Made by a program: the position numbers and the translations under genes. From Alentia gelatinosa (lineage: Eukaryota; Annelida; Polychaeta; Phyllodocida; Polynoidae), in the NCBI GenBank assembly GCA_950022655.1, contig OX465590.1:38267218-38331217 (forward strand): 64,000 nt of DNA, read 5' to 3'. The notes below the pieces were generated by a model. That model ran no database searches, had not been told where the DNA came from, and saw nothing but the letters and a program-made list of their open reading frames with translations. How positions within the stretch are numbered: position 1 is the first letter of the stretch; each line of letters starts with the position of its first letter. Below are positions 1-64,000 of this stretch, in pieces.

Positions 1-820
1 ACAAATTCGGGTAGGTATCGCAGTGCCCTCTATATCTATACTCGGAACTAAATTTTTGACAGGGGCTGCACTTAGCTTTTCCAGATAGCCTTCCCATAGA
101 AGTCAGCATTGTGACATAGTGTTTTTTCGGCATCGCTCATTTTTATATGTTCTCAACTATCATAATCCAGAATCATTTGAATATAGCAATAGAACATCAG
201 TGTCATCTAGCCACGAAGTCAAAATACTGCAGTTTCCCATACACACCAATAGTTAAGCACTTATCCTTTTAGATGGCCTTCCCATAGAAGTTAACATGGT
301 CACATGCCTTTTCTACTGCATTTTCTATTTGCTGATATATGAAACTTATACATGAGAGTTATTTGCATAAATCAATAGAATTCACCAAACTACCAGCATT
401 TGTGTTTAAAGTCATTGCATATTGCCAACAGGTTCGGCCAATGAGTTCCATTCTTCTGCCCCTCTGTATAACAGGTTGTATTTAAACTGTTCATTATTGG
501 CTCAGTAATGTTAAAGGCCAGGGTATCGAATAGGTAGCTGGAATCACCACATTAGATGTATTCTCCCTAGGTCTATGATACGCATTATATATATAACCAA
601 ACTGTGCGTATGATTTCTGTAGTAAAGGGAAGCGCAGTGAGAGGCGCAGTGAAGCCGTGCATACGCTGCCGGAGATGGTCTGAGATGTGGAGGCGATGAC
701 ATAGAGGTGTACGGCTATCTGAGGACTGCGTCTAGCCAGCGGAAGAGGGAGAGACGGGAAGAGAGAAATCCTGGCCAAGGGGGTTGTCATTTCATATTCC
801 TAGCCGTGAGTCTGCAGATG
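1..820. other. AT-rich stretch without a recognised gene
   Basis: No coding, RNA or repeat feature that I can support. A short phrase (CTTCCCATAGAAGT) occurs twice, near 90 and 268, which suggests an old short duplication. The reading frames here are short and have no recognisable domain. Confidence 0.4.
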
Positions 821-1309
821 TTATTCTTTATCCTATCCCTGGTATTTTTTCTTTAAACTTAACATTGGGAACTCGTATCCAACGCCCATTGAGTATTTAG
901 GAAACATATCCCAAATAATGTCACAAATGTTAGCCCATTAGTCACTGTATATATTATATTACATTTCACCATTGTGGAAATTACATTATTTAACAGAATT
1001 ATGTGATATGTCATACTCACAATTTGTTGGTATGTTACCTAGATTATTGCTGTAAAGGTAGCTCATACCGGTCGTCAGACTGATTATCTTTACAGGATAA
1101 ATAAAGAAAATCAAAAAAAAGAAATTTAAATGTGAGGGGTGAGATAAATTCAGAAACCTAGTCAGGTTTAGGGTCAGAGCTCGATCCCATCTCGTTTGAA
1201 TCGGTACGTAATTCACGCGGCTTCGCCATGTGAATTACTACACGGTTCAAACGTGTTGGGATACGAGCTCAGACCCTAAACCTTAATAGGTTTCCTCTAT
1301 AGTATAATT
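821..1309 (+). mobile_element. Family E modular foldback element, copy E1, interrupted
   Basis: Left module (821-955) starts TTTATCCTATCCCTGG and carries the core word CTTAACATTGGGAACTC found in related elements. After an interruption it resumes with GGGGTGAGATAAATTC at about 1132. A foldback hairpin follows (1143-1302): the left arm runs from GAAACCTAGTCAGG through AGAGCTCGATCCCATC and pairs with a right arm ending CTAAACCTTAATAGGTTTC. The loop is itself a small hairpin around GGCTTCGCC. It matches copy E2 near 32.0 kb. No coding capacity; a non-autonomous element. Confidence 0.7.
956..1127 (+). mobile_element. Probable 5'-truncated retroposon tail inside E1
   Basis: About 170 bp present in E1 but absent from the same place in E2 (32.1 kb). 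It ends in GGATAAATAAAG and an A-rich tail. Its 3' end resembles 24.83-24.93 kb (GATAACCTATGCAGGATAAA followed by an A-rich stretch), suggesting a shared LINE or SINE 3' end. Exact boundaries and target duplication are not clear. Confidence 0.4.
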
Positions 1310-2440
1310 GTTATAACTATTCAAAGGCAAGGATTGCTTGAGGTATTTCAAACCATCCAGTGTTCACATTAGACAATTATAAGCACCGATTCTTGAATTT
1401 AGCACCACCTGATAACTTTCAGCTGTTAAATGCAAGAAAGCATCTATCTAAATAAACGCCAAATGCATGGCGACTGCAGATGATCTGGTTTTGCATATTA
1501 CGTTATTTGTCACGAACTGACGATGAGATATGACATTCTCTGAAGCAGACTACTATTTCAATCTCGCTTGAATTAGTCATTTAGACAGGTGACGGTTCTG
1601 TAGAAACTCATTATTAGGAGATACAAGGAGTGTCTATACGTAAGAGGTATCATTTTGCACCTTTCATTTAGTTTTTCTCTTTGTGCATCCGTGATATTGA
1701 CATATCCAATGACCGAGCGCATCTGTGTTGATATATTAGGGTCTTTAGTTATTGCTGTTGCTAAATAGGTCTCGTTATCAAAGAAAGTATAAAAACAGAA
1801 GGCCCTGCTCATATTGGAAAATATCCAATCTTTGAGGAGAATCATTGTTTCATTCATAGAGCTATTAATTGTGTAAGTTTCTAAATCAATCTAAATTTAT
1901 TCTAATCTATTCCATTCAAATGGTAGTGGACTGATGAATCAAATATATGAATATTTCAGGTCCCTATCGTCTGAGGTTATAGTCCTAATTATAATCGTTC
2001 AGCAAATATCGCTCTTAGTTTTACAAAACGCCTCCGTGTAATAATGGAGAAAACGTAATGATAACGGGTAAATTACGCCGATTTACGAGAAGCATGGAAT
2101 GTTATTAGATCGTCATAAAATATGAAACCAAATGAAATATCCACCCTGAATTAAATGGATATGATACCTGGTGTTTCCCAAGCCAGATTAGTGTCAGATT
2201 ATTATTAAAGCGGCGTTTTCATCTGACGATTCTTGCTGTTGCACAAACCTGACGACTGATTGCCAGTTTTATATGGCGTTATAACTTTATGAATGTTGAC
2301 TATATGAATGTTGTCCGTTATACCTGAAGCTTATGACACTTTGCTTGTAACACAGAACTGGATGTGCATTGAGACCAGTACCTGAATGTACTGAGCATTG
2401 ACTAGTTTAAATAAATGACTAAAAAAAAAAAAAAAAACTA
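1310..2440. other. Stretch without a recognised gene
   Basis: Mostly AT-rich, apparently low-copy sequence. Two phrases (GATTCTTGAATTTAGCACC at 1391 and GACGATTCTTGCTGTTG near 2225) resemble the DD repeat family seen at 7.3 and 8.6 kb, so fragments of that family may lie here. An A-run occurs at about 2421-2436. No host exon is supported. Confidence 0.35.
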
Positions 2441-2444
2441 GCCA

Positions 2445-2486
2445 GGGGCCCGTTGAATAATCTAGGATCATGCGTGAAGACCCTTT
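2445..2486 (+). repeat. Family S end fragment
   Basis: GGGGCCCGTTGAATAAT followed by ATGCGTGAAGACCCTTT matches the left end of the intact family S copy at 50288. Only the terminal 40 bp or so is recognisable. Confidence 0.6.
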
Positions 2487-3021
2487 ACTATATACCTACT
2501 GCCGTAAGTGACGTAATTACTACACGCTGCGCCCCATGACGTACTGCACAGCTATGCAGTATATCAGGGTTCATTTCACGGTCGTAACGGATATGATTAC
2601 GACGTCGATATTAAAAAATGGCCGACGTGGTCTCCGCTTCGACATCGGTAACGTTAACGGTAGAGTACATAAAGAAGACTTACTGAAATACAGTGAAATC
2701 AAAAATACATGAATGAATTACAGAAAAATTTCAAAGTACAGTAATAAAAACCTGAATAAACATGGTAAGGACCTTAAAATGAGAGAGAAAACCACTATGT
2801 TTTCTTCCCGACGGTTTGTTTCCGGCCGGTTTCCAAGTGACAACAAATGTTGCTATGCTGGTTGCTATGTGCGTTGCTATGCGATAACGTCACAGCCGCA
2901 ATCCACGGATGAAGTGAAAGCTAGGGTTCACGTTGATCGTTCTGTACCCAAATTGGATTTAAATTGGATCTTACGACTTAAAAAAGGTAAGAATATAAAT
3001 GTTTTTGAGGCATATATAGTA

Positions 3022-3178
3022 AAGATAAAACGTTGTACCTGTAAACGTAAAAATTTCGATCCTCACTCGGGCCCCAAGCACGTTTACAACTCGGTGTAAA
3101 CACCTCGTTTTAAACGTGCTAGGGCCCGAGTTCGGATCGAAATTATTACGTTTACAGGAACATCGTTTTATTACTTTT
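3022..3178. repeat. Foldback hairpin FB1
   Basis: Inverted repeat with arms of about 65 bp. The left arm reads from AAAGATAAAACG through CCTGTAAACGTAAAAATTTC and CTCGGGCCCCAAGCACG; the right arm is its near reverse complement ending CGTTTACAGG. The loop, CTCGGTGTAAACACCTCG, is itself a dyad and nearly matches the loop of the foldback at 11.12-11.27 kb, although the arms differ. Confidence 0.8.
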
Positions 3179-3370
3179 CTGTATACCAAGGAGACCAATG
3201 GACGATATGGGTCAAGTTTATTCAACACAAACTTATGGACGGAAAAGATTGTATTAGATTGTATAAAAGCCTAAGTGAGTGGCTGGTGACCTTATTGCAT
3301 ATTCCTATATACCTATGACCGAACACTCTATGATTACATCATGCTACTGGGGGTGGAATAACTTGCGTAT

Positions 3371-3429
3371 ACTGCCCTAGGTTGACGTTTACTACCCTAG
3401 GTTGACGTTTACTACCCAAGGTTGACCTT
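3371..3429 (+). repeat. Short tandem repeat, 20-bp unit x3
   Basis: Three consecutive copies of ACTRCCCTAGGTTGACGTTT, the last diverging (ACTACCCAAGGTTGACCTTA). Confidence 0.85.
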
Positions 3430-3471
3430 AAGACCAATCAGATTGTCTCTTACAAAATTCATATGAAAAGC

Positions 3472-3756
3472 AGAGTGAGGAGAAAACATAGAGTGTCAAG
3501 TTACTCGATAAGGTTGGATCTGGCTTCACATTTGATGGTGGGTAAGCAAATAACGTTATTCATCGTTAGCAGACTACATTTAAAGGTATATAGGAATAGG
3601 GAAACCAAGGTTCCGGTAAGAGAAAATCTATGTTACTCAGTAAGGCTTTGAAAAACTACTGCCCGCAGCCAAGGCCTTGGGCAGTAATTATTCCAAGCCT
3701 TACCTCGTAACTTCGACTTTCTCTCACCAGAACATAGTTTCCCTCTAATCCCTACC
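3472..3756. mobile_element. Foldback element FB2 with an extra arm copy
   Basis: A long hairpin (3585-3756): the left arm runs from GGTATATAGGAATAGGGAAACC through GTAAGAGAAAATC to CTACTGCCC; the right arm mirrors it and ends AGTTTCCCTCTAATCC. The GAAACC/GTTTCC borders match the modular foldback families. At 3472-3515 lies a third, direct copy of part of the arm (GTGAGGAGAAAACATAGAG, then GTTACTCGATAAGGTTGG). Confidence 0.7.
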
Positions 3757-3825
3757 AAATTAATCAGTGAGTATTTAAATTATAAGCTGTTTTCATTCGT
3801 CGATCCAGCCTCGGTATGTACAAAA

Positions 3826-4535
3826 AAAATCAATCGGTGGTTTCTGACTGTAAATCGGTGCCATATAGTTGGTCAATGAAAAATGGTTATTTCCACTGGC
3901 CGACGAAAATGGCACCCATTAATTGAGCTCCTCTAAATGTTTCTCGGTGGTGCCTCCTATCATGCGTCGGTATCAAATAATCACTGAGAATGCGGTGTAT
4001 ACCTTGTTTCTCCTGCATTCCACATGCCAATACCGATTTAATGTTTTAAAATTGTTCGTTCCTCTGGCTTCCTTTGGGACACCGTGGTTGGAAAAAAATT
4101 ACCAATACCGATTCAATGTTTATTCTGAAAGCCTGAGTCTCACCGATGAAATCAAAACATTTTGATTCTATTAAAAATTCACAGTCAGTCGATGGCAGAC
4201 TTGCATAATATATGCACAATTTATCGGTGACCTTTCAAATGCCAGACCGTTTCCATTCACCAATCTAAAGGCCCGTTTCCATTGGCCGACAAACACGGTG
4301 TAAATGTTTTGTGTCCTCCTGATAACCTACTTCCATTGGCCATCACGATTTACAGTCAGGAACCACCGACGGACCATAACACTGCTGACACAAAATGGAA
4401 ATGGGCTATTAGAAGAACACAGAAAATCTACACCGTGTTTGTCGGCCAATGGAAAAAGGCCTTTATGTAAAGGTTGTTCCCGACTGCAGATCTGTGTCGA
4501 ATAATGGGCCGATGGAAAACGGGCCTATATCTGGA
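3826..4535. mobile_element. Nested cluster of family I and K MITEs
   Basis: A family I-like piece (GGTGGTTTCTGACTGTAAAT near 3836) is followed by a family K piece (TTTCCACTGGCCGACGAAAA at 3891), then the intact I1 copy at 4268, then another I-like right end (CCGATGGAAAACGGGCC near 4512). The order suggests K and I1 inserted into an older I-type copy, but the outer boundaries are degraded. Confidence 0.55.
4268..4463 (+). mobile_element. Family I MITE, copy I1
   Basis: About 196 bp with TIRs of about 35 bp. The left end is AAGGCCCGTTTCCATTGG and the right end mirrors it (CAATGGAAAAAGGCCTT). The interior contains ACAGTCAGGAACCACCGACG. TA dinucleotides flank both ends. Non-coding. The same structure recurs at 7370, 47248 and, in part, 50648. 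Confidence 0.8.
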
Positions 4536-4876
4536 CCGCCCCCCACCCATTTTCTCAAACAGGCTTCTTATAAATCAGCCATTAGTATACTAACGATTTA
4601 AGAGGACATTCAATATCGATGCTCACATCTCATAAATGTTTGGCGACGTATGTTGGCAGTACAGCTTTTTTTCAGACGTTTTCCTCGTCGTAAATTCTCT
4701 CTCATCAGTATAATGATGTTACTTGGTTCTGTCAAGTTCCCCCCACATCTCATTCCTCATGCTGTCAGCTTCCTTATAGTTTTATGTCTTATGTTTGTCT
4801 CTGTGGGATATATACGATAAAACGCTGTGGTATATTCACGTTGTTAGCTTATTTCGGTGTCTACACTAGACACTTA

Positions 4877-5188
4877 AAGCCCAATGCCCATCTACCGATT
4901 TCGGAACATTTATGTACGTTTGTCGGTGACAAACGAAAAGTAATTTGTCTCAGCCGAGCCATCCAGTCGGTAGATGAAGGACAGCTAGGCAAGGCTACCC
5001 AGCGATTAGTGAACACTCGGTTTCTTTGGTTTATACCCTCCCCCAGCGATTAGTGGACCATACACCGATTTTTTTAGTATGCGGATCGAGCGAGTGGTTA
5101 TGTAATTTGCCTGCGACTAGGTGACCTACTCCTATACGATTTGGGAACTAATCGTTCAACCCTAAATCGGTAGACGGGCATCCGGCTT
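4877..5188 (+). mobile_element. Family A MITE, copy A1
   Basis: About 310 bp. The left TIR is AAGCCCAATGCCCATCTACC, continuing into GATTTCGGAACATTTATGTA; the right end is the inverse (ATCGGTAGACGGGCATCCGG then CTT), flanked by TA. The interior holds the family words GTCGGTGACAAACG and AATTTGTCTCAGCCGAGCC. No coding capacity. Confidence 0.8.
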
Positions 5189-5191
5189 AAA

Positions 5192-5580
5192 GCTTTATGG
5201 GGTTCAACTGTTCTATGCACTGCGCGAAAACCACCAGTTCATTCCTATATACTCCATCCCGTAAGTGCATGTATCGGCTGTAAATTGACATGTTTTCATA
5301 TATATACGTCCATATTTTGTGCCAACGTATGAGTTGTATAGAAGACTGTTTCCTATTAGATACAGACGCGTCTTGGTTGTATTTTACACCTGGCGTATAC
5401 AAGAGGAAATATCCTTTGTTTATCATGCATACGCCCGGCGTATACATGATAAAAAAAGGAAAAAGAATGGCGACCCGCCACCCCCCGTCCCCCCCCCCCC
5501 CCCCCCACACACACATGGGACCCGCTGTCTTCCCCCGCGCGTACATATGTATAAAGTGGTTAGTTTCGCGCAGTGATGTG
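5192..5580 (-). mobile_element. Family V repeat, copy V1
   Basis: Similar, in opposite orientation, to 51.49-51.65 kb and 46.18-46.37 kb. Shared words are GCACTGCGCGAAAACCACCA, ACAGACGCGTCTTGG and repeated GCGTATAC phrases. A C-run lies at about 5487-5507. Short open frames across the segment are low-complexity (poly-Pro from the C-run) and not credible genes. Confidence 0.5.
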
Positions 5581-5950
5581 GGGTTGTCTGCTTAATGGGG
5601 TTTTACTGTTGTATGGGGTTGGTCTGCTTAATGGGGTTCCACTGGTGTATGTATGTACAAAGTCTCACAAGACGCCAAGAACATATTCTGAATATATATC
5701 ACCGCCTCGGGCAGAAAAGAATCGCAACCTGCCCCTGCCCCCGCCCCCGCCGAAGTCCTCGCTCACGATTTACTCCCCCCGCCCCCTCCCTCCCCGCTTA
5801 CCAAATATTGAAAAATCCAGTCTGTGACAACGGAACATTAGAAATACCCCCTGTTCGGGTAATGCAATTTGCCTGTGACAACTTCACCAACAACTATATA
5901 ATTTGGGAACTAATCGTTCCCCCCTGAATCGGTAGATGTGCATTGGACTT
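5580..5950. other. C-rich stretch with short direct repeats
   Basis: Contains partial direct repeats of CTTAATGGGGTT (5590 and 5628) and a C-rich tract (5728-5800). The right part (5800-5945) is a family A end fragment finishing TGAATCGGTAGATGTGCATT. No gene supported. Confidence 0.4.
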
Positions 5951-5951
5951 A

Positions 5952-6150
5952 AGATATACACAATATTACCATGATTTCGATCTGAGTGGCCGTATTCTCC
6001 GCTTAGTTGACGCGTAGTAAAACTCCGGGCGATAGCGAGGAGTATTACGTATAGTGTCAACAACAAGGAGAATACGGTCACACAGATCGAAATCATGGTA
6101 ATGTTGTATTTATTACTCCCCTTTTGAGTTATCATTATGGAAAAAATCTT
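5952..6150. mobile_element. Family H foldback element, copy H1
   Basis: Begins TATACACAATATTACC. The arm continues through CATGATTTCGATCTGAGTGG and CCGTATTCTCC and is mirrored at 6070-6113. The loop region carries GGGCGATAGCGAGGAG. Immediately to the right is the start of a TIR module (TTTATTACTCCCC), cut short before the B1 MITE at 6158. It shares its outer border TATACACAATATT with copy G at 32262. Confidence 0.7.
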
Positions 6151-6157
6151 GTATATA

Positions 6158-6441
6158 AGGCCCGGCGTCCACCTACTACGATAGAATCGTAGACCTCCCG
6201 ATATGGCACCGATACAAAATGTCAAAATCGGTGGCATATCGGGAAGGTGCAAAATCGTAAACATATGTCTAGACATGCCAATCCACCACGCATTGTATGG
6301 GGTTTTTATCGGTGTCTAATCGCAGAAACGTGGTCAACTGCCCTGATATTAGGTGACCTTCCGACACGATTTTGATTTTTTATCGGGAGGTGTATTGTAG
6401 ACCATATCGGAGCCATATCGTAGTAGGTGGACGCCGGACCT
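6158..6441 (+). mobile_element. Family B MITE, copy B1
   Basis: 284 bp. The left TIR is AGGCCCGGCGTCCACCTACT and the right TIR its inverse (GTAGTAGGTGGACGCCGGAC then CT). TA flanks both sides (6156-6157 and 6442-6443). The interior holds the family words GATATGGCACCGATAC, CATATGTCTAGACATGCC and CGATTTTGATTTTTTATCGG. Seven copies occur in the window. Non-coding. Confidence 0.85.
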
Positions 6442-6474
6442 TATTAGAAATTGTACCCTGGCGCCGTGCTTTGT

Positions 6475-6610
6475 TTGTATGAATTAGTTCCTATAATGCC
6501 CCTCAGGTGGCCGAAAAACCCGGAGTCTCCGAGGTCCGTATTCTACTCAGTAGTGATCTGTAAGCTTCATAGGCTTAGTATGGAGACTCCGTATTCGGTG
6601 GGTAATAAAT
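6475..6610 (-). mobile_element. Family F module fragment
   Basis: Ends GGTGGGTAATAAAT, a TIR of the TTATTACCCACC type, with core words CATAGGCTTAGTATGGAG and GGAGTCTCCGAGG. It is the reverse-orientation relative of 36467-36600. The core resembles the CATAGGCTTAACATTG core of families C, D and E. Confidence 0.5.
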
Positions 6611-6646
6611 ATTATGGTTCATTTCTCTGAGGTACCGATCGACTAT

Positions 6647-6961
6647 TTATCCCACCCCTAATAAAGAAACTCCATAGGCTTAACATTGGGTCACTGTATT
6701 CGGTCTGGAGTTCAGAAAAATGAAAAAAATCGCTCTAGTGGGATACACTTGACAAATGAAGTCATTTGTTAATGTAGAAGTAATTTAGATGGGCGGGGTA
6801 GGATAAATTCTAAACCAAACTCGAGTTAGTTGTGTTATTGTTCATCACACTCCCGCAAGATCACATATCACTGCTCTCGGCTTTGCCTCGCGGCAGTAAT
6901 ACGCGATCTTGCCGTCGTGCGATAAACAACAACACGACTAACTCTTGTTTGGTTTCTCCAT
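6647..6961 (+). mobile_element. Family C modular foldback element, copy C1
   Basis: Two joined modules. The TIR module (6647-6807) starts TTATCCCACCCCTAATA, carries CATAGGCTTAACATTGGG and the dyad ACAAATGAAGTCATTTGT, and closes with GGGGTAGGATAAATTC. The hairpin (about 6810-6961) has arms AAACCAAACTCGAGTTAG and CTAACTCTTGTTTGGTTTC; an inner stem GCAAGATCACATATCACTGC pairs with GCAGTAATACGCGATCTTGC around a GGCTTTGCC loop. Other copies are at 27816, 36871 and (hairpin only) 16254. Confidence 0.8.
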
Positions 6962-7343
6962 AGTTCTAGTGATATATTAATGACCCCTGTGGGTTCACAT
7001 ACACGCGACGCCTTGTGATGTGCAGCAGTAGATGTATGTCTCTCATATAAATCAGCCTCGAAATATTGCTGTGAAATGATAAATAGCATCTGTTGTCGGA
7101 AGATCCGCCTCGGGCAGAACTGCGCTGGACTAAATCCATAGAAAATCTAAGTTATGCGCAAGTTTATATTCGCATTATTCAGAACGGATCCAGTGGATTC
7201 AAATTGCATTTTAATCTTTGAAATCAAATAATCTGTTTTAATCTTTGGAATCAAATAATCTGTGATATGTATCAGTAGGCGTTTCAAGAGTAGACCACAA
7301 CCAGTCTCTGGAGAAATAAATGTTCAGGACCGCTTTTCTTTTA

Positions 7344-7655
7344 CCCGGCGTTTACACGTGACAATTATAGGCTCGTTTCCATTGGCCAACGAAAATGGTG
7401 AATTTATTTTTAGTTCTCCTAATTGCCCATTTCTATTGACTGTCACAAATCTACAGTCAGGAACCAACGACGGACCTTTACTACTGCTGACGCACGATGG
7501 AAATGGGATATTAGGAGAACTCAAAAAGATCTACACCGTTTTCGTCGGCCAATGGAAACGGGCCTTAGAGGCGACGATTCTTGAATTTAGGATCACCTTA
7601 GGACTGTGCATCGTCAATGGCTAGAGATCGTCTCGTCTAAACGCCAAACGAGTGA
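7344..7655 (+). mobile_element. Family DD element interrupted by I2
   Basis: Outer ends CCCGGCGTTTACACGTGAC (7344) and GATCGTCTCGTCTAAACGCC (about 7627-7646) form an imperfect TIR. Family I copy I2 lies inside. After it the DD sequence GGCGACGATTCTTGAATTTA resumes. A related sequence lies at 8.57-8.86 kb and a fragment at 62.97 kb. Confidence 0.55.
7370..7565 (+). mobile_element. Family I MITE, copy I2
   Basis: 196 bp. It starts AGGCTCGTTTCCATTGGCC and ends GGCCAATGGAAACGGGCC then T. TA flanks at 7368-7369 and 7566-7567 fit a TA target duplication. It lies within family DD. Confidence 0.8.
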
Positions 7656-7863
7656 TGACCATAGCTTGTCAGATTATGCAATATGACACTTCCTGAAGAT
7701 CATGGGGACGATAAGAATATTTCAAAGCGGCTTGAATTAATCGTCGAAACACCCGACGATTCTCTAATAACTCAGTTAACAATCAACATTTCTTTTGTTA
7801 AAAAACCTCTGATCTGTGTCCAGGCTTTTTTTCTAATGGGAAATACATACATTTAGCTGCAGT

Positions 7864-7911
7864 TTAAGGCCAATGCCTTCTACCGATTTCGGAACATTTA
7901 TGTACCTTTGA
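7864..7911 (+). repeat. Family A end fragment
   Basis: AAGGCCAATGCCTTCTACCG followed by ATTTCGGAACATTTATG matches the family A left end, then departs abruptly. Confidence 0.6.
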
Positions 7912-8078
7912 ACTCCAGGAACGGATTATGGTACATGAAATGTAACAGAAATGGATTAGAATACAAAATAGTATAGAACACCGGTTGAACGGAATTGTTA
8001 AACTATTCAACAATTGTCTTTTAATTCTATTATCAAGGCATCATATAAGCAGAAAATTCACACTACAATGTTTGACCT

Positions 8079-8461
8079 TAAGCCCAATGCCCATCTACTG
8101 ATATTGGAACATTTGTGTACCTTTGTCGGCGACAAACAGACAGTAATTTGGCTCAGCCAAGCCATCCTAATGGAGTCGGCCGTAGTCGGTACATGTAGGA
8201 CAGCTAGGCAAGGGTGACCCACCGATTAGTGAACCTCCTTCTTCAGATGTCCTATTATCGCTGACAAGTTGTGGTTTCAATGTTCCAAAATCAGTAGTGA
8301 AAGGTTTATCAACATGTTGATAAAGCTAGTCGCAGACAACAGAACGTTGTTAATGGCCTTTGATTGGTATTACACAATTTGCCTAAGATAAGTTTTCTGA
8401 CTCCTATACGATTTGCAAACTAATCGTTCAACCCTTGATCGGTAGATGGGCATTGGACTTT
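8079..8461 (+). mobile_element. Family A MITE, copy A2
   Basis: About 380 bp between AAGCCCAATGCCCATCTACT and the inverse GTAGATGGGCATTGGACTT. It holds the perfect 20-bp palindrome TTTATCAACATGTTGATAAA at 8305-8324 and the words GTCGGCGACAAACAG and CCTATACGATTTGCAAAC. Confidence 0.8.
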
Positions 8462-8569
8462 AGGCAGGGTAAACACGCAGACAACTGGAGCCTACTGAAA
8501 ACAGGGTACTACCCTAGTAGACCCTCCAGTCTAAATAAAAGTATTAAAAAAAACAAAAAAAAACAATAT

Positions 8570-8862
8570 GACGATTCTTGGTAACGATATTGCGTAATTG
8601 AGCACCACCTGACGACTTGTTTCCAGCAGATCTACGTCTCATTCATAGTCGTATAGTGTAAACGGCGAGTTTGGTTGATAGCGGGAAGTATTATAAACCT
8701 AGAAGATAAATCGTCTAGTTTAAAACTTGATGCGCTTCTTGGATCGACGATACTTGGTAAGATTTATTTCTCATATAAGACCACTTCGCGATTCTTCGAT
8801 GCACGATCTACAGTCGTCTCGTCCTCTGTCGTCTCGTGTGAACGCCGTGTGAGGGAGGGTGC
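8570..8862 (+). mobile_element. Family DD-like element
   Basis: GACGATTCTTGGTAACGATA (8570) and GTGTAAACGGCGAG on the left and GTCGTCTCGTGTGAACGCCG on the right resemble the termini of the DD copy at 7344. Internal rearrangement makes the boundaries uncertain. Confidence 0.45.
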
Positions 8863-10364
8863 AGCCTCTGTCTGAGCCCACGTCTTTCATCCCCAGCAGG
8901 TCCGCAGCCACTAATCATCCCGCAGCAACACTCTCCCCCCGCAGATCTAGTGGCGGTGAGTTTGCTCACAAACATATAATTTGTACAGCTTTGATGGCCC
9001 AACTGCGTTCGGCCAACAATGTGGGTATATCTCAACGGCTAAGAGAGATCTCACAGCAGAGTCTTTGAAGTGGGGGCCACAGGCAGTGGCAGAGCGCAGC
9101 TAGCACTGGCGCACAATAGGATTGCACGTTTCCTGCTGGGAGAGTAATGTACCTACTGCCATTGTTACTCCTCGGTCCACATGCGATAAGTATTCCTTTC
9201 ATGGGACTCATATTAGGGTTTGGGGTTTATAGTGTAACGCTATGTATGATAATGAATATGGTATATATACATGGATATCATATAGAAAAGCGGCCAAGAA
9301 ATGCACTTTCTTGACACACCCTCGTTGGAATATGACAACTCTAGGATAATCTGGGCTGAATATTTCGTTTCTCATATTAATTTTGCTCTCAGAATGGTCA
9401 TTCTGAAGATTCTGATTCCATATGAACCACAAAACATTTAATTTTTAGCCTAAATCCTATGTTGAATATTACTAGTCAAACCGTGTCAAAATGAAGTTTT
9501 CTATAGCTGTATCAACGAACTATGGATATGTCTGAAATCTCAATCCGATGATTTATGAGAGTCCTTTTACATGGTTACCATAGCAACTAAACACACAAAG
9601 GTAGGCGATCAGACCCATAGATTATATATATGACGTATTGGACATCTTGGCCTGCTTTTCTGTGATTCATTCTAATTCAGTTTTGACAGGTAAATTAGCC
9701 CAATTTACATTTACTTGATTTATATAGAAAATGTACAAAAGAAGTATGGTTTTCTTCAATTCTATCTAAAACAAGGACGGCGAAAAATTAATTTTAAAAC
9801 ATGAATGTGTATTACTGTACCTCTACTATATCTTTTGAAGGTTCGAGGAAAATAGCATCGGGTGTTACCATTTGAAAGCAACCTGAAATGATCATAATAT
9901 TGATAGTTCGATATATAAATATATAGAGGTCTGATATGTAGTAGTATACCCAAGTGTCGCTTTGTTCCAGGTGATATTTGAGATTCCTGCCTTTATTAAA
10001 TGTGTGAAATTTTCTCACGGAATGTGATGCATCATGCGTGACATAGCAGGGAGGGAACCTATCATTAATTCTGTTTGTGTAAATCTATCAACCATCCCTA
10101 TGGCAATAAGTATTCTCTGCCGTATCATGCACCTTGTTCCTTATAAATGTGAAGTATCCACGTATTCACAGCAATATGATGATGCGTTAATGTATGTTTC
10201 ACGATATCATAGGTGGTTATCTGTTATGGATCCACACACACCACAGTTATTCAGTTATTCCTCCCTTACCGGATAAGAAAAACTGGCCATGGGCAACGAA
10301 TTTCAATACCTGACAAAAAGCGACATTTTTATATACTACTATTTGTATATCTTATATCAGAATA
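8863..10364. other. Stretch without a recognised gene or repeat
   Basis: AT-rich, apparently low-copy DNA. Frames up to 80 codons are present but show no domain, consistent splice context or composition typical of coding sequence. A phrase near 9.67-9.75 kb (GACAGGTAAATTAGCCCAAT) resembles 22.99 kb, suggesting a dispersed repeat. Confidence 0.35.
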
Positions 10365-10373
10365 CATGTAATT

Positions 10374-10708
10374 TCCGAATTGGACGCCTTGAGCCTTTTA
10401 GCGTTTGAGCCTCCTGTCAGCGTGAAAACGTGGACGCCTTGAGCCTACCCCGTGGACGCCTTGAGCCTACCTCATTTTAGTTCCGATTAGCGGGTTAGGT
10501 AATGGAAAAGGGTTGGGTAAGAGTTAGGGTTGAGTATGACTATAAATCAGTATTTATAAATGCACTTTTCAAAGTTTTTATATCTAGAGGCTCAAGGCTA
10601 CCAAAACGGGGTAGGCTCAAGGCGTCCACAGGGTAGGCTCAAGGCGTCCACAGAAAGGCTCAAGGCGTCCAGGGCTCGAATCGTCCCGGGCTCAAGGCGT
10701 CCATGAAC
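10374..10708. mobile_element. Telomere-core foldback element O
   Basis: 335 bp bounded by the perfect 9-bp direct repeat CATGTAATT (10365-10373 and 10709-10717). The left arm holds three full copies and one partial of GGACGCCTTGAGCCT; the right arm holds four full copies and one partial of the inverse AGGCTCAAGGCGTCC. The core (about 10488-10545) has degenerate TTAGGG (GCGGGTTAGG, GAGTTAGGGTTGAG). No reading frame of note. The target-duplication length fits Mutator-like (9) or hAT-like (8) transposition; that class assignment is inference. Confidence 0.85.
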
Positions 10709-10879
10709 CATGTAATTCTATGGCATATATCATGGTCATGTTCCTTGTATCAATTAGTTATAGATATGTGAGTATACAGCATTATTATATACCCATGACG
10801 TATATATCGTAAATATGCACCGTTTCGCCGTATAACGTATAAATATTATACTGCACCGGGTTCCGTATAGTAGTGTCTT

Positions 10880-11018
10880 GAACACGTTGAACGCACGTTG
10901 CTATGTATACTGAACAGGTTGACGCACGTTGCTATTTATACTGAACACGTTGACGCACGTTGCTATGTGAATTGAACACGTTGACGCACATTGCTATGTG
11001 AATTGAACACATTGTTCA
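10880..11018 (+). repeat. Minisatellite, 31-32 bp unit x4
   Basis: Four consecutive units beginning GAACACGTTGACGCACGTTG and ending CTATGTGAATT or CTATGTATACT, starting at 10880, 10912, 10943 and 10974, then a partial unit. It lies just left of the AA1 foldback hairpin and may be part of the same element. Confidence 0.9.
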
Positions 11019-11116
11019 TAATTGCGGTTGCGCTATCGGTGGATTTAGGAATTCGACGTAATTCTTGTATTTACAGTAAGTTCTGGTTAAATTTCAACAT
11101 TTACGGGTATATTATA

Positions 11117-11270
11117 AATATAGAACGCCCTACCATGCTCGTACATGCTACAAAACTCGATGAACATTAACGGTGAATACGGAACTCGGCGTAAACACCT
11201 CGTTCCGTATTCCCCGTTAATGTTCATCTCATTTTGTAGCATGGACAGCATGGTAAGGACGTTCTATATA
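11117..11270. mobile_element. Family AA foldback hairpin, copy AA1
   Basis: Arms of about 65 bp. The left arm runs TATAGAACGCCCTACCATG, then GTACATGCTACAAAACTCGA, ATTAACGG and AATACGGAAC. The right arm is the mirror image ending CATGGTAAGGACGTTCTATA. The loop TCGGCGTAAACACCTCG nearly matches the FB1 loop at 3 kb. A second copy is at 30481-30633 with the same outer arm but a different inner part. Confidence 0.8.
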
Positions 11271-11695
11271 AATACATTTTGGCCCCCTGGATCTTTCATA
11301 ACTCTTATGCATGTACCTTTACTAAAATCCTAGCTGGGTATTTCTCTCTCTAAAATCATGAGAGATAAAGGCTTCTAAAGTCACCCACCTTAAGAAGAAA
11401 ATGAGCTTGCCATCAACATTCAGAACTTTGTAACTTTGGTGAAATGTTTGAGATCACAATGCCTTTTCTCAGGTCAAGTAGATTAAAAAAATTACAGCCT
11501 TAAAATTTGATTTCAGCATGTATAGAGCTATACCATAAAAGAAGAAGCACAACTGTGTGTAAACCTACAAAAACGAATTGCAGCTTCAAGATTTTCTCTC
11601 CATGAGATTCTCACTCTCGTAACGCTTCACTCTCCATGCTCAGCGTGAAGCCAAAATGTAAAGGGAAAACTGACCAAGCATGTGATGTGTGAGTT
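11271..11695. other. Stretch without a recognised gene
   Basis: Low-copy AT-rich DNA between AA1 and element N1. Nothing supportable. Confidence 0.35.
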
Positions 11696-11704
11696 GTTAC
11701 GAAC

Positions 11705-12292
11705 GAATACTGGAGAACTCGACCCGCAACGAACTCGACCCGTAAACAAAACTCGACCCGAAACTAAATCGACCCGTAAACGGGACTCGACCCGCAACGA
11801 ACTCGACCCGTTTTTCCGGCACTGAACTCGAGTATCTTTTAGATGCAAATATGGATATATATGAACTAGAATAGTTTGGAAGTATTATTACTATTTATAT
11901 TACCTTGGCTTCAAATTTTGCCGAAAATGTGAGTGATAATAAGAGTTTTGAGTGTCCATTCGGCACTGACAAATCTCAAGGTAATAAATGAAACATGCTT
12001 CATTGGAAAATTTAATACATATAACCCTAACCCTATTCCTATCCCTAACCCTAACCCTAATCCTATCCCTATCCCTATCCCTAACCCTAACAGTCACCGT
12101 CCCTAGGAACTAGTCATTCCATTTTTTCATTATTTATAACTGGCTCTATATCACGGGTCGAGTTCCCCAAAACGGGTCGAGTTCTCTTTTCAAATTTACG
12201 GGTCGAGTTCGGGGGTCGAGTTCTCCAAAACGGGTCGAGTTCTCCTGTCAATTACGGGTCGAGTTCGTTTCGGGTCGAGTTCTCCAGTAACC
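11705..12292. mobile_element. Telomere-core foldback element N, copy N1
   Basis: 588 bp, flanked by the perfect 9-bp direct repeat GTTACGAAC (11696-11704 and 12293-12301). Termini GAATACTGGAGAACTCGACC and the inverse of GGTTACTGGAGAACTCGACC agree at 18 of 20 positions. The left arm carries six ACTCGACCCG-type words; the right arm seven inverse CGGGTCGAGTT words. The core at about 12020-12090 is degenerate CCCTAA/CCCTAT. Apparent Arg/Asp-rich frames in the core are translations of this repeat and not genes. Confidence 0.9.
12020..12091 (-). repeat. Telomere-like tract in N1
   Basis: Alternating CCCTAA and CCCTAT hexamers on the + strand, i.e. degenerate TTAGGG on the - strand. It is embedded centrally in a transposable element, so it is interstitial and not a chromosome end. 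Confidence 0.9.
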
Positions 12293-12492
12293 GTTACGAA
12301 CACACAGACTGGTAAATACTTGCCCCGACGCGGTTAGGCGGGAGTGGTATATTTACCAGTTAGTGAGTAGGTGACACTTCACAGATTCCATGCCTGGTCT
12401 GGTTTATCTTTATTATACACCTTTAAATGTTTTACATTAACAAGAAATCACCAGTAATCGCCTTTTGAAGTACAATTTGGGCACGCAGAGCT

Positions 12493-12802
12493 GGGACCTG
12501 TTTCACTAGTTTCGTGACATGTCTAGATGGCGTCTAGATGGTGTGTCCGGTTTCATAAGAACTAGACATTAGACTTTGTTTTGTCCGTTCTTGCTTGCAC
12601 TGTTGGTGCTGCTTTTCATATCTGTCTAACACTTTTGTCACGAAACTAGTGAAACAGGTCCCATGATGTGTAGATTTGTCTAATTCTTTTGTTTGGGGTC
12701 TGTCTTTTTCTAAGGACAGCTACTTGTGTTGTCACGAAACTAGACAACCCCAATGTCTGTATGGTGTCACAGACATGTCACGAAACTAGTAAAACAGGTC
12801 CC
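12493..12802. mobile_element. Family M TIR element, copy M1
   Basis: Starts GGGACCTGTTTCACTAGTTT and ends with the inverse (CTAGTAAAACAGGTCCC). An extra inverse terminus lies internally at 12643-12662, so a 170-bp derivative (12493-12662) appears joined to a half element. Interior words are CTAGATGGCGTCTAGATGG and GTCCGTTCTTGCTTGCACTG. Confidence 0.8.
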
Positions 12803-13414
12803 TGGTCCGTTTATACTGATACAGTCCTGCTACACCTATGCAGATTTGGTTCCCCCTACCCCACTCCTTTGTTGATTTGCAATAACATTGGATTATTTCC
12901 TTTATAATCCTACCGACATTGTTATTTCTATTCCTTACTTTTTTGCTATACTTTTGTTCTAGATACGCATTCATGTTTCGACGCCTGCCGTGGCAAAGCA
13001 GGCCGTATACATGTCAGACTGGGCCGTCCATGATATACTTTTTACTACTGTGAAATATTTTTTATTTACGACATATACTTAGCAGAGGTCAGTAACCGTA
13101 AGACAGACGTGCACTGGTGCATTATAAAACATAGTTCTACCTGTGGCCTGATTGGTACTTGGTAGAATCCTATCGTTGTTACTACATCAGTAAATGACAG
13201 GGTGATTGATATTGATCTTTCATAACTTAATGGTTCTTTCCGCGAGTTTAGTAACATTTTGGAGATGTTGTCTTTGACAAGCACTGTGCAGATATTACGA
13301 AAATGTTGTTTGTTTTTGTTTGTTTTCTTGGTTTTTCTTCGAGCCAGAAAAAAAATTAGGGACGGCGTAAAATCACTTCCCAGTTTAAGAGCTCTTCAAT
13401 GCACACGTAGTATA
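12803..13414. other. Stretch without a recognised gene
   Basis: Low-copy sequence with a GTTTGTTTTTG-type T-rich patch near 13305-13335. Nothing supportable. Confidence 0.35.
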
Positions 13415-13698
13415 AGGCCTGGTGTCCACCTACTACGATAGAAATTTAGACCTACCGATATGGCACCGATGCATAAAGTAAATATCGGAGACATATTGGG
13501 AAGGTGCAAAATCGTAGACATATGTCTAGACATGCCAATAAATCATGCATTGTATGGGATTTTTACCAGTGTCTAATCTCAGAAACATGGTCAGCTGCCC
13601 CAATAATAGGTGACCTTCCGACGCGATTTTGATTTTTTATCAGGAGGTTCATCGTAGACCATATCGGAGCCATATCATAGTAGATGGACGCTGGGCAT
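13415..13698 (+). mobile_element. Family B MITE, copy B2
   Basis: 284 bp. It starts AGGCCTGGTGTCCACCTACT, ends AGTAGATGGACGCTGGGCAT, and is flanked by TA on both sides. The interior matches the other B copies. Confidence 0.85.
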
Positions 13699-14009
13699 TA
13701 CAATGAACAATATACAATTGACATAGACATTCCTAGGGCTTTACGTAGACTGCTATAGAGTTTCATCTAATTATTAGAGTGTTTTCTATTAGAATGTACA
13801 TTGGTCTGGTCATTTGACTCAGCTTGAACTTCTTCATTTGGCTGGCTTAACGGGCATGCTGAATTTATAATGTAGTTTCTCTCTCAGTTAAAGTAGCATA
13901 CATTGCTACATTGGCAGAACCAAAAAATCTTGTAAGGATTGTGATTAAAGTAACAGCATAGAATATTGAAAGATAATAATACCCAAGCATGAATGAATGT
14001 TGGGATCTA

Positions 14010-14293
14010 AGGCCTGGCGTCCACCTACTACGATAGGAAATTAGACCTACCGATATGGCACCGATATAAAAAGCAAATATTGGTGACATATCGGGAAGGT
14101 GGAAAATCGTAGACAAATGTCTCAACAAGCCAATCCACCACGCATCGTTAGGGTTTTTTGTCAGTGTCTAATTGCAGAAGCATGGTCGACTGCCCCGATA
14201 TTAGGTGACCTCCTGACCCGATTTTGATTTTTAATCGGGAGGTGCATCGTAGACCATATCGGAGCCATATCGTAGTAGGTGGACGCCGGGCCT
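14010..14293 (+). mobile_element. Family B MITE, copy B3
   Basis: 284 bp, from AGGCCTGGCGTCCACCTACT to the inverse ending GACGCCGGGCCT. It forms the left part of segmental duplication 1; its partner is the truncated copy at 18955. Confidence 0.85.
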
Positions 14294-14470
14294 AAAAAAA
14301 TAAATGCACGTTATTGATTATACGTAGACCTACGAGATCTAAATATATTTCAGAGGTGTTAAATATTGCTGATATGAGCAAAAAACATAAAGTAAAGTGA
14401 ATCCTGGATATCATGTATAAGGTCTGAGGATAGCTTGAGGTGACTTGACTTTCCCGCCCCCGCACTACAC

Positions 14471-15083
14471 TATAGGCCGTGCAACTATATTGCTATACAA
14501 AGTATACAGGTTTGCAAAAGGTACCATATTGAATCAGAGATTATGGGCTTTATTGCCATATATATTTTCAAGTTATTTAGATATTTTATCTTTTTTAATT
14601 TTTAACGTTTTTTTCTTTGAAATCATCATTAAAGTACGGCAAAATGTTTGAATTCGAAATGTTTGAAGATTCCATAAAATTCCATATGGAAGCAAAATCC
14701 AAACACAGTTTAATTAAGTAGAGATTTCCTTTACACTCATTTTGATGCCTTAACATTTTTGTTGTACTCACAGTAGAAATTAAAATGGACTGTTTTGTTA
14801 TCAAAATAGAAAAGTAGCAAAAAGCCATTTTTTGTGATATCTGCCATATGTCAAAGCACTGCCATGGTAGGCAGAAAATGGAGAAGAAAGGCTTGCTTGA
14901 TAATGATGCAATATTTTTATATTCTAATTTCAGACAATGCTTTTCCTTTAGTTATCATTTACAAACAAATAATTACTTAGACTAATTAGATATGCAGCAC
15001 AGGTCAATCTATAAGATTTTTTAAGAAAACACTATTTAAATCCAGACTCCACCATAGTCGCTAATATGCCTTCCTGATCTATA
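14471..15083. other. Insert in duplication 1, left copy, of unknown type
   Basis: Absent from the matching point of the right copy (CACTACACTAGTACACTTTACC region, 19350). It starts at TATAGGCCGTGCAAC and abuts Y1. AT-rich with no recognised gene or terminal repeat. It may be an unrelated insertion or sequence deleted from the other copy. Confidence 0.4.
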
Positions 15084-15449
15084 CGGCATATAGCCTATGA
15101 TCCATGGGCGCCGCTATGACGCCCCCTGAGTAGGTATTCTTCACTAAAGGAGGTGAAAAAGTAGCTGTTCTTCACGAATGGAGGTGCAAAAAAGAAGTGA
15201 GTGATATTAGGGAAATGTGACTTTTCTTGCCTTGCTCACATATTCAAATAAAGTGTTCCATGTGAAAAACATCATGTCCTGGGTTTTAGCATTATATCTT
15301 CCTGCTCTGGGATCTGTGTAGAGAGTCAAGGGAACCATGGTAAAACATTGAAAGGCAGCTGAAATTCAAAAGAACAAAGTGCCAGAATACAGGTTTTGTC
15401 CCCCGACCACCTAGTGACTGCTTCATGAACTAACAATGGCTCTGCCCCC
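15084..15449 (+). mobile_element. Element Y, copy Y1
   Basis: 366 bp, flanked by TATA at 15080-15083 and 15450-15453. It starts CGGCATATAGCCTATGATCC and ends ACAATGGCTCTGCCCCC. The copy at 49339 has the same ends, the same TATA flanks and a demonstrable empty site at 42.54 kb. Non-coding; no clear TIR. Confidence 0.75.
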
Positions 15450-15863
15450 TATAGTATACTTTACCTCCTCTGTCATTAACCTCACGCCATGAGTAATGAG
15501 ATTCTGTCAAATACACACCTCAATTCAGTCATCAAATGCCATGAAGACCTTGGCGACCTCACCATATATATGTCTTTTGTTTTGCACAAAAAAGGATTAG
15601 ATAACGACCTTTGCGTAACGGATACCTTGACATTTCCGGTTAAACCTGAATATGATTCATTGATAGTTATTACCAAATATGTTATGCATAAACTTTGGCA
15701 ATGCATGAATACCAACCTTATAAGAAGCTGAACGTTGTTTCAATGTAAATAAAAGACTTTAAAGAACTCGCTGTAAACACTCACTACACCTAGGGGTGTA
15801 ATCATTGCGTACCTATTGCGTAGTATGCCATGTAGTTTTGTACCTACATACATACATTTAAAA

Positions 15864-16087
15864 GTAAACTCTCGAGATGAAAATGGCTTGGTCCGTACTC
15901 CACGCCAAGCTTCATGAATTTTTCCGGAGTCAAACAAGGTGGAGTACAGACCAAGTTATTTTAATCGAGTGGGTTTCACCCAGTATGACATTATTAATTG
16001 GTGAAATAAATCATCCAATTTGCCATTGAATAAAGGGTACACCACCTTTACGATCATGGAGTATGAGTTCCTAACGTTCAGATTATG
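15864..16087 (-). mobile_element. Family E-b modular foldback element, copy E4
   Basis: The hairpin (15864-15977) has arms GTAAACTCTCGAGATGAAAA, then GGCTTGGTCCGTACTCC, mirrored and ending TAATCGAGTGGGTTTC. The TIR module (15978-16087) carries CCATTGAATAAAGGGTACAC and GAGTATGAGTTCCTAACG, its outer end being a worn GGGGTGAGATAA. It corresponds to E5 in the right copy of duplication 1. Confidence 0.7.
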
Positions 16088-16253
16088 GAGAAAAATACCA
16101 GGATAACGAATCAGAGATCAGCAATTATTCACCTGTGAAAATAGTTCTGGCTGCAGAGGATAATTCTGACAGGTGTCAAACATGGCAATTTACCTATTCA
16201 TATTTTGGTGTGTGTTTGCATATTTCCTAATATCATAAAGTCATGAAGATTCT

Positions 16254-16417
16254 GTAGGATAAATTCTAAACCGAACTCGAGTTAGCCTGGTCAAGGTTTA
16301 TACTACTTCGGCCAGGTCTGCTACTCACTGCGCTCAGTTATCGCTTCGCGCAGTAATACACAACCCGTCTGTCGTGGCATAAACCTTGATCAGGCTAACT
16401 CTCGTTCAGTTTCTACT
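16254..16417 (+). mobile_element. Family C hairpin, copy C4
   Basis: GTAGGATAAATTCTAAACC followed by CGAACTCGAGTTAG on the left, mirrored by GGCTAACTCTCGTTCAGTTTC on the right. The inner hairpin is CTGCGCTCAGTTATCGC / GCTTCGCGCAG. Only the hairpin module and a few bases of the TIR module are present. Confidence 0.7.
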
Positions 16418-17415
16418 AAGTACGCCTTACAAATAATGCATTTTCATGTGTATCTGGTCCTCTGAGTGTTACTCAGTGTGACTTTTTTCGTGCCTCTTGC
16501 CTCTCCTGTAGGTAGCAACTTTGAGGCATATTTGCACTTATGAAGTAAATTCAGATATTCACATCGTAGAACGAATTGTCGGAGACCACCATTAAGATAT
16601 AAATGTAAAACTGTAGATACATTTCTAGTCAACTGCTTACTTTTACTCTCATACAATTGCATTAATGCATAATCTCTCACATTCAAAAATGTAACTTTAT
16701 TTCATATCGCATTGTCCGATTCTGTGATACATATTTAAATAAGGAAACTGTGAGTTGGAGAGAATGCTAGTTTATTACTAATAAGTAAGGCACGCACAAC
16801 GCATGTTGAGTTTACACAAAACATTAATCAGTAGACATGGTCTAATGCTATCTATAACATGTCACTTGCATAATATATCTAAGCAATTATAACAGTCTGT
16901 GTTATAGCTGGTTGAAAGGCGCTAAGGCGCAAGTCCACATATCATCCCTGTGGGAGTAACGAAGGATATATGCAGAAAATTTCTAATTAGGTAGATGGGG
17001 ATATAAGATGGTAAGCGTGCTAGCTGCGCAGGCTTGGGTCGGTGAGTGCATTCTAGCAGCATGGCGTTGTCCCATTACCTTAAGTCCATATAAGGAATAG
17101 AGTAGACCGAGAAGCCAATGACTGCATTCGCAGCAAACCCCAACCTTCACCCTGACCTCCTTACATGATATTTTCTAGCGCCTTGGGAGGGCTATACAGT
17201 CGAGAGTTGACCTCGAATCTTAGGGGCCACAACCACCCTCCTAGTCCTGTTTATATGGCACAAGCTGTCATCAGATATTACCCAGCCATCACAACCACTG
17301 TCACATTGTCGCCACCACCAAGTCTCCAGCCACCTCTGTAGATGCGTCCCGCACACCATATATGCGCAGCTGTTCGTACAGTCATCTTCACAACCATCTG
17401 CCCATCCATACCCAA
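16418..17415. other. Stretch without a recognised gene
   Basis: Low-copy DNA. The segment at 17.10-17.25 kb (AATGACTGCATTCGCAGCAA, CACCCTGACCTCCTT) resembles 47.95-48.06 kb, indicating a dispersed repeat of about 120 bp. No host exon is supported. Confidence 0.35.
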
Positions 17416-17555
17416 GAATACTGAAGAATTCGACCCATAACAGACTCGCCCCGTAACGAACTCGACCCGTTTCAAGAACTCGACCCGAAATGAACTCGAC
17501 CCGTTTTTAAACTTCTCGACTCAAGTGTGAATAAATACTACATTTAGTAGTAAGT

Positions 17556-18852
17556 TGTTTTTTGTTTTTTTGTTGTTTTTTTTTTAAACTCATTTATTGG
17601 GTCGAGAGATATACATATACTCCGTATCCAGACTCGGCTGGGCCGGTCTTCCGTCTGGTCCCATGATACAGTATCAGCAATTCCGTGTGATCAGACATAC
17701 AAAAATTACAAATGTCTTACCATCAGAGATGTATATAAGGATGAACAATGATGAACAACAAGACCAGCCAATTCTTGCAAGATACAGTCAGACGGGAAGG
17801 GAAAAGCAGAAATTGAATCCCATTTCAACAGGAATCTGAATAAACTATCCTAAATGGAACGTGGGGGTTTAAGTTCCAATACGTACATGCACATATACGC
17901 CTACATACATCTTTTCATCTCAAGTCATTTTTCTTGTGTGAGAATCGAACTATGTGTTGAACACCATGGGTTTTGAGAAGTCGAATTGCCGACTTGGTTG
18001 CAACGCAAGCCAAGATCGAGTTAACCTAATTAAACAACAACATAAATAACATTGTTGAGTACTAGAAGCAATAGCGGTATTTAAGGTAATTTTTTATTGA
18101 GATGTTGTACTCGGTTGCAACGCAAGCCAAGCATTATTGAAATGTACCTCAGTGGTAGGGGTGTAATACCTATTCTAAATAGCGCAGTTGTAACACAATC
18201 TGCAGACTTTAGTTTAGGCAGTGAAGTCTCTAACTATAAAGAACTCATCCAATTATTGAAAACAGTTAGGGTAATCCTTTTTTAGAGTAATTTTGAATGT
18301 TTTCCGGTCCGTGATCTCAGTGTACACTGATTTCAGGTTATTCCAGTTCTTAATAGCCGAAACCAGAAAACAGTTTTCGAAAACCGAGCTTTTTAAGGGT
18401 GGTAGTAATAAACGTAATCCTACATTTCTCCTTGTGGGTAGTATTCTCTCATCAAGAAGATTTGGTTCCCCAGTTAGTGCAAAAGCATAAAATAACGAGT
18501 GCAGTTGCCTTTGATTTGATAGAAAAAGGACTTTTGATAAGGAATGAGTGTCATTTGTATTAAGTCGCTGATGAGGGCCAAGCTTTATGTTATGGCATAC
18601 TCTTAAGGCTTGGTTTTGTAACAACTGAAGGCTATTATTAGCATAGTTTACATTTATGTCAGCTATGTGGTCGCAGTAGTCGAAATATGGAAGGATAGTA
18701 GATTTATAAATAGTAATTGCGGTATCAGTGTCAATCAGGTGTCTTATTTTGGTTAACAGGTAAATTTTGTCTGAAATTATGGAGGAAATATTGCGTATAT
18801 GTTCTGCGTATTTCAGTTTATCATCAATTGTTAGGCCTAAGTAATTGAAGCT
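17556..18852 (-). mobile_element. 5'-truncated non-LTR retrotransposon (LINE)
   Basis: About 1.3 kb on the - strand: the reading frame end at 18253, an untranslated 3' region, then an A-rich tail (T-rich on the + strand, 17556-17586). TAAGT flanks both ends (17551-17555 and 18853-18857), the probable target duplication. N3 shows the unoccupied site (AGTAAGGATGTTATC). The 3' UTR contains GGTTGCAACGCAAGCCAAG twice (about 17996 and 18113). Confidence 0.85.
18253..18852 (-). pseudogene. Reverse transcriptase C-terminal fragment of a LINE
   Basis: About 200 codons open to a stop at 18253. Residues start within the RT thumb-side motif NYLGLTIDDKLKYAEHI, followed by YKSTILPYFDYCDHIAD and AIKNWNNLKSVYTEITDR, an arrangement typical of the region after the RT palm in CR1/Jockey-group LINEs. 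The catalytic YxDD box, endonuclease and 5' part are absent through 5' truncation. An upstream Met-containing extension to 18906 comes from the host element N2 and is not LINE protein. The copy cannot move by itself. Confidence 0.85.
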
Positions 18853-18954
18853 TAAGTATGTTATCTTAGTTTCAAATTTGGTCCTCTCTGGGGAAGATTT
18901 CTTCAAAGCGGGTCAAGTTCTCCTGACAACTACGGGTCGAGTTCGTTTTTATTT

Positions 18955-19181
18955 ACAAAAAGCAAATATTGGTGACATATCGGGAATGTGCAATATGATA
19001 GACATATGTCTGGACATGCCAATCCACCACGCATTGTATGGGGTTTTTATCGGTGTCCAATCGCAGAAACATGGTCAACTACCCCGATATTAGGTGATCT
19101 TCGACGTGATTTAAATTTTTTATCGGGAGGTGCATCATAGACCACATCGGAGCCATATCCTAGTAGGTGGACGCCGGGCCT
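18955..19181 (+). mobile_element. Family B MITE, copy B4, 5'-truncated
   Basis: Starts abruptly at ACAAAAAGCAAATATTGG and runs to the right TIR GTAGGTGGACGCCGGGCC. The left 60 bp is missing, replaced by the end of N2, so the junction at about 18951 is a rearrangement breakpoint. Confidence 0.8.
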
Positions 19182-19742
19182 AAAAAGATAAATGCATGTT
19201 ATTGATTATACATAGACCTATGAGATCTAAATATATTTCAGAGGTGATAAATACTGCTGATATGAACAAAAAACATAAAGTAAAGTGAATCCTGGATATC
19301 ATGTATAAGGTCTGAGGATAGCTTGAAGTGACTTGACTTTCCCACCCCGCACTACACTAGTACACTTTACCTCCTCGGTCATTAACCTCACGCCATGAGT
19401 AATGAGATTCTGTCAAATACACACTTCAGTTCAGGCTTCAACGGCCTTGAAAACCTTATCGAACTCACGATATGACTATGTTTTGCACAAAAAAAGGATC
19501 AGATAACGACCTTTGCGTAACGGATACTTTGACATTTCCGGTTAAACCTGAATATGATTCATTGATAGTTATTATCATATACCTATGCATAAACTCTGGC
19601 AATGCATGTATACCAACCTTATAAGAGGCTGAGCGTTGTCTCGGTATGAATAAAATACTTTATAAACTCACTTTACATATTTACTACACCTAGGGGTGAA
19701 ATCATTGCATACCTATTGTGTAGTACGCCATGTAGTTTTGTA

Positions 19743-20544
19743 TGAACTGGCAGGGGGAGATCTGCTCAGTCCACATTGGAATGATAAGGGATCCTTGATG
19801 GTGTTTTCACAGTTTTATATATCCAAGCATCCACAGTAAGTATTACACAGCACAGAAGATATAACAGCTACAATATCCAGTTGTAGTGAGAGTCAAAGTG
19901 AGTGGTCGGTTCTCAGAGTAGTATAGCTCCTGGTAGCTCAGAGTGGTATGAGTTCGAGGTGTTGACTGAGCTGACTGTTACAGAGCTCACTGTCTTTTAT
20001 TCAGAAGCCAGATCATTAGCTGAGCCCACACTTACACGTCCTTGTGGCGTCATGCTCGTGGCGAGCCGGATGCCCGCACCATTTTATGACCCCATAACGC
20101 GAGGGGCTTTTCCCACGCGGAGGTGGTGCTCAGTACAGTTCCATAATGCCTCATGGCTGCGTCACTGGGGTTTTCCAATGACAGTACCCATGACTGGCCC
20201 TTACACAACATTTCTCGGAAGGGATGATTCCTATTTACTCTGACCAACTCACAACATTATCCATAAAACTACAATAAAAGTGTGTTAGTAATCTCAGTCA
20301 CTTTGCAAACAGCAATTTGTCTTGTTTGTTGCGATACTGCACCAGGATGTGCTGACAATATGAAGTAACACTACCATATAAGTTTATATAGAAGAATACA
20401 ATGGATTTCTACTACATCTGTAATTCACTACTAAGAGTACACAGTCATATATAAGAGAATATTATATGATTTTATATAAATGTGAAGACATGAAATCTCT
20501 AATACATTTCTATCATATCTATTTCTGCAAATAACACTATAACA
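19743..20544 (+). mobile_element. Solo LTR (802 bp) with TTTGTA target duplication
   Basis: Begins TGAACTGGCAGGGGGAG and ends ACACTATAACA, the canonical TG...CA of long terminal repeats, flanked by the direct repeat TTTGTA (19737-19742 and 20545-20550). The left copy of the duplication has the unoccupied site GTAGTTTTGTACCTACATAC at about 15831-15850, so the insertion is directly shown. The strand is arbitrary. A 113-codon open frame inside has no recognisable domain. A solo LTR left by recombination is the simplest reading. Confidence 0.8.
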
Positions 20545-20569
20545 TTTGTACCTACATACATATTTAGAA

Positions 20570-20828
20570 GTAAACCCTCGAGATAAAATTAGCTTGGTCG
20601 GTACTCCACACGAAGCTTCGTCAATTACTTCGTAGACAAACTCAGTAGAGTATGGACCAAGTGATTTTCGGCTAGTGGGTTTCTGATTATATCTCACCCC
20701 TTACATAATATTATCAGTTAATAAGATAATATCTAATTGGCCATTGAGTATTGGGCACACTACCTTCACGACCGTGGAGTATGAGTTCCTAATGTTAAGC
20801 TTATAGAGAAAGATACCGGGGTGAGATA
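20570..20828 (-). mobile_element. Family E-b modular foldback element, copy E5
   Basis: The hairpin (20570-20684) has arms GTAAACCCTCGAGATAAAA / GCTAGTGGGTTTC with GCTTGGTCGGTACTCC inside. The TIR module (20690-20828) lies between ATATCTCACCCC and GGGGTGAGATAAT and carries GGCCATTGAGTATTGGG and CTAATGTTAAGCTTATAG. It is better preserved than E4. Confidence 0.8.
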
Positions 20829-21119
20829 ATGTCTGCTTTGACACCCCCTAAAGCGTGCTCTTTATCACCATAGACTTAACATAGGACAAATTTATGTGGC
20901 GTGCCATGACATAAAGTGTTTTTTTTATGTTCCTAGAGAAATAAAAAAATTGACCAATCAGAAATCAGGAATTAATTCTAATGTTAAAATAGTTCCGGCT
21001 GCAGAGAAAAATTCTGACAGGTGTCAAACATGGCAATTTACCTATTCATAAATGGATTTTGGTGAGTGTTTGCATATTTCCTAAGATTATTAAGTCATGG
21101 AGATGGGGTAGGAGTTTTA

Positions 21120-21535
21120 AGAACTCGACCCGTAACAAACTCGACCCGTTTTAAAACTTCTCGACTCAAATGTGAATAAATAATACATTTAATAGTAAGG
21201 ATGTTATCTTATTTTCAAATTTGGTCCTCTCTAGGGAAGAAAACAAACAGAAAATCATTCCCCTATTAAGGCCCAAACCTAACCATTACCCTAACCCTTT
21301 CCCTGTCCCTAACCTTAACCCTAAACCTAAACATAACTGAGCTTGTTTACTATATCTCTTGGTTTATTTGTCCAAAAGCTAACTAGACAGACCTTTACTT
21401 CTATATGAAAGTGTCTTTTTCATAAGTATCTGAACCGGGTCGAGGTCTCCAATCGATTTCTCCAAATCGGGTCGAGTTCTCCTGAAAACTATGGGTCGAG
21501 TTCGTTTCAGGTCGAGTTCTCCAGTAACCAAACTC
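21120..21535. mobile_element. Element N, copy N3
   Basis: Left arm of two ACTCGACCCG words (the terminal GTTACTGGA is missing or diverged), then CTTCTCGACTCAAATGTG and a CCCTAA-type core (about 21270-21333). The right arm has four GGGTCGAGTTCTCC-type words and ends CTCCAGTAACC. About 415 bp, non-coding. Confidence 0.8.
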
Positions 21536-21689
21536 AATACACTGATAATGTGTTTAGGTAGGGTAATCCGTCTTTATCTGTGAGGGCGGGCAGGTAGGTA
21601 TAGCGTATAGGAATGTAATCTTGTCTAAAGAATACCTACATAGTTGTATTATTGGAGTGTATACTTGTACATGTAAAATGTATGTTTAC

Positions 21690-22047
21690 TATAGGGAGCC
21701 AAAGTGAACCCGCTGAAACCACAGATACCCACCTACAAAACACCGTTTCCGGTGGCCAGTGAGAACGATGCTTAGTGCTAAAGCTATAGGGGTTTGAGGC
21801 TAGACTTTCGTTTTTGGTCTCTTTTGCTACTTTTGAAGTGTAGTTTACTACTATCGTCTCTGAATAACTCTGTTTCGAAACTACGATGACAGTTGTTAAG
21901 TTTATTAAAAATTTGGATCTAAAAGATTGGAGAATGAATCATATAATCTCGAACCTACATAGGCTAAGTATTGAGGGCCTATACCCGGAAATAGTATTTT
22001 GTAACCGGCTATCTGTGGTTGCAACGGGTTCACTTTGGCTCCCTATA
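21690..22047. mobile_element. TIR element Z
   Basis: About 358 bp with a terminal inverted repeat of roughly 38 bp: TATAGGGAGCCAAAGTGAAC, then CCGCTGAAACCACAGATA on the left, and TATCTGTGGTTGCAACGGG then TTCACTTTGGCTCCCTATA on the right. The ends suggest a TA target duplication. A short frame crosses it but is not credible as a gene. Confidence 0.85.
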
Positions 22048-23693
22048 CATTTAACACAAATATGCCAAACATCAGACATGCATATGACTAGTGTATACAT
22101 ATCGTGCATAGCATATTTTTCTATTTATATACTTTGCATATTATACACAAAAACTATATTGTAGATGCTGCATTCCCGAGCCCTCAATATAGGCATATGT
22201 ATATGCAAGCATTAACATGTAAATCTAACAGTCTGTTTAGGCGGTGGTGTATAGATCATTAAATCACTTCCTTCATGCAGTGGTTTCTGCTAAACGGAAA
22301 ACCATATTTCTGACCAATTATTTATAATTGCTATAGGAACTACAGCTAAATCAAAATCCATGTTGGATATGGGGAGGGAATATTTTTGCATGACAGAAGA
22401 GAGGAAATGGAATATTTTAGTAAGCTCTTTAGTTATTGGTTATGGCCTGAATACATCTTTTCGGTCCTAGTCTGACAAGTATGTATTGGCCAGACCCTAA
22501 CTGCCAGGTGGCTGTCTGGGCAAAGGCTTATGGCAGTATTGGGGAGGCTTCATCTTCCTGGCCGAAATTAAGAACACACAAATACAAAGCCAAGTTTAAA
22601 CATTACTTCGCTTATATTATGAATCCTACTTTTTATCAAGGACCTACATGTATCATAGTGTCCATTATTGCTATGTCTTGTTGCAGCGACAAAAATTAGT
22701 CATATCGAGAAAAAAGACTCAGCTTTAGCCCGGTGATTGTATTTCTACTAGCGCCGCCAAGTAATTACCTTCTATAACTGTGTTTTGCCATACGGTGTCA
22801 TTTTTCACAAGCTACAGGAAATCTGTTTATTTAGAGACGAGTGACAATAGTTAAAGGAATATCCTACAATCCAAGGCGGTGCCACCTGGTGACTTTTAAA
22901 TATGGTCAATTATAGGTCGAAACTGGTTCTTTGAAATTCATTCTAATTCTAAATGAGCAAGTCTAACATTTTGTCCAGTTTATCCAATCTTGATAGGTAA
23001 AAAAGGCTAATTTACATTTGCTTGATTTACGTATACTGGAAAATATAGTTTTCTTCAATCGTTTCAACAAGAGGGACTATGACCTATGAATTTTAAAACT
23101 GAAATGTGGAGTATTTGACATTTACTATATTCTGTGAAAGTTTGAGGAAAATTACATGGATTTTACTATGTAGATCTAGACGAATATTCAGGTACTGAAT
23201 GCATACATGCTACAGGTGACATACATACACAATACTTAGTAGACACTGACCAGAAAATTATGAAATCTGGGAATCATAAAGAAAGTCTATATGCCTCTAC
23301 ACACTACAAATTTTAGTGATTTTCTATTAGGGTTAAGTGTCTCAAATCAATACTTTCTAGTTTGATTTTATACAGAGCTTTTAGTGACTAAAAAGATACA
23401 TTGTTGTTCTATGTGTACTAGTTATTTAAGAAAAAAAGCTTTGAACCCTATTATGTAGTCTAGGCTGCATGCATATATACCACAAAATATGGCCACTTGG
23501 AGAAGTGTAACCCAATAAAGTGGACACTAAATACCTATACAATTTTAACATTTAGTTTCAGGAAATGCAACATACAATGTCTATACTCCTCATCATCCTA
23601 TTTTGTGACCACTAGTCTTCAAAATATCATAAGATTCTGTTCCTTGTTAGGGATAAATGTCGCTAACAATTGCAGGGGAAAAAACACGTCTTA
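22048..23693. other. Stretch without a recognised gene
   Basis: AT-rich and apparently low-copy. The part at 22.9-23.2 kb resembles 9.6-9.9 kb (GCTAATTTACATTTGCTTGATTTACG versus the 9.7 kb text), so a diverged repeat may be shared. No exon is supported. Confidence 0.35.
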
Positions 23694-23978
23694 AGCCTGG
23701 CGTCCACCTACTACGATATGGCTCCGATATGGTCTACGATGCACCTCAGAATAAAAAAATCTAAATCGCGTCGGAAGGTCACCTAATATCAGGGCAGTTG
23801 ACCACGTCTCTGCGATTAGGCACTGAAAAAAATACCCTTATGATGTGTGATGGATTGGCATGTCTAGACATGTGTCTACGATTTTCACCTTCCCGATATG
23901 TCTCCGATATTTGCATTTTTGTATCGGTGCCATATTGGTAGGTCTAAATTTCTATCGTAGTAGGTGGACGCCAGGCCT
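23694..23978 (-). mobile_element. Family B MITE, copy B5
   Basis: 285 bp in inverse orientation: AGCCTGGCGTCCACCTACTA on the left, GTAGTAGGTGGACGCCAGGC then CT on the right, TA on both flanks. The interior is the reverse complement of B1-B3. Confidence 0.85.
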
Positions 23979-25440
23979 TATACTATCGAGATGTAGCCTG
24001 ACTTTCATTCTGATAAGTTACACACACTGTAAGCATCCATCTACCAACAGCATACAACAGTTGTGACATATAATATTGAGATTGACACAGGGTGCTTCCT
24101 AACAGGTAGGTGCTGTGGATAGTGGTTGAGGCCCAGATGTTTGGACTGCCACTCCTACGTTTGAACTGTCCTCTGTCTTCGTTTGCACTGACCCGGCTAA
24201 AAGCTTTATCAGGAGTCAGCCATGCAGACATCATGATCAGTCACTCTTCACCCAGACACTGAGGCATCACTATTTCCAAGACACTAAAGAAGAAACCAAC
24301 AAGTTTTGGTCAAAGTCGTCATTCTCCACGAGTTTGATGCGGTCTCAGACTGGAGGTACCGGATCGGAAGCCCCCTCAGTCGCAGAGTGGAGAAAGGCCT
24401 TAGAGGGAGTGTTTTCTACAAAGGTGCTACTTTTGATAGGGAATATGGAGTGTTGAGGATAGAAACATTGATTCCTATGATACAATCAAGCCGGAACTGA
24501 AAAAGAAATATGTTCATGATCTTTTGATGTAAACTCTAACTTCCGGTAAGACTTATTTAATCAACTAGTACGTCTGTTGATATTAGCAACTCAAGGCAAT
24601 AGGCCGATTGACAGTGATACTTTGTATATGCTCATTGTAAAGTGCCTCACCGAAAACCTGTATTATTTGAAGAACCGAAAGTGTATTGTAGATTGTACAA
24701 ATATAATAACTTTAAGTTACTGATGAAACAAGGAGATATTTGGTCAAGTAGTTAACTGAATATTATGTTACTCAAGATATCACAGAAATGCATTCAAGGA
24801 TGACCCTACTGTATGGATGATCAAACCCTTAAGATGGCTGTAAGGGCTGATCACACCGGTCCATGGCTGATAACCTATGCAGGATAAATGAAGAAAATAG
24901 TACAAAAAATCCCCGCACCAGAGGACACAAGGAATAGTTTTTGATAACTGCTACCACCATATCCTACCACATGGATCATCTATATACACAGGTTAAGGAG
25001 ATATTGAACATTTACTGACAGGAGAATCATGAGGACCGATAGACTCTTAGTACAGCTGCAACCAAAAGGACTTATATCATATGAACTCCACAGAAGTGAA
25101 TGTGATTGTAAATTAACGTTGCTGAGAATTACCATGTAACTGTGAACTTTGTTATTCAGAATATATGCTATGAATACATATCTGTGCATCGTTATTTGTC
25201 TTCTTCATTACAAATAGAAAATATTCCATATTTTCCTATCTTGTCACTTTACTAGCTAGTCTATGGGATTAGGCCTTAGTTACTGTATATGACACAATGA
25301 GACTCTGAACATTCTGCTAAGCTTTTGCACTCTGGGTTTGGCAATGGAAATAAAGAATAAGACAAGATTCTCCAGTTATTGATCAGAGAAAGATGCCCTC
25401 CAATAAAATTATGTTACTTCCTGATGTTTTTTTTATGAAG
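23979..25440. other. Stretch without a recognised gene; LINE-tail fragment at 24.83-24.93 kb
   Basis: Two frames (24234 to 23983 on the - strand and 24306-24500 on the + strand) have no recognised domain. At 24826-24930 the sequence GATAACCTATGCAGGATAAA plus an A-rich tail matches the retroposon tail inside E1, so a truncated LINE/SINE end is likely. Confidence 0.4.
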
Positions 25441-25459
25441 ACTTACCGACATAATACTT

Positions 25460-25764
25460 CAAAAGTGTTAAGTCAGACATGAAAAGCGGCAGCTACAGTG
25501 CTAGCAAGGGTCGATCAGCATAAACAGTAAGTAAAAGTTAATCTCAATTCCTTAAAAAAAACTAATGTGACAATATCATAAACCCGAAATGATGTGTGAA
25601 TCCTGTGATGGGTAGATTTGTCTAATTCTTATGAAACCGGACATACCATGTTTGGGGTCTGTCTTTTCCTAAGGGCAGCTACTTGTGTTGTCACGAAACT
25701 AGACAACCCCAATATGTCTGTATGGTGTCCCAGACATGTCACAAAACTAGTGAAACAGGTCCCT
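25460..25764. mobile_element. Family M element, partial copy M2
   Basis: The right end CTAGTGAAACAGGTCCC and internal words GTTGTCACGAAACTAGACAA and GACATGAAAAGCGGCAGC match M3 (30646-31187) in inverse order. The left terminus is not recognisable. Confidence 0.7.
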
Positions 25765-26938
25765 GATTTTGTACCTCTTACTCCCTATATTTCCCTTGCT
25801 TTTTTTTAATTTTATTTTTATTTTTATTTTACGAACAAAATTCACCTTATTTGGTGGTATTACATTTCGCTCTGGCACGTTCAAGTTTCACAATTCAGTG
25901 TTGTGCAGTCGATCATATATATAAGTATAATATATAAAAAAATAAAACAGGACACATTATACAACATGATGACATGAATTTGGTAAAGGGTGATGAACGA
26001 TCATAGTGCTATGATCATTGCTATGATAGATCTCCTACTCCCTGCATTTCCCTTACTACAAGATAAACCATTATTCATTCTACTACATAGACAGGTACTT
26101 TTGTATATTCCATGTCCCATGTAATCCTTTATTGTTTTCTCTAAATCAGCCCTGTCAAATGCATTGTAGCTGTCGCCAAGGTCTCATGTACCCACATCAG
26201 GTGTCCTCAGTGTTTGCAGGTCATGCTAATGAACCTGTGCCAGGTCACATATGTTTACTGGTTAATTTTAATCATAAGGTTCTATTGCACGTGTTAATAC
26301 TGTTATTTCTTCCTAGAAAGGCTCCTAACCAAAGATAAACGAAACATCAAGCACATATTGCTTAAACACAAAGAAAAAGATATGACATTACCAGGAACAT
26401 GTGACACATTTTGCTACAAGGCTTGTTTAAAGCTGCACTATCATGGCATCAGAACTCAGTGGCTGAAGGTGGCTATAACAAGATTATATCTTGACTACAG
26501 GTGGGCTAGATCATTAAAATCAGTCATCTCTGACTGAGATCTAAGCCTCTTTATTCATCCATATGTGCCCCTTCAAAAGGAAGATTGTATCTAAATGGTA
26601 ATGTTTTGATGAATAAAGGAATTGATAAAAAAAAAAGAGAAAAAAAAAGAAGAGACAAACCGTAAACAATGAAGGTATAGCCACATGAAAAGTACTGCTG
26701 TATCATATATATGGAAATAAAAAAACTCGCGACCAAAAAGAGAAAGAGAGAGGGAGAAGGAGCAGTACCCCGAGGATCAACTCAACTACTGATTTCTTAT
26801 GAATAATTTTCGTGGTAATAAAATTTGGAATTGACAAAATAAATGATAATACTGGTATACACACACACCAAGCTAGTGCATATTCAAAAAGAGCCCTCAC
26901 TACCTGCAGACCCGCAGTGATAGGATATGATTGTCACT
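25765..26938. other. Stretch without a recognised gene
   Basis: AT-rich with simple repeats (TTTTATTTTTATTTTTATTT near 25805; A-rich near 26625-26655). Nothing supportable. Confidence 0.35.
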
Positions 26939-26940
26939 TA

Positions 26941-27488
26941 AACGGGATTCACACGGTGGGATTCATGTACCTCACAGGCCGTTTGTCTGAGACAAATCCT
27001 GTTGAGATTTGGTACTGGAACACAATCTCCTCGTGTGAATGACAGGCTTTCATTTTGCTGAGACAACTTTTTTCTCTTGCAATTTTCGGCGACAATCGCC
27101 CCTAACAAGGAACAGAATCTCATGAGATTTTGACTTTAAACAGATTTAAAATTTAGAGGGACATTTTGGTGAGACAAGTGTATTTCACACGTTCTCCCCC
27201 AATCTGTGAGTCTCAGCGGTCTCAAATAACACCTATTCACACGGGGAAGTACCCTGAGTCGGCGACTGTGTGCCCTGTGTACCCTGTGTACCCTGTGTAG
27301 GGGTGTAGGGTTGAGACTATGTACCTGTTAAATCTTCTCATGTGAATTGAATCCGCCATGTTCCCCTGAGACTGTAGAACACCCCAATCTGTGAAACTTT
27401 GTTCCCAGTTGGAAATAGTAGCCGACTGGTGCAAAGGTGTGAAGTACACCAGTCTCAGGTCCATTTGCCCCACCGTGTGAATCCCATT
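26941..27488. mobile_element. Family Q TIR element, copy Q1
   Basis: 548 bp between AACGGGATTCACACGGTGGG and its inverse CCCACCGTGTGAATCCCATT. TA precedes the left end. The interior has TTTGTCTGAGACAAATCCTG and a second, inner CCTCACAGG segment. A 10-bp microsatellite (GTGTACCCTG) sits near 27271-27300. A shorter copy is at 42809 and a fragment at 54320. Confidence 0.8.
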
Positions 27489-27490
27489 TC

Positions 27491-27791
27491 AAGCCCAATG
27501 CCCATCTACCGATTAAGGGTTGAACGATTAGCTCACAAATTGTATAGGAGTCAGTGACCTTGTCGCAGGCAAGTTACGTAACACTTCGCTCGACATCGAA
27601 CAGAGGGATCGGTGGGTATTATTCCTAAGCAAATCAGTCTACTAATCGGTGGCTTACCCTTGTCTAGCTGTCCTACATCTACCCACTACGGCTGATTCCG
27701 TTAGGATGCCTCGCCTGAGACAAATTACCGTATGTCTGTTGCCGACAAAGGTACATGAATATTCCGAAATCGGTATATGGGCATTGGGCTT
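27491..27791 (-). mobile_element. Family A MITE, copy A4
   Basis: About 300 bp from AAGCCCAATGCCCATCTACC (27491) to the inverse GGTATATGGGCATTGGGCTT. It directly abuts Q1. The interior has CGATTAAGGGTTGAACGATT and GTCTAGCTGTCCTACATCTA. Confidence 0.8.
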
Positions 27792-27815
27792 AACCAAATA
27801 CCAGATTACAGATAA

Positions 27816-28100
27816 TATGGAGAAACCAAACAAGAGTTAGTCGTGTTGTTCTTTATCGCATGATGGCAAGATTTCGTAATATGTGATCTTGCCAGAGTGC
27901 GATGAACAATAACATGACTAACTCGAGTTTGGTTTAGAATTTATCCTACCCCGCCCGTCTAAATTACTTCTACATTAACAATTGACGTCATTTGTCAAGT
28001 GTACCTCCACTAGAGCGATATTTTTCATTTTTCTGAACTCCAGACCGAATACAGTGACCCAATGTTAAGCCTATGGAGTTTTTTATTAGGGGTAGGATAA
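27816..28100 (-). mobile_element. Family C modular foldback element, copy C2
   Basis: Hairpin (27816-27940) TATGGAGAAACCAAACAAG / CTAACTCGAGTTTGG with a shortened inner loop. The TIR module runs from AATTTATCCTACCCCGCCC to GGGGTAGGATAA and holds ACGTCATTTGTCAAGTG and CCCAATGTTAAGCCTATGG. Confidence 0.8.
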
Positions 28101-28502
28101 CGGCGAGGGTAGCTTTACCTTAATATCATCACTCACGCCTCTTTCCGCGATTTAAATGACGTTGTTGTTGCTGAAATCCATATCAACTGGGAAACGTTTA
28201 TAAACTAATTAGATACACGAAGATTGTGATTAGAAGAAGAAAAGTGGGATGAGAACAAATCCACCCACTCACCCTATCATTTGACTCTATGTACCTATTC
28301 AGTCCTATTCCTCTGGCTCAATATTCACACAACATTTATGTGGTGTTTATGCTGCAGCATATAATAAATGTGTCATGACCACACCATTTGCTTTACAAAA
28401 CGAGTCATTTTACATTAATTACATGACAGCACAACATGATTAATACTACAACAACAGGTCACAGTACAATCGAATACTGCACCAGTGTGCATTGGAAGCC
28501 TG
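28101..28502. other. Stretch without a recognised gene
   Basis: Low-copy sequence between C2 and T. Nothing supportable. Confidence 0.35.
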
Positions 28503-29711
28503 TGGCCCGTTGGATAATCGACATATCATAGAAATTGTCCTCCAATCAATATAATTATACAACCAATATCGTTGTATAAGCATTTTGGTCTTAGCGCTAA
28601 GACAGTTCAAGGATACGATCTTATGTAGACTTTGAAATGTTGTAGCATAAATTAATGGTACAACTCCCCTTTGTGCTCCAAATTGTCCTAGGTCGTCTAC
28701 AACGCTCCTACATCAAGGACACCTATAGGGGTGTCGTACATTTGATTTGTTTTTAAAATACAGCATAATAAGTTGTGATTTTGATAGTGATCACTGGTGT
28801 GTTACAGAATGGCTGGTCATGGTGGAAGGGAAAGGACTGTCCATCATTTGATGGCAGAAAAGAGCCTTTGGAGAAGCTGGATGATCGTAGGACATGTGGC
28901 CAGTTGAATAATCCAAGATATGTCGTAGAAATTGTCCCTTGTTTATGGGGCCTCAGGCTTAGATTCCAGAGACTTGTCCTGGGAGCTGTTGAACAAACTA
29001 CGAACGAGGAGAAAGTCTCCCAGAATCGTCCTTGGGGCCATAGTGTTGTATAAAATAACGGGCTGTAAGCAATAGATATTTTTACAATAAGAGTAATCAA
29101 AACCTCTTACAAGGCGTTGTATACAAATATGTTCATCTATATGATATCTTCTGTCTTGTCATACAACTCTAAATGGAAAGAAATCGTCCAGGATGTTGTT
29201 TTATCGTAAAACTGGATGAGGTTTAATCTTGGCCACCGTATTCCACGACTGGAGTTTGGCATAGTGATTTCATGAGGCGAAGCCGAGTGAAGTCCGGAGC
29301 CAAAACTTCAGGAGTGGAATGCGCTGGCCAAGATTAAACGAATCAGGTTTTGATTTTATCCTATCCCGTCTCCTCGATTTTGGAATATTACGTGATAACA
29401 ATGCTGTATGCCACTAGTGGCATATAAAACTCCGTATGCCAGTCAGCGTGGCATACGGAAACCCAATGTTAAGCCTATGGGATTTTATATTAGGGGTAGA
29501 ATAAATCGTTTGAATTATCGTATTGTCCAGACCAGCACCAGAATCGAACGAACTTTATTCAACAGCCCCTGGCAGGTGAGACAATTTCAAAGAGGGATTA
29601 TACTGTCTACCGGGAATCTAATTTATAGAAAATATTTGGCGTAGATTGTCCCAGACCTCCTTCAACTTACCGTCCTGCTCTACGATACATCCTGGATTAT
29701 TCAACGGGCCA
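28503..29711. mobile_element. Family T TIR element with nested D1
   Basis: Outer ends TGGCCCGTTGGATAATCGA and the inverse TCCTGGATTATTCAACGGGC. An additional internal terminus (TGGCCAGTTGAATAATCCAA, 28900) suggests a rearranged or double copy. D1 is inserted at 29202-29505. Frames at 28775-29053 on both strands overlap these repeat words and are not considered genes. Confidence 0.6.
29202..29505 (-). mobile_element. Family D modular foldback element, copy D1
   Basis: The hairpin module starts TATCGTAAAACTGGATGAG; the arm GTTTAATCTTGGCC pairs with GGCCAAGATTAAACG. An inner stem around GGAGTTTGGCATAGTGA has a GAGGCGAAGCCGAG loop. The TIR module carries paired dyads (ATGCCACTAGTGGCAT; CCGTATGCCAGTCAGCGTGG) and AATGTTAAGCCTATGGG, ending TTAGGGGTAGAATAAA. 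Confidence 0.85.
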
Positions 29712-29782
29712 CCACGTGTTTGGCGCTGTCCTTTGTCTTGTAGGAGCGATTTAAACCGGAATTTATGACAACTGTGTTAACC

Positions 29783-30140
29783 CTTTCTTTACTAATGATG
29801 CCACTATGACATTCCCCAGCCACGGGCGAATGATGCCATATGGCACTACCAGCCATGGGCGAATGATGCCAAATGGCTTCATTTGATATTTTACAATTTA
29901 GGCTCATAATTCATGAAATACTCAATGCTATAACACCATTGTTACACAAGATATGTATCTAGATATGATCCATATAATTATTGATAAAAAAAATGAAATG
30001 GTTGCCATAGTGCCACAAATCATGTCATATGACCATTTCTGAAATTTGGTGCTCGCCCTTACTGGCCATTCATGTGAGCTGACATCGCCCCCTACACGAT
30101 GCAGCACAAAAATCGTTCGTAAGGATTGGGTTAATGGGAG
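29783..30140. mobile_element. Possible TTAA-flanked element BB1
   Basis: TTAACCCTTTCTTTACTAATG at the left and CGTAAGGATTGGGTTAA at the right give short CCC.../...GGG ends next to TTAA, as in piggyBac-like elements. It contains two and a half 33-bp units beginning GATGCCATATGGCACTACCA (29798-29882), kin to the array at 53343. No transposase is visible; a non-autonomous element by inference. Confidence 0.45.
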
Positions 30141-30480
30141 GGGTGTGAAGTATTCACTGCCAATGTACCATTCCACATTTTTAGAAAAATATCCTTTCTC
30201 TATATTCGAGTTCCTGATATTTATAGCTATGAATTCTATACATGCAATAAAACCTACATTCCATTGAGAATCCAGAAGTGACATTTACTAATTACGCATG
30301 CAGTATATTTGATCATTACGTACTGCTGCTCCCAATGCAGTGTAAACTGTATACTGAACCCTGTGCAGTACACTGTTATACTGCACATGTTGAAACATCG
30401 GCAGTGTGTGGGCTTTCACATAGACATGTCTTCTATGCCAATATATGATAAGGTTTTATTAGTTTTGGGTATATAATAAA

Positions 30481-30633
30481 TATATAACGACCTACCTTGC
30501 ACCTTGTACATGCTACAAAACTCGATGGGAATTGATGCTTTTACAGAACCCAGCCTGGGGCCTCGTTCAGTAGAAAGCAACAATTCCCCATCTTGTTTTG
30601 TAGCATGTACAGCATGGTCATGTCGTTCTATAT
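30481..30633. mobile_element. Family AA foldback hairpin, copy AA2
   Basis: Outer arms TATAACGACCTACC, then TACATGCTACAAAACTCGAT, mirror ATCTTGTTTTGTAGCATG and CATGGTCATGTCGTTCTATA. The inner part differs from AA1 (GGGAATTGATGCTTTTACAG; GGGGCCTCGTTCAGTAG). Left of it, 30300-30400 has GCAGTATA-type dyads related to the 2.5 kb and 10.85 kb regions. Confidence 0.75.
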
Positions 30634-30645
30634 AACCACGCACCA

Positions 30646-31187
30646 GGGACCTGTTTCACTAGTTTTGTGACATGGCTGTGACACCATACAGGCATTGGGG
30701 TTGTCTAGTTTCGTGATAACACAAGTAGCTGCCCTTAGGAAAAGACAGACCCCAAACATGGTATGTCCGGTTTAATAAGAATTAGACAAATCTACCCATC
30801 ATAGGATTCACACATCATTTCGGGTTTATGATATTGTCACATTATGTCTACAGTTTTTTTTAAAGGAATTGAGATTAACTTTTACTTACTGTTTACGCGG
30901 ATCGACCAATACTCTCTGTTATATAACGTGACTTCGTTTTGTCCGTTCTTGCTTGCACTGTAGCTGCCGCTTTTCATCTCAGACAGACCCCAAACATAAG
31001 AATTAGACAAATCTACATGTCATGGACCTGTTTCACTTGTTTCGTGACAAAAGGGTTAGACAGACATGAAAAGCGGCAACTACAGTGCAAGCAAGAACGG
31101 ACAAAGTCTAATGTATAGTTCTTATGAAACCGGACACACCATCTAGACGCCATCTAGACATGTCACGAGACTAGTGAAACAGGTCCC
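30646..31187. mobile_element. Family M TIR element, copy M3
   Basis: 542 bp from GGGACCTGTTTCACTAGTTT to the inverse ACTAGTGAAACAGGTCCC. Two inverted copies of GCAAGAACGGACAAA and GAAAAGCGGCAACTACAGTG words lie inside, and an extra terminus GGACCTGTTTCACTTGTTTC is at 31024. It may be two half-elements fused. Confidence 0.8.
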
Positions 31188-32003
31188 TGATGATTCTTCT
31201 CCGCTCGTGAAAGACCACGCAGTATAGCTGAGGTCTTAGAAGCGAATTCTGCCGAGAAAAACCCCTGAGGATTTACTGACGAATTAGGAGACTTGATTAA
31301 TCGTAAAAAACATTTCACATTAGCCTCGGCACGACGTTCTGCCGTCACAGCCTGGCCCTTGAGGTCGCCCCTCGGCTGTGGGGGGTGCTTAACGATGTAT
31401 TGAATTATTAGTGAGGCTCAGGGGGGTTGGAATTAGCAGTAGGCTTTAGCAGCATCCAACGGGCTGGACTCGTTCGCCCTCTTATTAACCCTGTTGAATA
31501 TATGTGATACCTCTAGATGTATCTCTTTACAAAAGAAAGATGTGTGCAGGGAGCGCGGGGGTTAAGGTAAGAGAAGGTGAATAACTAGTTTGGCAACCAA
31601 CCCCTGTCTATGATATAGGGGTTGGTTGGGTTAAATCCCACATGGGATCACTCGGGGTGCGCCTCAAGCCAAATACTTTTGTTCTATGTATACTCTCAAA
31701 GCAGACATATGTAATATAAAATATATTCATAGCTGAAATTTTTTTTACAAAGAAACCATGATTTGTAGTCATTATATTTTAAGAAAATACACAGGAAAAG
31801 AAATAGGAAAATGGAAAATTTGCTTGGAGGTTATGAATCAGCACACTCTCCAAGCAGTACGAAAAATCTGGTAGGAGAGTAACAAACAGGTCCCGCTACT
31901 GCGTCAAGGCAGCCGCTTATTTAACCCGACCAGAGCTAACTTTGTGTAGCTCTGGTTGCCAGTGTAGCGCGTAACATGGTCGTTAACCTTTTACCATTAA
32001 TGC
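31188..32003. other. Stretch without a recognised gene
   Basis: Includes locally GC-richer sequence at 31.19-31.45 kb. Frames of about 60 codons have no recognised domain. Nothing supportable. Confidence 0.35.
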
Positions 32004-32597
32004 TTTTATCTCACCCTGGTATTTTTCCCTATAGACTTAAGATAGGGACCTCATACCCAACGGCCATTGGGTATTTAGAATAAATACTCAATGGGGGATT
32101 ATGTCACAAAGGTTAGCCCATTAGTTAATGTGAAGGGTGAGATATATTCAGAAACCTATTCAAGTTTAAGATCAGAGCTCGATCCCATCTCGTTTGAATC
32201 GCTATGTTATTCATGTGGCTTCGCCTTGTGAATTACTACGAGATTCATACTCGATGGGATGTATACACAATATTGGCTGGTTTCACATACAAGCGGCCGT
32301 ATTCTCCGAGGAGTTGACGCTAAGTCAACTCCGAGGAGCATACAACTGCTTTTATCTGAAACCAGTCTATATTGCATTTATTATCCACCTTTTCTGTGCA
32401 AGTGGCATGTCGATATCAGTTCATTTAAGTTATGCACTATTTTCCCGTACGCACTATTTTTCTGTATGCGCCACCCGAAGCATACAACATATCCATATGC
32501 GCCGGGTATGTCCATACAAACTCCCTATGTGTTTTCTATGGACACTTTGTATTAGGTGGATAATAAAAGCTATGACCCTAAACTTTCATAGGTTTCC
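32004..32597 (+). mobile_element. Family E modular foldback element, copy E2, split by G
   Basis: TIR module from TTTTATCTCACCCTGG through CCAACGGCCATTGGGTATTT to AGGGTGAGATATATTC. The hairpin left arm has GAAACCTATTCAAG and AGAGCTCGATCCCATCTCG, with the GTGGCTTCGCCTTG loop. The right arm starts GATTCATACTCGATGGGAT, is interrupted by element G, then resumes GACCCTAAACTTTCATAGG and TTTCCTCT. Confidence 0.8.
32262..32568 (-). mobile_element. Element G: foldback plus TIR module inserted as one unit
   Basis: About 307 bp: border TATACACAATATTGGCTGG, then a hairpin whose stem is GCGGCCGTATTCTCCGAGG plus a dyad AGTTGACGCTAAGTCAACTC, closing at GAAACCAG. Next a TIR module from TTTATTATCCACC to GGTGGATAATAAAA with AGCATACAACATATCC inside. 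It lies wholly within the right arm of E2. A derivative is at 61893-62054. Confidence 0.8.
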
Positions 32598-32814
32598 TCT
32601 GTAAGAGCTGCTCGTGTGGGGAGTGCAAAGAATGCCTGAGGGCAGTCTCGTGGGTAGTGAAAATGATGGATGACGCCATTAGGCCATTTCAGTCTGTGAA
32701 TGGTCAGGCTGTGTGGTATATAATACCATAATATACAGGTGGTACTATGGTATAGAGACACTCTTATAGCACACAGACACCCCACAGACGCCTACTTGAC
32801 GCCTACATGAGCTT

Positions 32815-33133
32815 AAAGCCGGATGCCCATCTACCGATTTAGGGTTGAACGATTAGTTCCCAAATCGTATAGGAGTTGGTCACCTTGTCGCAGGCAAATT
32901 ACGTAACCCCTCGCTCGATCCGCACACTGATAAAATCGGTGTATGGTCCACTAATCGCTGGGGGAGGGCAAAAACCAAAGAAACTGAGTGTTCACTAATC
33001 GCTGGGTAGCCTTGCCTAGCTGTCCTACATCTACTGACTCCATTAGGATGGCTCGGCTGAGACAAATTACCCTCCATTTGTCAGCGACAAACGTACATAA
33101 ATGTTGAGAAATCGGTAGATGGGCATATGGCTT
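32815..33133 (-). mobile_element. Family A MITE, copy A5
   Basis: AAAGCCGGATGCCCATCTAC at the left and the inverse CGGTAGATGGGCATATGGC then TTT at the right, about 320 bp, TA-flanked. It directly abuts B6. Confidence 0.8.
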
Positions 33134-33135
33134 TA

Positions 33136-33417
33136 GGGCTGGTGTGCATCTACTACGATAGAAATGTAGACCTACCGATATGGCACCGATACAAAAAGCA
33201 AATATCGGAGACATATCGGGAAGGTGCAAAATCGTAGACAAATGTCTAGACATGCCAATCCACCATGCATTGTATGGGTTTTTTTCGGTGCCTAATCATC
33301 GAAACGTGGTCAACTGCCCCGATATTAGGTGACCCTCCGACGCCATTTTGATTTCCTATCTGGTGGTGCATCGTAGACCATATCAGTGCCATATCGTAGT
33401 AGGTGGACACCGAGCCT
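33136..33417 (+). mobile_element. Family B MITE, copy B6
   Basis: 282 bp, from AGGGCTGGTGTGCATCTACT to the inverse GTAGTAGGTGGACACCGAGC then CT. The interior is standard for the family. Confidence 0.8.
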
Positions 33418-33782
33418 AAGCAGACCTTTGCCTGATGTCTGATTGTCTAGACACCAGTCTATCTGCCTCACACACACAAGAAACAAACAATCAAGATAAT
33501 CTGGAGTGTTGTCCCCACACTGTCCAGTCATTATTTACAAGGGGTCTTACAAGTGTCCCATTAACCGGGTAAAGAGGCATTCCGTACCGAACGTACCGAA
33601 ATAGCTGTTCTGTTAAGCGGGGTTTCCCATTGAGCAAGATGTTCCCTTAATCAGGGTTAAAGTAAACTCTTAATAGAGGATAAAATGGCCGTTCCAAGTA
33701 AATTTGCCCCATGAGAGGGGTGTCCTGTCTAGCAGGGTTTTACTTTATGTCCACATATGCACACTACCTACATCACTACTTT

Positions 33783-34143
33783 AAGCTCAATACACATCTA
33801 CTGATTTCGGAGTGTTGATGTACCTTTGTCGGCGACAAAGGAACAGTAATGTGTCTATGGTGGGGCATCCTAAAAAAGTCGGCCCTAGTCGGTAGATGCA
33901 GTACAGCTAGGCAAGGGTCAGCCAGCGATCTTTGAGATGTTCTTTTGTCGCCGACGAATTGTCGTTCAATGTTCCTAACATGTTGATGCATACAGTCGCC
34001 AACAACGGAACGTTGGTAAATAGCCCCTGATTGGGCTGTCGACAAGCGCCAAGGGCTTACGTAATTTGCCTGCAGTTCACCGACTCCTATACAATTTGGG
34101 AACTAATCGTATAACCCTGAATCGGTAGATGTGTATTGGGCTT
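33783..34143 (+). mobile_element. Family A MITE, copy A6
   Basis: About 360 bp: AAGCTCAATACACATCTACT to the inverse GGTAGATGTGTATTGGGCTT. The central word AACATGTTGATGCATA is a decayed form of the family palindrome. Confidence 0.8.
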
Positions 34144-34778
34144 TAGGACCATAACCGTTTTGAAGATGGAGGTGAGGATAATACTTCTCCACTCTTACCT
34201 TTCTTCTTCCTTCCAGTACCTGAGCCGGAAATGACGTCACGTACACTGCACCGCGTCCCCTTATGACGTCATGTCCGCCATTACCGACACCCGGATGACC
34301 TTTACCTGGCTCCTCTCGCCAAACCAATTCTGGTACTTTTTCTGGGGTTTCTTGTACATTCTTTTTCATTTAGCCTGGTTCGTGAATTTTCGTGATCCCC
34401 TTCTTCACTGGGGAAAACACGGAGATGGGGTTAATGACATTTAGTTAGGGATAAGAAAGGAACCGAAGCCATTGAATTCTGATTTTCGGTTTTCATCAGG
34501 AAATTATTTACTGAACTAATACCGGGACTGCGCTGTGCACGTAACTGTGTCCAATTGGTTTGAAAGTGGACATTTAATTCTGTGAATTTTTAAGGATTCA
34601 GCTTTTCTTTTGTGGCTTGTCAAATTGTTTTCAATTGATTGCATTTAGACAGGGATACTATAGTTGTCTATGAAACCAAGCAGCCAACCGTATCTGAGGT
34701 ATTTGCTTAGGAGTTTGTCATGCTTATCGCTCCAGAGAGATAACTTCAACCCAGAGGGAAGAGGGAGTTTTGCACCTG
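34144..34778. other. Stretch without a recognised gene
   Basis: An 88-codon frame on the - strand (34369 to 34103) overlaps the A6 end and has no recognised domain. Nothing else supportable. Confidence 0.35.
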
Positions 34779-35182
34779 AGGCCCAATACACATCTACCAA
34801 TTCAGGATTGAACGATTAGTTTCCAAATCGTATAGGAGTTGGTGAGCTTGTCCCAGGAGAATTACGTAATACCTCGGCCCGTGTCGGCCACCCAATCAAG
34901 CGCCATTTACCAACATTCCGTTGTCGGCAACTAGATTTATCAACATGTTGATAAACTTTTGGCCACAGCTTTAGGAAAATAGAAACCACAACTTGTCAGC
35001 AACAAAATATCATCTGAAGGAGGTGGTTCACTAATCAATGCCTGACCCTTGCCTAGCTGTGTTACATCTACCGACTACGGCCGACTCCGTTAGGATGCCT
35101 CACCTGAGACAAATAACTGTCTATTTGTTGCCGAAAAAGGTACATAAATGTTCCGAAATCGATACATGTGTATTTGGCTTTA
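34779..35182 (-). mobile_element. Family A MITE, copy A7
   Basis: About 404 bp: GAGGCCCAATACACATCTAC to the inverse CGATACATGTGTATTTGGC then TTTA. It holds the perfect palindrome TTTATCAACATGTTGATAAA at 34936-34955. Confidence 0.8.
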
Positions 35183-35528
35183 GCTAGTTGCAAGGCATTT
35201 GAGGTGAGCGCGATTCTACGGCGCCTCAGAGGTGGTTGCGGCGTGGTGCTGTAGGCCTACTATTAGACTGGCCTCAGTCCCTGTGTCTTACCCCTCCACC
35301 CCTTCTGAGTGACACAGGGACTGGTCTCATCCGTAATCGGCCGTGTAGACTGGCGCGATTTTGCGCCACACTCCCCAAGCAGAGGTCTGGCTACTGGTCA
35401 GGATATCTGCTGGGAGATTGATACCCTCTCACTTTGATCTCAATCGAGACATAGTCAGGAGCAGGCAAAATATATTGCTATGACAGCCAGGGAACTGGAG
35501 GAGGGGAGGGGGGAGGGGTAGAGGGAGG

Positions 35529-36057
35529 GGTACACGGTCATCTCGGCCCCATCGGCATCTCGGACCCCTTTTTGTGCGGTCATCTCGGCCCCCTCATGGC
35601 CGCGTTTCACACTCCCGCCTTCGTGGGTTCAGGGAAGGGTTAATGTTAGGGAAAGGGTTAGGTTTAGGGATAGGGTTAGGGTTAGGGATAGGGATAGGGT
35701 TAGGGTTAGCGTTAAGGTTTGGGATAGGGTTAAGGTTTGGGATAGGGTTAAGGTTTGGGATAGGGTTAGGGATAGGGTTTGGGTCAGGTTTAGGGTTAAT
35801 GGTTTGGGATAGGGTTATCACACATGTTTTGTAAGATATGCTTTTGTTTTGTAAGATTTTTTATTGCGGATAATAGACAAATGATATAATACAGCAAAGC
35901 TAAGAATCCGTATTTTGGGTAAGTAATCACATTGGAAGGCATTTCCCGTTTTCGCGCATGAAGGCTAGAAAGCGGGGGGGGGGGGGCCGAGGTGCCGATG
36001 GGTCCGAGATGCCGTAAGGGGTCCGAGATGCCAAAGGGGCCGAGACGTCCGGGAACC
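35529..36057. mobile_element. Telomere-core foldback element P
   Basis: 529 bp flanked by the 8-bp direct repeat GAGGGAGG (35521-35528 and 36058-36065). Termini GGTACACGGTCATCTCGGCC and the inverse of GGTTCCCGGACGTCTCGGCC are similar. The left arm has three ATCTCGGNCCCC words, the right arm four inverse words. The core (35634-35815) is a long degenerate TTAGGG/TAGGGA tract, followed by AT-rich DNA and a G-run (about 35974-35986). The inverted partner near 37930 shows the site without P. The flank is purine-rich, so the 8-bp match is less certain than in N1 and O. Confidence 0.8.
35634..35815 (+). repeat. Telomere-like tract in P
   Basis: About 180 bp of GGGTTA/GGGATA hexamers and variants. 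The long open frames on both strands (Gly/Leu/Ile on +, Pro/Asn on -) are translations of this repeat. Confidence 0.9.
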
Positions 36058-36466
36058 GAGGGAGGTATAGGGTAACAGGGAGTGGCTTGGGGTTATGAAC
36101 AGCAGATTCTGGTCAGAGTGGACAAGTCTTTCATTCATGGGCCAGTCAGAGATGGATATATTCTTTATTCTGATTGTATTTCATGATTTAATGAATGTTC
36201 ATAATCAAAGACTTGAGCAAGTCTAGCCTACTATCTGCAGTTGGCTGCTGGTGGGGGCCACCGTCCCCGTTACCTCCATTGAACAAATTGTTATGAGCTA
36301 TTAATAGCTCTAGTGAGGTATTTATGCGATCCACCCGTGATTTGCGATGTTTTACAAGCGGGAGACTTACCTCCTTTTCTCTTCTTAGAGAGTCTAGTAG
36401 TCCTGGTAGGCTCTGTAGACTTTCCCATTTTCAGCATGGATATGATGGTAAATTTAGTGTATTTGG

Positions 36467-36725
36467 TGTTTTATTACCCACCTAATACGGACTATATTAA
36501 GATTATGGAGCCTACAGATCGCTACTGAGTATAGATTCCGGAAATTGGTATTCTCCTACAAGAATACTACTCTTCTACGAGAATGCGGCTTCTTCAGCCA
36601 CCTGACAGGCATTAAAGTAATTATCTTAAACAAACGATGCACAGCACTTGCGTCAAATTTCGATTTATTTAAAAGATTTTTGCCTGATGTTTGGTCAGTG
36701 AGTTAAAAAGATAATAAATACATTA
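36467..36725 (+). mobile_element. Family F module next to H2
   Basis: Starts TTTTATTACCCACCTAATAC and has GGAGCCTACAGATCGCTACT, the inverse of the 6.5 kb fragment. It ends at GATAATAAATA just before the H2 hairpin, so F and H2 probably form one two-module element. Confidence 0.5.
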
Positions 36726-36868
36726 CCATGATTCGGATTTGTGTGGCCGTATTTTCCTTGTAGTTGACACTACGCAGTTCTCCCCGCTATCGCTCAGAGT
36801 ATTACTGCGCGTCAACTACGCGGAGAATACGGCCACTCAGATCGAAATCATGATAATATTTTGTATAT
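36722..36868. mobile_element. Family H foldback hairpin, copy H2
   Basis: Arms AATACATTACCATGATTCGG, then GTGGCCGTATTTTCC, mirrored by GGAGAATACGGCCACTCAG, ATCGAAATCATG and ATAATATTTTGTATATAC. The inner part contains CTATCGCTCAGAGTATTACT. C3 follows immediately. Confidence 0.75.
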
Positions 36869-36870
36869 AC

Positions 36871-37186
36871 TATGGGGAAACCAAACAAGAGTTAGTCGTG
36901 TTGTTGTTTATCGCATGACGGCAAGATCGTCTATTACTGCGCGAAGCGAAGCCAAGAGCAGTAATACACGATCTTGCCGGAGTGCGATGAACAATAACAT
37001 GACTAACTCGAGTTTGGTTTAGAATTTATCCTACCCCGCCCATCTAAATTACTTCTACATTAACAAATGACGTCATTTGTCAAGTGTATCCCACTAGCGC
37101 GATATTTTTCATTTTTCTGAACTCTAGACCGAATACAGTGACCCAATGTTAAGCCTATGGAGTTTTTTTATTAGGGGTAGGATAAA
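36871..37186 (-). mobile_element. Family C modular foldback element, copy C3
   Basis: The most complete C copy. Hairpin TATGGGGAAACCAAACAAG / TAACTCGAGTTTGGTTTAG, with inner stem GGCAAGATCG / CGATCTTGCC and loop GCGAAGCGAAGCCAAGAGC. The TIR module runs from TTATCCTACCCCGCCC to GGGGTAGGATAAA with the dyad ACAAATGACGTCATTTGT. Confidence 0.85.
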
Positions 37187-37752
37187 GTCTGGAGCTGCAC
37201 GGATAAGGGTTTTCCAAGTCCTTGAGTCTGTCAGAGAGGGAGACCCATGTCGGGTGGAAAGTGTAACCCTTGCCCGTGCACATTCTATTTATTTATTTTT
37301 TTTTTTTTTCAAATAAAAACATTACAATCACCCGGACCTTGGGCGTTATTTTTCCTTGCGAGGTCCCGGAACATGTATACAATAAACAGGAACAAAACGA
37401 CAGGACATATACAAATAAACAATACAGGACAGATACAGTTTTGCACATGGATACTGGGTATGGAAAACCTGTTGATAGTGGTGGCATAGGCCTACGCATC
37501 ATCAAGGGTCTTTGTTTACAAAAACATGTTGGGCAACGTCAAACATGAGCCTTTCCGGCACACTGCGACACAGAATTTCTCAAGATTCCGACATATTAAC
37601 GATGCAGTAACCTTATCGGAGCTATAACGCAAACACTGCGTCCCCGGCGTAATGTAAACAAATGTATTCCTGCCTTAAGATGCTGAGAATAAAGAAAATG
37701 ATTTATTGCATGGCGCATACAAAAGACCAAAGACAACGCGGTGGGGCTGAGG

Positions 37753-38070
37753 TAGACTTGCTCAAGTCTTTGATTATGAACATTCATTGAATAATTAATC
37801 ACAATCAGAATAAAGTTCATGAAAGTATGTATCCTTCTCTGACTGGCCCATGAATCAAAGACTAGTCCACTAAGAACAGAATCTCCTGTTTATGGCCCCA
37901 AACCACTCCCTGTAACCCTATACTTCCTCCTCCCCCTCCCCCTCCTCTCCTCCAGTTCCCTGGCCGCCTGTGTTGTGTTAGCAACAAATTTAGCCTACTC
38001 CTGACTGTGACCCGATTAAGATCAAAGTGAGAGGGTATCAATCTCCCATCAGATATCTGACCAATAGCCA
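37753..38070 (-). repeat. Inverted segmental duplication, right arm
   Basis: Reverse-complement partner of 35389-36225 without element P. The unoccupied site reads GTAACCCTATACTTCCTCC at about 37910-37930 on the + strand. Confidence 0.8.
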
Positions 38071-38152
38071 TGATTTCTGTTTAGAGAGTGTTGGAAATAC
38101 TAGCGCTATATAGCGCCAGAAATCTAACACCATTACCTATTGTACCAGTCCC

Positions 38153-38457
38153 TTTATCCTACCCCTAATATAAAATCCCACAGGCCTAATACTGAGTTTC
38201 CGTATGCCACACTGACTGGCATACGGAGTTTTATATGCCACTAGTGGCATACAGAATTGTTATCACGTAATATTCCACAATCCAGGAGACGGCGTAGGAT
38301 AAAATCAAAATCTGATTCGTTTTAATCTTGGCCGCCGTTTACCACTCCTTGAGTTCTGGCTCCAGACTTCACTCAGCTTCGCCTCATGAAGTCACTATGC
38401 CAAACTCAAGTCTTGGCATACGGTGGCCAAGATTAAAACTCATCCGGTTTTACGATA
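38153..38457 (+). mobile_element. Family D modular foldback element, copy D2
   Basis: TIR module starts TTATCCTACCCCTAATAT and ends GCGTAGGATAAAATC. Hairpin GTTTTAATCTTGGCCGCCG / CGGTGGCCAAGATTAAAAC, ending GGTTTTACGATA. The inner loop CAGCTTCGCCTCATG is retained. Confidence 0.85.
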
Positions 38458-38616
38458 GTATCCCAGCGAGGAGAGTAGACATAGGATGCAGGGACTGGAG
38501 CCAGTCTAGGGCTGAGGGTATTCTTCACAGGCCGTGAGTCCCTGTCGTCCATCTCAGGGTGGCTGATTAGTCTATGAATTCTGATCCTTTCCTTGCTATT
38601 AAGCCAGTCTTAGTAA

Positions 38617-38913
38617 TTATCCTACCCCTAATATAAAATCCCATAGGCTTAACATTGAGTTTCCGTATGCCACGCTGACTGGCATACAGAGTTTTATATG
38701 CCACTAGTGGCATACAGAATTATTATAACATAATATTCCACAATCGAGGAGAGAGGGTAGGATAAGATCAAAACCTGATTCATTTTAATCTTGGCCGCCG
38801 CATTTTAATCTTTGGCTCCGGACTTCACTCGGCTTCGCCTCATGAAGTCACTATGCCAAACTCCAGTCGTGGCATATGGTGGCCAAGATTAAAACTCATC
38901 CAGTTTTACGATA
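38617..38913 (+). mobile_element. Family D modular foldback element, copy D3
   Basis: Same layout as D2, 160 bp downstream and in the same orientation. It ends CATCCAGTTTTACGATA. The inner hairpin has lost a short part of its left side. Confidence 0.85.
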
Positions 38914-39687
38914 ATCATAGACACTTCTCATTTACACACTAGGTAATGTCCTTCCCTTTCGTTATACAATGATACATACACATCGATATTCAGAATTTGG
39001 CGACAATATGATAAAGATTTCCGTATTTTGTTATGTGATTGTCCACACTTTGCACTAAACCAATTCAGTTTTATTACTGAACTAGTGTTTTCTATAACAT
39101 TGCAGAGTAAATAAAAATTGGAATTTAAATAGTTTTGGCAAGAAATTTCCATCATTTTCATCAATTGATTGCATTTGCCTCCGTGCACATTACTAGGGGC
39201 AGTGAAATAGCACTTAAACACTTGTTTACAATAATATTTTGTAGTTATTGAATATGGAAAAAATGCCTCTCTACCATGCTTAAAATATAATTGATCAGAA
39301 ATATGTGTAATAGGAGCAATGAAGTGATATGGCTAAAATGTTGAAAAACTTATCACATGCCTTACACCTATGATAGTTGGAAAACACATAAATATTTACA
39401 CATAGTATGGGACCGGAGCTGGGCTCCGTCGCCATACTTAGGCACTTAGTATCAAAGATTAGCTTAACGATGACTGAATAAGCCAACGTATTAATTTCCG
39501 CCTTAGTTGGGCTTTCCAGTCAGGCACTCTAATTGAGTCTTGGATATAAATCAGGCTTATATGGACAAGGAAGGTATAATGTTGTGCCAGACATATGTAT
39601 CAGTGCCTGTCATATAATAGATAATAGTAGTATGGAATGGAATACGCAATATAACAGAAATACCATAAGATTTTGTAATACTTCAGT
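38914..39687. other. Stretch without a recognised gene
   Basis: AT-rich low-copy DNA. Frames of 60-97 codons have no recognised domain. Confidence 0.35.
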
Positions 39688-39983
39688 ATTATCATCTCAC
39701 CCCGGTATTTTTCTCCATATGCTTAACATTAGAAACTTATACTCAATGGCCTTAAAGGTAGTCTACCCAATACTCAATGGCTAATTTGGTGAGTTATTTC
39801 ATTAATAATTGATGTTAGATGGGATGAGATAAGATCAGAAACCCATGAGATGAAAATAACTTGTTCCGTACTCCAACGAGTTCAACTGCGGAGGAATTCA
39901 CTAAGCGAATTGATTGAATTACTCCGCGGCCGAACTCGGTCTAGTATAAGGACCAAATTATTTTCATCTCGCGAGTTTCCCTC
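39688..39983 (+). mobile_element. Family E-b modular foldback element, copy E3
   Basis: TIR module from ATCATCTCACCCCGGTATTT through CTTAACATTAGAAACTTATA to GGGATGAGATAAGATC. The hairpin runs from GAAACCCATGAGATGAAAAT through CTTGTTCCGTACTCC, mirrored at CTAGTATAAGGACC, to TTTTCATCTCGCGAGTTTC. The inner stem GCGGAGGAATTCACTAAGCG / GAATTACTCCGC is much longer than in E4 and E5. Confidence 0.8.
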
Positions 39984-40301
39984 TAATTTCTCTCAGCCAC
40001 CAGTTGTAAGATACAATCACGTAGACTTACAATCTAATGTTGATTAGCGGAGACGGCACCAAAGGGCAGGTCTGCACACAGCGCGACAGACAGGGGAGTA
40101 AATGTGGGCTGAGGTGCTCGGTAAGATGAGAGGCGCTAAAGGGAGGAAGCTTGTTAGGCTGAGCCGTGAGAGACGGTCCTTGTCGACTGGGTGCAGAGTA
40201 CAATACACCCGCCATTACGCGTCTTGTTGGAGGGACAGTTACTACCGCTCTACTTGGCCTGATAGAATGAAGCGTACACAGTGGTGTGGGGAGGGAGAGG
40301 C

Positions 40302-41185
40302 AGAGAGAGAGAGAACGAGAAGAAGGAAGAAAGAAAGGAGAAGGCGATGGGGGAGGAGGAGGAGGACAAGAAGAAGAAGAAGATGAAGAAGAAGAAGAAG
40401 AAGAAGAAGAAGAAGAAGAAGAAGAAGAAGAAGAAGAAGAAGAAGAAGAAGAAAAGAAGTAGAATGAGGAGAAGAAGAAGAAAAGAAGTAGAATGAGGAG
40501 AAGAAGAAGAAGAAGAAGAAGAAGAAGAAGAAAAAAAAAGAAGTAGAATAAGGAGAAGAAGAAGAAAAGAAGTAGAATGAGGAGAAGAAGAAGAAGAAGA
40601 AGAAGAAGAAAAAAAAAAGAAGAAATGAAGTAGAATGAGGAGGTGAAGAAGAAGAAGAAGAAATGAAGTAGAATGAGGAGGTGAAGAAGAAGAAGAAAAG
40701 AAGTAGAATGAGGAGGAGAAGAAGAAGAAGAAGAAGAAGAAGAAGAAGAAGAAGAGAAGAAGAAATGAAGTAGAATGAGGAGGTGAAGAAGAAGAAGAAA
40801 AGAAGTAGGATGAGGAGGAGGAGGAGGAGAAGAAGAAGAAGAAGAAGAAGAAGAAGAAGAAGAAGAAGAAGAAAAGAAGTAGAATGAGGAGGTGAAGAAG
40901 AAGAAGAAGAAGAAGAAGAAGAAGAAGAAGAAGAAGAAGAAGAAGAAGGAAAGTAACGATAAGACGAAGAAATAAGGAAGATGGGAAAGAAGGAAATAAA
41001 TAAGAAGAGGAAGAACAACAACAACAACAACAACAACAACAAGAAAAGGAAGAGGGAGAAATAAGAACAACAAGGAGGAAAAGGAGGAGAAGAACAACAA
41101 GAATAAGAACAAGAACAACAAGAACAACAAGAACAACAAGAACAAGAACAACAAGAACAACAAGAACAAGAACAACAAGAAGTAA
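40302..41185 (+). repeat. 880-bp purine-rich microsatellite tract (GAA/GAG/AAC)
   Basis: Almost uninterrupted purines on the + strand: (GAA)n blocks interrupted by a recurring AAAAGAAGTAGAATGAGGAG unit (at least seven copies between 40451 and 40885), then (AAC)n and AAGAACAAC arrays to 41180. Long open frames on either strand (poly-Ser/Phe/Leu or poly-Lys/Glu) are artefacts of three-base periodicity. Confidence 0.95.
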
Positions 41186-41498
41186 AGTAGAAGAGGACGG
41201 GTAAACAGACAGAACAGGATAACATGCAGAGAAAATAGAGCCAAACATAGACAGATAGACCGAGAGACACAGACTGACGGACGCAGAGTTCGACAGCAGG
41301 AGAGAGAAGGAATTGGAGGAAACTGTAGAGATCCATCTTTCCGTTTCATTTTGCATCTGACCTTTTCTATTACCTTCAAACACATTTGAAGAAACTAATT
41401 TTTTTAATGTACTGCGCTTGTAAGTGTGATATATGCTGAGAGCCGTCCTGGCCTGATACTGGCTGCTTTTATTTTGTCTGAAGTGGAGGATGAACTAA

Positions 41499-42143
41499 TT
41501 TACCACTTGCCGACAAAAACGGCACCGATTAATTGAGTTCTCCTGAAGGTCGGTCGATGGTGCCCAACAACTGCGCGTCGGTGTTTAAGAGGGGACCCCC
41601 ACCTACCACGATAGGCCACGACATGCTTCCCGAACGCTACAATTTGAAATGGGGAAATCGTGACCTATCGGGAGAACAGTTTGAAATCGTAGAGCGTGGC
41701 AACGCCTTGGGAGGATCAATAACATAAACGCTGACCACGATATCTTCCCGATAGGCTATGATACCCTACGACAGGCTACAAAATTTCCAACATATTGAAA
41801 ATTATCGGGACCTCTACGATTGGCGTTTTCATCGCAGCCTATTGTGAGCTGTCGTAGATGGATCACAGAAACCTGTTCCACCTACCACGATTTTGCCAGA
41901 CCTCATGCTACAATCGGAATGGTATCGGGAAGGCCGTCGTAAGGCCAATCGGGACCAGAATCCTGGTAGGTGGGGGCAGGCTTTAAAGATCAGCGAGGGT
42001 GCAGTGTATTCCTTATTTCTGCTGCATTTGACAGGTCCGTACTGAAGTCGTTCGTTAGTGGCCTCGGTGAACACCGATCATGCCATTCGGCACCGCTGAC
42101 TGATTGTGTTAGATTTTGGTGTGGTAATTGTAAGGTGGAAACA
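41499..42143. mobile_element. Family K MITE, copy K2, with nested L
   Basis: Left end TTACCACTTGCCGACAAAAA then CGGCACCGATTAATTGAG; the right part has GGGTGCAGTGTATTCC and ends GTAAGGTGGAAAC. It is interrupted by element L. K words recur at 42228, 44204, 49018 and, as fragments, 45095, 57966 and 61690. Confidence 0.6.
41588..41984. mobile_element. TIR element L nested in K2
   Basis: About 397 bp: left TTAAGAGGGGACCCCCACC then TACCACGATAGG, right inverse TCCTGGTAGGTGGGGGCAGG then CTTTAA. The interior has repeated CGATAGG/ATCGGGA words. Its CCACCTACCACGAT core resembles the B and J TIRs. Confidence 0.75.
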
Positions 42144-42726
42144 AACGATTTTTGTTTAAATGTTACATAGCCCAACACCACTGACCGACTTTTGAGTTGA
42201 ATATATCTGTGGCGGAATGGAGTTGATTGTCAAAAATTGGTCAGCGACGACCTCAGTTTTCTTCAGAAAACAGCATTATTGCTGACCGCCACAGATAGGT
42301 TTACGAATGGAACCGCCGACCGACTTTTGTACATGGTGCATATAATTGGTAGCATTTTCTTTAGCAGGTGGAAACGCCACATTATGTAGGAGGAACTCAA
42401 TTAATCGGTGCTGTTTTTGTCGGCCAGTGGAAAATGACTTTAAGCAACACTTCATTAAAAGAAGCAAGAGGCATCTTTCAAACACATGTGGACCCTATAT
42501 AATCTTACATTTGTTCATTCACTCTCACATAAATAGAGACATTGTATAGGAATGGCATTTCTTGGAACATTGAATAAAATAGGCATTGAGAGTTTCCTAC
42601 TCTTACCTGCTGATAATGTCAACCTTTAACAAAGGTCCAGTGATATTTGGACTGAAAGTGAGTGACTCGTTCCTTGTCGTATGACCTGCTAACAATAAGC
42701 TGGTGACATCCACCCCCACAGAGCCT

Positions 42727-43152
42727 GGGCCTGTTGAATAATAGCCTCATATGTGAAGACCCTTTTCTGTACCTCGCATAGGTGTTATCGTTCCCTAAGA
42801 CAGTCTTAAATGGGATTCACACGATGGGATTCATGTACTTTACAGGGTGTTTTTCTGAGACAAATTCAGCTGAGATTCTGTATTCGAACACAATTTCTTC
42901 GTCTAAATTATAGGGTTTCATTTCCCTGTGACATGTTTTCCCCCTGTAATTGTTAAAAACATTTCCCACTAAAAAGGAACAGAATCGCATGAGATTTTGA
43001 ACCCTGTGAGGTACATGAATCGCACCGTGTGAATTCCATTTTAGCCGTCCATAAGGTCGCCCATAAGTGTTGAATAAAGTTTACCCACATCGTCCCTGGG
43101 TCTCTTCCGCGTAAAGAAAATGGTCTTCGTGCACGATCTTACAACTGGCCCC
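42727..43152. mobile_element. Family S TIR element, copy S2, split by Q2
   Basis: GGGCCTGTTGAATAATAGCC on the left, GATCTTACAACTGGCCCC on the right. Comparison with S1 (GACAGTCATAACCGTCC, 50381) shows that Q2 interrupts it. Confidence 0.75.
42809..43041. mobile_element. Family Q TIR element, copy Q2
   Basis: 233 bp: AATGGGATTCACACGATGGG to the inverse CGCACCGTGTGAATTCCATT, flanked by TTA/TA on both sides. The intact S1 copy gives the empty site. Confidence 0.85.
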
Positions 43153-44442
43153 TGTATTTTTGCATCATAGGAGTGCGTTTGCATTCATCCTATCGTGCAC
43201 CAGCAAAGCCTGACTAATTGACTCCAAACTCCATGATTCCGCGATGATTTTGATTTGTGCATCACAGAGCTCGCTTTTATCACATTTGGTATTACCATTT
43301 GTTTACCATCAGAATTCTAGTGTGCAACATAAATTTTATCAATTGGGAAAATATGAATATAATCCGTTTTAAATATACCTGAGGTATCAAAAACATGTTT
43401 CCCACTGACCTCGTGGGACCAATATTGTTTTGTGACAACTTGGAACCCTTACTAAACTTGTTGGACACAAATATTTTCAAATAATAATTGACACAACATA
43501 ATATTTGGCAACTGATAAGAAAACCTCCTTTGATTGCCTCCAAATAAAACCGCAGTTTGAGAATTCCTTCCTTGATATAAAGCGTAATTTATTCATCTGG
43601 TTTTGTTATCTGAAGTCATTATCAGAATTTCGAATTCTACCGCCACCACTAGAGTCACGAAACTAAACAGCCCTGAATCTCTCAGCTGACTTGGGAGTTC
43701 CTTTTTACTCTACCTTAAATCTCGATAATCAAATTACTACCCCAATTGTTTTATTCTCCAGCCAATTTAAGTTCCGTTTCTTTCACCAAGCACCATCTTC
43801 TTAATTAGTATTAACTGCACATGATTCCCCTGCAACCGGAGCACCTACTTCTTCTACTGACCTAATTAGCTTCAATTACCAACACCCTGCAGCTAGTGTG
43901 ATGTGTAGGGTGATGCACCGGCATGGAATAGTCATATCATAATGACCCCCAATAAAAGTATGGAAACCTATTAAAGTATGCCCACTTCCAAGTGGTGTAA
44001 TATCTGTCTATGTATTTCTAATCTGTGTCCTTTTGCGACTGGCTAGGTTGAAAATCATTTATCAATATGAATCCTATATTCAATAAACCTTTATAAAAAA
44101 AAATATTAAAAAAACAACTATTAAACAAAGCTGCTGGAAGGTGGTCTCCCGTATGACTTGCCTTAATTTTTTTTTTATCTTAGCCTCGTATAAACGTTCA
44201 CTGGCATTTTCCACTGGCTGACGAAAACGCCACCAATTTATTGAGTTCTCCTAAAAGTCGGTTGGTGATGGCTGCACATCAGTATCTAAAGAGTTGTGAG
44301 GGTGTAGTGTCATGCCTTGTTTCTGCCGCATGTAACAGGTGAATGCTTACAATGACCATGGTGCTGGTAACCATATTATATAATCTCTGCACAATTAATT
44401 AATTTGGTACGTGAACTTACATGAAGACATCTCGTTTCATCC
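43153..44442. other. Mostly unannotated; K fragment at 44204-44345
   Basis: Low-copy DNA except for the K piece TTTTCCACTGGCTGACGAAA (44209) to TTTCTGCCGCATGTAACAGG. No gene supported. Confidence 0.4.
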
Positions 44443-44747
44443 TTTATCCTACCCCTAATATAAAATCCCATAGCCTTAACATTGAGTTTCCGTATGCCAT
44501 GCTGACTAGCATACAGAGTTTTATATGCCACTAGTGGCATACAGAATTGTTATCACATAATATTCCTAAATCGAGGAGACGGGTTAGGATAAAATCAAAA
44601 CCTGATTCGTTTTAATCTTGGCCATCGCATGCCACTCCTGGAGTTTTGGCTCTGGACTTCACTTGGCTTCGCCTCATGAAGTCACTATGCCAAACTCCAG
44701 TTGTGGCATACAGCGGCCAAGATTAAAACTCATCCAGTTTTACGATA
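44443..44747 (+). mobile_element. Family D modular foldback element, copy D4
   Basis: Same layout as D2 and D3: TTTATCCTACCCCTAATAT, dyad TATGCCACTAGTGGCATAC, GGGTTAGGATAAAATC, hairpin with GGCTTCGCC loop, end CAGTTTTACGATA. Confidence 0.85.
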
Positions 44748-45348
44748 GTATTGTCATTATATTGTATGTAATGTAGATTGTTTTATGTTTGCTGGAAGTG
44801 ATTGCTTAAGTAACCATGCAGAAAGTGGAGTAACGACTTATAATGAATATCCGATATAACACGAATAATGACTGATACTGTAAAAAGAACGTATCATTCA
44901 TCATATGACCTGCTGGACACATTAATGCTATTGAATATATCTGCGTATTCATATTCATATTTCACCTAGTATTGTGATATGCTATCCTAGGAACACCAAT
45001 GTTTGGTTAATGCAAGGAAGGACGCCAACTGTGAGCGATTGCATGATGCCTTATCTTTTTTCCTGAATAAAAAACCTCTCTGCCTGCCTGTTTCCATCCA
45101 CTGATCTGGCGTTGGTGGTTCCCAACTGCACATCGGTGGTGAATAGTTAGCCAGTGAAAAATGGCTTGAAGGTACAACATCCGGAATTTGTACTCAACAG
45201 GATTGCTAGTACAGTCAGATAAATATGTCCAGGCCAAGATAAAATCAAAAATATTTCTGTTTGGTACATATGAGTCCCCGTTCACCATCTCGTTTGGAGC
45301 GCCTCAGAATATTCATATTATATATATATATCGCACAGAGCATGTTTT
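44748..45348. other. Mostly unannotated; K fragment near 45095-45165
   Basis: A short K-like piece (GGTGGTTCCCAACTGCACAT, AGTTAGCCAGTGAAAAATGG). No gene supported. Confidence 0.35.
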
Positions 45349-46179
45349 ATCCTGGGCCCTGTTTTTCAGTCAAGACATAATCGCCCAACGATACCCTAAG
45401 ATGTCTCCACGATTGGAAGACAATTTGCAAGACACAAAATGGCGGGTGTGCTATAGACACGGTCTCAGTGCGGCGCGCTCGATCGCTGCTAAAAATGTCT
45501 CAAGTCTAGAACTGTCTCAGGCTCTATCAAAGCTCACTGTGTGTATATAGAGGATTTCCAGTGCTTCCCATATGACTTTAGAATTGAAATTTTAACACGA
45601 GTAAGGTATACATATAACCTATAATCGTACCAAATATGAGGAAAATCGGTCCCACCGTTCCGAAGTTATCGGCGTTTTAATTTCGTAATAGCAATCGTCT
45701 GCTCTGGTGGCCAGTCACCCTCCCACCTCCGGATACGCAGTCAATGTCAAGGTCGCTGCATAAATTAGCGGAGGTGTCGGAAAAAATACACTGGCCACCA
45801 GACCAGATGATTGCTATGACGAAATTAAAACGCCGATAACTTCGGAACGGTGGGACCGATTTTCCTCATATTCGGTACGATTATAGGTTATATGTATACC
45901 TTACTGGTGTTAAAATTTCATTACTTAATTCTTACGGGAAGTGAAGTTGCGCATTCTGTACGACATGTCCATAGATGTCTTAGGTCTAAGACACTTTGGA
46001 AGACATTTGGAACCACGTGACCCTAAAGATGTCTTATCTATAGTACACCTGGCTGCAGTCTAAGTGCTCTTGACGGACAATCGTTGGCCGATCCCCAAAG
46101 ATGTCTTATCTATAGTACACTGACAGCTGTAAGATATCTTACAAAGAGGATATCGTGACTGAAAAACAGGGCCCTGGAT
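45349..46179. mobile_element. TIR element U with a 115-bp inner inverted repeat
   Basis: 831 bp, ends ATCCTGGGCCCTGTTTTTCA then GTCA and the inverse GACTGAAAAACAGGGCCC then TGGAT. The interior has repeated AGATGTCTTATCTATAGTAC words (46025, 46098). A second inverted repeat lies inside: 45601-45715 and 45790-45904, near-identical arms with words GTACCAAATATGAGGAAAA and CCGTTCCGAAGTTATCGG, spacer 74 bp. No protein is encoded. Confidence 0.8.
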
Positions 46180-46370
46180 ACGCCAGGCGTGAAAGACGGC
46201 CAAGTCGTGCGCGTCTACATATGGAAACTACCTCGTAGACGCCCGAAACGTAGACGCGGATAAGAGGTGTATACAAATGAAAACAACTCTATATTCAGCC
46301 AATATGTGCGTTATCGCGATGGCGTATATATATGTAAAATTGTGGTTTTTGTGCAGTGTGGTAATGTGGT
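46180..46370 (+). mobile_element. Family V repeat, copy V2
   Basis: ATACGCCAGGCGTGAAAGAC, then CAATATGTGCGTTATCGCGA and TTGTGGTTTTTGTGCAGTG match V3 (51485-51629). It abuts element U. Confidence 0.5.
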
Positions 46371-47247
46371 ATGGTTTGGAATATCCTTAGTGAACCTGGG
46401 AGATGCAGGATCTACAACCTAGCTTAACCTAGAACACAAAACCAGACTCTGGCCACTTCAAGTACAATAGTTTTATTGAAACCTGTGTATCTTACAGTAG
46501 CTTAACACGGAATGTGTTAAGTTGCACAAGGGGAGAAGATCTGTTCTCTCCACCGCTGAAAGGTTTCCGGAGAAACCTTGCCGTCTCTAAGGCTCCAATT
46601 CTTCACTCAACAAAGAGGCCCTGCCAGTAACCTGTCAATCCGCTGTGGGCTCAGCCTATATATACTGACTGAGTAACCTAATTAGGGTGACCCCATTGTA
46701 TTTGCATACACGGGTTCGCCAGCCTTACCCCACAACAGGGATCGGCACTCGCGGCACCTAGCATTAACTTAACGTACCACTGTTCAACTACTTTGACCCC
46801 TACATCATTAACCATTCTTACTTTAAGCATCCTGATGAAAACTTGCAAAAGCACTATTATGGATATCTCGATGTAAACCTCCCCTCTAGATGTCAATAAA
46901 CCCCGCTATAAAAAACACAGATTATCTCTATTTTATTTCTTTTAGTAAGAAGACATCGTGTAACATGTACAATCCAATGTACAGTTTGTTGGGTGTTGAC
47001 GGTGGAGTGCTATGCCAGGAGCTATCCCACTGAGCTCCCACTGAACTGCCGACACACCATGGCAAGCGTTCCGACACACTCCGACAAGGAATGTCCCGTT
47101 AACAGGAGGCTGCATCAGACCTATGACCCTATTATATTTTAGAAATGAAAACACTTTCAATTCACTTTCAATGAAGAGAAGATGTATATTTACCGTCAAT
47201 ACGAATAATACTTTCAGACGGTCTATGTCTGCATCGAGTTGTCCCTA
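46371..47247. other. Stretch without a recognised gene; possible LTR-like start
   Basis: A segment at 46392 starts TGAACCTGGGAGATGCAGG, superficially like the solo LTR start at 19743, and AGTTTTATTGAAACC follows, but no matching end or target duplication was found. The rest is low-copy. Confidence 0.3.
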
Positions 47248-47904
47248 AAGCCCCGGTTCCATCGCCGACGAAAACGGTGTAGATTGTTTAAAGGGGGGCG
47301 TCCACCAACCACGACAAGGCTTCGACAATGGCTTTCCGACAAGGTCCACGACAGGTCTATGATTGGAGACCTTGTTGTAGCCTTGTCGTGGTTAGTGGAC
47401 CCCAGTTCCCGACAAGATGCTACGACAAGGCCACAACAGGCTGCGACATGAAGCTTGTCAGGGGCCTGTCGGGGGCCTTCTGACAAGGCTACGACAATAT
47501 TGAACATGTTTTGATTTTTGCTACAACTGGATCTTTGTCATGGAGTGTTGTGGTTTCCTCAATATCACTGTTATAGTGTGTCGGAACCATGGGCGCCTTT
47601 TTTACGGCAACAAGCAACGTCTATGACACGCCCCGACACCGCTGTCCCGACACTGATCTTCTCACGACAAGGCTGCAACAAGGCTGCGATTGGAACTTTC
47701 ATGTCGGCACTTGTCGTAGCCTTGTCGTGGTTGGTGGACGCCCCCCATTAGTTCTCATAATAGCCTATTTACATTTTGCATTAGCAGTGCTAAAGGTCTG
47801 TCGGTGGTTCCTGACTGTACTTATCGTTGATGCCAAATGGAAATGGGCTATTGAAAGAACTAAAAAATACTACACCATTTTCGTCGGCCAATGGAAGAGG
47901 GCCT
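47248..47904 (+). mobile_element. Family I MITE, copy I3, split by J1
   Basis: Left AAGCCCCGGTTCCATCGCCG then ACGAAAACGGTGTAGATTG; right GGCCAATGGAAGAGGGCCT. Joining across J1 gives GATTGTTTA / TAGTTCTC, as in the intact I2. Confidence 0.8.
47291..47748. mobile_element. Family J TIR element, copy J1, nested in I3
   Basis: 458 bp: AAGGGGGGCGTCCACCAACC then ACGACAAGG, inverse GTGGTTGGTGGACGCCCCCC then AT, TA on both flanks. The interior is dense in CTACGACAAGG/CCTTGTCGTAG words in both orientations. Confidence 0.85.
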
Positions 47905-48613
47905 CATGCCATTACTACCATAAAAGTAATAAAGAAGGCATAGAGTGACCCAGCGGCAGCCAATGATTGCATTCAGAGCAAACCACGACCTTCACCCTGA
48001 ACTCCTTCCATAGTGTCAATAGCGCCTTGGGATGGTTCTGCAGTCTATAGTTGACCTGAATTTCTTTGACCAAAACCACCCACATGTATAGGCTATTTCT
48101 GAAAACAGATCTCAGAGAGTTCAAGGGTCGGGAAGATATGGATCGGACAGATATACGATTTCGACGTAGTTAGTTGCCATCATATTTTATCTGATTACAG
48201 GGTAAAGTTTCTTGAAATAGTACACCTTCTCACTAATGCCAATAAAGATTGTTTATCAAACTTCCAAGTGTTTTGGTAATAATCAGTGGCTGGAAAGTGT
48301 CAAACAACGCATGAAGTATTCCATCTTCATTCACCTGAAGACAAAGTTGACTTTACTGGTGGTTTTTGACTGGGGATTGTTAAGCTAGGAACCCACTGAG
48401 CTCCCGACACACCACGGCAAGCCTTCCGACATACGCTGATTCTGTCAGTCGGGAAAGAAATCCGTTGGTGGTGCCACATTGCATAATCTAAGGAGAAAAG
48501 GTCGTTGGTCATTTCACAAGCTTGTTCGATTTTGCATCAGTAGTGCTGAAAGTCCGTGGGTGGTTCCTGATTATAGATCGGTGATGGGAAATCAGTTAAT
48601 GGAAACAGACTTA
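47905..48613. other. Mostly unannotated; dispersed repeat and I-like fragment
   Basis: 47.95-48.06 kb resembles 17.10-17.25 kb (GCAGCCAATGATTGCATTC). An I-like piece (GTGGGTGGTTCCTGATTATA) lies at 48555-48610, just left of J2. No gene supported. Confidence 0.4.
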
Positions 48614-49004
48614 AGGGTGGCGTCCACCAACCAGGATAAGGCTACGACAAACGCTGACAAGAAAGTTCCAATCGGCGCTTGTTGCAGCCTTGTCGTAAGA
48701 AGGGGGGCTTTACGACAGCATTGTAAGAGCACACTCCACCAAAATTTCCTATCAGGGACCACTGCGACACGCTCCTGACACGACATGACACTCTACGACA
48801 AGGGTCCAGTAGTGGGAAAAATTGCTTGACGTTGTCGTAGCCTTATCGGAAGGCTCCAATCGTGGCCTTGTCGTGGCCTTGTCAAAGACTCTTGTCGGTA
48901 ACTGAGGTCCACCAACCACAACAAGGCCTCCAATTGTAGGCCAATCGTGGACCTTGTCGGGAACCCATTGTTGTTTCATTGTCGTGGTTAGTGGACGCCC
49001 CCTT
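48614..49004. mobile_element. Family J TIR element, copy J2
   Basis: 391 bp: AGGGTGGCGTCCACCAACC, inverse CGTGGTTAGTGGACGCCCCC then TT, TA flanks. Same CTACGACAA/TTGTCGTAG interior as J1. Confidence 0.85.
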
Positions 49005-49338
49005 TATACACCCCAGTGTCAAAAATCGGTCAGTGACGACCTGAGCTTTCTTCAGATAGCGGCCCTTTTGCTGACAACCACCGATTATGCACACCGATAA
49101 GCTTTTAAATTGAACCACCGACTGACTTTTGTAAAGGGTGCATATAATCAGTATCATTTTCTACGGCAGTTGAAAAAGCCACATTACGTAGGAGGAACTC
49201 AATTAATCGGTACCGTTTTTGTCGGCCATTGGAAGCGACACTTCATGGAAAGAGGTGGCAAGGATCCTTCAAAACATGTGTGGCTCCTATAATCTTTCTT
49301 TCGTTTATTCACTCTCACTTAATTGCAGACATTGTATA

Positions 49339-49716
49339 CGCCATATAGCCTATGATCCATGGGCGCCGCCATGACGCCCCCCCCCCCCCCCCCCCCCGAG
49401 TAGGTGTTCTTCACTAATGGAGGTGAAAAAGTAGGTTTTCTTCACTAAAGGGGCTGGAAAAGAAGTGAGTGATAATTTTGAAATGTCACAACTTTAGCCT
49501 TGCTCACATATTTATATAAAGTGTTCCATATGGTAAATATCATGTCTTGGGTTTAATCATTATGTCATCCTGCTTTGGGATTGGTGTAGAGAGTCAAAGG
49601 AACCACAGTAAAATACTGAAAGGCAGTTAAATTTCGTAAGAACAAAGAGCCAAAATACAGGTTTGTCTCCCGACCACCTAGTGACTGCTTCGTGAACTAA
49701 CAATGGCTCTGTCCCC
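49339..49716 (+). mobile_element. Element Y, copy Y2
   Basis: 378 bp, TATA on both sides (49335-49338, 49717-49720). It starts CGCCATATAGCCTATGATCC and ends ACAATGGCTCTGTCCCC, with a C-run of about 20 at 49377-49397. The left copy of duplication 2 retains the unoccupied ATTGTATAGGAATGG. Confidence 0.85.
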
Positions 49717-50287
49717 TATAGGAATGGAATATGAACTAGGAGCAAATGGTATGTTCATCATTGATGAATGAGCATGCAATCATAAATGACTGACAATCAA
49801 AGGTTTGGGTGACATTCAGGTTACCTGAGGATCCAAACTTATCAAGGAGCAGTGGTGGGCCTTGAGCTATTACTGTTCTTAGTGATTGGTCATGGTCAGC
49901 TGAGCATGCCTTTAAGCCCCTGAGACACTGGCATTCTGATCCTTTCCCAATATCACAGTGATCAGCAGGCAGAAAGCAAAGGGTTAGTATTTTTTGCAGT
50001 TCACTAGAAGCCTATATGTTACCACTCTCACATCTACGCAACGTATATGGTGCGTATGAGGGTGCTCTAATAAAATAGGCATCGAGAGTTTCCTTCTCTC
50101 ACCCCCTTCCAGATAATGTCAGCCTTTAACAAAGGTGGGAGAAGGTTCACTCCAGCTAGGCCTCGTTCATTTATACTCCGCCTTTAACAAAGGTCCAGTG
50201 ACATTTGTAGTGAAGGTGAGTGTCGTAACTACTCCTTGCGTATGACCTGTTGATAATAAGCTGGTGACATCCACCCCCACAGAGTCT

Positions 50288-50505
50288 GGGGCCTGTTGAA
50301 TAATAGTCTCATATATGAAGACCCTTTCCTGTACCTGTACAAGGGTTATCGTTTGACAATATTTTAGTTTGTTCATTAAGACAGTCATAACCGTCCATAA
50401 GGTCGTCCATAAGTGTTGAATAAAGTTGACCCACATTGTCCCTGGGTTTCCTTAGCGTCCAGAAAAGGGTCTTCATGTACGAGCCTAGATTATTAAACAG
50501 GCCCC
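50288..50505. mobile_element. Family S TIR element, copy S1
   Basis: 218 bp: GGGGCCTGTTGAATAATAGT then CTCATATATGAAG, inverse GAGCCTAGATTATTAAACAG then GCCCC. The interior has CCATAAGGTCGTCCATAAGT. Intact reference for S2. Confidence 0.85.
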
Positions 50506-50647
50506 TGCTGAACTGTGCATCTCTTCAGTCTATAGATCCTCGTTAATTCGTGCAAAATGAATACTTAAGCATAGCCCTCCATTTTATGAAGGCGAAAAAT
50601 GTATATTTTGATATATTTATATACATATATAAATACATCGACAGTCA

Positions 50648-50757
50648 ACAGTCAGGAACCACCAACAGACCTTTGGCACTTCTGACCAAATATGGATATG
50701 GGCTTTTAGGAGAACTAAAAAAAGAATCTACACCGTTTTCGTCGGCCAATGGAAGCA
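50648..50757 (+). repeat. Family I fragment, copy I4
   Basis: GTCAGGAACCACCAACAGAC through ACACCGTTTTCGTCGGCCAA then TGGAAG: the right half of family I. Confidence 0.7.
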
Positions 50758-50996
50758 TACCTAAAGGATGCCTATATATAAGCCTACCACATACGGAGTA
50801 CCGTGTATACTAGCTCTAGTAAGAAGCCTTGCAATTGCAAATGTAATTTGTAGCCCGCTAGAAGCTGCGTGTTTTAGATTCTACCGCTCTACCCCCAGAC
50901 ACTGTATCTACCGACTGTGGCGGCGAGCGGAAATGGACATCAGTTCAATCTGGTGGCATCCATTCACGAGTGTTCAGTACATCTAATCCACAATCA

Positions 50997-51714
50997 CCCC
51001 GGTGTGCTGCGAAAATTGGTTACCCTGCGAAAAACTTGTTTTATCGCCCACTCAATACTCGCATGCGTCTGCACACGTTCTTCCGTTCAGATATCACAGA
51101 CTATTAGCCGTACTATCATTTGAATGTGATTTTAATGTAAATGACTGAAAAAAATAATATTTCACCATGAGAATTACATGTCGTGAAATGTCGTAATGTG
51201 CCTTATTTCGGCAAATCTCTCACTCTCCACACTGAACGAAAACCATCATTTTACATATGAATGCGCCCGGCGTCTATAAGTAGGTATTTTGCATCTACAA
51301 GATCGTCTTAATCCCTGTGTGTATACACCTCATCTGTAGGCGTGTATATAAGCGTCCAGTGAACAGGGCTTCACTGAGAGCGGGCGGGGGGAGGTGGCAG
51401 GGGGTAGGGGGGAGGGCTTCCTACTGAGGACACCTGTACTTCTACCAACACAAAGGGGCGGGAGGGGGTATTTTCTCTCATATACGCCGGGTGTGAAATA
51501 CAGCCAAGACGCGTCTGTCGTATATAAGGCCTGGGCGTATATGTAATTGAAAACAAGTCAATATTCAGCCAATACATGCACTTCCGTGATGGCGTATATG
51601 TGAATAAAATGGTGGTTTTCGTGCAGTGCCAATCATTAACTTCATCACTGCGCATGCTCGTGGGCGATAAAACAAGTTTTTCGCAGGGTAACCGTTTTTC
51701 GCATTACACCGGCA
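50997..51714. mobile_element. Inverted-repeat element W enclosing V3
   Basis: Arms of about 65-70 bp: 50997-51066 (GGTTACCCTGCGAAAAACTT, GTTTTATCGCCCAC) and 51651-51714 (its inverse, GGGCGATAAAACAAGTTTTT, CGCAGGGTAACC). Between them are family V words (ATACGCCGGGTGTGAAATAC, GACGCGTCTGTCGTATATAA). Outer boundary not fixed. Confidence 0.6.
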
Positions 51715-52151
51715 CCCATCAGGATACACGGTGCTATTGGGAGACAGCGGCTGCGGCTATAGCGGTCCGAACTACAGAACTACTTCTTGCCTCAGTGCAT
51801 ATTCATTTTACCAACTTATCCTGCCCAGCATGGCAATCTCCGCAAGCTGCTTGGATTCGCAGTTGAATTCGGTTGAGGCACAGAAATGTCGTTATAGGGG
51901 CCGCTGGGGAATCACACTCTTTGCCCGTTCTCTGCTTGAGTAAATAACATGGGGTTAGATGCCGTCACAATCAGGAAGCTATTGAACGGAGCCCGCCTAA
52001 CGCGATTTGAGGAGTGCTCCTCACGAGCTCGCATCTGCTCGTTCGGCGGCGGCCATTTCGCGCGCAAATACACGCGGGGTGTGTACGACACCGGTTCACG
52101 TTACCAGAATCACCAAAAACAAGGCCCCACTTGGTCGTCGGGTGAGGTAGT
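51715..52151. other. GC-richer segment without a recognised gene
   Basis: Several overlapping frames of 60-105 codons. No domain or convincing splice pattern. Could be promoter-like or old element sequence. Confidence 0.3.
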
Positions 52152-52966
52152 TAACCCTTTCACAGCAGGAGGAGCCCATGCGCAATGTAACTACATACGA
52201 GAATTTAAAATCAGCTCAGAAACAGTGGGCATTGTCTCTGAACTGGCCTTGACTGAAAACTATTGAAGGTTGTTTAAAGCGACAAAGCACCCAACGGACC
52301 TCCCGGCAGGATTTGGTTGGCTACTAGCATCGGATAAGCCAAACCTCAGGCTACTGACACTGTTGCCTAATCAAAATGACAATCGATGTTACAGTATGGG
52401 ACGAAGATGTGATCCGTATGGGAACGCGAAAAAAATTTTCTTGGGAAATCGGTGAAATCGGCAAAAAAAATCGGGGGCCCGATTTTCCTATCGAAGGAAT
52501 TTTTTCCAACAAAATGACAATCGAAACAACCTCCAGCTCAACATATTGATGGTCATCCCAAGGTCTTTTTATGGGAGAACTATTTAAAAGAAAAAGGTGA
52601 GAAGGGAGCGGCCCAGGGCACTGGGGTGCCTGGAACCATGCCTAAGGCAAGTATACCCGAAGTGACAACTATTTGACTACATACCCACCTGCACCAAAAT
52701 TGACTACCATCAAATTACCTTATTCTGGACATTGACCTGTGTTGAACTTGACTCATGATCAGAATGAATATAATAACTGCTTGTGACTGCAAGGAGAATA
52801 TATGACAAGTCCAGTATTGTAATCATGTAAAACTTATTAATGCACCTGTTCTATTATTAAAACCAGTTGTAAAAGTGTACCCAGGAAACTGGAATCAGCA
52901 AACATACCGGCGTGTTGCCGAAGCTTTCTTCAGTATAATAAAGAATTTTAACAAATTCAAGCCGGG

Positions 52967-53055
52967 CGATGCCTTGAGGCATCAGCCAGGGCTGGCCGGG
53001 TGATGCCTCAAGGCATCAACCGGTGCTGGCCAGGTGATGCCTTGAGGCATCATTT
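52967..53055 (+). repeat. GATGCCTTGAGGCATC repeat x3
   Basis: Three palindromic GATGCCTTGAGGCATC-type words spaced 36 bp apart, separated by AGCCAGGGCTGGCCGGGT-type linkers. Confidence 0.9.
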
Positions 53056-53315
53056 TCAAAATATACATTTTTTTTTATAAAATTGAAAATAATGACTTAA
53101 TAAATTTGAAACTTTCGGAGAATGTAGAGATAAAATCATATTTGATTTTTCTAAGTGAAATGAAAAATAATAATAACAATCACGTGTCATGTCACGTGAT
53201 CCAAAAACCAAATTTTCACAATAGGCCTATGTACCCGGCCTCTAGCGGCATACATTGGCACTAGTACCCGGCTCGATGACTGTAGCCCTGCCACGGGTAC
53301 CCGGCGCGATAGGGT

Positions 53316-53530
53316 TAAGGCATTACTGCTGTATGGCCGGAGGATGCCTTAAGGCATTACCACCGTACGGCAGGAAGATGCCTTAAGGCACTACCACTGT
53401 ACGGCAGGAAGATGCCTTAAGGCACTACCACTGTACGGCAGGAAGATGCCTTAAGGCACTACCACTGTACGGCAGGAAGATGCCTTAAGGCACTACCACT
53501 GTACGGAAGGAAGATGCCTTAAGGCATCTT
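53316..53530 (+). repeat. 34-bp minisatellite (GATGCCTTAAGGCA), six units plus ends
   Basis: Units start at 53343, 53377, 53411, 53445, 53479 and 53513. Each is GATGCCTTAAGGCACTACCA followed by CTGTACGGCAGGAA. The dyad GATGCCTTAAGGCATC has a central TTAA. There are no distinct spacers, so it is not a CRISPR array. Confidence 0.95.
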
Positions 53531-53825
53531 TTTGTGGGTTTTTTTCCAAATCATTTTTTTCAAAATATATAAGATATATACAGGTTATCAAAATCATTAA
53601 TGTATTTAAGGGGTTCAATATTATTAAGAAATTTGGAGAAATAAATTGAATAAATCATCAATTTGTGGAGAAAATGGCGAAAATCATGGCAAAACATGCC
53701 TGCCATTCACACGTTCACTATGTAGCGTCTTCCTGCCTCTGGTATAGGCGAACGTCGATGGTGGCGCTGCCTCTGCTTTCCCGCCCGTGTGAGGCGTGCG
53801 GCCGTTAAAGGGTTTAGAGGGTTCT

Positions 53826-54320
53826 CAATAAAGTCCAATTCCCATCTACCGATTTTGGAACAGCGACAAAGGAATGGTTCTTTGTCTCAAGCCCAATACA
53901 CATCTACTGATTCAGGATTGAACGATTAATTCCCAAATCGTATAGGAGTCAGTGAACTTCTTGCAGGCAAATTACGTAACCCGTGACCCTTGCTGGCCAC
54001 CAAAGGGCCATTTTCCAACATTCCTTTGTCGGTGACTGGATTTATCAACATGTTGATAAACTTTTGGCAACCGATTTGGGCACATCGAACCATAACTTGT
54101 CAGTGACGAAAGAACAGGGGAGGTGGGGTTGTTCACTAATCATTGGCTGACCCTTGACTTGCTGTCCTACATCGAACGACTTTGGCTGACTCTGTTGGGA
54201 TGCCTCGCCTGAGACAAATTACCATTCCTTTGTCACCGACATCAATGTTCCGAAATTGGTAGAAGTGTATTGGGATTTACATGGATGTACCTTTGTCGGC
54301 GACAAAGGCACAGTTCCTAA
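53826..54320. mobile_element. Stacked family A copies
   Basis: An outer A fragment (AAGTCCAATTCCCATCTACC, 53833) is interrupted by a near-complete inverse copy at 53889-54279 (AAGCCCAATACACATCTACT to GGTAGAAGTGTATTGGG) that carries the palindrome TTTATCAACATGTTGATAAA at 54041-54060. The outer copy resumes at ATGTACCTTTGTCGGCGACA. Confidence 0.65.
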
Positions 54321-54475
54321 AGTGGGATTCACACGGAGGGATTCCTGTACCTCACAGTATATTTGTCTGAGACAAATCCTGCTGAGATTCTGCACTTGAA
54401 CACAATCTCCTCATCTGAATTGCAAGGTTCCATTTCCCTGAGACAAGTTATTTTCCCTGCAATTGGTGGCGACGA
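54320..54475 (+). repeat. Family Q fragment, copy Q3
   Basis: AGTGGGATTCACACGGAGGG through TGTCTGAGACAAATCCTGCT. The left half only. Confidence 0.7.
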
Positions 54476-54530
54476 TTTCCGCTTGGTTGTCGGGTGAGGA
54501 AATTAGGAGGGTTTTTGATAAAGTCCAATT

Positions 54531-54780
54531 CCCATCTACCGATTTTGGAACATTGATATACCTTTGGCGGTGACAAAGGAACAACACTTTGTCTCAGGCA
54601 GTTGGCCTGAGTTGGCAGATATGAGGAAGCTAGGCAAGTGTCAGCCAACAATTAGTGAACCCCTCCTCCAATTCTTTTGTCGCCGACAAGTTGTCAGTCG
54701 ATGTTCCCAAATTGCTCGCCAGAAGATTATGAACATGTTGATAAATCCAGTCGGTGACAACGAAACATTGGAAATACCAC
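54531..54780 (+). mobile_element. Family A MITE, copy A9, 3'-truncated
   Basis: AAGTCCAATTCCCATCTACC through GAACATTGATATACCTTTGG to ACGAAACATTGGAAATACCA. The right terminus is missing. Confidence 0.7.
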
Positions 54781-54816
54781 CTGTTTGGCTTACTTAAGTT
54801 TTCCCCGCATTTCTAG

Positions 54817-55018
54817 GAGCAACGAACCCCAGCTGGGAGGTACTTATACAGAACTGGATCGAGAATCGTATAAAGACACAATACTCCGCGAACATGGAAG
54901 CGCTGCATTCATCATCGAGGCGAAGCCAACTGATGATTATGGCACATCTAAACGAGCGGAGTATGGTGTATTTTATGATGCCAGTGTGGTTCTGGATTTA
55001 TCACACCCCTTTCAGTGA
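54817..55018 (+). CDS. Candidate terminal coding exon of an unrecognised host gene
   Basis: A TTTCTAG acceptor-like sequence (54810-54816) precedes about 67 codons ending in TGA at 55018. The peptide begins SNEPQLGGTYTELDRESYKD and is hydrophilic, with evenly mixed codons unlike nearby repeats, and it matches no repeat family in the window. YTEL and YGVFY-type tyrosine motifs would suit a cytoplasmic tail, but this is speculation. No upstream exon was identified; a family A MITE ends just upstream, in what would be the intron. It could equally be a chance frame. Confidence 0.4.
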
Positions 55019-55419
55019 CATTAGATAGCATCACAAATCAGAATAATTCAAATTACTTCGCAAATCCAGTTGGTCGATAGCATATGACATCATCTCACAT
55101 TCACTCCACTACAGCCAGGCTGTAGTATTGTCACTTTATGGGGGCGATCGTTGAGTATGTGTTTTATAATTTTATTCGGGACCACAGTTATACCAGGGGT
55201 GAGATAAACAAGTCTCTCTGTGAATCCAGCTCGCTGCCGCAGCGATCTCTGAAATCGCCATGACCAAATGGCAAGTATGGGAAATATTATTTCTGAATAA
55301 TATCATACACGAATAATTTAGCGTCTCAGAAGCAATATCAATGTGAACTGTGAAATAATAGCTCACACACACGCCATTGTGTGTAATCGCTGCGTTTCTC
55401 GCTTGGTGTGTCTCCAGCT
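55019..55419. other. Stretch without a recognised gene
   Basis: If the preceding exon is real, this would include its 3' UTR. No clear AATAAA followed by a cleavage context was found. Otherwise featureless. Confidence 0.3.
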
Positions 55420-55716
55420 AAAGCCCAATGCCCATCTACCGATTTCGGAACATTCATGTACCTTTATCGGCGACAAACGGACACTAATTTGTCTCAGCCA
55501 AGGCATCCTAACGGAGTTGGCCGTAGTCGGTAGATGTAGGACAGCTAGGCAAGGGTGAGCCACCGATTAGTAGACTGATTTGCTTAGGACTAATATCCAC
55601 CACCCCATCTCCTCAATGTCCGCAGATCGAGCGAAGAGTTACATAATTTGCCTGCGACAAGTTCACCGACTCCTATACGATTTGCAAACTAATCGCTTAA
55701 CCCTGAATCAGGCTTT
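55420..55716 (+). mobile_element. Family A MITE, copy A10
   Basis: AAAGCCCAATGCCCATCTAC to ACCCTGAATCAGGCTTT. The right TIR is shortened. Confidence 0.75.
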
Positions 55717-56089
55717 AAAGGCTGATGCCCATATACCGATTAAGGGTCGAACGATTAGTTTTCAAATCGTATAGGAGTTGGTGATCTTGTCCCAGGTAAA
55801 TTATGTGACCCAATCAAGCCCCATTTACCAAAGTTCCAACTAGATTTATCAACATGTTCATAAATCTTTCGCCACCGATTTTGGAACATTGAAACCACAA
55901 CTTTTCAGCGACAAAGGGACATCTAAAGGAGGTGGTTCACTAATCGGTGGCTCACCCTTGCCAAGCTGTCCTCCATCTACCGACTACGGCCGACTCCGTC
56001 AGGATGCCTTGGCTGAGACAAATTACCGCCCGTTTGTCGCCGACAAAGGTACGTAAATGTTCCGAAATCGGTAGATGGGCATTGGGCTT
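55717..56089 (-). mobile_element. Family A MITE, copy A11
   Basis: AAAGGCTGATGCCCATATAC to the inverse GGTAGATGGGCATTGGGCTT. It directly abuts A10 and R. The central palindrome is decayed (TTTATCAACATGTTCATAAA). Confidence 0.8.
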
Positions 56090-57292
56090 AAAGGCCCATA
56101 CACACTGTACGATTTCGGAACATGAATGTTCCTTTCTTGGCGACAAAAGAACAATCGTAAGCTCAGGCGAGGCCTAGAAAATGTGTCGGCCAGTGTGGCA
56201 CTCCCCTACAGTAATTTGCCTAAGATTTGGAAATCCCACCCGTGGCGATGTACCTTTGTCGCTGAAAAATTGCAGTCCAATGTTCCAAATCGGGAGCGAT
56301 AAATTAAGGGACGTGTTCCTTCCCGTTGTCGCTGACAACAGAGTTTAGAACATACCCCCCGTGGTGCCTACCGACTTTGGCCCATAATTAGTCGCTGGGT
56401 GAGCAGAAATGCCCCTGCCACACACAGACTGAGGCCAGCTCACCGATTTAGCTCCCATATTCTAAGATTTATTAATTGTTCCTTTATCGGTGGCCTAAAA
56501 TCTCCGAGAAAATCGGAAGTCAGTCGTTCAGTGTGAACAGAATTTGCTTAAGATAAATTCTCACTAATGATCACCAACCCCATCTATAAATCCTGCTGTG
56601 ATGGTCAATGCCCAGCGCAAGTTCGCCTGAGATAAGTTAAAATGCCCTTCCGATTTAGGGAGTTAATTTTTTATTTTTTTTCATAAGCTTTATTCATTCT
56701 GCCATAGGCAGGTCTTCCATGAAGATTACAGTTGTTTGCAGTTTGTGATAACATGACATTAGAAAAAACAAATATACAGGAAATTATAAGTGATGATAAT
56801 GTGGATGATATGATTACTCCGACCGGAACACCATATTACTAACAGTGGTTAGCCAGCGTGCGTTTCATAATTCCATTCCACATAACTCTTTTTTGGCCAG
56901 GCTTTTTAATTGCAGACTTGGTCAGTACTTTCTGTGTTTCAGGCTTAAGTTAATCGGTGGGAACGAAATCGTACTGACTTTGGCCCATAATTAGTCGCTG
57001 GGTGAGCAGAAATGCCCCTACCACACACAGCCTTAGGCCAGCTCACAGATTTAGCACCCCTATTCAAAGATTTATTGATTGTTCCTTTATCGGTGGCCTA
57101 AATTCTCCGAGAACGTTCAGTGTGAACAGAATTTGCTTAAGATAAATTCTCACTAATGATCACCAACCCCATTTATAAATCCTGCTGTGATGGTCGATGC
57201 CCAGCGCAAATTCGCCTGAGATAAGTTAAAATGCCCTTCCGATTTAGGGAGTCAATCGGTGGGAACGAAATCGTACAGTGTGTTTCCCCTTT
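56090..57292. mobile_element. TIR element R with internal tandem duplication
   Basis: Ends AAAGGCCCATACACACTGTA, then CGATTTCGG, and the inverse CGTACAGTGTGTTTCCCC then TTT. The left interior is similar to family A (GAACATGAATGTTCCTTTC). A roughly 310-bp stretch starting GACTTTGGCCCATAATTAGT occurs twice in tandem (from about 56370 and 56976); the first copy is split by a retroposon. Confidence 0.8.
56668..56947 (-). mobile_element. 5'-truncated retroposon in R, AGTTAAT target duplication
   Basis: 280 bp flanked by AGTTAAT (56661-56667 and 56948-56954). On the - strand it ends with AATGAATAAAGCTTATG and an A-rich tail, as a LINE 3' end would. The second tandem unit of R has the uninterrupted sequence (GGGAGTCAATCGGTGGG). 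No coding remnant identified. Confidence 0.85.
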
Positions 57293-57565
57293 TAGACCCA
57301 CGCTCAGTAGGCGCCCACTGAGGTGTTCGTAGCGCTGTGGGAGCCACTCGAGTGTGGGCGGCTAATGCATACATCCCCATTCTGCTCAGTACCTGCTCAC
57401 CAGTTGCTCAGCACGAAGCTCTTCACCCCATCAACCCTGACTGATTCGGCTGGATCTATATCTATCTGGTTACGTTACAGCATCAAGATCAAACAAAGAT
57501 GAAATGGAACATGAAATTTTCCGATGAAAGAAATCCCTTTATACGGCATCGGGCCCTGTAATCTA
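57293..57565. other. Short unannotated stretch
   Basis: Low-copy sequence between R and B7. Nothing supportable. Confidence 0.35.
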
Positions 57566-57839
57566 AGGCCTGGCGTCCACCTACTACGATAGCAATTTAG
57601 ACCTATCGATATGGCACCGATACAAAAAACAAATATCGGAGACATATCGGGAAGGTGCAAAATCGTAGATGTATGTCTAGACATGCTAATCCACCATGCA
57701 TCTTAATGGGTCTTTTTCGGTGCCTAATCGCAGAAATGTGGTCAACTGCCCCGATATTAGGTGATCTTCCGACGCGATTTTGATTTTTTTATCGGGAGGT
57801 GCATCGTAGACCATATCGTAGTAGGTGGACGCCGGGCCT
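57566..57839 (+). mobile_element. Family B MITE, copy B7
   Basis: 274 bp: AGGCCTGGCGTCCACCTACT to the inverse GTAGTAGGTGGACGCCGGGC then CT, TA on both flanks. A short deletion near the right end removes GGAGCCATAT. Confidence 0.85.
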
Positions 57840-58349
57840 TATACAGAAATGTAGTTTATTTATTTCTTACAAAGTATTGAGATACCGAGCATCAAAGGGA
57901 GTATGTCTGAAAGTATAACACAATTTTGTATGTTTGTTATGTCTTGTAGTGTCTATGTAATGCGGCGTTTCCACTTGCCGATTATAACCACCGATCATGG
58001 CATTTCGCACCGCCGGCCGATTATACAACACATTACCCTTACCCCCGGATGAAAGAAGGAAGCAGTAGCTGGAGAAAATAAAATTTTATTGAATTTTATG
58101 TAGTAAAGTAGTAAATTAAAATTTTATGCCGACCTTACTGGACGACATATTGATAAGAGATATTAATATGAGGTAAGTAATAATACATGAGATAATTGAC
58201 ATTAGAAAATGAGTCAATTATTAAAATGTTGAAAGATAAAATGTAATACAATGTTGAATTGTATGAGAAAAATACAATGAATGTTGTATAGTATAAGAAA
58301 TGGCCAAGAAGCCAATTAAAGTAAAAAGCTGAGGGTGGGGGGGGAGAGA

Positions 58350-59353
58350 TTATGAGTCTTTATGGTTGAGAGACCTGACGAGGGCGGAGTTTACTGCTCT
58401 CTCGTTAGAGTCTTTGATGTAGGAGCGGTGGGCATTTGACCTCCACCCTCCGTATCTTTGAATAGAAAGTTCAGGCATCCCAGCCTGGAATGCCTGTGTC
58501 GCTGCCGCTTTCCGCAGGCTGTGTAGGGTGTAGTCTGTTGACTGTTTGGCGGCTGTTAGTAGCTGTTTCCATTCTCTGGTGAGTGTACGGGTGGTTACTG
58601 TAGTACCGTCCCCGAGCATGAGGAACGGTGCCTTGGGGCTGGCCGTAGGGGCGGCCGAGATCATCCGGCGTATAGCAGCGATCAGGCAGGAGTTGGGATC
58701 TGGCGAGCCTGCAGCGTGACCGTTTTCTCCTCGCCGGCCAGTTGTAAGTTCTTGGCCGCCTTGATCCTTATGGTCACGCCCATGGGCGTGACCACCACGT
58801 CCTGGCGTGACAGGTGTCGCGCTGGGTCGTACGCGGCGGCCGTGGGAGGTGCCACCTCGCTCTGCCGCAGGGCCGCGTAGAAGATTATGAGGACGGCCGC
58901 CCGTAGCATGATATGGACGGGGGACTCGGTGAGGGCCCCTAGTGCCGCCTGTAATACCTCCATCGGCACCGGGGGTTTGACATTGGGGCGGTATGACTTG
59001 TTCCGCCTCATTGCCTCCAGTGCCCGCTTCACCCTGAAGTCCTCGGTGGGTGCGACGTCGCCCCCCGTCAGTCGCAGGTGCGACCGCACGTGGGAGAGTT
59101 GGTTGGCGACCGTCGCTGGTGAGGGGGCGTGGTCCACGACGTATTCGAGGTACGCCGTGGTGAAGCTGACCGTTGGTTTCTGTGGATCCGCACCCATCCT
59201 CCGGCAGTACGCGAGGTAGGTCGCGACGGCGCTCCTCTGGTTCGCGACCGTTCCTCGGGCACGTGCCTCGGACTGCCGCGCAGATGCCCTCGTCTGGAGA
59301 CAGTGTAGCGCCGGATCTGCATTGAAGACGTAACACTGGTACAAATGAGGCAT
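58350..59353 (-). pseudogene. Tyrosine recombinase of the DIRS/Ngaro element, one frameshift
   Basis: About 334 codons in two frames. The first 223 start MPHLYQCYVF at 59353, overlap the RNase H frame by about 20 bases, hold an N-terminal SAM-like core-binding domain (about 38-115), and contain the first catalytic Arg in FYAALRQSEV (residue 163) and IRIKAAKN. A single-base shift near 58700 moves the rest to another frame: DPNSCLIAAIRRM, then HSLRKAAATQAF (catalytic His and Arg), RYGGWRSNAHRSYIKD (Trp, and Tyr nucleophile in RSYI), stop at 58350. All catalytic residues survive; only the frame is broken. Such enzymes integrate circular cDNA without target duplication. Confidence 0.92.
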
Positions 59354-59945
59354 GGGTGCATGGGATAACTTCGGTCAATGAATGGAAATTCCTGTACATG
59401 GCGGCGTTATCGTAGTCCCTGGAGGTTAGGTGTGCCCTGCTCAGCGCATCGGCGACGGTATTCAGTGCCCCCGGCACGTGGGTATAAAGGAACTCTACCT
59501 GTAGTTTCGCCTGCACCATCCAGGCTTGGCGGGCCCTGCCACTGGTGAGTGCCTGGACAGTGCCCATATTGTCGCAGAACACCTCCACACGGCTACCATG
59601 GTCGCGATCCGTGAGGAAGGTGTTCATAGCGAAGACGGTATTAAGTGCCTCAAGCTCGGCGATGCACGTGACGGGGTCGTTGACAGGGCACACCTGTCCG
59701 GCGTAGGAGTAGGTCCCGTCTGTGCCGCCGATGCCTGAGAGGCATGCATCCACAATGATACACTTGGTCGGTGGGCCTCTTGGTATCAGTGCATGGCCGT
59801 TCCAGCCGTCCGCGAAGCGCAGGAACCAGTTAAGGTCCTGCCGCATGTCCGCGATAATGTTCACGTAATACCCAGACATTGCCCGTAGGGCCTCCAACAG
59901 CTTGCTGACGAACGGCCGAAGTCGGGCCAGTGTGTCCGCCGGTGG
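59330..59945 (-). pseudogene. RT-thumb remnant and RNase H of the DIRS/Ngaro element
   Basis: Open from about 59945 in the frame of LRPFVSKLLEALRAM; the first internal Met is at 59897. The opening (to ADMRQDLNWFLRFADGWNG) fits the RT thumb-RNase H connection of DIRS-like pol. RNase H acidic residues, counted from the Met at 59897: Asp50 in CIIVDACLSGIGG, Glu81 in CIAELEALN, Asp109 in VEVFCDNMGTV, Asp150 in VADALSRAH. The RT fingers and palm, including the YxDD box, are not found upstream, where the sequence shifts frame at about 59945 and becomes unlike RT. Probably an internal deletion. Confidence 0.88.
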
Positions 59946-60617
59946 CCGGCGAAGGCGGCCAGGTCGGTCCGTAGCCCGGGGGCCGGTATCCCGGTGTCAC
60001 ACACCTCCTTAATCCTTGTGAGGTCAGGGGGAGACAAATCGCCCGTACCCTCCCGGGGCAATTGCCGAGGCAATTGCTCCTCTGCACCGCTAACAACACA
60101 TCCGGGAGTGTATTCCCCATTGGACTGGGGTTTCCTGTTGACACCTCCGCGCTGCACCCGGGGGGGGGGGGCGGAGGTGTTGCATCACGCACGTCGCACT
60201 CGCTGACCGCATTCGTCCCCCCGCACGTGAGTGCACCCGTACTGAGTGCAGGGGGGGTCACTCGCGCCGCGCCTACTCCTGGGGCGCGGCGGCTCTGTTT
60301 TTTTAACCTGGTTGTTGTTGGAGCACTTGTGTCGGCCGCACCGTGTGTCCGGCCTGGGGTGTCCGGCAGGGTGCCGCGGTCGGTGTGGGTGTAGCACTCT
60401 CGTAACTGGCTCCGTAGGACAGCTTCCTGTTACATGCGTGTATGGAGTGCATGCACATCCTGCCTACAGAAGGAGCATATGTGAACCCACCGTATACCCC
60501 CATCCTGGTGGCCGTTACGTTGGTGGCACCCCCTCTCCGAGTTAAAAGCCTGGCACGGGAGCTCCCTTCAGCCAGCTTTGGTACCGTCTTGACCGTTGGG
60601 TGTCGCCCTTGTGGCCG
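59946..60617 (-). other. Linker between gag-like and RNase H frames; RT core absent
   Basis: About 670 bases with several overlapping short frames. One (60157 to 59861) reads into GIPAPGLRTDLAAFAGH just before the RNase H frame and may be the worn start of pol. VHICSFCRQDVHALHT near 60440-60490 has a Cys-x2-Cys that might be a gag zinc knuckle remnant. A G/C homopolymer at about 60158-60170 shifts the frame. No RT motif found in any frame. Confidence 0.6.
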
Positions 60618-61256
60618 TCATGGCGAGGGGGACGGCTCGTCCTGAATCCGGACATGGTCGGACCAATATATACGCCCTGCCTCTACTTGGTCAAATACAA
60701 AGTTCGACCAGTGCCGAACCCCGGCCCACGGCCGTGTCTGTGCGTCCGTGGAGACCTGTGTGAGGTGGCGGTATAAGTCCCTAGGGTCCTCCTCCCGCAC
60801 TGCCAGTTCGTCCTGCATCATTGTGAGAAAGGCGCTAATGTACTCCAGCGGCCCCAGAGCACCCCTAACCTCCAGTTTCTGCGATAACGTATATATGCCC
60901 TCACGGTCGATAAACATGTAAGGTTTCGAAATCAAATGGCTGGTATGGAAGTCAGTATTAAGCTTACCGGCCGTGCGGTCATGCCGTAGTGCCTCCCTCT
61001 CAATCTCTCGCTGGATGTAGTCGTCTGATACGTAGCGGTCTTGCAGCTGGCGGGATGGTGGAAGCCGTGAGGCTTGGTCGTTGGCCCATTCCCTGGTTCT
61101 GTCGGCGGAGTGGACCGTAGGGGGCCTCGAAGCCCGTGATGCCGACCGTTGTCGAGACATCTTTTCCATCATTTCCATGAAACCGTCCATCTTAGCCTCG
61201 AGTGCGGCAATCCTCGTGGTCTTTACTGACGACCCGTGCTCAGATACAGATGCCAC
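60618..61256 (-). CDS. Gag-like protein of the DIRS/Ngaro element
   Basis: 212 codons. A coiled-coil-like AALEAKMDGFMEMMEKM segment (about 18-34), a basic Ser/Arg stretch, then a globular part with DFHTSHLISKPYMFIDR and RHWSNFVFDQVEAGRIYW, and a C-terminus DEPSPSP. It would bind and package the element RNA. The GTG at 61256 is only where the frame first allows a start; no ATG lies upstream in frame. An ATG at 61402-61400 opens MPTTRANAEPQPG in another frame, so the true start is probably there with a frameshift near 61.33 kb. I recognise it by position and composition, not by a catalytic motif. Confidence 0.7.
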   Translation of the reverse strand: MASVSEHGSSVKTTRIAALEAKMDGFMEMMEKMSRQRSASRASRPPTVHSADRTREWANDQASRLPPSRQLQDRYVSDDYIQREIEREALRHDRTAGKLNTDFHTSHLISKPYMFIDREGIYTLSQKLEVRGALGPLEYISAFLTMMQDELAVREEDPRDLYRHLTQVSTDAQTRPWAGVRHWSNFVFDQVEAGRIYWSDHVRIQDEPSPSP

Positions 61257-61402
61257 GTGGTCTGTACGGTCTGTACGGTCTGTACTCCCCTGCTGGCTGG
61301 ACTGCTGGGTAGGTGCCTTAACCGTGGCCTCGATCCTGCTTCTCCGTCCGGGGGATTGGAGGGCCCGGGTTGTGGCTCGGCATTTGCTCTAGTAGTAGGC
61401 AT
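61257..61402 (-). pseudogene. Probable N-terminal part of the gag-like gene, frameshifted
   Basis: ATG at 61402 opens a Pro/Gly/Arg-rich frame (MPTTRANAEPQPGPSNPPDG) that ends at a stop near 61225. The gag frame itself is open back to a TAG near 61393. A one-base shift between them (about 61.32-61.35 kb) would join both. Confidence 0.5.
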
Positions 61403-61689
61403 TTTCTCTCCTGCTCGTTATCCTATCCGGATTCCTCGTGTTATGATATTTGGTGTGCGGGTCTTGCCAAAAAGGAAGAGAAATGTAGGTGGAGAAGTAC
61501 GTGTGTACTGTGTGGAGGTCTGAGCAGAAGTGAGACCGGGACCGGTGAGGCGCATCCCCACGTGACTGCGCAGTAAGTGTGAAAGCTGCGAGGGGGCAGG
61601 AGGGGCGCCTGTGATGCACGATAGAGGGGGACATCGGGGGTGGCAATGACTACCCCTGAGCAGAGCCCATGAGTCACCTATTTAGCGCA

Positions 61690-61892
61690 ACAATCGTCCG
61701 ATGGAAACAGAAATGGCAACGATTTTTCTCTCCCTCCTCACGCAATATTGTTGAATTAAGCAGTTTACAACCAAAAGTCACTTATCGGTGTACCTTGAAA
61801 TGGTAATTGGAAACACATGAGGACAGTGCATGTCAACGATTATGTGCCACTGACTTTTCACAAGGAAAACCACCGACCGACTCTTGTACAGC
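61690..61892. repeat. Family K-like fragment, right of the retroelement
   Basis: TCGTCCGATGGAAACAGAAA and AACCACCGACCGACTCTTGT resemble family K words; a K7 fragment (GTTTCCACTTGCCGATTATA) lies at 57966 on the other side. They might be halves of one copy split by the retroelement. Confidence 0.4.
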
Positions 61893-62054
61893 ATGAGTCA
61901 ACTCCGAGGAGCATACGACCGCTTTTATTTATTTTTTCATATGCACTATCTTTACATATGCTTTTGCAACCCGGAGCATACATTATATCCGTATGCTCCA
62001 GGTATATATATAGTCCCACACTTCCCATGTGATTTCTTTGGACACTTTGTATAA
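61893..62054 (-). mobile_element. Element G, partial copy G2
   Basis: AGTCAACTCCGAGGAGCATA, CATATGCACTATCTTTACAT, CCCGGAGCATACATTATATC and GACACTTTGTATAAGG match 32316-32553. The hairpin left arm and the terminal AGGTGGATAATAAA are missing. Confidence 0.75.
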
Positions 62055-62283
62055 GGTTCCCTTAAAACAGCTTTATTTGAGCTATGAACATGGAATATCA
62101 AATGTAAAATGGTCGATGTATTATGAAATGAACCTCAATACGAAACGAAAAAAATAAAAATAAACATACCCTTTGTACATTATAACTTGATGTCCCTTTT
62201 CCAGTTTCCCTGGTTTTCTATATCATCAAAGCGTTGGTCTTTGCAAGCAAATTAGTATCAATTACCCCTTCCGGTGTACGGTA

Positions 62284-62540
62284 TTAGACTACTTCCCTTT
62301 TCTGCGGAACTGCTTTAGTGTAACCAGGTTCCGGAGCCGCCCAGGCTGATGAGAACAGCTCTTGAGTTGCATCCTGTGCTTGGAGATTGACATTTCTCAG
62401 GCCACCCGCGGCATTTGCGCTACTGTGGCTGGGTGAACAGTACCCTGGTAACCCTGCCCAATGGATTATCCGGTAATTAGAAGCCCACACGGAGGAGTAA
62501 GCCACAAGGCTGGCATTTTGCTCTGTCTCTACGGGCTTTC
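62284..62540 (-). CDS. Weak candidate coding exon
   Basis: Open on the - strand from about 62540 to TAA at 62284. The peptide contains NASLVAYSSVWASNYRIIHW and ends AVPQKREVV. The composition is protein-like and it matches no repeat family here, but the possible acceptor (GAAAG near 62543) lacks a pyrimidine tract. Product unknown. Confidence 0.25.
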
Positions 62541-64000
62541 AGAACATTATCTCACTTGAGGTCCTTGATAGATAATCTCGTCCTGATATTTGTTTGATCA
62601 TATTGTAAACGTAAGGAAACGAATGAGGAATATTAGAGAATACTGTAGTAGTGAGTAAGCAGTTTATCCCTCAATGAGATAATTCAATCAATTAGAACAG
62701 AGCGGTTTGCAGCGTAACGTATATTCCATAGTAAACATGACTTGGTCAACCGAACTGGCTCTGAACCAAATAGAATTTATGTGATCTCCTAAATGCTACT
62801 CAGACTGTAGGGCACTGTAAAGACTCAGTAGAGGTATATCAGGATGGAAATGTGATTTTTATATTAGTGCTAGTGGCCAGAACCCTTAAGTGGATATATA
62901 CACAATATTGCCATGATTTCTCCATGTAATATAAGTCATCTAGTGTAAACACTTGAAGCATTTCTTGGGTCGACGATTCTTGGTGACGATATTCTCCCAG
63001 AGTGCACCACCTGACGATGATAACAAACTGTAAGCTAGCACCAACTCCTTATTTACAGACAGAGACTGTTTCACAAGTGCTATCCAGACATATACACTTA
63101 TTAACTAAATTGGGATACCAGCTTAAAGTTGAAAATCATATGTGATTTATATGGAAAGCCTGATGATATTCTTAAATGGTATAAAATACTAAATCTCCTA
63201 TGAAAGGAACTTGTTGATTTAGTACAAAATAAGGCTTGGTGGAAAGGAAAGGGATCTGTAATCAGGAATAAAACAATTCGCAAATTGGTGTTTTTGTTTT
63301 GTTTGTTTTTTTGTTGTTTTTTGTTGTTTTTGTTGTTTTTTGTTTGGATGTCTTTTATTGGTTCATAATATACAGTCCAATCTTTGGTAATTTGACAAAA
63401 CATTGTTCAACTTCATCAATAAAAGACCGCAATGAACGCCCTCTCAGCTACGGATATTTCCTGTGCTGGTTTTCGTGGGGCATTCGGGATATGTGTTGAT
63501 AAGGTATACCAATTAATAATCCTGTTAGATAAAGAAGAGGTCTGCAAATGAATGTATCATAATTGCATGTATCCTATATGTTCAGTGTCTATGGATCTCG
63601 ATGCAGTTCCTTCTTATTACCATGTTAAATACGAGTTTTCATATTATCCCTTGTCACCTTTATGTACTGTCCCGTTTTGATATATCTGCTGCAGAATCAT
63701 AAGCTAGCTCTTTATAAATGTACTTACCCAGAAGAAACTCTGTAGTAGTGTAATTGCAACAAAAGGAGGAGGAGAACTACTGACTAGAGTTAAATCAATG
63801 CCTGTATATGAGATTATTCCAGAGGATATCTAGATGTAACATTAAACGGAAATAAAACCTCCTATGAAACAAAACAAAGAAGATACATGAGCTTTAGGTT
63901 TAGAGAGCCGCCTGTTCACAAAGCCATTGTTTTATTGTAATTACCATCCATCTTTACAAATGAATTGAAACTAGGAATGTCCATGTGATAGGTTTATCAG
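62541..64000. other. Mostly unannotated end of window
   Basis: An H-family border (TATACACAATATTGCCATGA) at 62896 and a DD-family piece (CGACGATTCTTGGTGACGAT) at 62972 are recognisable. A TTGTTTTTTG-rich stretch lies at 63290-63345. No gene supported. Confidence 0.4.

Follow-up and report, generated by a model that had tools for sequence, protein, structure and literature searches.

The window, i.e. the whole stretch of 64,000 nucleotides analysed here from the polychaete Alentia gelatinosa (contig OX465590.1), contains, at the positions collected in Table 1, clusters of repeated words, arms in inverted orientation, cores and the repeats that flank the elements. An 11-mer scan, which gave no match in five Markov controls, detects seven inverted word clusters (O, N1, N2, N3, P, Q and R), of which R (52968-53527) is a palindromic tandem repeat and was dropped as an element. 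The arms consist of tandem short words that are able to fold back, as in foldback-type transposons with terminal inverted repeats; the single strand of O, the one element folded, reaches -90.5 kcal/mol (z -10.2). The termini are GAATACT (left) and GGTTACT (right, read inward) in N1, and GGTACAC and GGTTCCC in P. The boundaries proposed by an earlier sequence-only reading hold for N1 and P, whereas those of O were corrected by the family ends and the end of N3 was moved. The repeat CATGTAATT noted there for O is the ATGTAATTT repeat, shifted.

Table 1. Features of the foldback elements in the window (TSD, target site duplication)
Feature	Position	Strand	Details
Element O	10375..10709	+	family ends GGGAATT/GGACG... 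and GGTTCAT/GGACG...; left end of window copy CCGAATT
O left TSD	10366..10374		ATGTAATTT; 9 bp, 1 mismatch vs right copy
O right TSD	10710..10718		ATGTAATTC
O core	10491..10539	+	short, telomere-like
Element N1	11705..12292	+	6 + 7 words GAACTCGACCCG
N1 left TSD	11696..11704		GTTACGAAC
N1 right TSD	12293..12301		GTTACGAAC
N1 telomere-like array	12013..12105	-	TTAGGG/ATAGGG on - strand
Element N2	17416..18944	+	N-family copy, interrupted by insert with retroelement-like ORF
Element N3	21121..21529	+	N-family copy, left arm truncated
N3 telomere-like tract	21267..21343	-
Element P	35529..36057	+	3 + 4 words CATCTCGG(C/A)CCC
P left TSD	35521..35528		GAGGGAGG
P right TSD	36058..36065		GAGGGAGG
P telomere-like array	35623..35809	+
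P-free (empty) site	37753..38057	-	second arm of the palindrome hit by the P insertion

Tracts scoring at least 24/36 against (TTAGGG)n occur at four places only in the window, namely the cores of O (25), N1 (33), N3 (31) and P (34). Because the maxima in 40 Markov windows reached 24 once and 25 once, the O tract is weak by itself, whereas those of N1, N3 and P are not. A strict G-quadruplex motif is found in the window copies of N1, N3 and P and is absent from the window copy of the O core. N2 has neither a right terminus nor a telomere tract. N3, noted earlier as repeating the design of N1, has a truncated left arm and therefore no TSD.

Dispersed copies and their cores

O, N1 and P are members of three transposon families dispersed in the 1.23-Gb genome, whose copies confirm precise ends and TSDs of 8 or 9 bp in all three; within the window, an empty site is known for P only. 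The N sample contained 39 sequences (38 from the genome plus the window), 33 of them with both ends. Among these, 21 display an exact 8-bp TSD, five an 8-bp TSD with one mismatch, one an exact 9-bp TSD (N1 of the window) and two a 9-bp TSD with one mismatch. Four have none (L137, L150, L156 and L154); the apparent duplication of L154 was rejected, since the match fell on one of the inner words of an arm. Position 2 of the N duplications favours T, as counted partly on both strands. For O, 9-bp and 8-bp duplications are nearly equal in number (12 versus 13) among 30 loci: 12 exact and one mismatched at 8 bp, eight exact and four with one mismatch at 9 bp, the remainder being four loci without TSD and one without ends. 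In a first P sample (30 of 42 long genome matches), 23 copies show an exact 8-bp TSD, 20 at the projected ends and three with one end one base off; three more have 8 bp and one has 9 bp with a single mismatch, and three have none. Twenty further P copies gave eight exact 8-bp TSDs, four with one mismatch and three without, the left end not being found in the other five.

A telomere-like core was present in all 50 P copies examined, 20 of which were retrieved with a query lacking the tract, and all 33 two-ended N copies carried it in one orientation; as the N query contained the tract, tract-free N copies, N2 being one, may be undercounted. The O core is conserved but short (∼45 bp) and weak alone. 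The sequence-only description of foldback-type elements with clustered words, 8-9 bp duplications and a recurrent telomere-like core is borne out by window and genome copies. Mostly non-telomeric cores or vanishing duplications, which would have spoken against it, were not encountered in P with an unbiased query, nor in N with the tract-containing one; the O core is conserved, albeit short.

In 31 of the 33 two-ended N copies, array length ranges from ∼90 to 4414 bp, and the sequence outside the array is 93.4-99.2% identical to the consensus, gaps left out. The array of L147 comprises 715 units; L130, L142 and L152 are tandem N copies, so that their tract spans are composite. N arrays mix TTAGGG with much ATAGGG. 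By contrast, the two fully telomeric chromosome ends among 16 (C4 and C5) have TTAGGG/ATAGGG counts of 83/0 and 82/0, and an identification of the element arrays as genuine chromosome telomere DNA was rejected on this difference. In L252, a P copy whose left end was not found, a second tract lies on the opposite strand within the fetched stretch.

Relatedness of the families and candidate transposase

The three families had been called unrelated, which their ends contradict. The right ends of N, O and P are identical in 12 of 22 columns (GGTTnnnGGAnnnCTnGnnCC), none of 200,000 shuffles being as good, and all share a plan of asymmetric 7-bp termini, GGA and tandem words. From these sequences we favour a shared origin of the ends. 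Of the earlier suggestions, a common source with rapidly evolving arms is thus favoured for the ends, and a function or a seeding mechanism stays hypothetical; common descent of the tracts was rejected as unproven. With full shuffles of the tract units, some pairs looked positive; with end units fixed, N3/P remained at ∼0.01, N1/N3 came to 0.04 in a single direction of the two, and no remaining pair fell below 0.059, all values being uncorrected for the six pairs. Besides, the O and N3 tracts do not resemble the P consensus more than they resemble chunks of N arrays, 13 and 7 of 50 chunks, respectively, scoring as well. Outside the tracts, the core flanks of N1, N3, O and P display no convincing homology, a single weak match (P 0.017, from a large set of tests) being attributed to chance. 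As for relatives in viral contigs, two pattern searches gave none and another gave one locus; 120 stretches were dismissed for a search pattern that was too loose, a judgement made on this looseness and not on the loci.

A profile search found MULE domains above the cut-off at seven places in the genome. At one of them (L269), a MULE exon and a FLYWCH-like exon (17.5 bits versus a Pfam cut-off of 23.6, i.e. sub-threshold) lie ∼0.5 kb from a single arm, GAATACA/GGACGCCCCG, which has three exact words and follows the same grammar as the N, O and P arms. No second arm was found within the next 4.6 kb, nor a telomere tract at this locus (best score 21/36). The search for an autonomous Mutator- or hAT-type relative, advised earlier, hence yielded a MULE/FLYWCH-like gene near one arm but no two-armed autonomous copy at the six of seven MULE loci examined. 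At these six, the N, O and P words are absent, save one match with two mismatches at L264, and the 25/36 telomere score of L265 occurs only inside a tandem TTCGGGCTCA repeat. Of 49 GAATACNGGA sites in the 350 kb of retrieved sequence, 46 belong to N copies and one to L269; L187 and L196 have such sites without repeated words.

Mobilization of the elements and origin of the arrays

The best explanation, which we regard as probable, is that N, O and P are non-autonomous Phantom-like foldback elements in which the telomere-motif array is an expanding and contracting cargo. Each end presents an asymmetric 7-bp terminus, GGA (GGT at the left end of P) and, inverted between ends, tandem words of ∼12-15 bp that are likely multiple transposase sites. 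The enzyme that mobilizes the three families in trans is most likely a FLYWCH/Phantom-type Mutator transposase; it would cleave at the element ends and insert with a stagger of 8 or 9 bp. The array would be copied as part of the element, its orientation being fixed, and slippage, unequal exchange or post-excision repair may alter its length. Copied with the element and variable in length, it would therefore let the elements spread interstitial telomere-like DNA.

TU elements of the sea urchin (Liebermann et al. 1983), compared here by description, reportedly have inverted arms of ∼15-bp tandem repeats and an 8-bp TSD; they are not known to have a telomere-like core. The closest plan is that of Tm1 from Meloidogyne, a Mutator/Phantom foldback family with a Phantom transposase (PMC3169594). 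Like N, O and P, Tm1 combines asymmetric 7-bp terminal motifs (A1/A2), GGA, a variable number of ∼14-bp words in inverted arms, small non-autonomous copies, an empty site and 8-10 bp TSDs, mostly of 9 bp (PMC3169594); those of N and P are mostly 8 bp. Membership in Tm1 proper (A1 CGGTTAA, A2 CCTACCC, motif C CGATTCAGTATCGC) was discarded by eye, as termini and words differ. Tm1 cores carry a histone hairpin, a MITE-like sequence or the transposase, and "telomer" occurs nowhere in the main text (PMC3169594). Tetris of Drosophila virilis is likewise a non-autonomous foldback with 8-10 bp TSDs, tied by its title to an emerging satellite DNA; unlike N, O and P, no telomere-like core is mentioned in the available part of that report (PMC4079207). 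TSDs span 8-11 bp in the Mutator superfamily (PMC6446971), a range that includes all three families, and the MULE Muta1 shows the same mix of 8 and 9 bp (PMC5225508). Some Phantom and Rehavkus elements bear a minisatellite, for which the accessible sections mention no telomere motif (PMC6446971); these and Muta1 are coding elements, unlike N, O and P (PMC5225508, PMC6446971). In the portions of the literature surveyed, we found no report of a telomere-like core in such elements.

That another superfamily with 8-bp or 8-9 bp duplications (hAT, P/Galileo-like foldback, Merlin, Zisupton) moves the elements, their likeness to Tm1 being convergent, is unlikely. The chiefly 8-bp TSDs of N and P and the missing autonomous partner would suit it, and several superfamilies have evolved foldback arms (PMC3169594, PMC4079207). 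However, the ends follow the Tm1 order of 7 bp, GGA and tandem motif. The hAT superfamily has strict 8-bp TSDs and termini starting with CA; the 9-bp TSDs of O and of N1 in the window and termini such as GAATACT/GGTTACT thus speak against hAT membership. The T favoured in N duplications could also suit hAT or P elements. P ends likewise start with CA, which the termini here lack, and the near-equal 8- and 9-bp duplications of O are unlike those of strict 8-bp superfamilies.

Regarding the array, independent capture by each family, through telomerase healing of a broken end or the formation of foldbacks around existing interstitial telomeric sites, is possible, if on the unlikely side. It would agree with how the units are arranged in the tracts of O and N3 and with the orientation of the tract relative to the GGTT end, which differs between N and O/P; the related ends of the families and the ATAGGG-rich N arrays, so different from the uniform TTAGGG of the two fully telomeric chromosome ends, argue against it. 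It is improbable that selection keeps the core for a job such as binding telomere-repeat proteins or forming a G-quadruplex that aids excision, replication or copy-number gain. The tract is in all sampled P and two-ended N copies, N1 and N3 both bear it although their core surroundings align no better than chance, and strict G-quadruplex motifs exist in N1, N3 and P. Yet N2 lacks the tract, the O core is short and devoid of such a motif, N lengths vary ∼50-fold, and copies of one ancestor retain a core without any need of selection. A further reading, quite unlikely in our view, is that a Phantom-like foldback lineage took on the array as a functional component that serves replication, repair or the recruitment of proteins, and preserved it while the arms diverged and the core was replaced; this lineage would thereby be a main source of interstitial telomere-like arrays here.

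The common explanations for interstitial telomeric sequences are chromosome fusion, repair by telomerase and slippage. Here, mobile elements carry and disperse telomere-like DNA inside chromosomes, with as much as 4.4 kb at a single site, and most dispersed copies are marked by their own target duplication. Such elements are a testable source for interstitial telomeric sequences, and their many insertion sites offer a natural experiment on tandem array growth. Caution is accordingly due before internal TTAGGG tracts are read as fusion scars. Around the genome copies (38 loci, 128.6 kb, L122 and L168 overlapping the window and each other), 14 of 17 telomere-like segments scoring at least 25/36 lie within inverted N or O arms; the other three are L129, which adjoins an N arm, and L183 and L197, both at exactly 25/36.

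Word-bearing arms and telomere-like cores in the window

The sequence-only reading had attributed arms of inverted repeated words to the window elements, and these are present: N1, a copy of the N family, carries six words GAACTCGACCCG on one side and seven inverted ones opposite, the O arms contain three and six words (two are degenerate) and those of P three and four. A mechanical scan of the window revealed seven inverted word clusters, two of which, Q (scanned as 47417-48883) and R, fall outside the word sets of N, O and P, while five Markov controls gave none. When every 36-bp segment was scored against (TTAGGG)n, the telomere repeat of this genome, values of at least 24/36 were reached at four places only, corresponding to the O, N1, N3 and P cores. 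These four cores also hold 39 of the 46 near-matches to GGGTTAGGGTTA found in the 64 kb (5.5 expected), the other seven being elsewhere; the window copy N2 has no telomere array. The O core is weak on its own, since its score of 25 was equalled once among 40 Markov windows. Two further O copies score 23, and a stricter core pattern was matched in 13 of 29 copies. Its columns are nevertheless conserved in the alignment of 30 O loci, with the consensus GGGTTAGGGTTAGAAAAGGGTTGGGTAAGGGTTAGGGTT.

Copies and target site duplications across the genome

Searching the 1.23-Gb genome, in which the window spans C12:38267218-38331217, returned at least 343 matches for N1, at least 134 for O and at least 73 for P, and both the core and the 8–9 bp target site duplications proposed from the window recur in genome copies of all three families. 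For N, 38 copies chosen from the match list were studied with the window copy, and both ends were found in 33/39. Nearly all two-ended copies have GAATACT at the left (once GGATACT) and GGTTACT, read inward, at the right; their duplications are of 8 bp in 26 (21 exact, five with one mismatch) and 9 bp in three, with none in four. The array, which was included in the query, is present with uniform orientation in 33/33. In 31 of these copies, 93.4–99.2% identical to the consensus (array masked, gaps omitted), it ranges from 90 to 4414 bp. N arrays mix TTAGGG and ATAGGG units, and the one in the fetched stretch L147 has 715 units. At L130, L142 and L152, tandem N copies have one target duplication common to the outermost flanks, which would fit a composite that moved or underwent duplication after insertion.

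The P array was found in 50/50 copies. The first sample (30 of 42 long matches) carries it in one orientation over 176–234 bp, and its consensus departs less from pure TTAGGG than the array of the window copy does. A second query devoid of the array gave 40 full-length matches, of which the first 20 in rank order absent from the first list were studied; all have the array on the same strand (72–334 bp), and in five the left end is missing from the fetched stretch. One of these five stretches (L252) also contains an opposite-strand tract. Duplications in the first 30 copies are of 8 bp in 26 (three require an end shifted by one base) and 9 bp in one, with none in three. In addition, P is inserted in one arm of an imperfect 2.7-kb palindrome whose other arm is without it, and the P-bearing arm is longer by 538 bp versus 537 expected for the element plus one duplication.

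Both ends were found in 29 of the 30 O loci, and 26 of these copies are 333–336 bp long. Thirteen of the 29 have an 8-bp duplication, 12 a 9-bp one (mismatches counted) and four none; this mix is real, because the two lengths represent distinct registers, each fixed by both element ends.

Relatedness of the families and a candidate transposase

Although the three elements had been described as unrelated, their right ends, aligned from the terminus, are identical in 12/22 columns (GGTTnnnGGAnnnCTnGnnCC), a three-way match reached by 0/200,000 triple shuffles. Pairwise shuffles yield P values of 3e-5 to 2.2e-4 for right ends and 0.003 to 0.012 for left ends, and 0 to 17 of 120,632 background 22-mers of the window outside the elements match as well, depending on the pair. 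N, O and P are related at their ends; common descent, by contrast, is not shown by comparison of their core edges or unit order.

The three families share the order published for Tm1, in which 7 bp are followed by GGA and then by tandem words (PMC3169594). Tm1 is a foldback family whose 7-bp ends are asymmetric; it has a Phantom-type Mutator transposase and duplications of 8–10 bp. The mosquito MULE Muta1 is reported to generate duplications of 8 or 9 bp (PMC5225508). MULE domains above cut-off occur at seven places in the genome, six of which were inspected. The L269 locus has a MULE exon together with a sub-threshold FLYWCH-like exon, both near a word arm that lies ~0.5 kb past the end of the MULE frame and begins with GAATACA followed by GGACGCCCCG, with three exact words. 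This arm combines the grammar of N (GAATACT, then GGA) with a word resembling that of O. The opposite arm was looked for at L269 and not found, and the other five inspected loci have no N, O or P arms. From the Tm1 plan, the Muta1 duplications and the MULE loci, including the L269 arm, we infer that the word-bearing ends are probably acted on in trans by a Phantom-like transposase. With its fixed orientation and variable length, the core behaves like cargo; slippage, unequal exchange or gap repair after excision would each account for this behaviour. Near another MULE match (L268, 2169–2235), tandem words TATGGGTCACTC may form a further clustered-word arm.

As transposons, N, O and P are a new member within foldback/Mutator. 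Minisatellites within Phantom and Rehavkus elements (PMC6446971) and a foldback feeding a satellite (PMC4079207) are already described. In the literature available to us, including the accessible parts of PMC3169594, PMC4079207, PMC6446971, PMC5225508, PMC6947457 and PMC9071541, we found no description of a telomere-motif array as standing core of several related families; coverage of subscription journals was partial, hence this is no proof of novelty.

Neighbouring features and chromosome ends

Features of the window besides the N, O and P copies
Feature	Position	Strand	Remarks
Q, larger element	47293-48999		inverted clusters of word ACGACAAGGC; ends GGGGGCGTCCACC; without telomere tract
R, palindromic tandem repeat	52961-53526		34-bp units, each holding a palindrome (GATGCCTTAAGGCATC)
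Insert in N2	17556-18912		no Pfam match
Retroelement-like ORF of the N2 insert	18253-18912	-	likeness by eye
Imperfect palindrome	35402-38057		P in one arm
Tyrosine-recombinase retroelement	58350-61388	-	DIRS-like by eye; Phage_integrase domain (Pfam PF00589)
AAG microsatellite	40368-41194		~830 bp
Short repeated element	6162-6437		inverted ends GGCGTCCACCTACTACGATA or near
Short repeated element	14016-14287		inverted ends GGCGTCCACCTACTACGATA or near
Short repeated element	23695-23976		inverted ends GGCGTCCACCTACTACGATA or near
Short repeated element	57572-57833		inverted ends GGCGTCCACCTACTACGATA or near

Words resembling those of Q were seen on the same fetched stretch (L267) as a 310-aa MULE ORF. 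The tyrosine-recombinase retroelement and the TTAGGG telomeres make it likely that the genome belongs to an animal. Among 16 chromosome ends fetched, 11 are without TTAGGG, three are partly telomeric and two, the right end of C4 and the left end of C5, are fully telomeric with uniform TTAGGG. A subtelomeric-looking repeat, TCTGAACCCTAACG, occupies a chromosome end at L240 (first 500 bases of C9).
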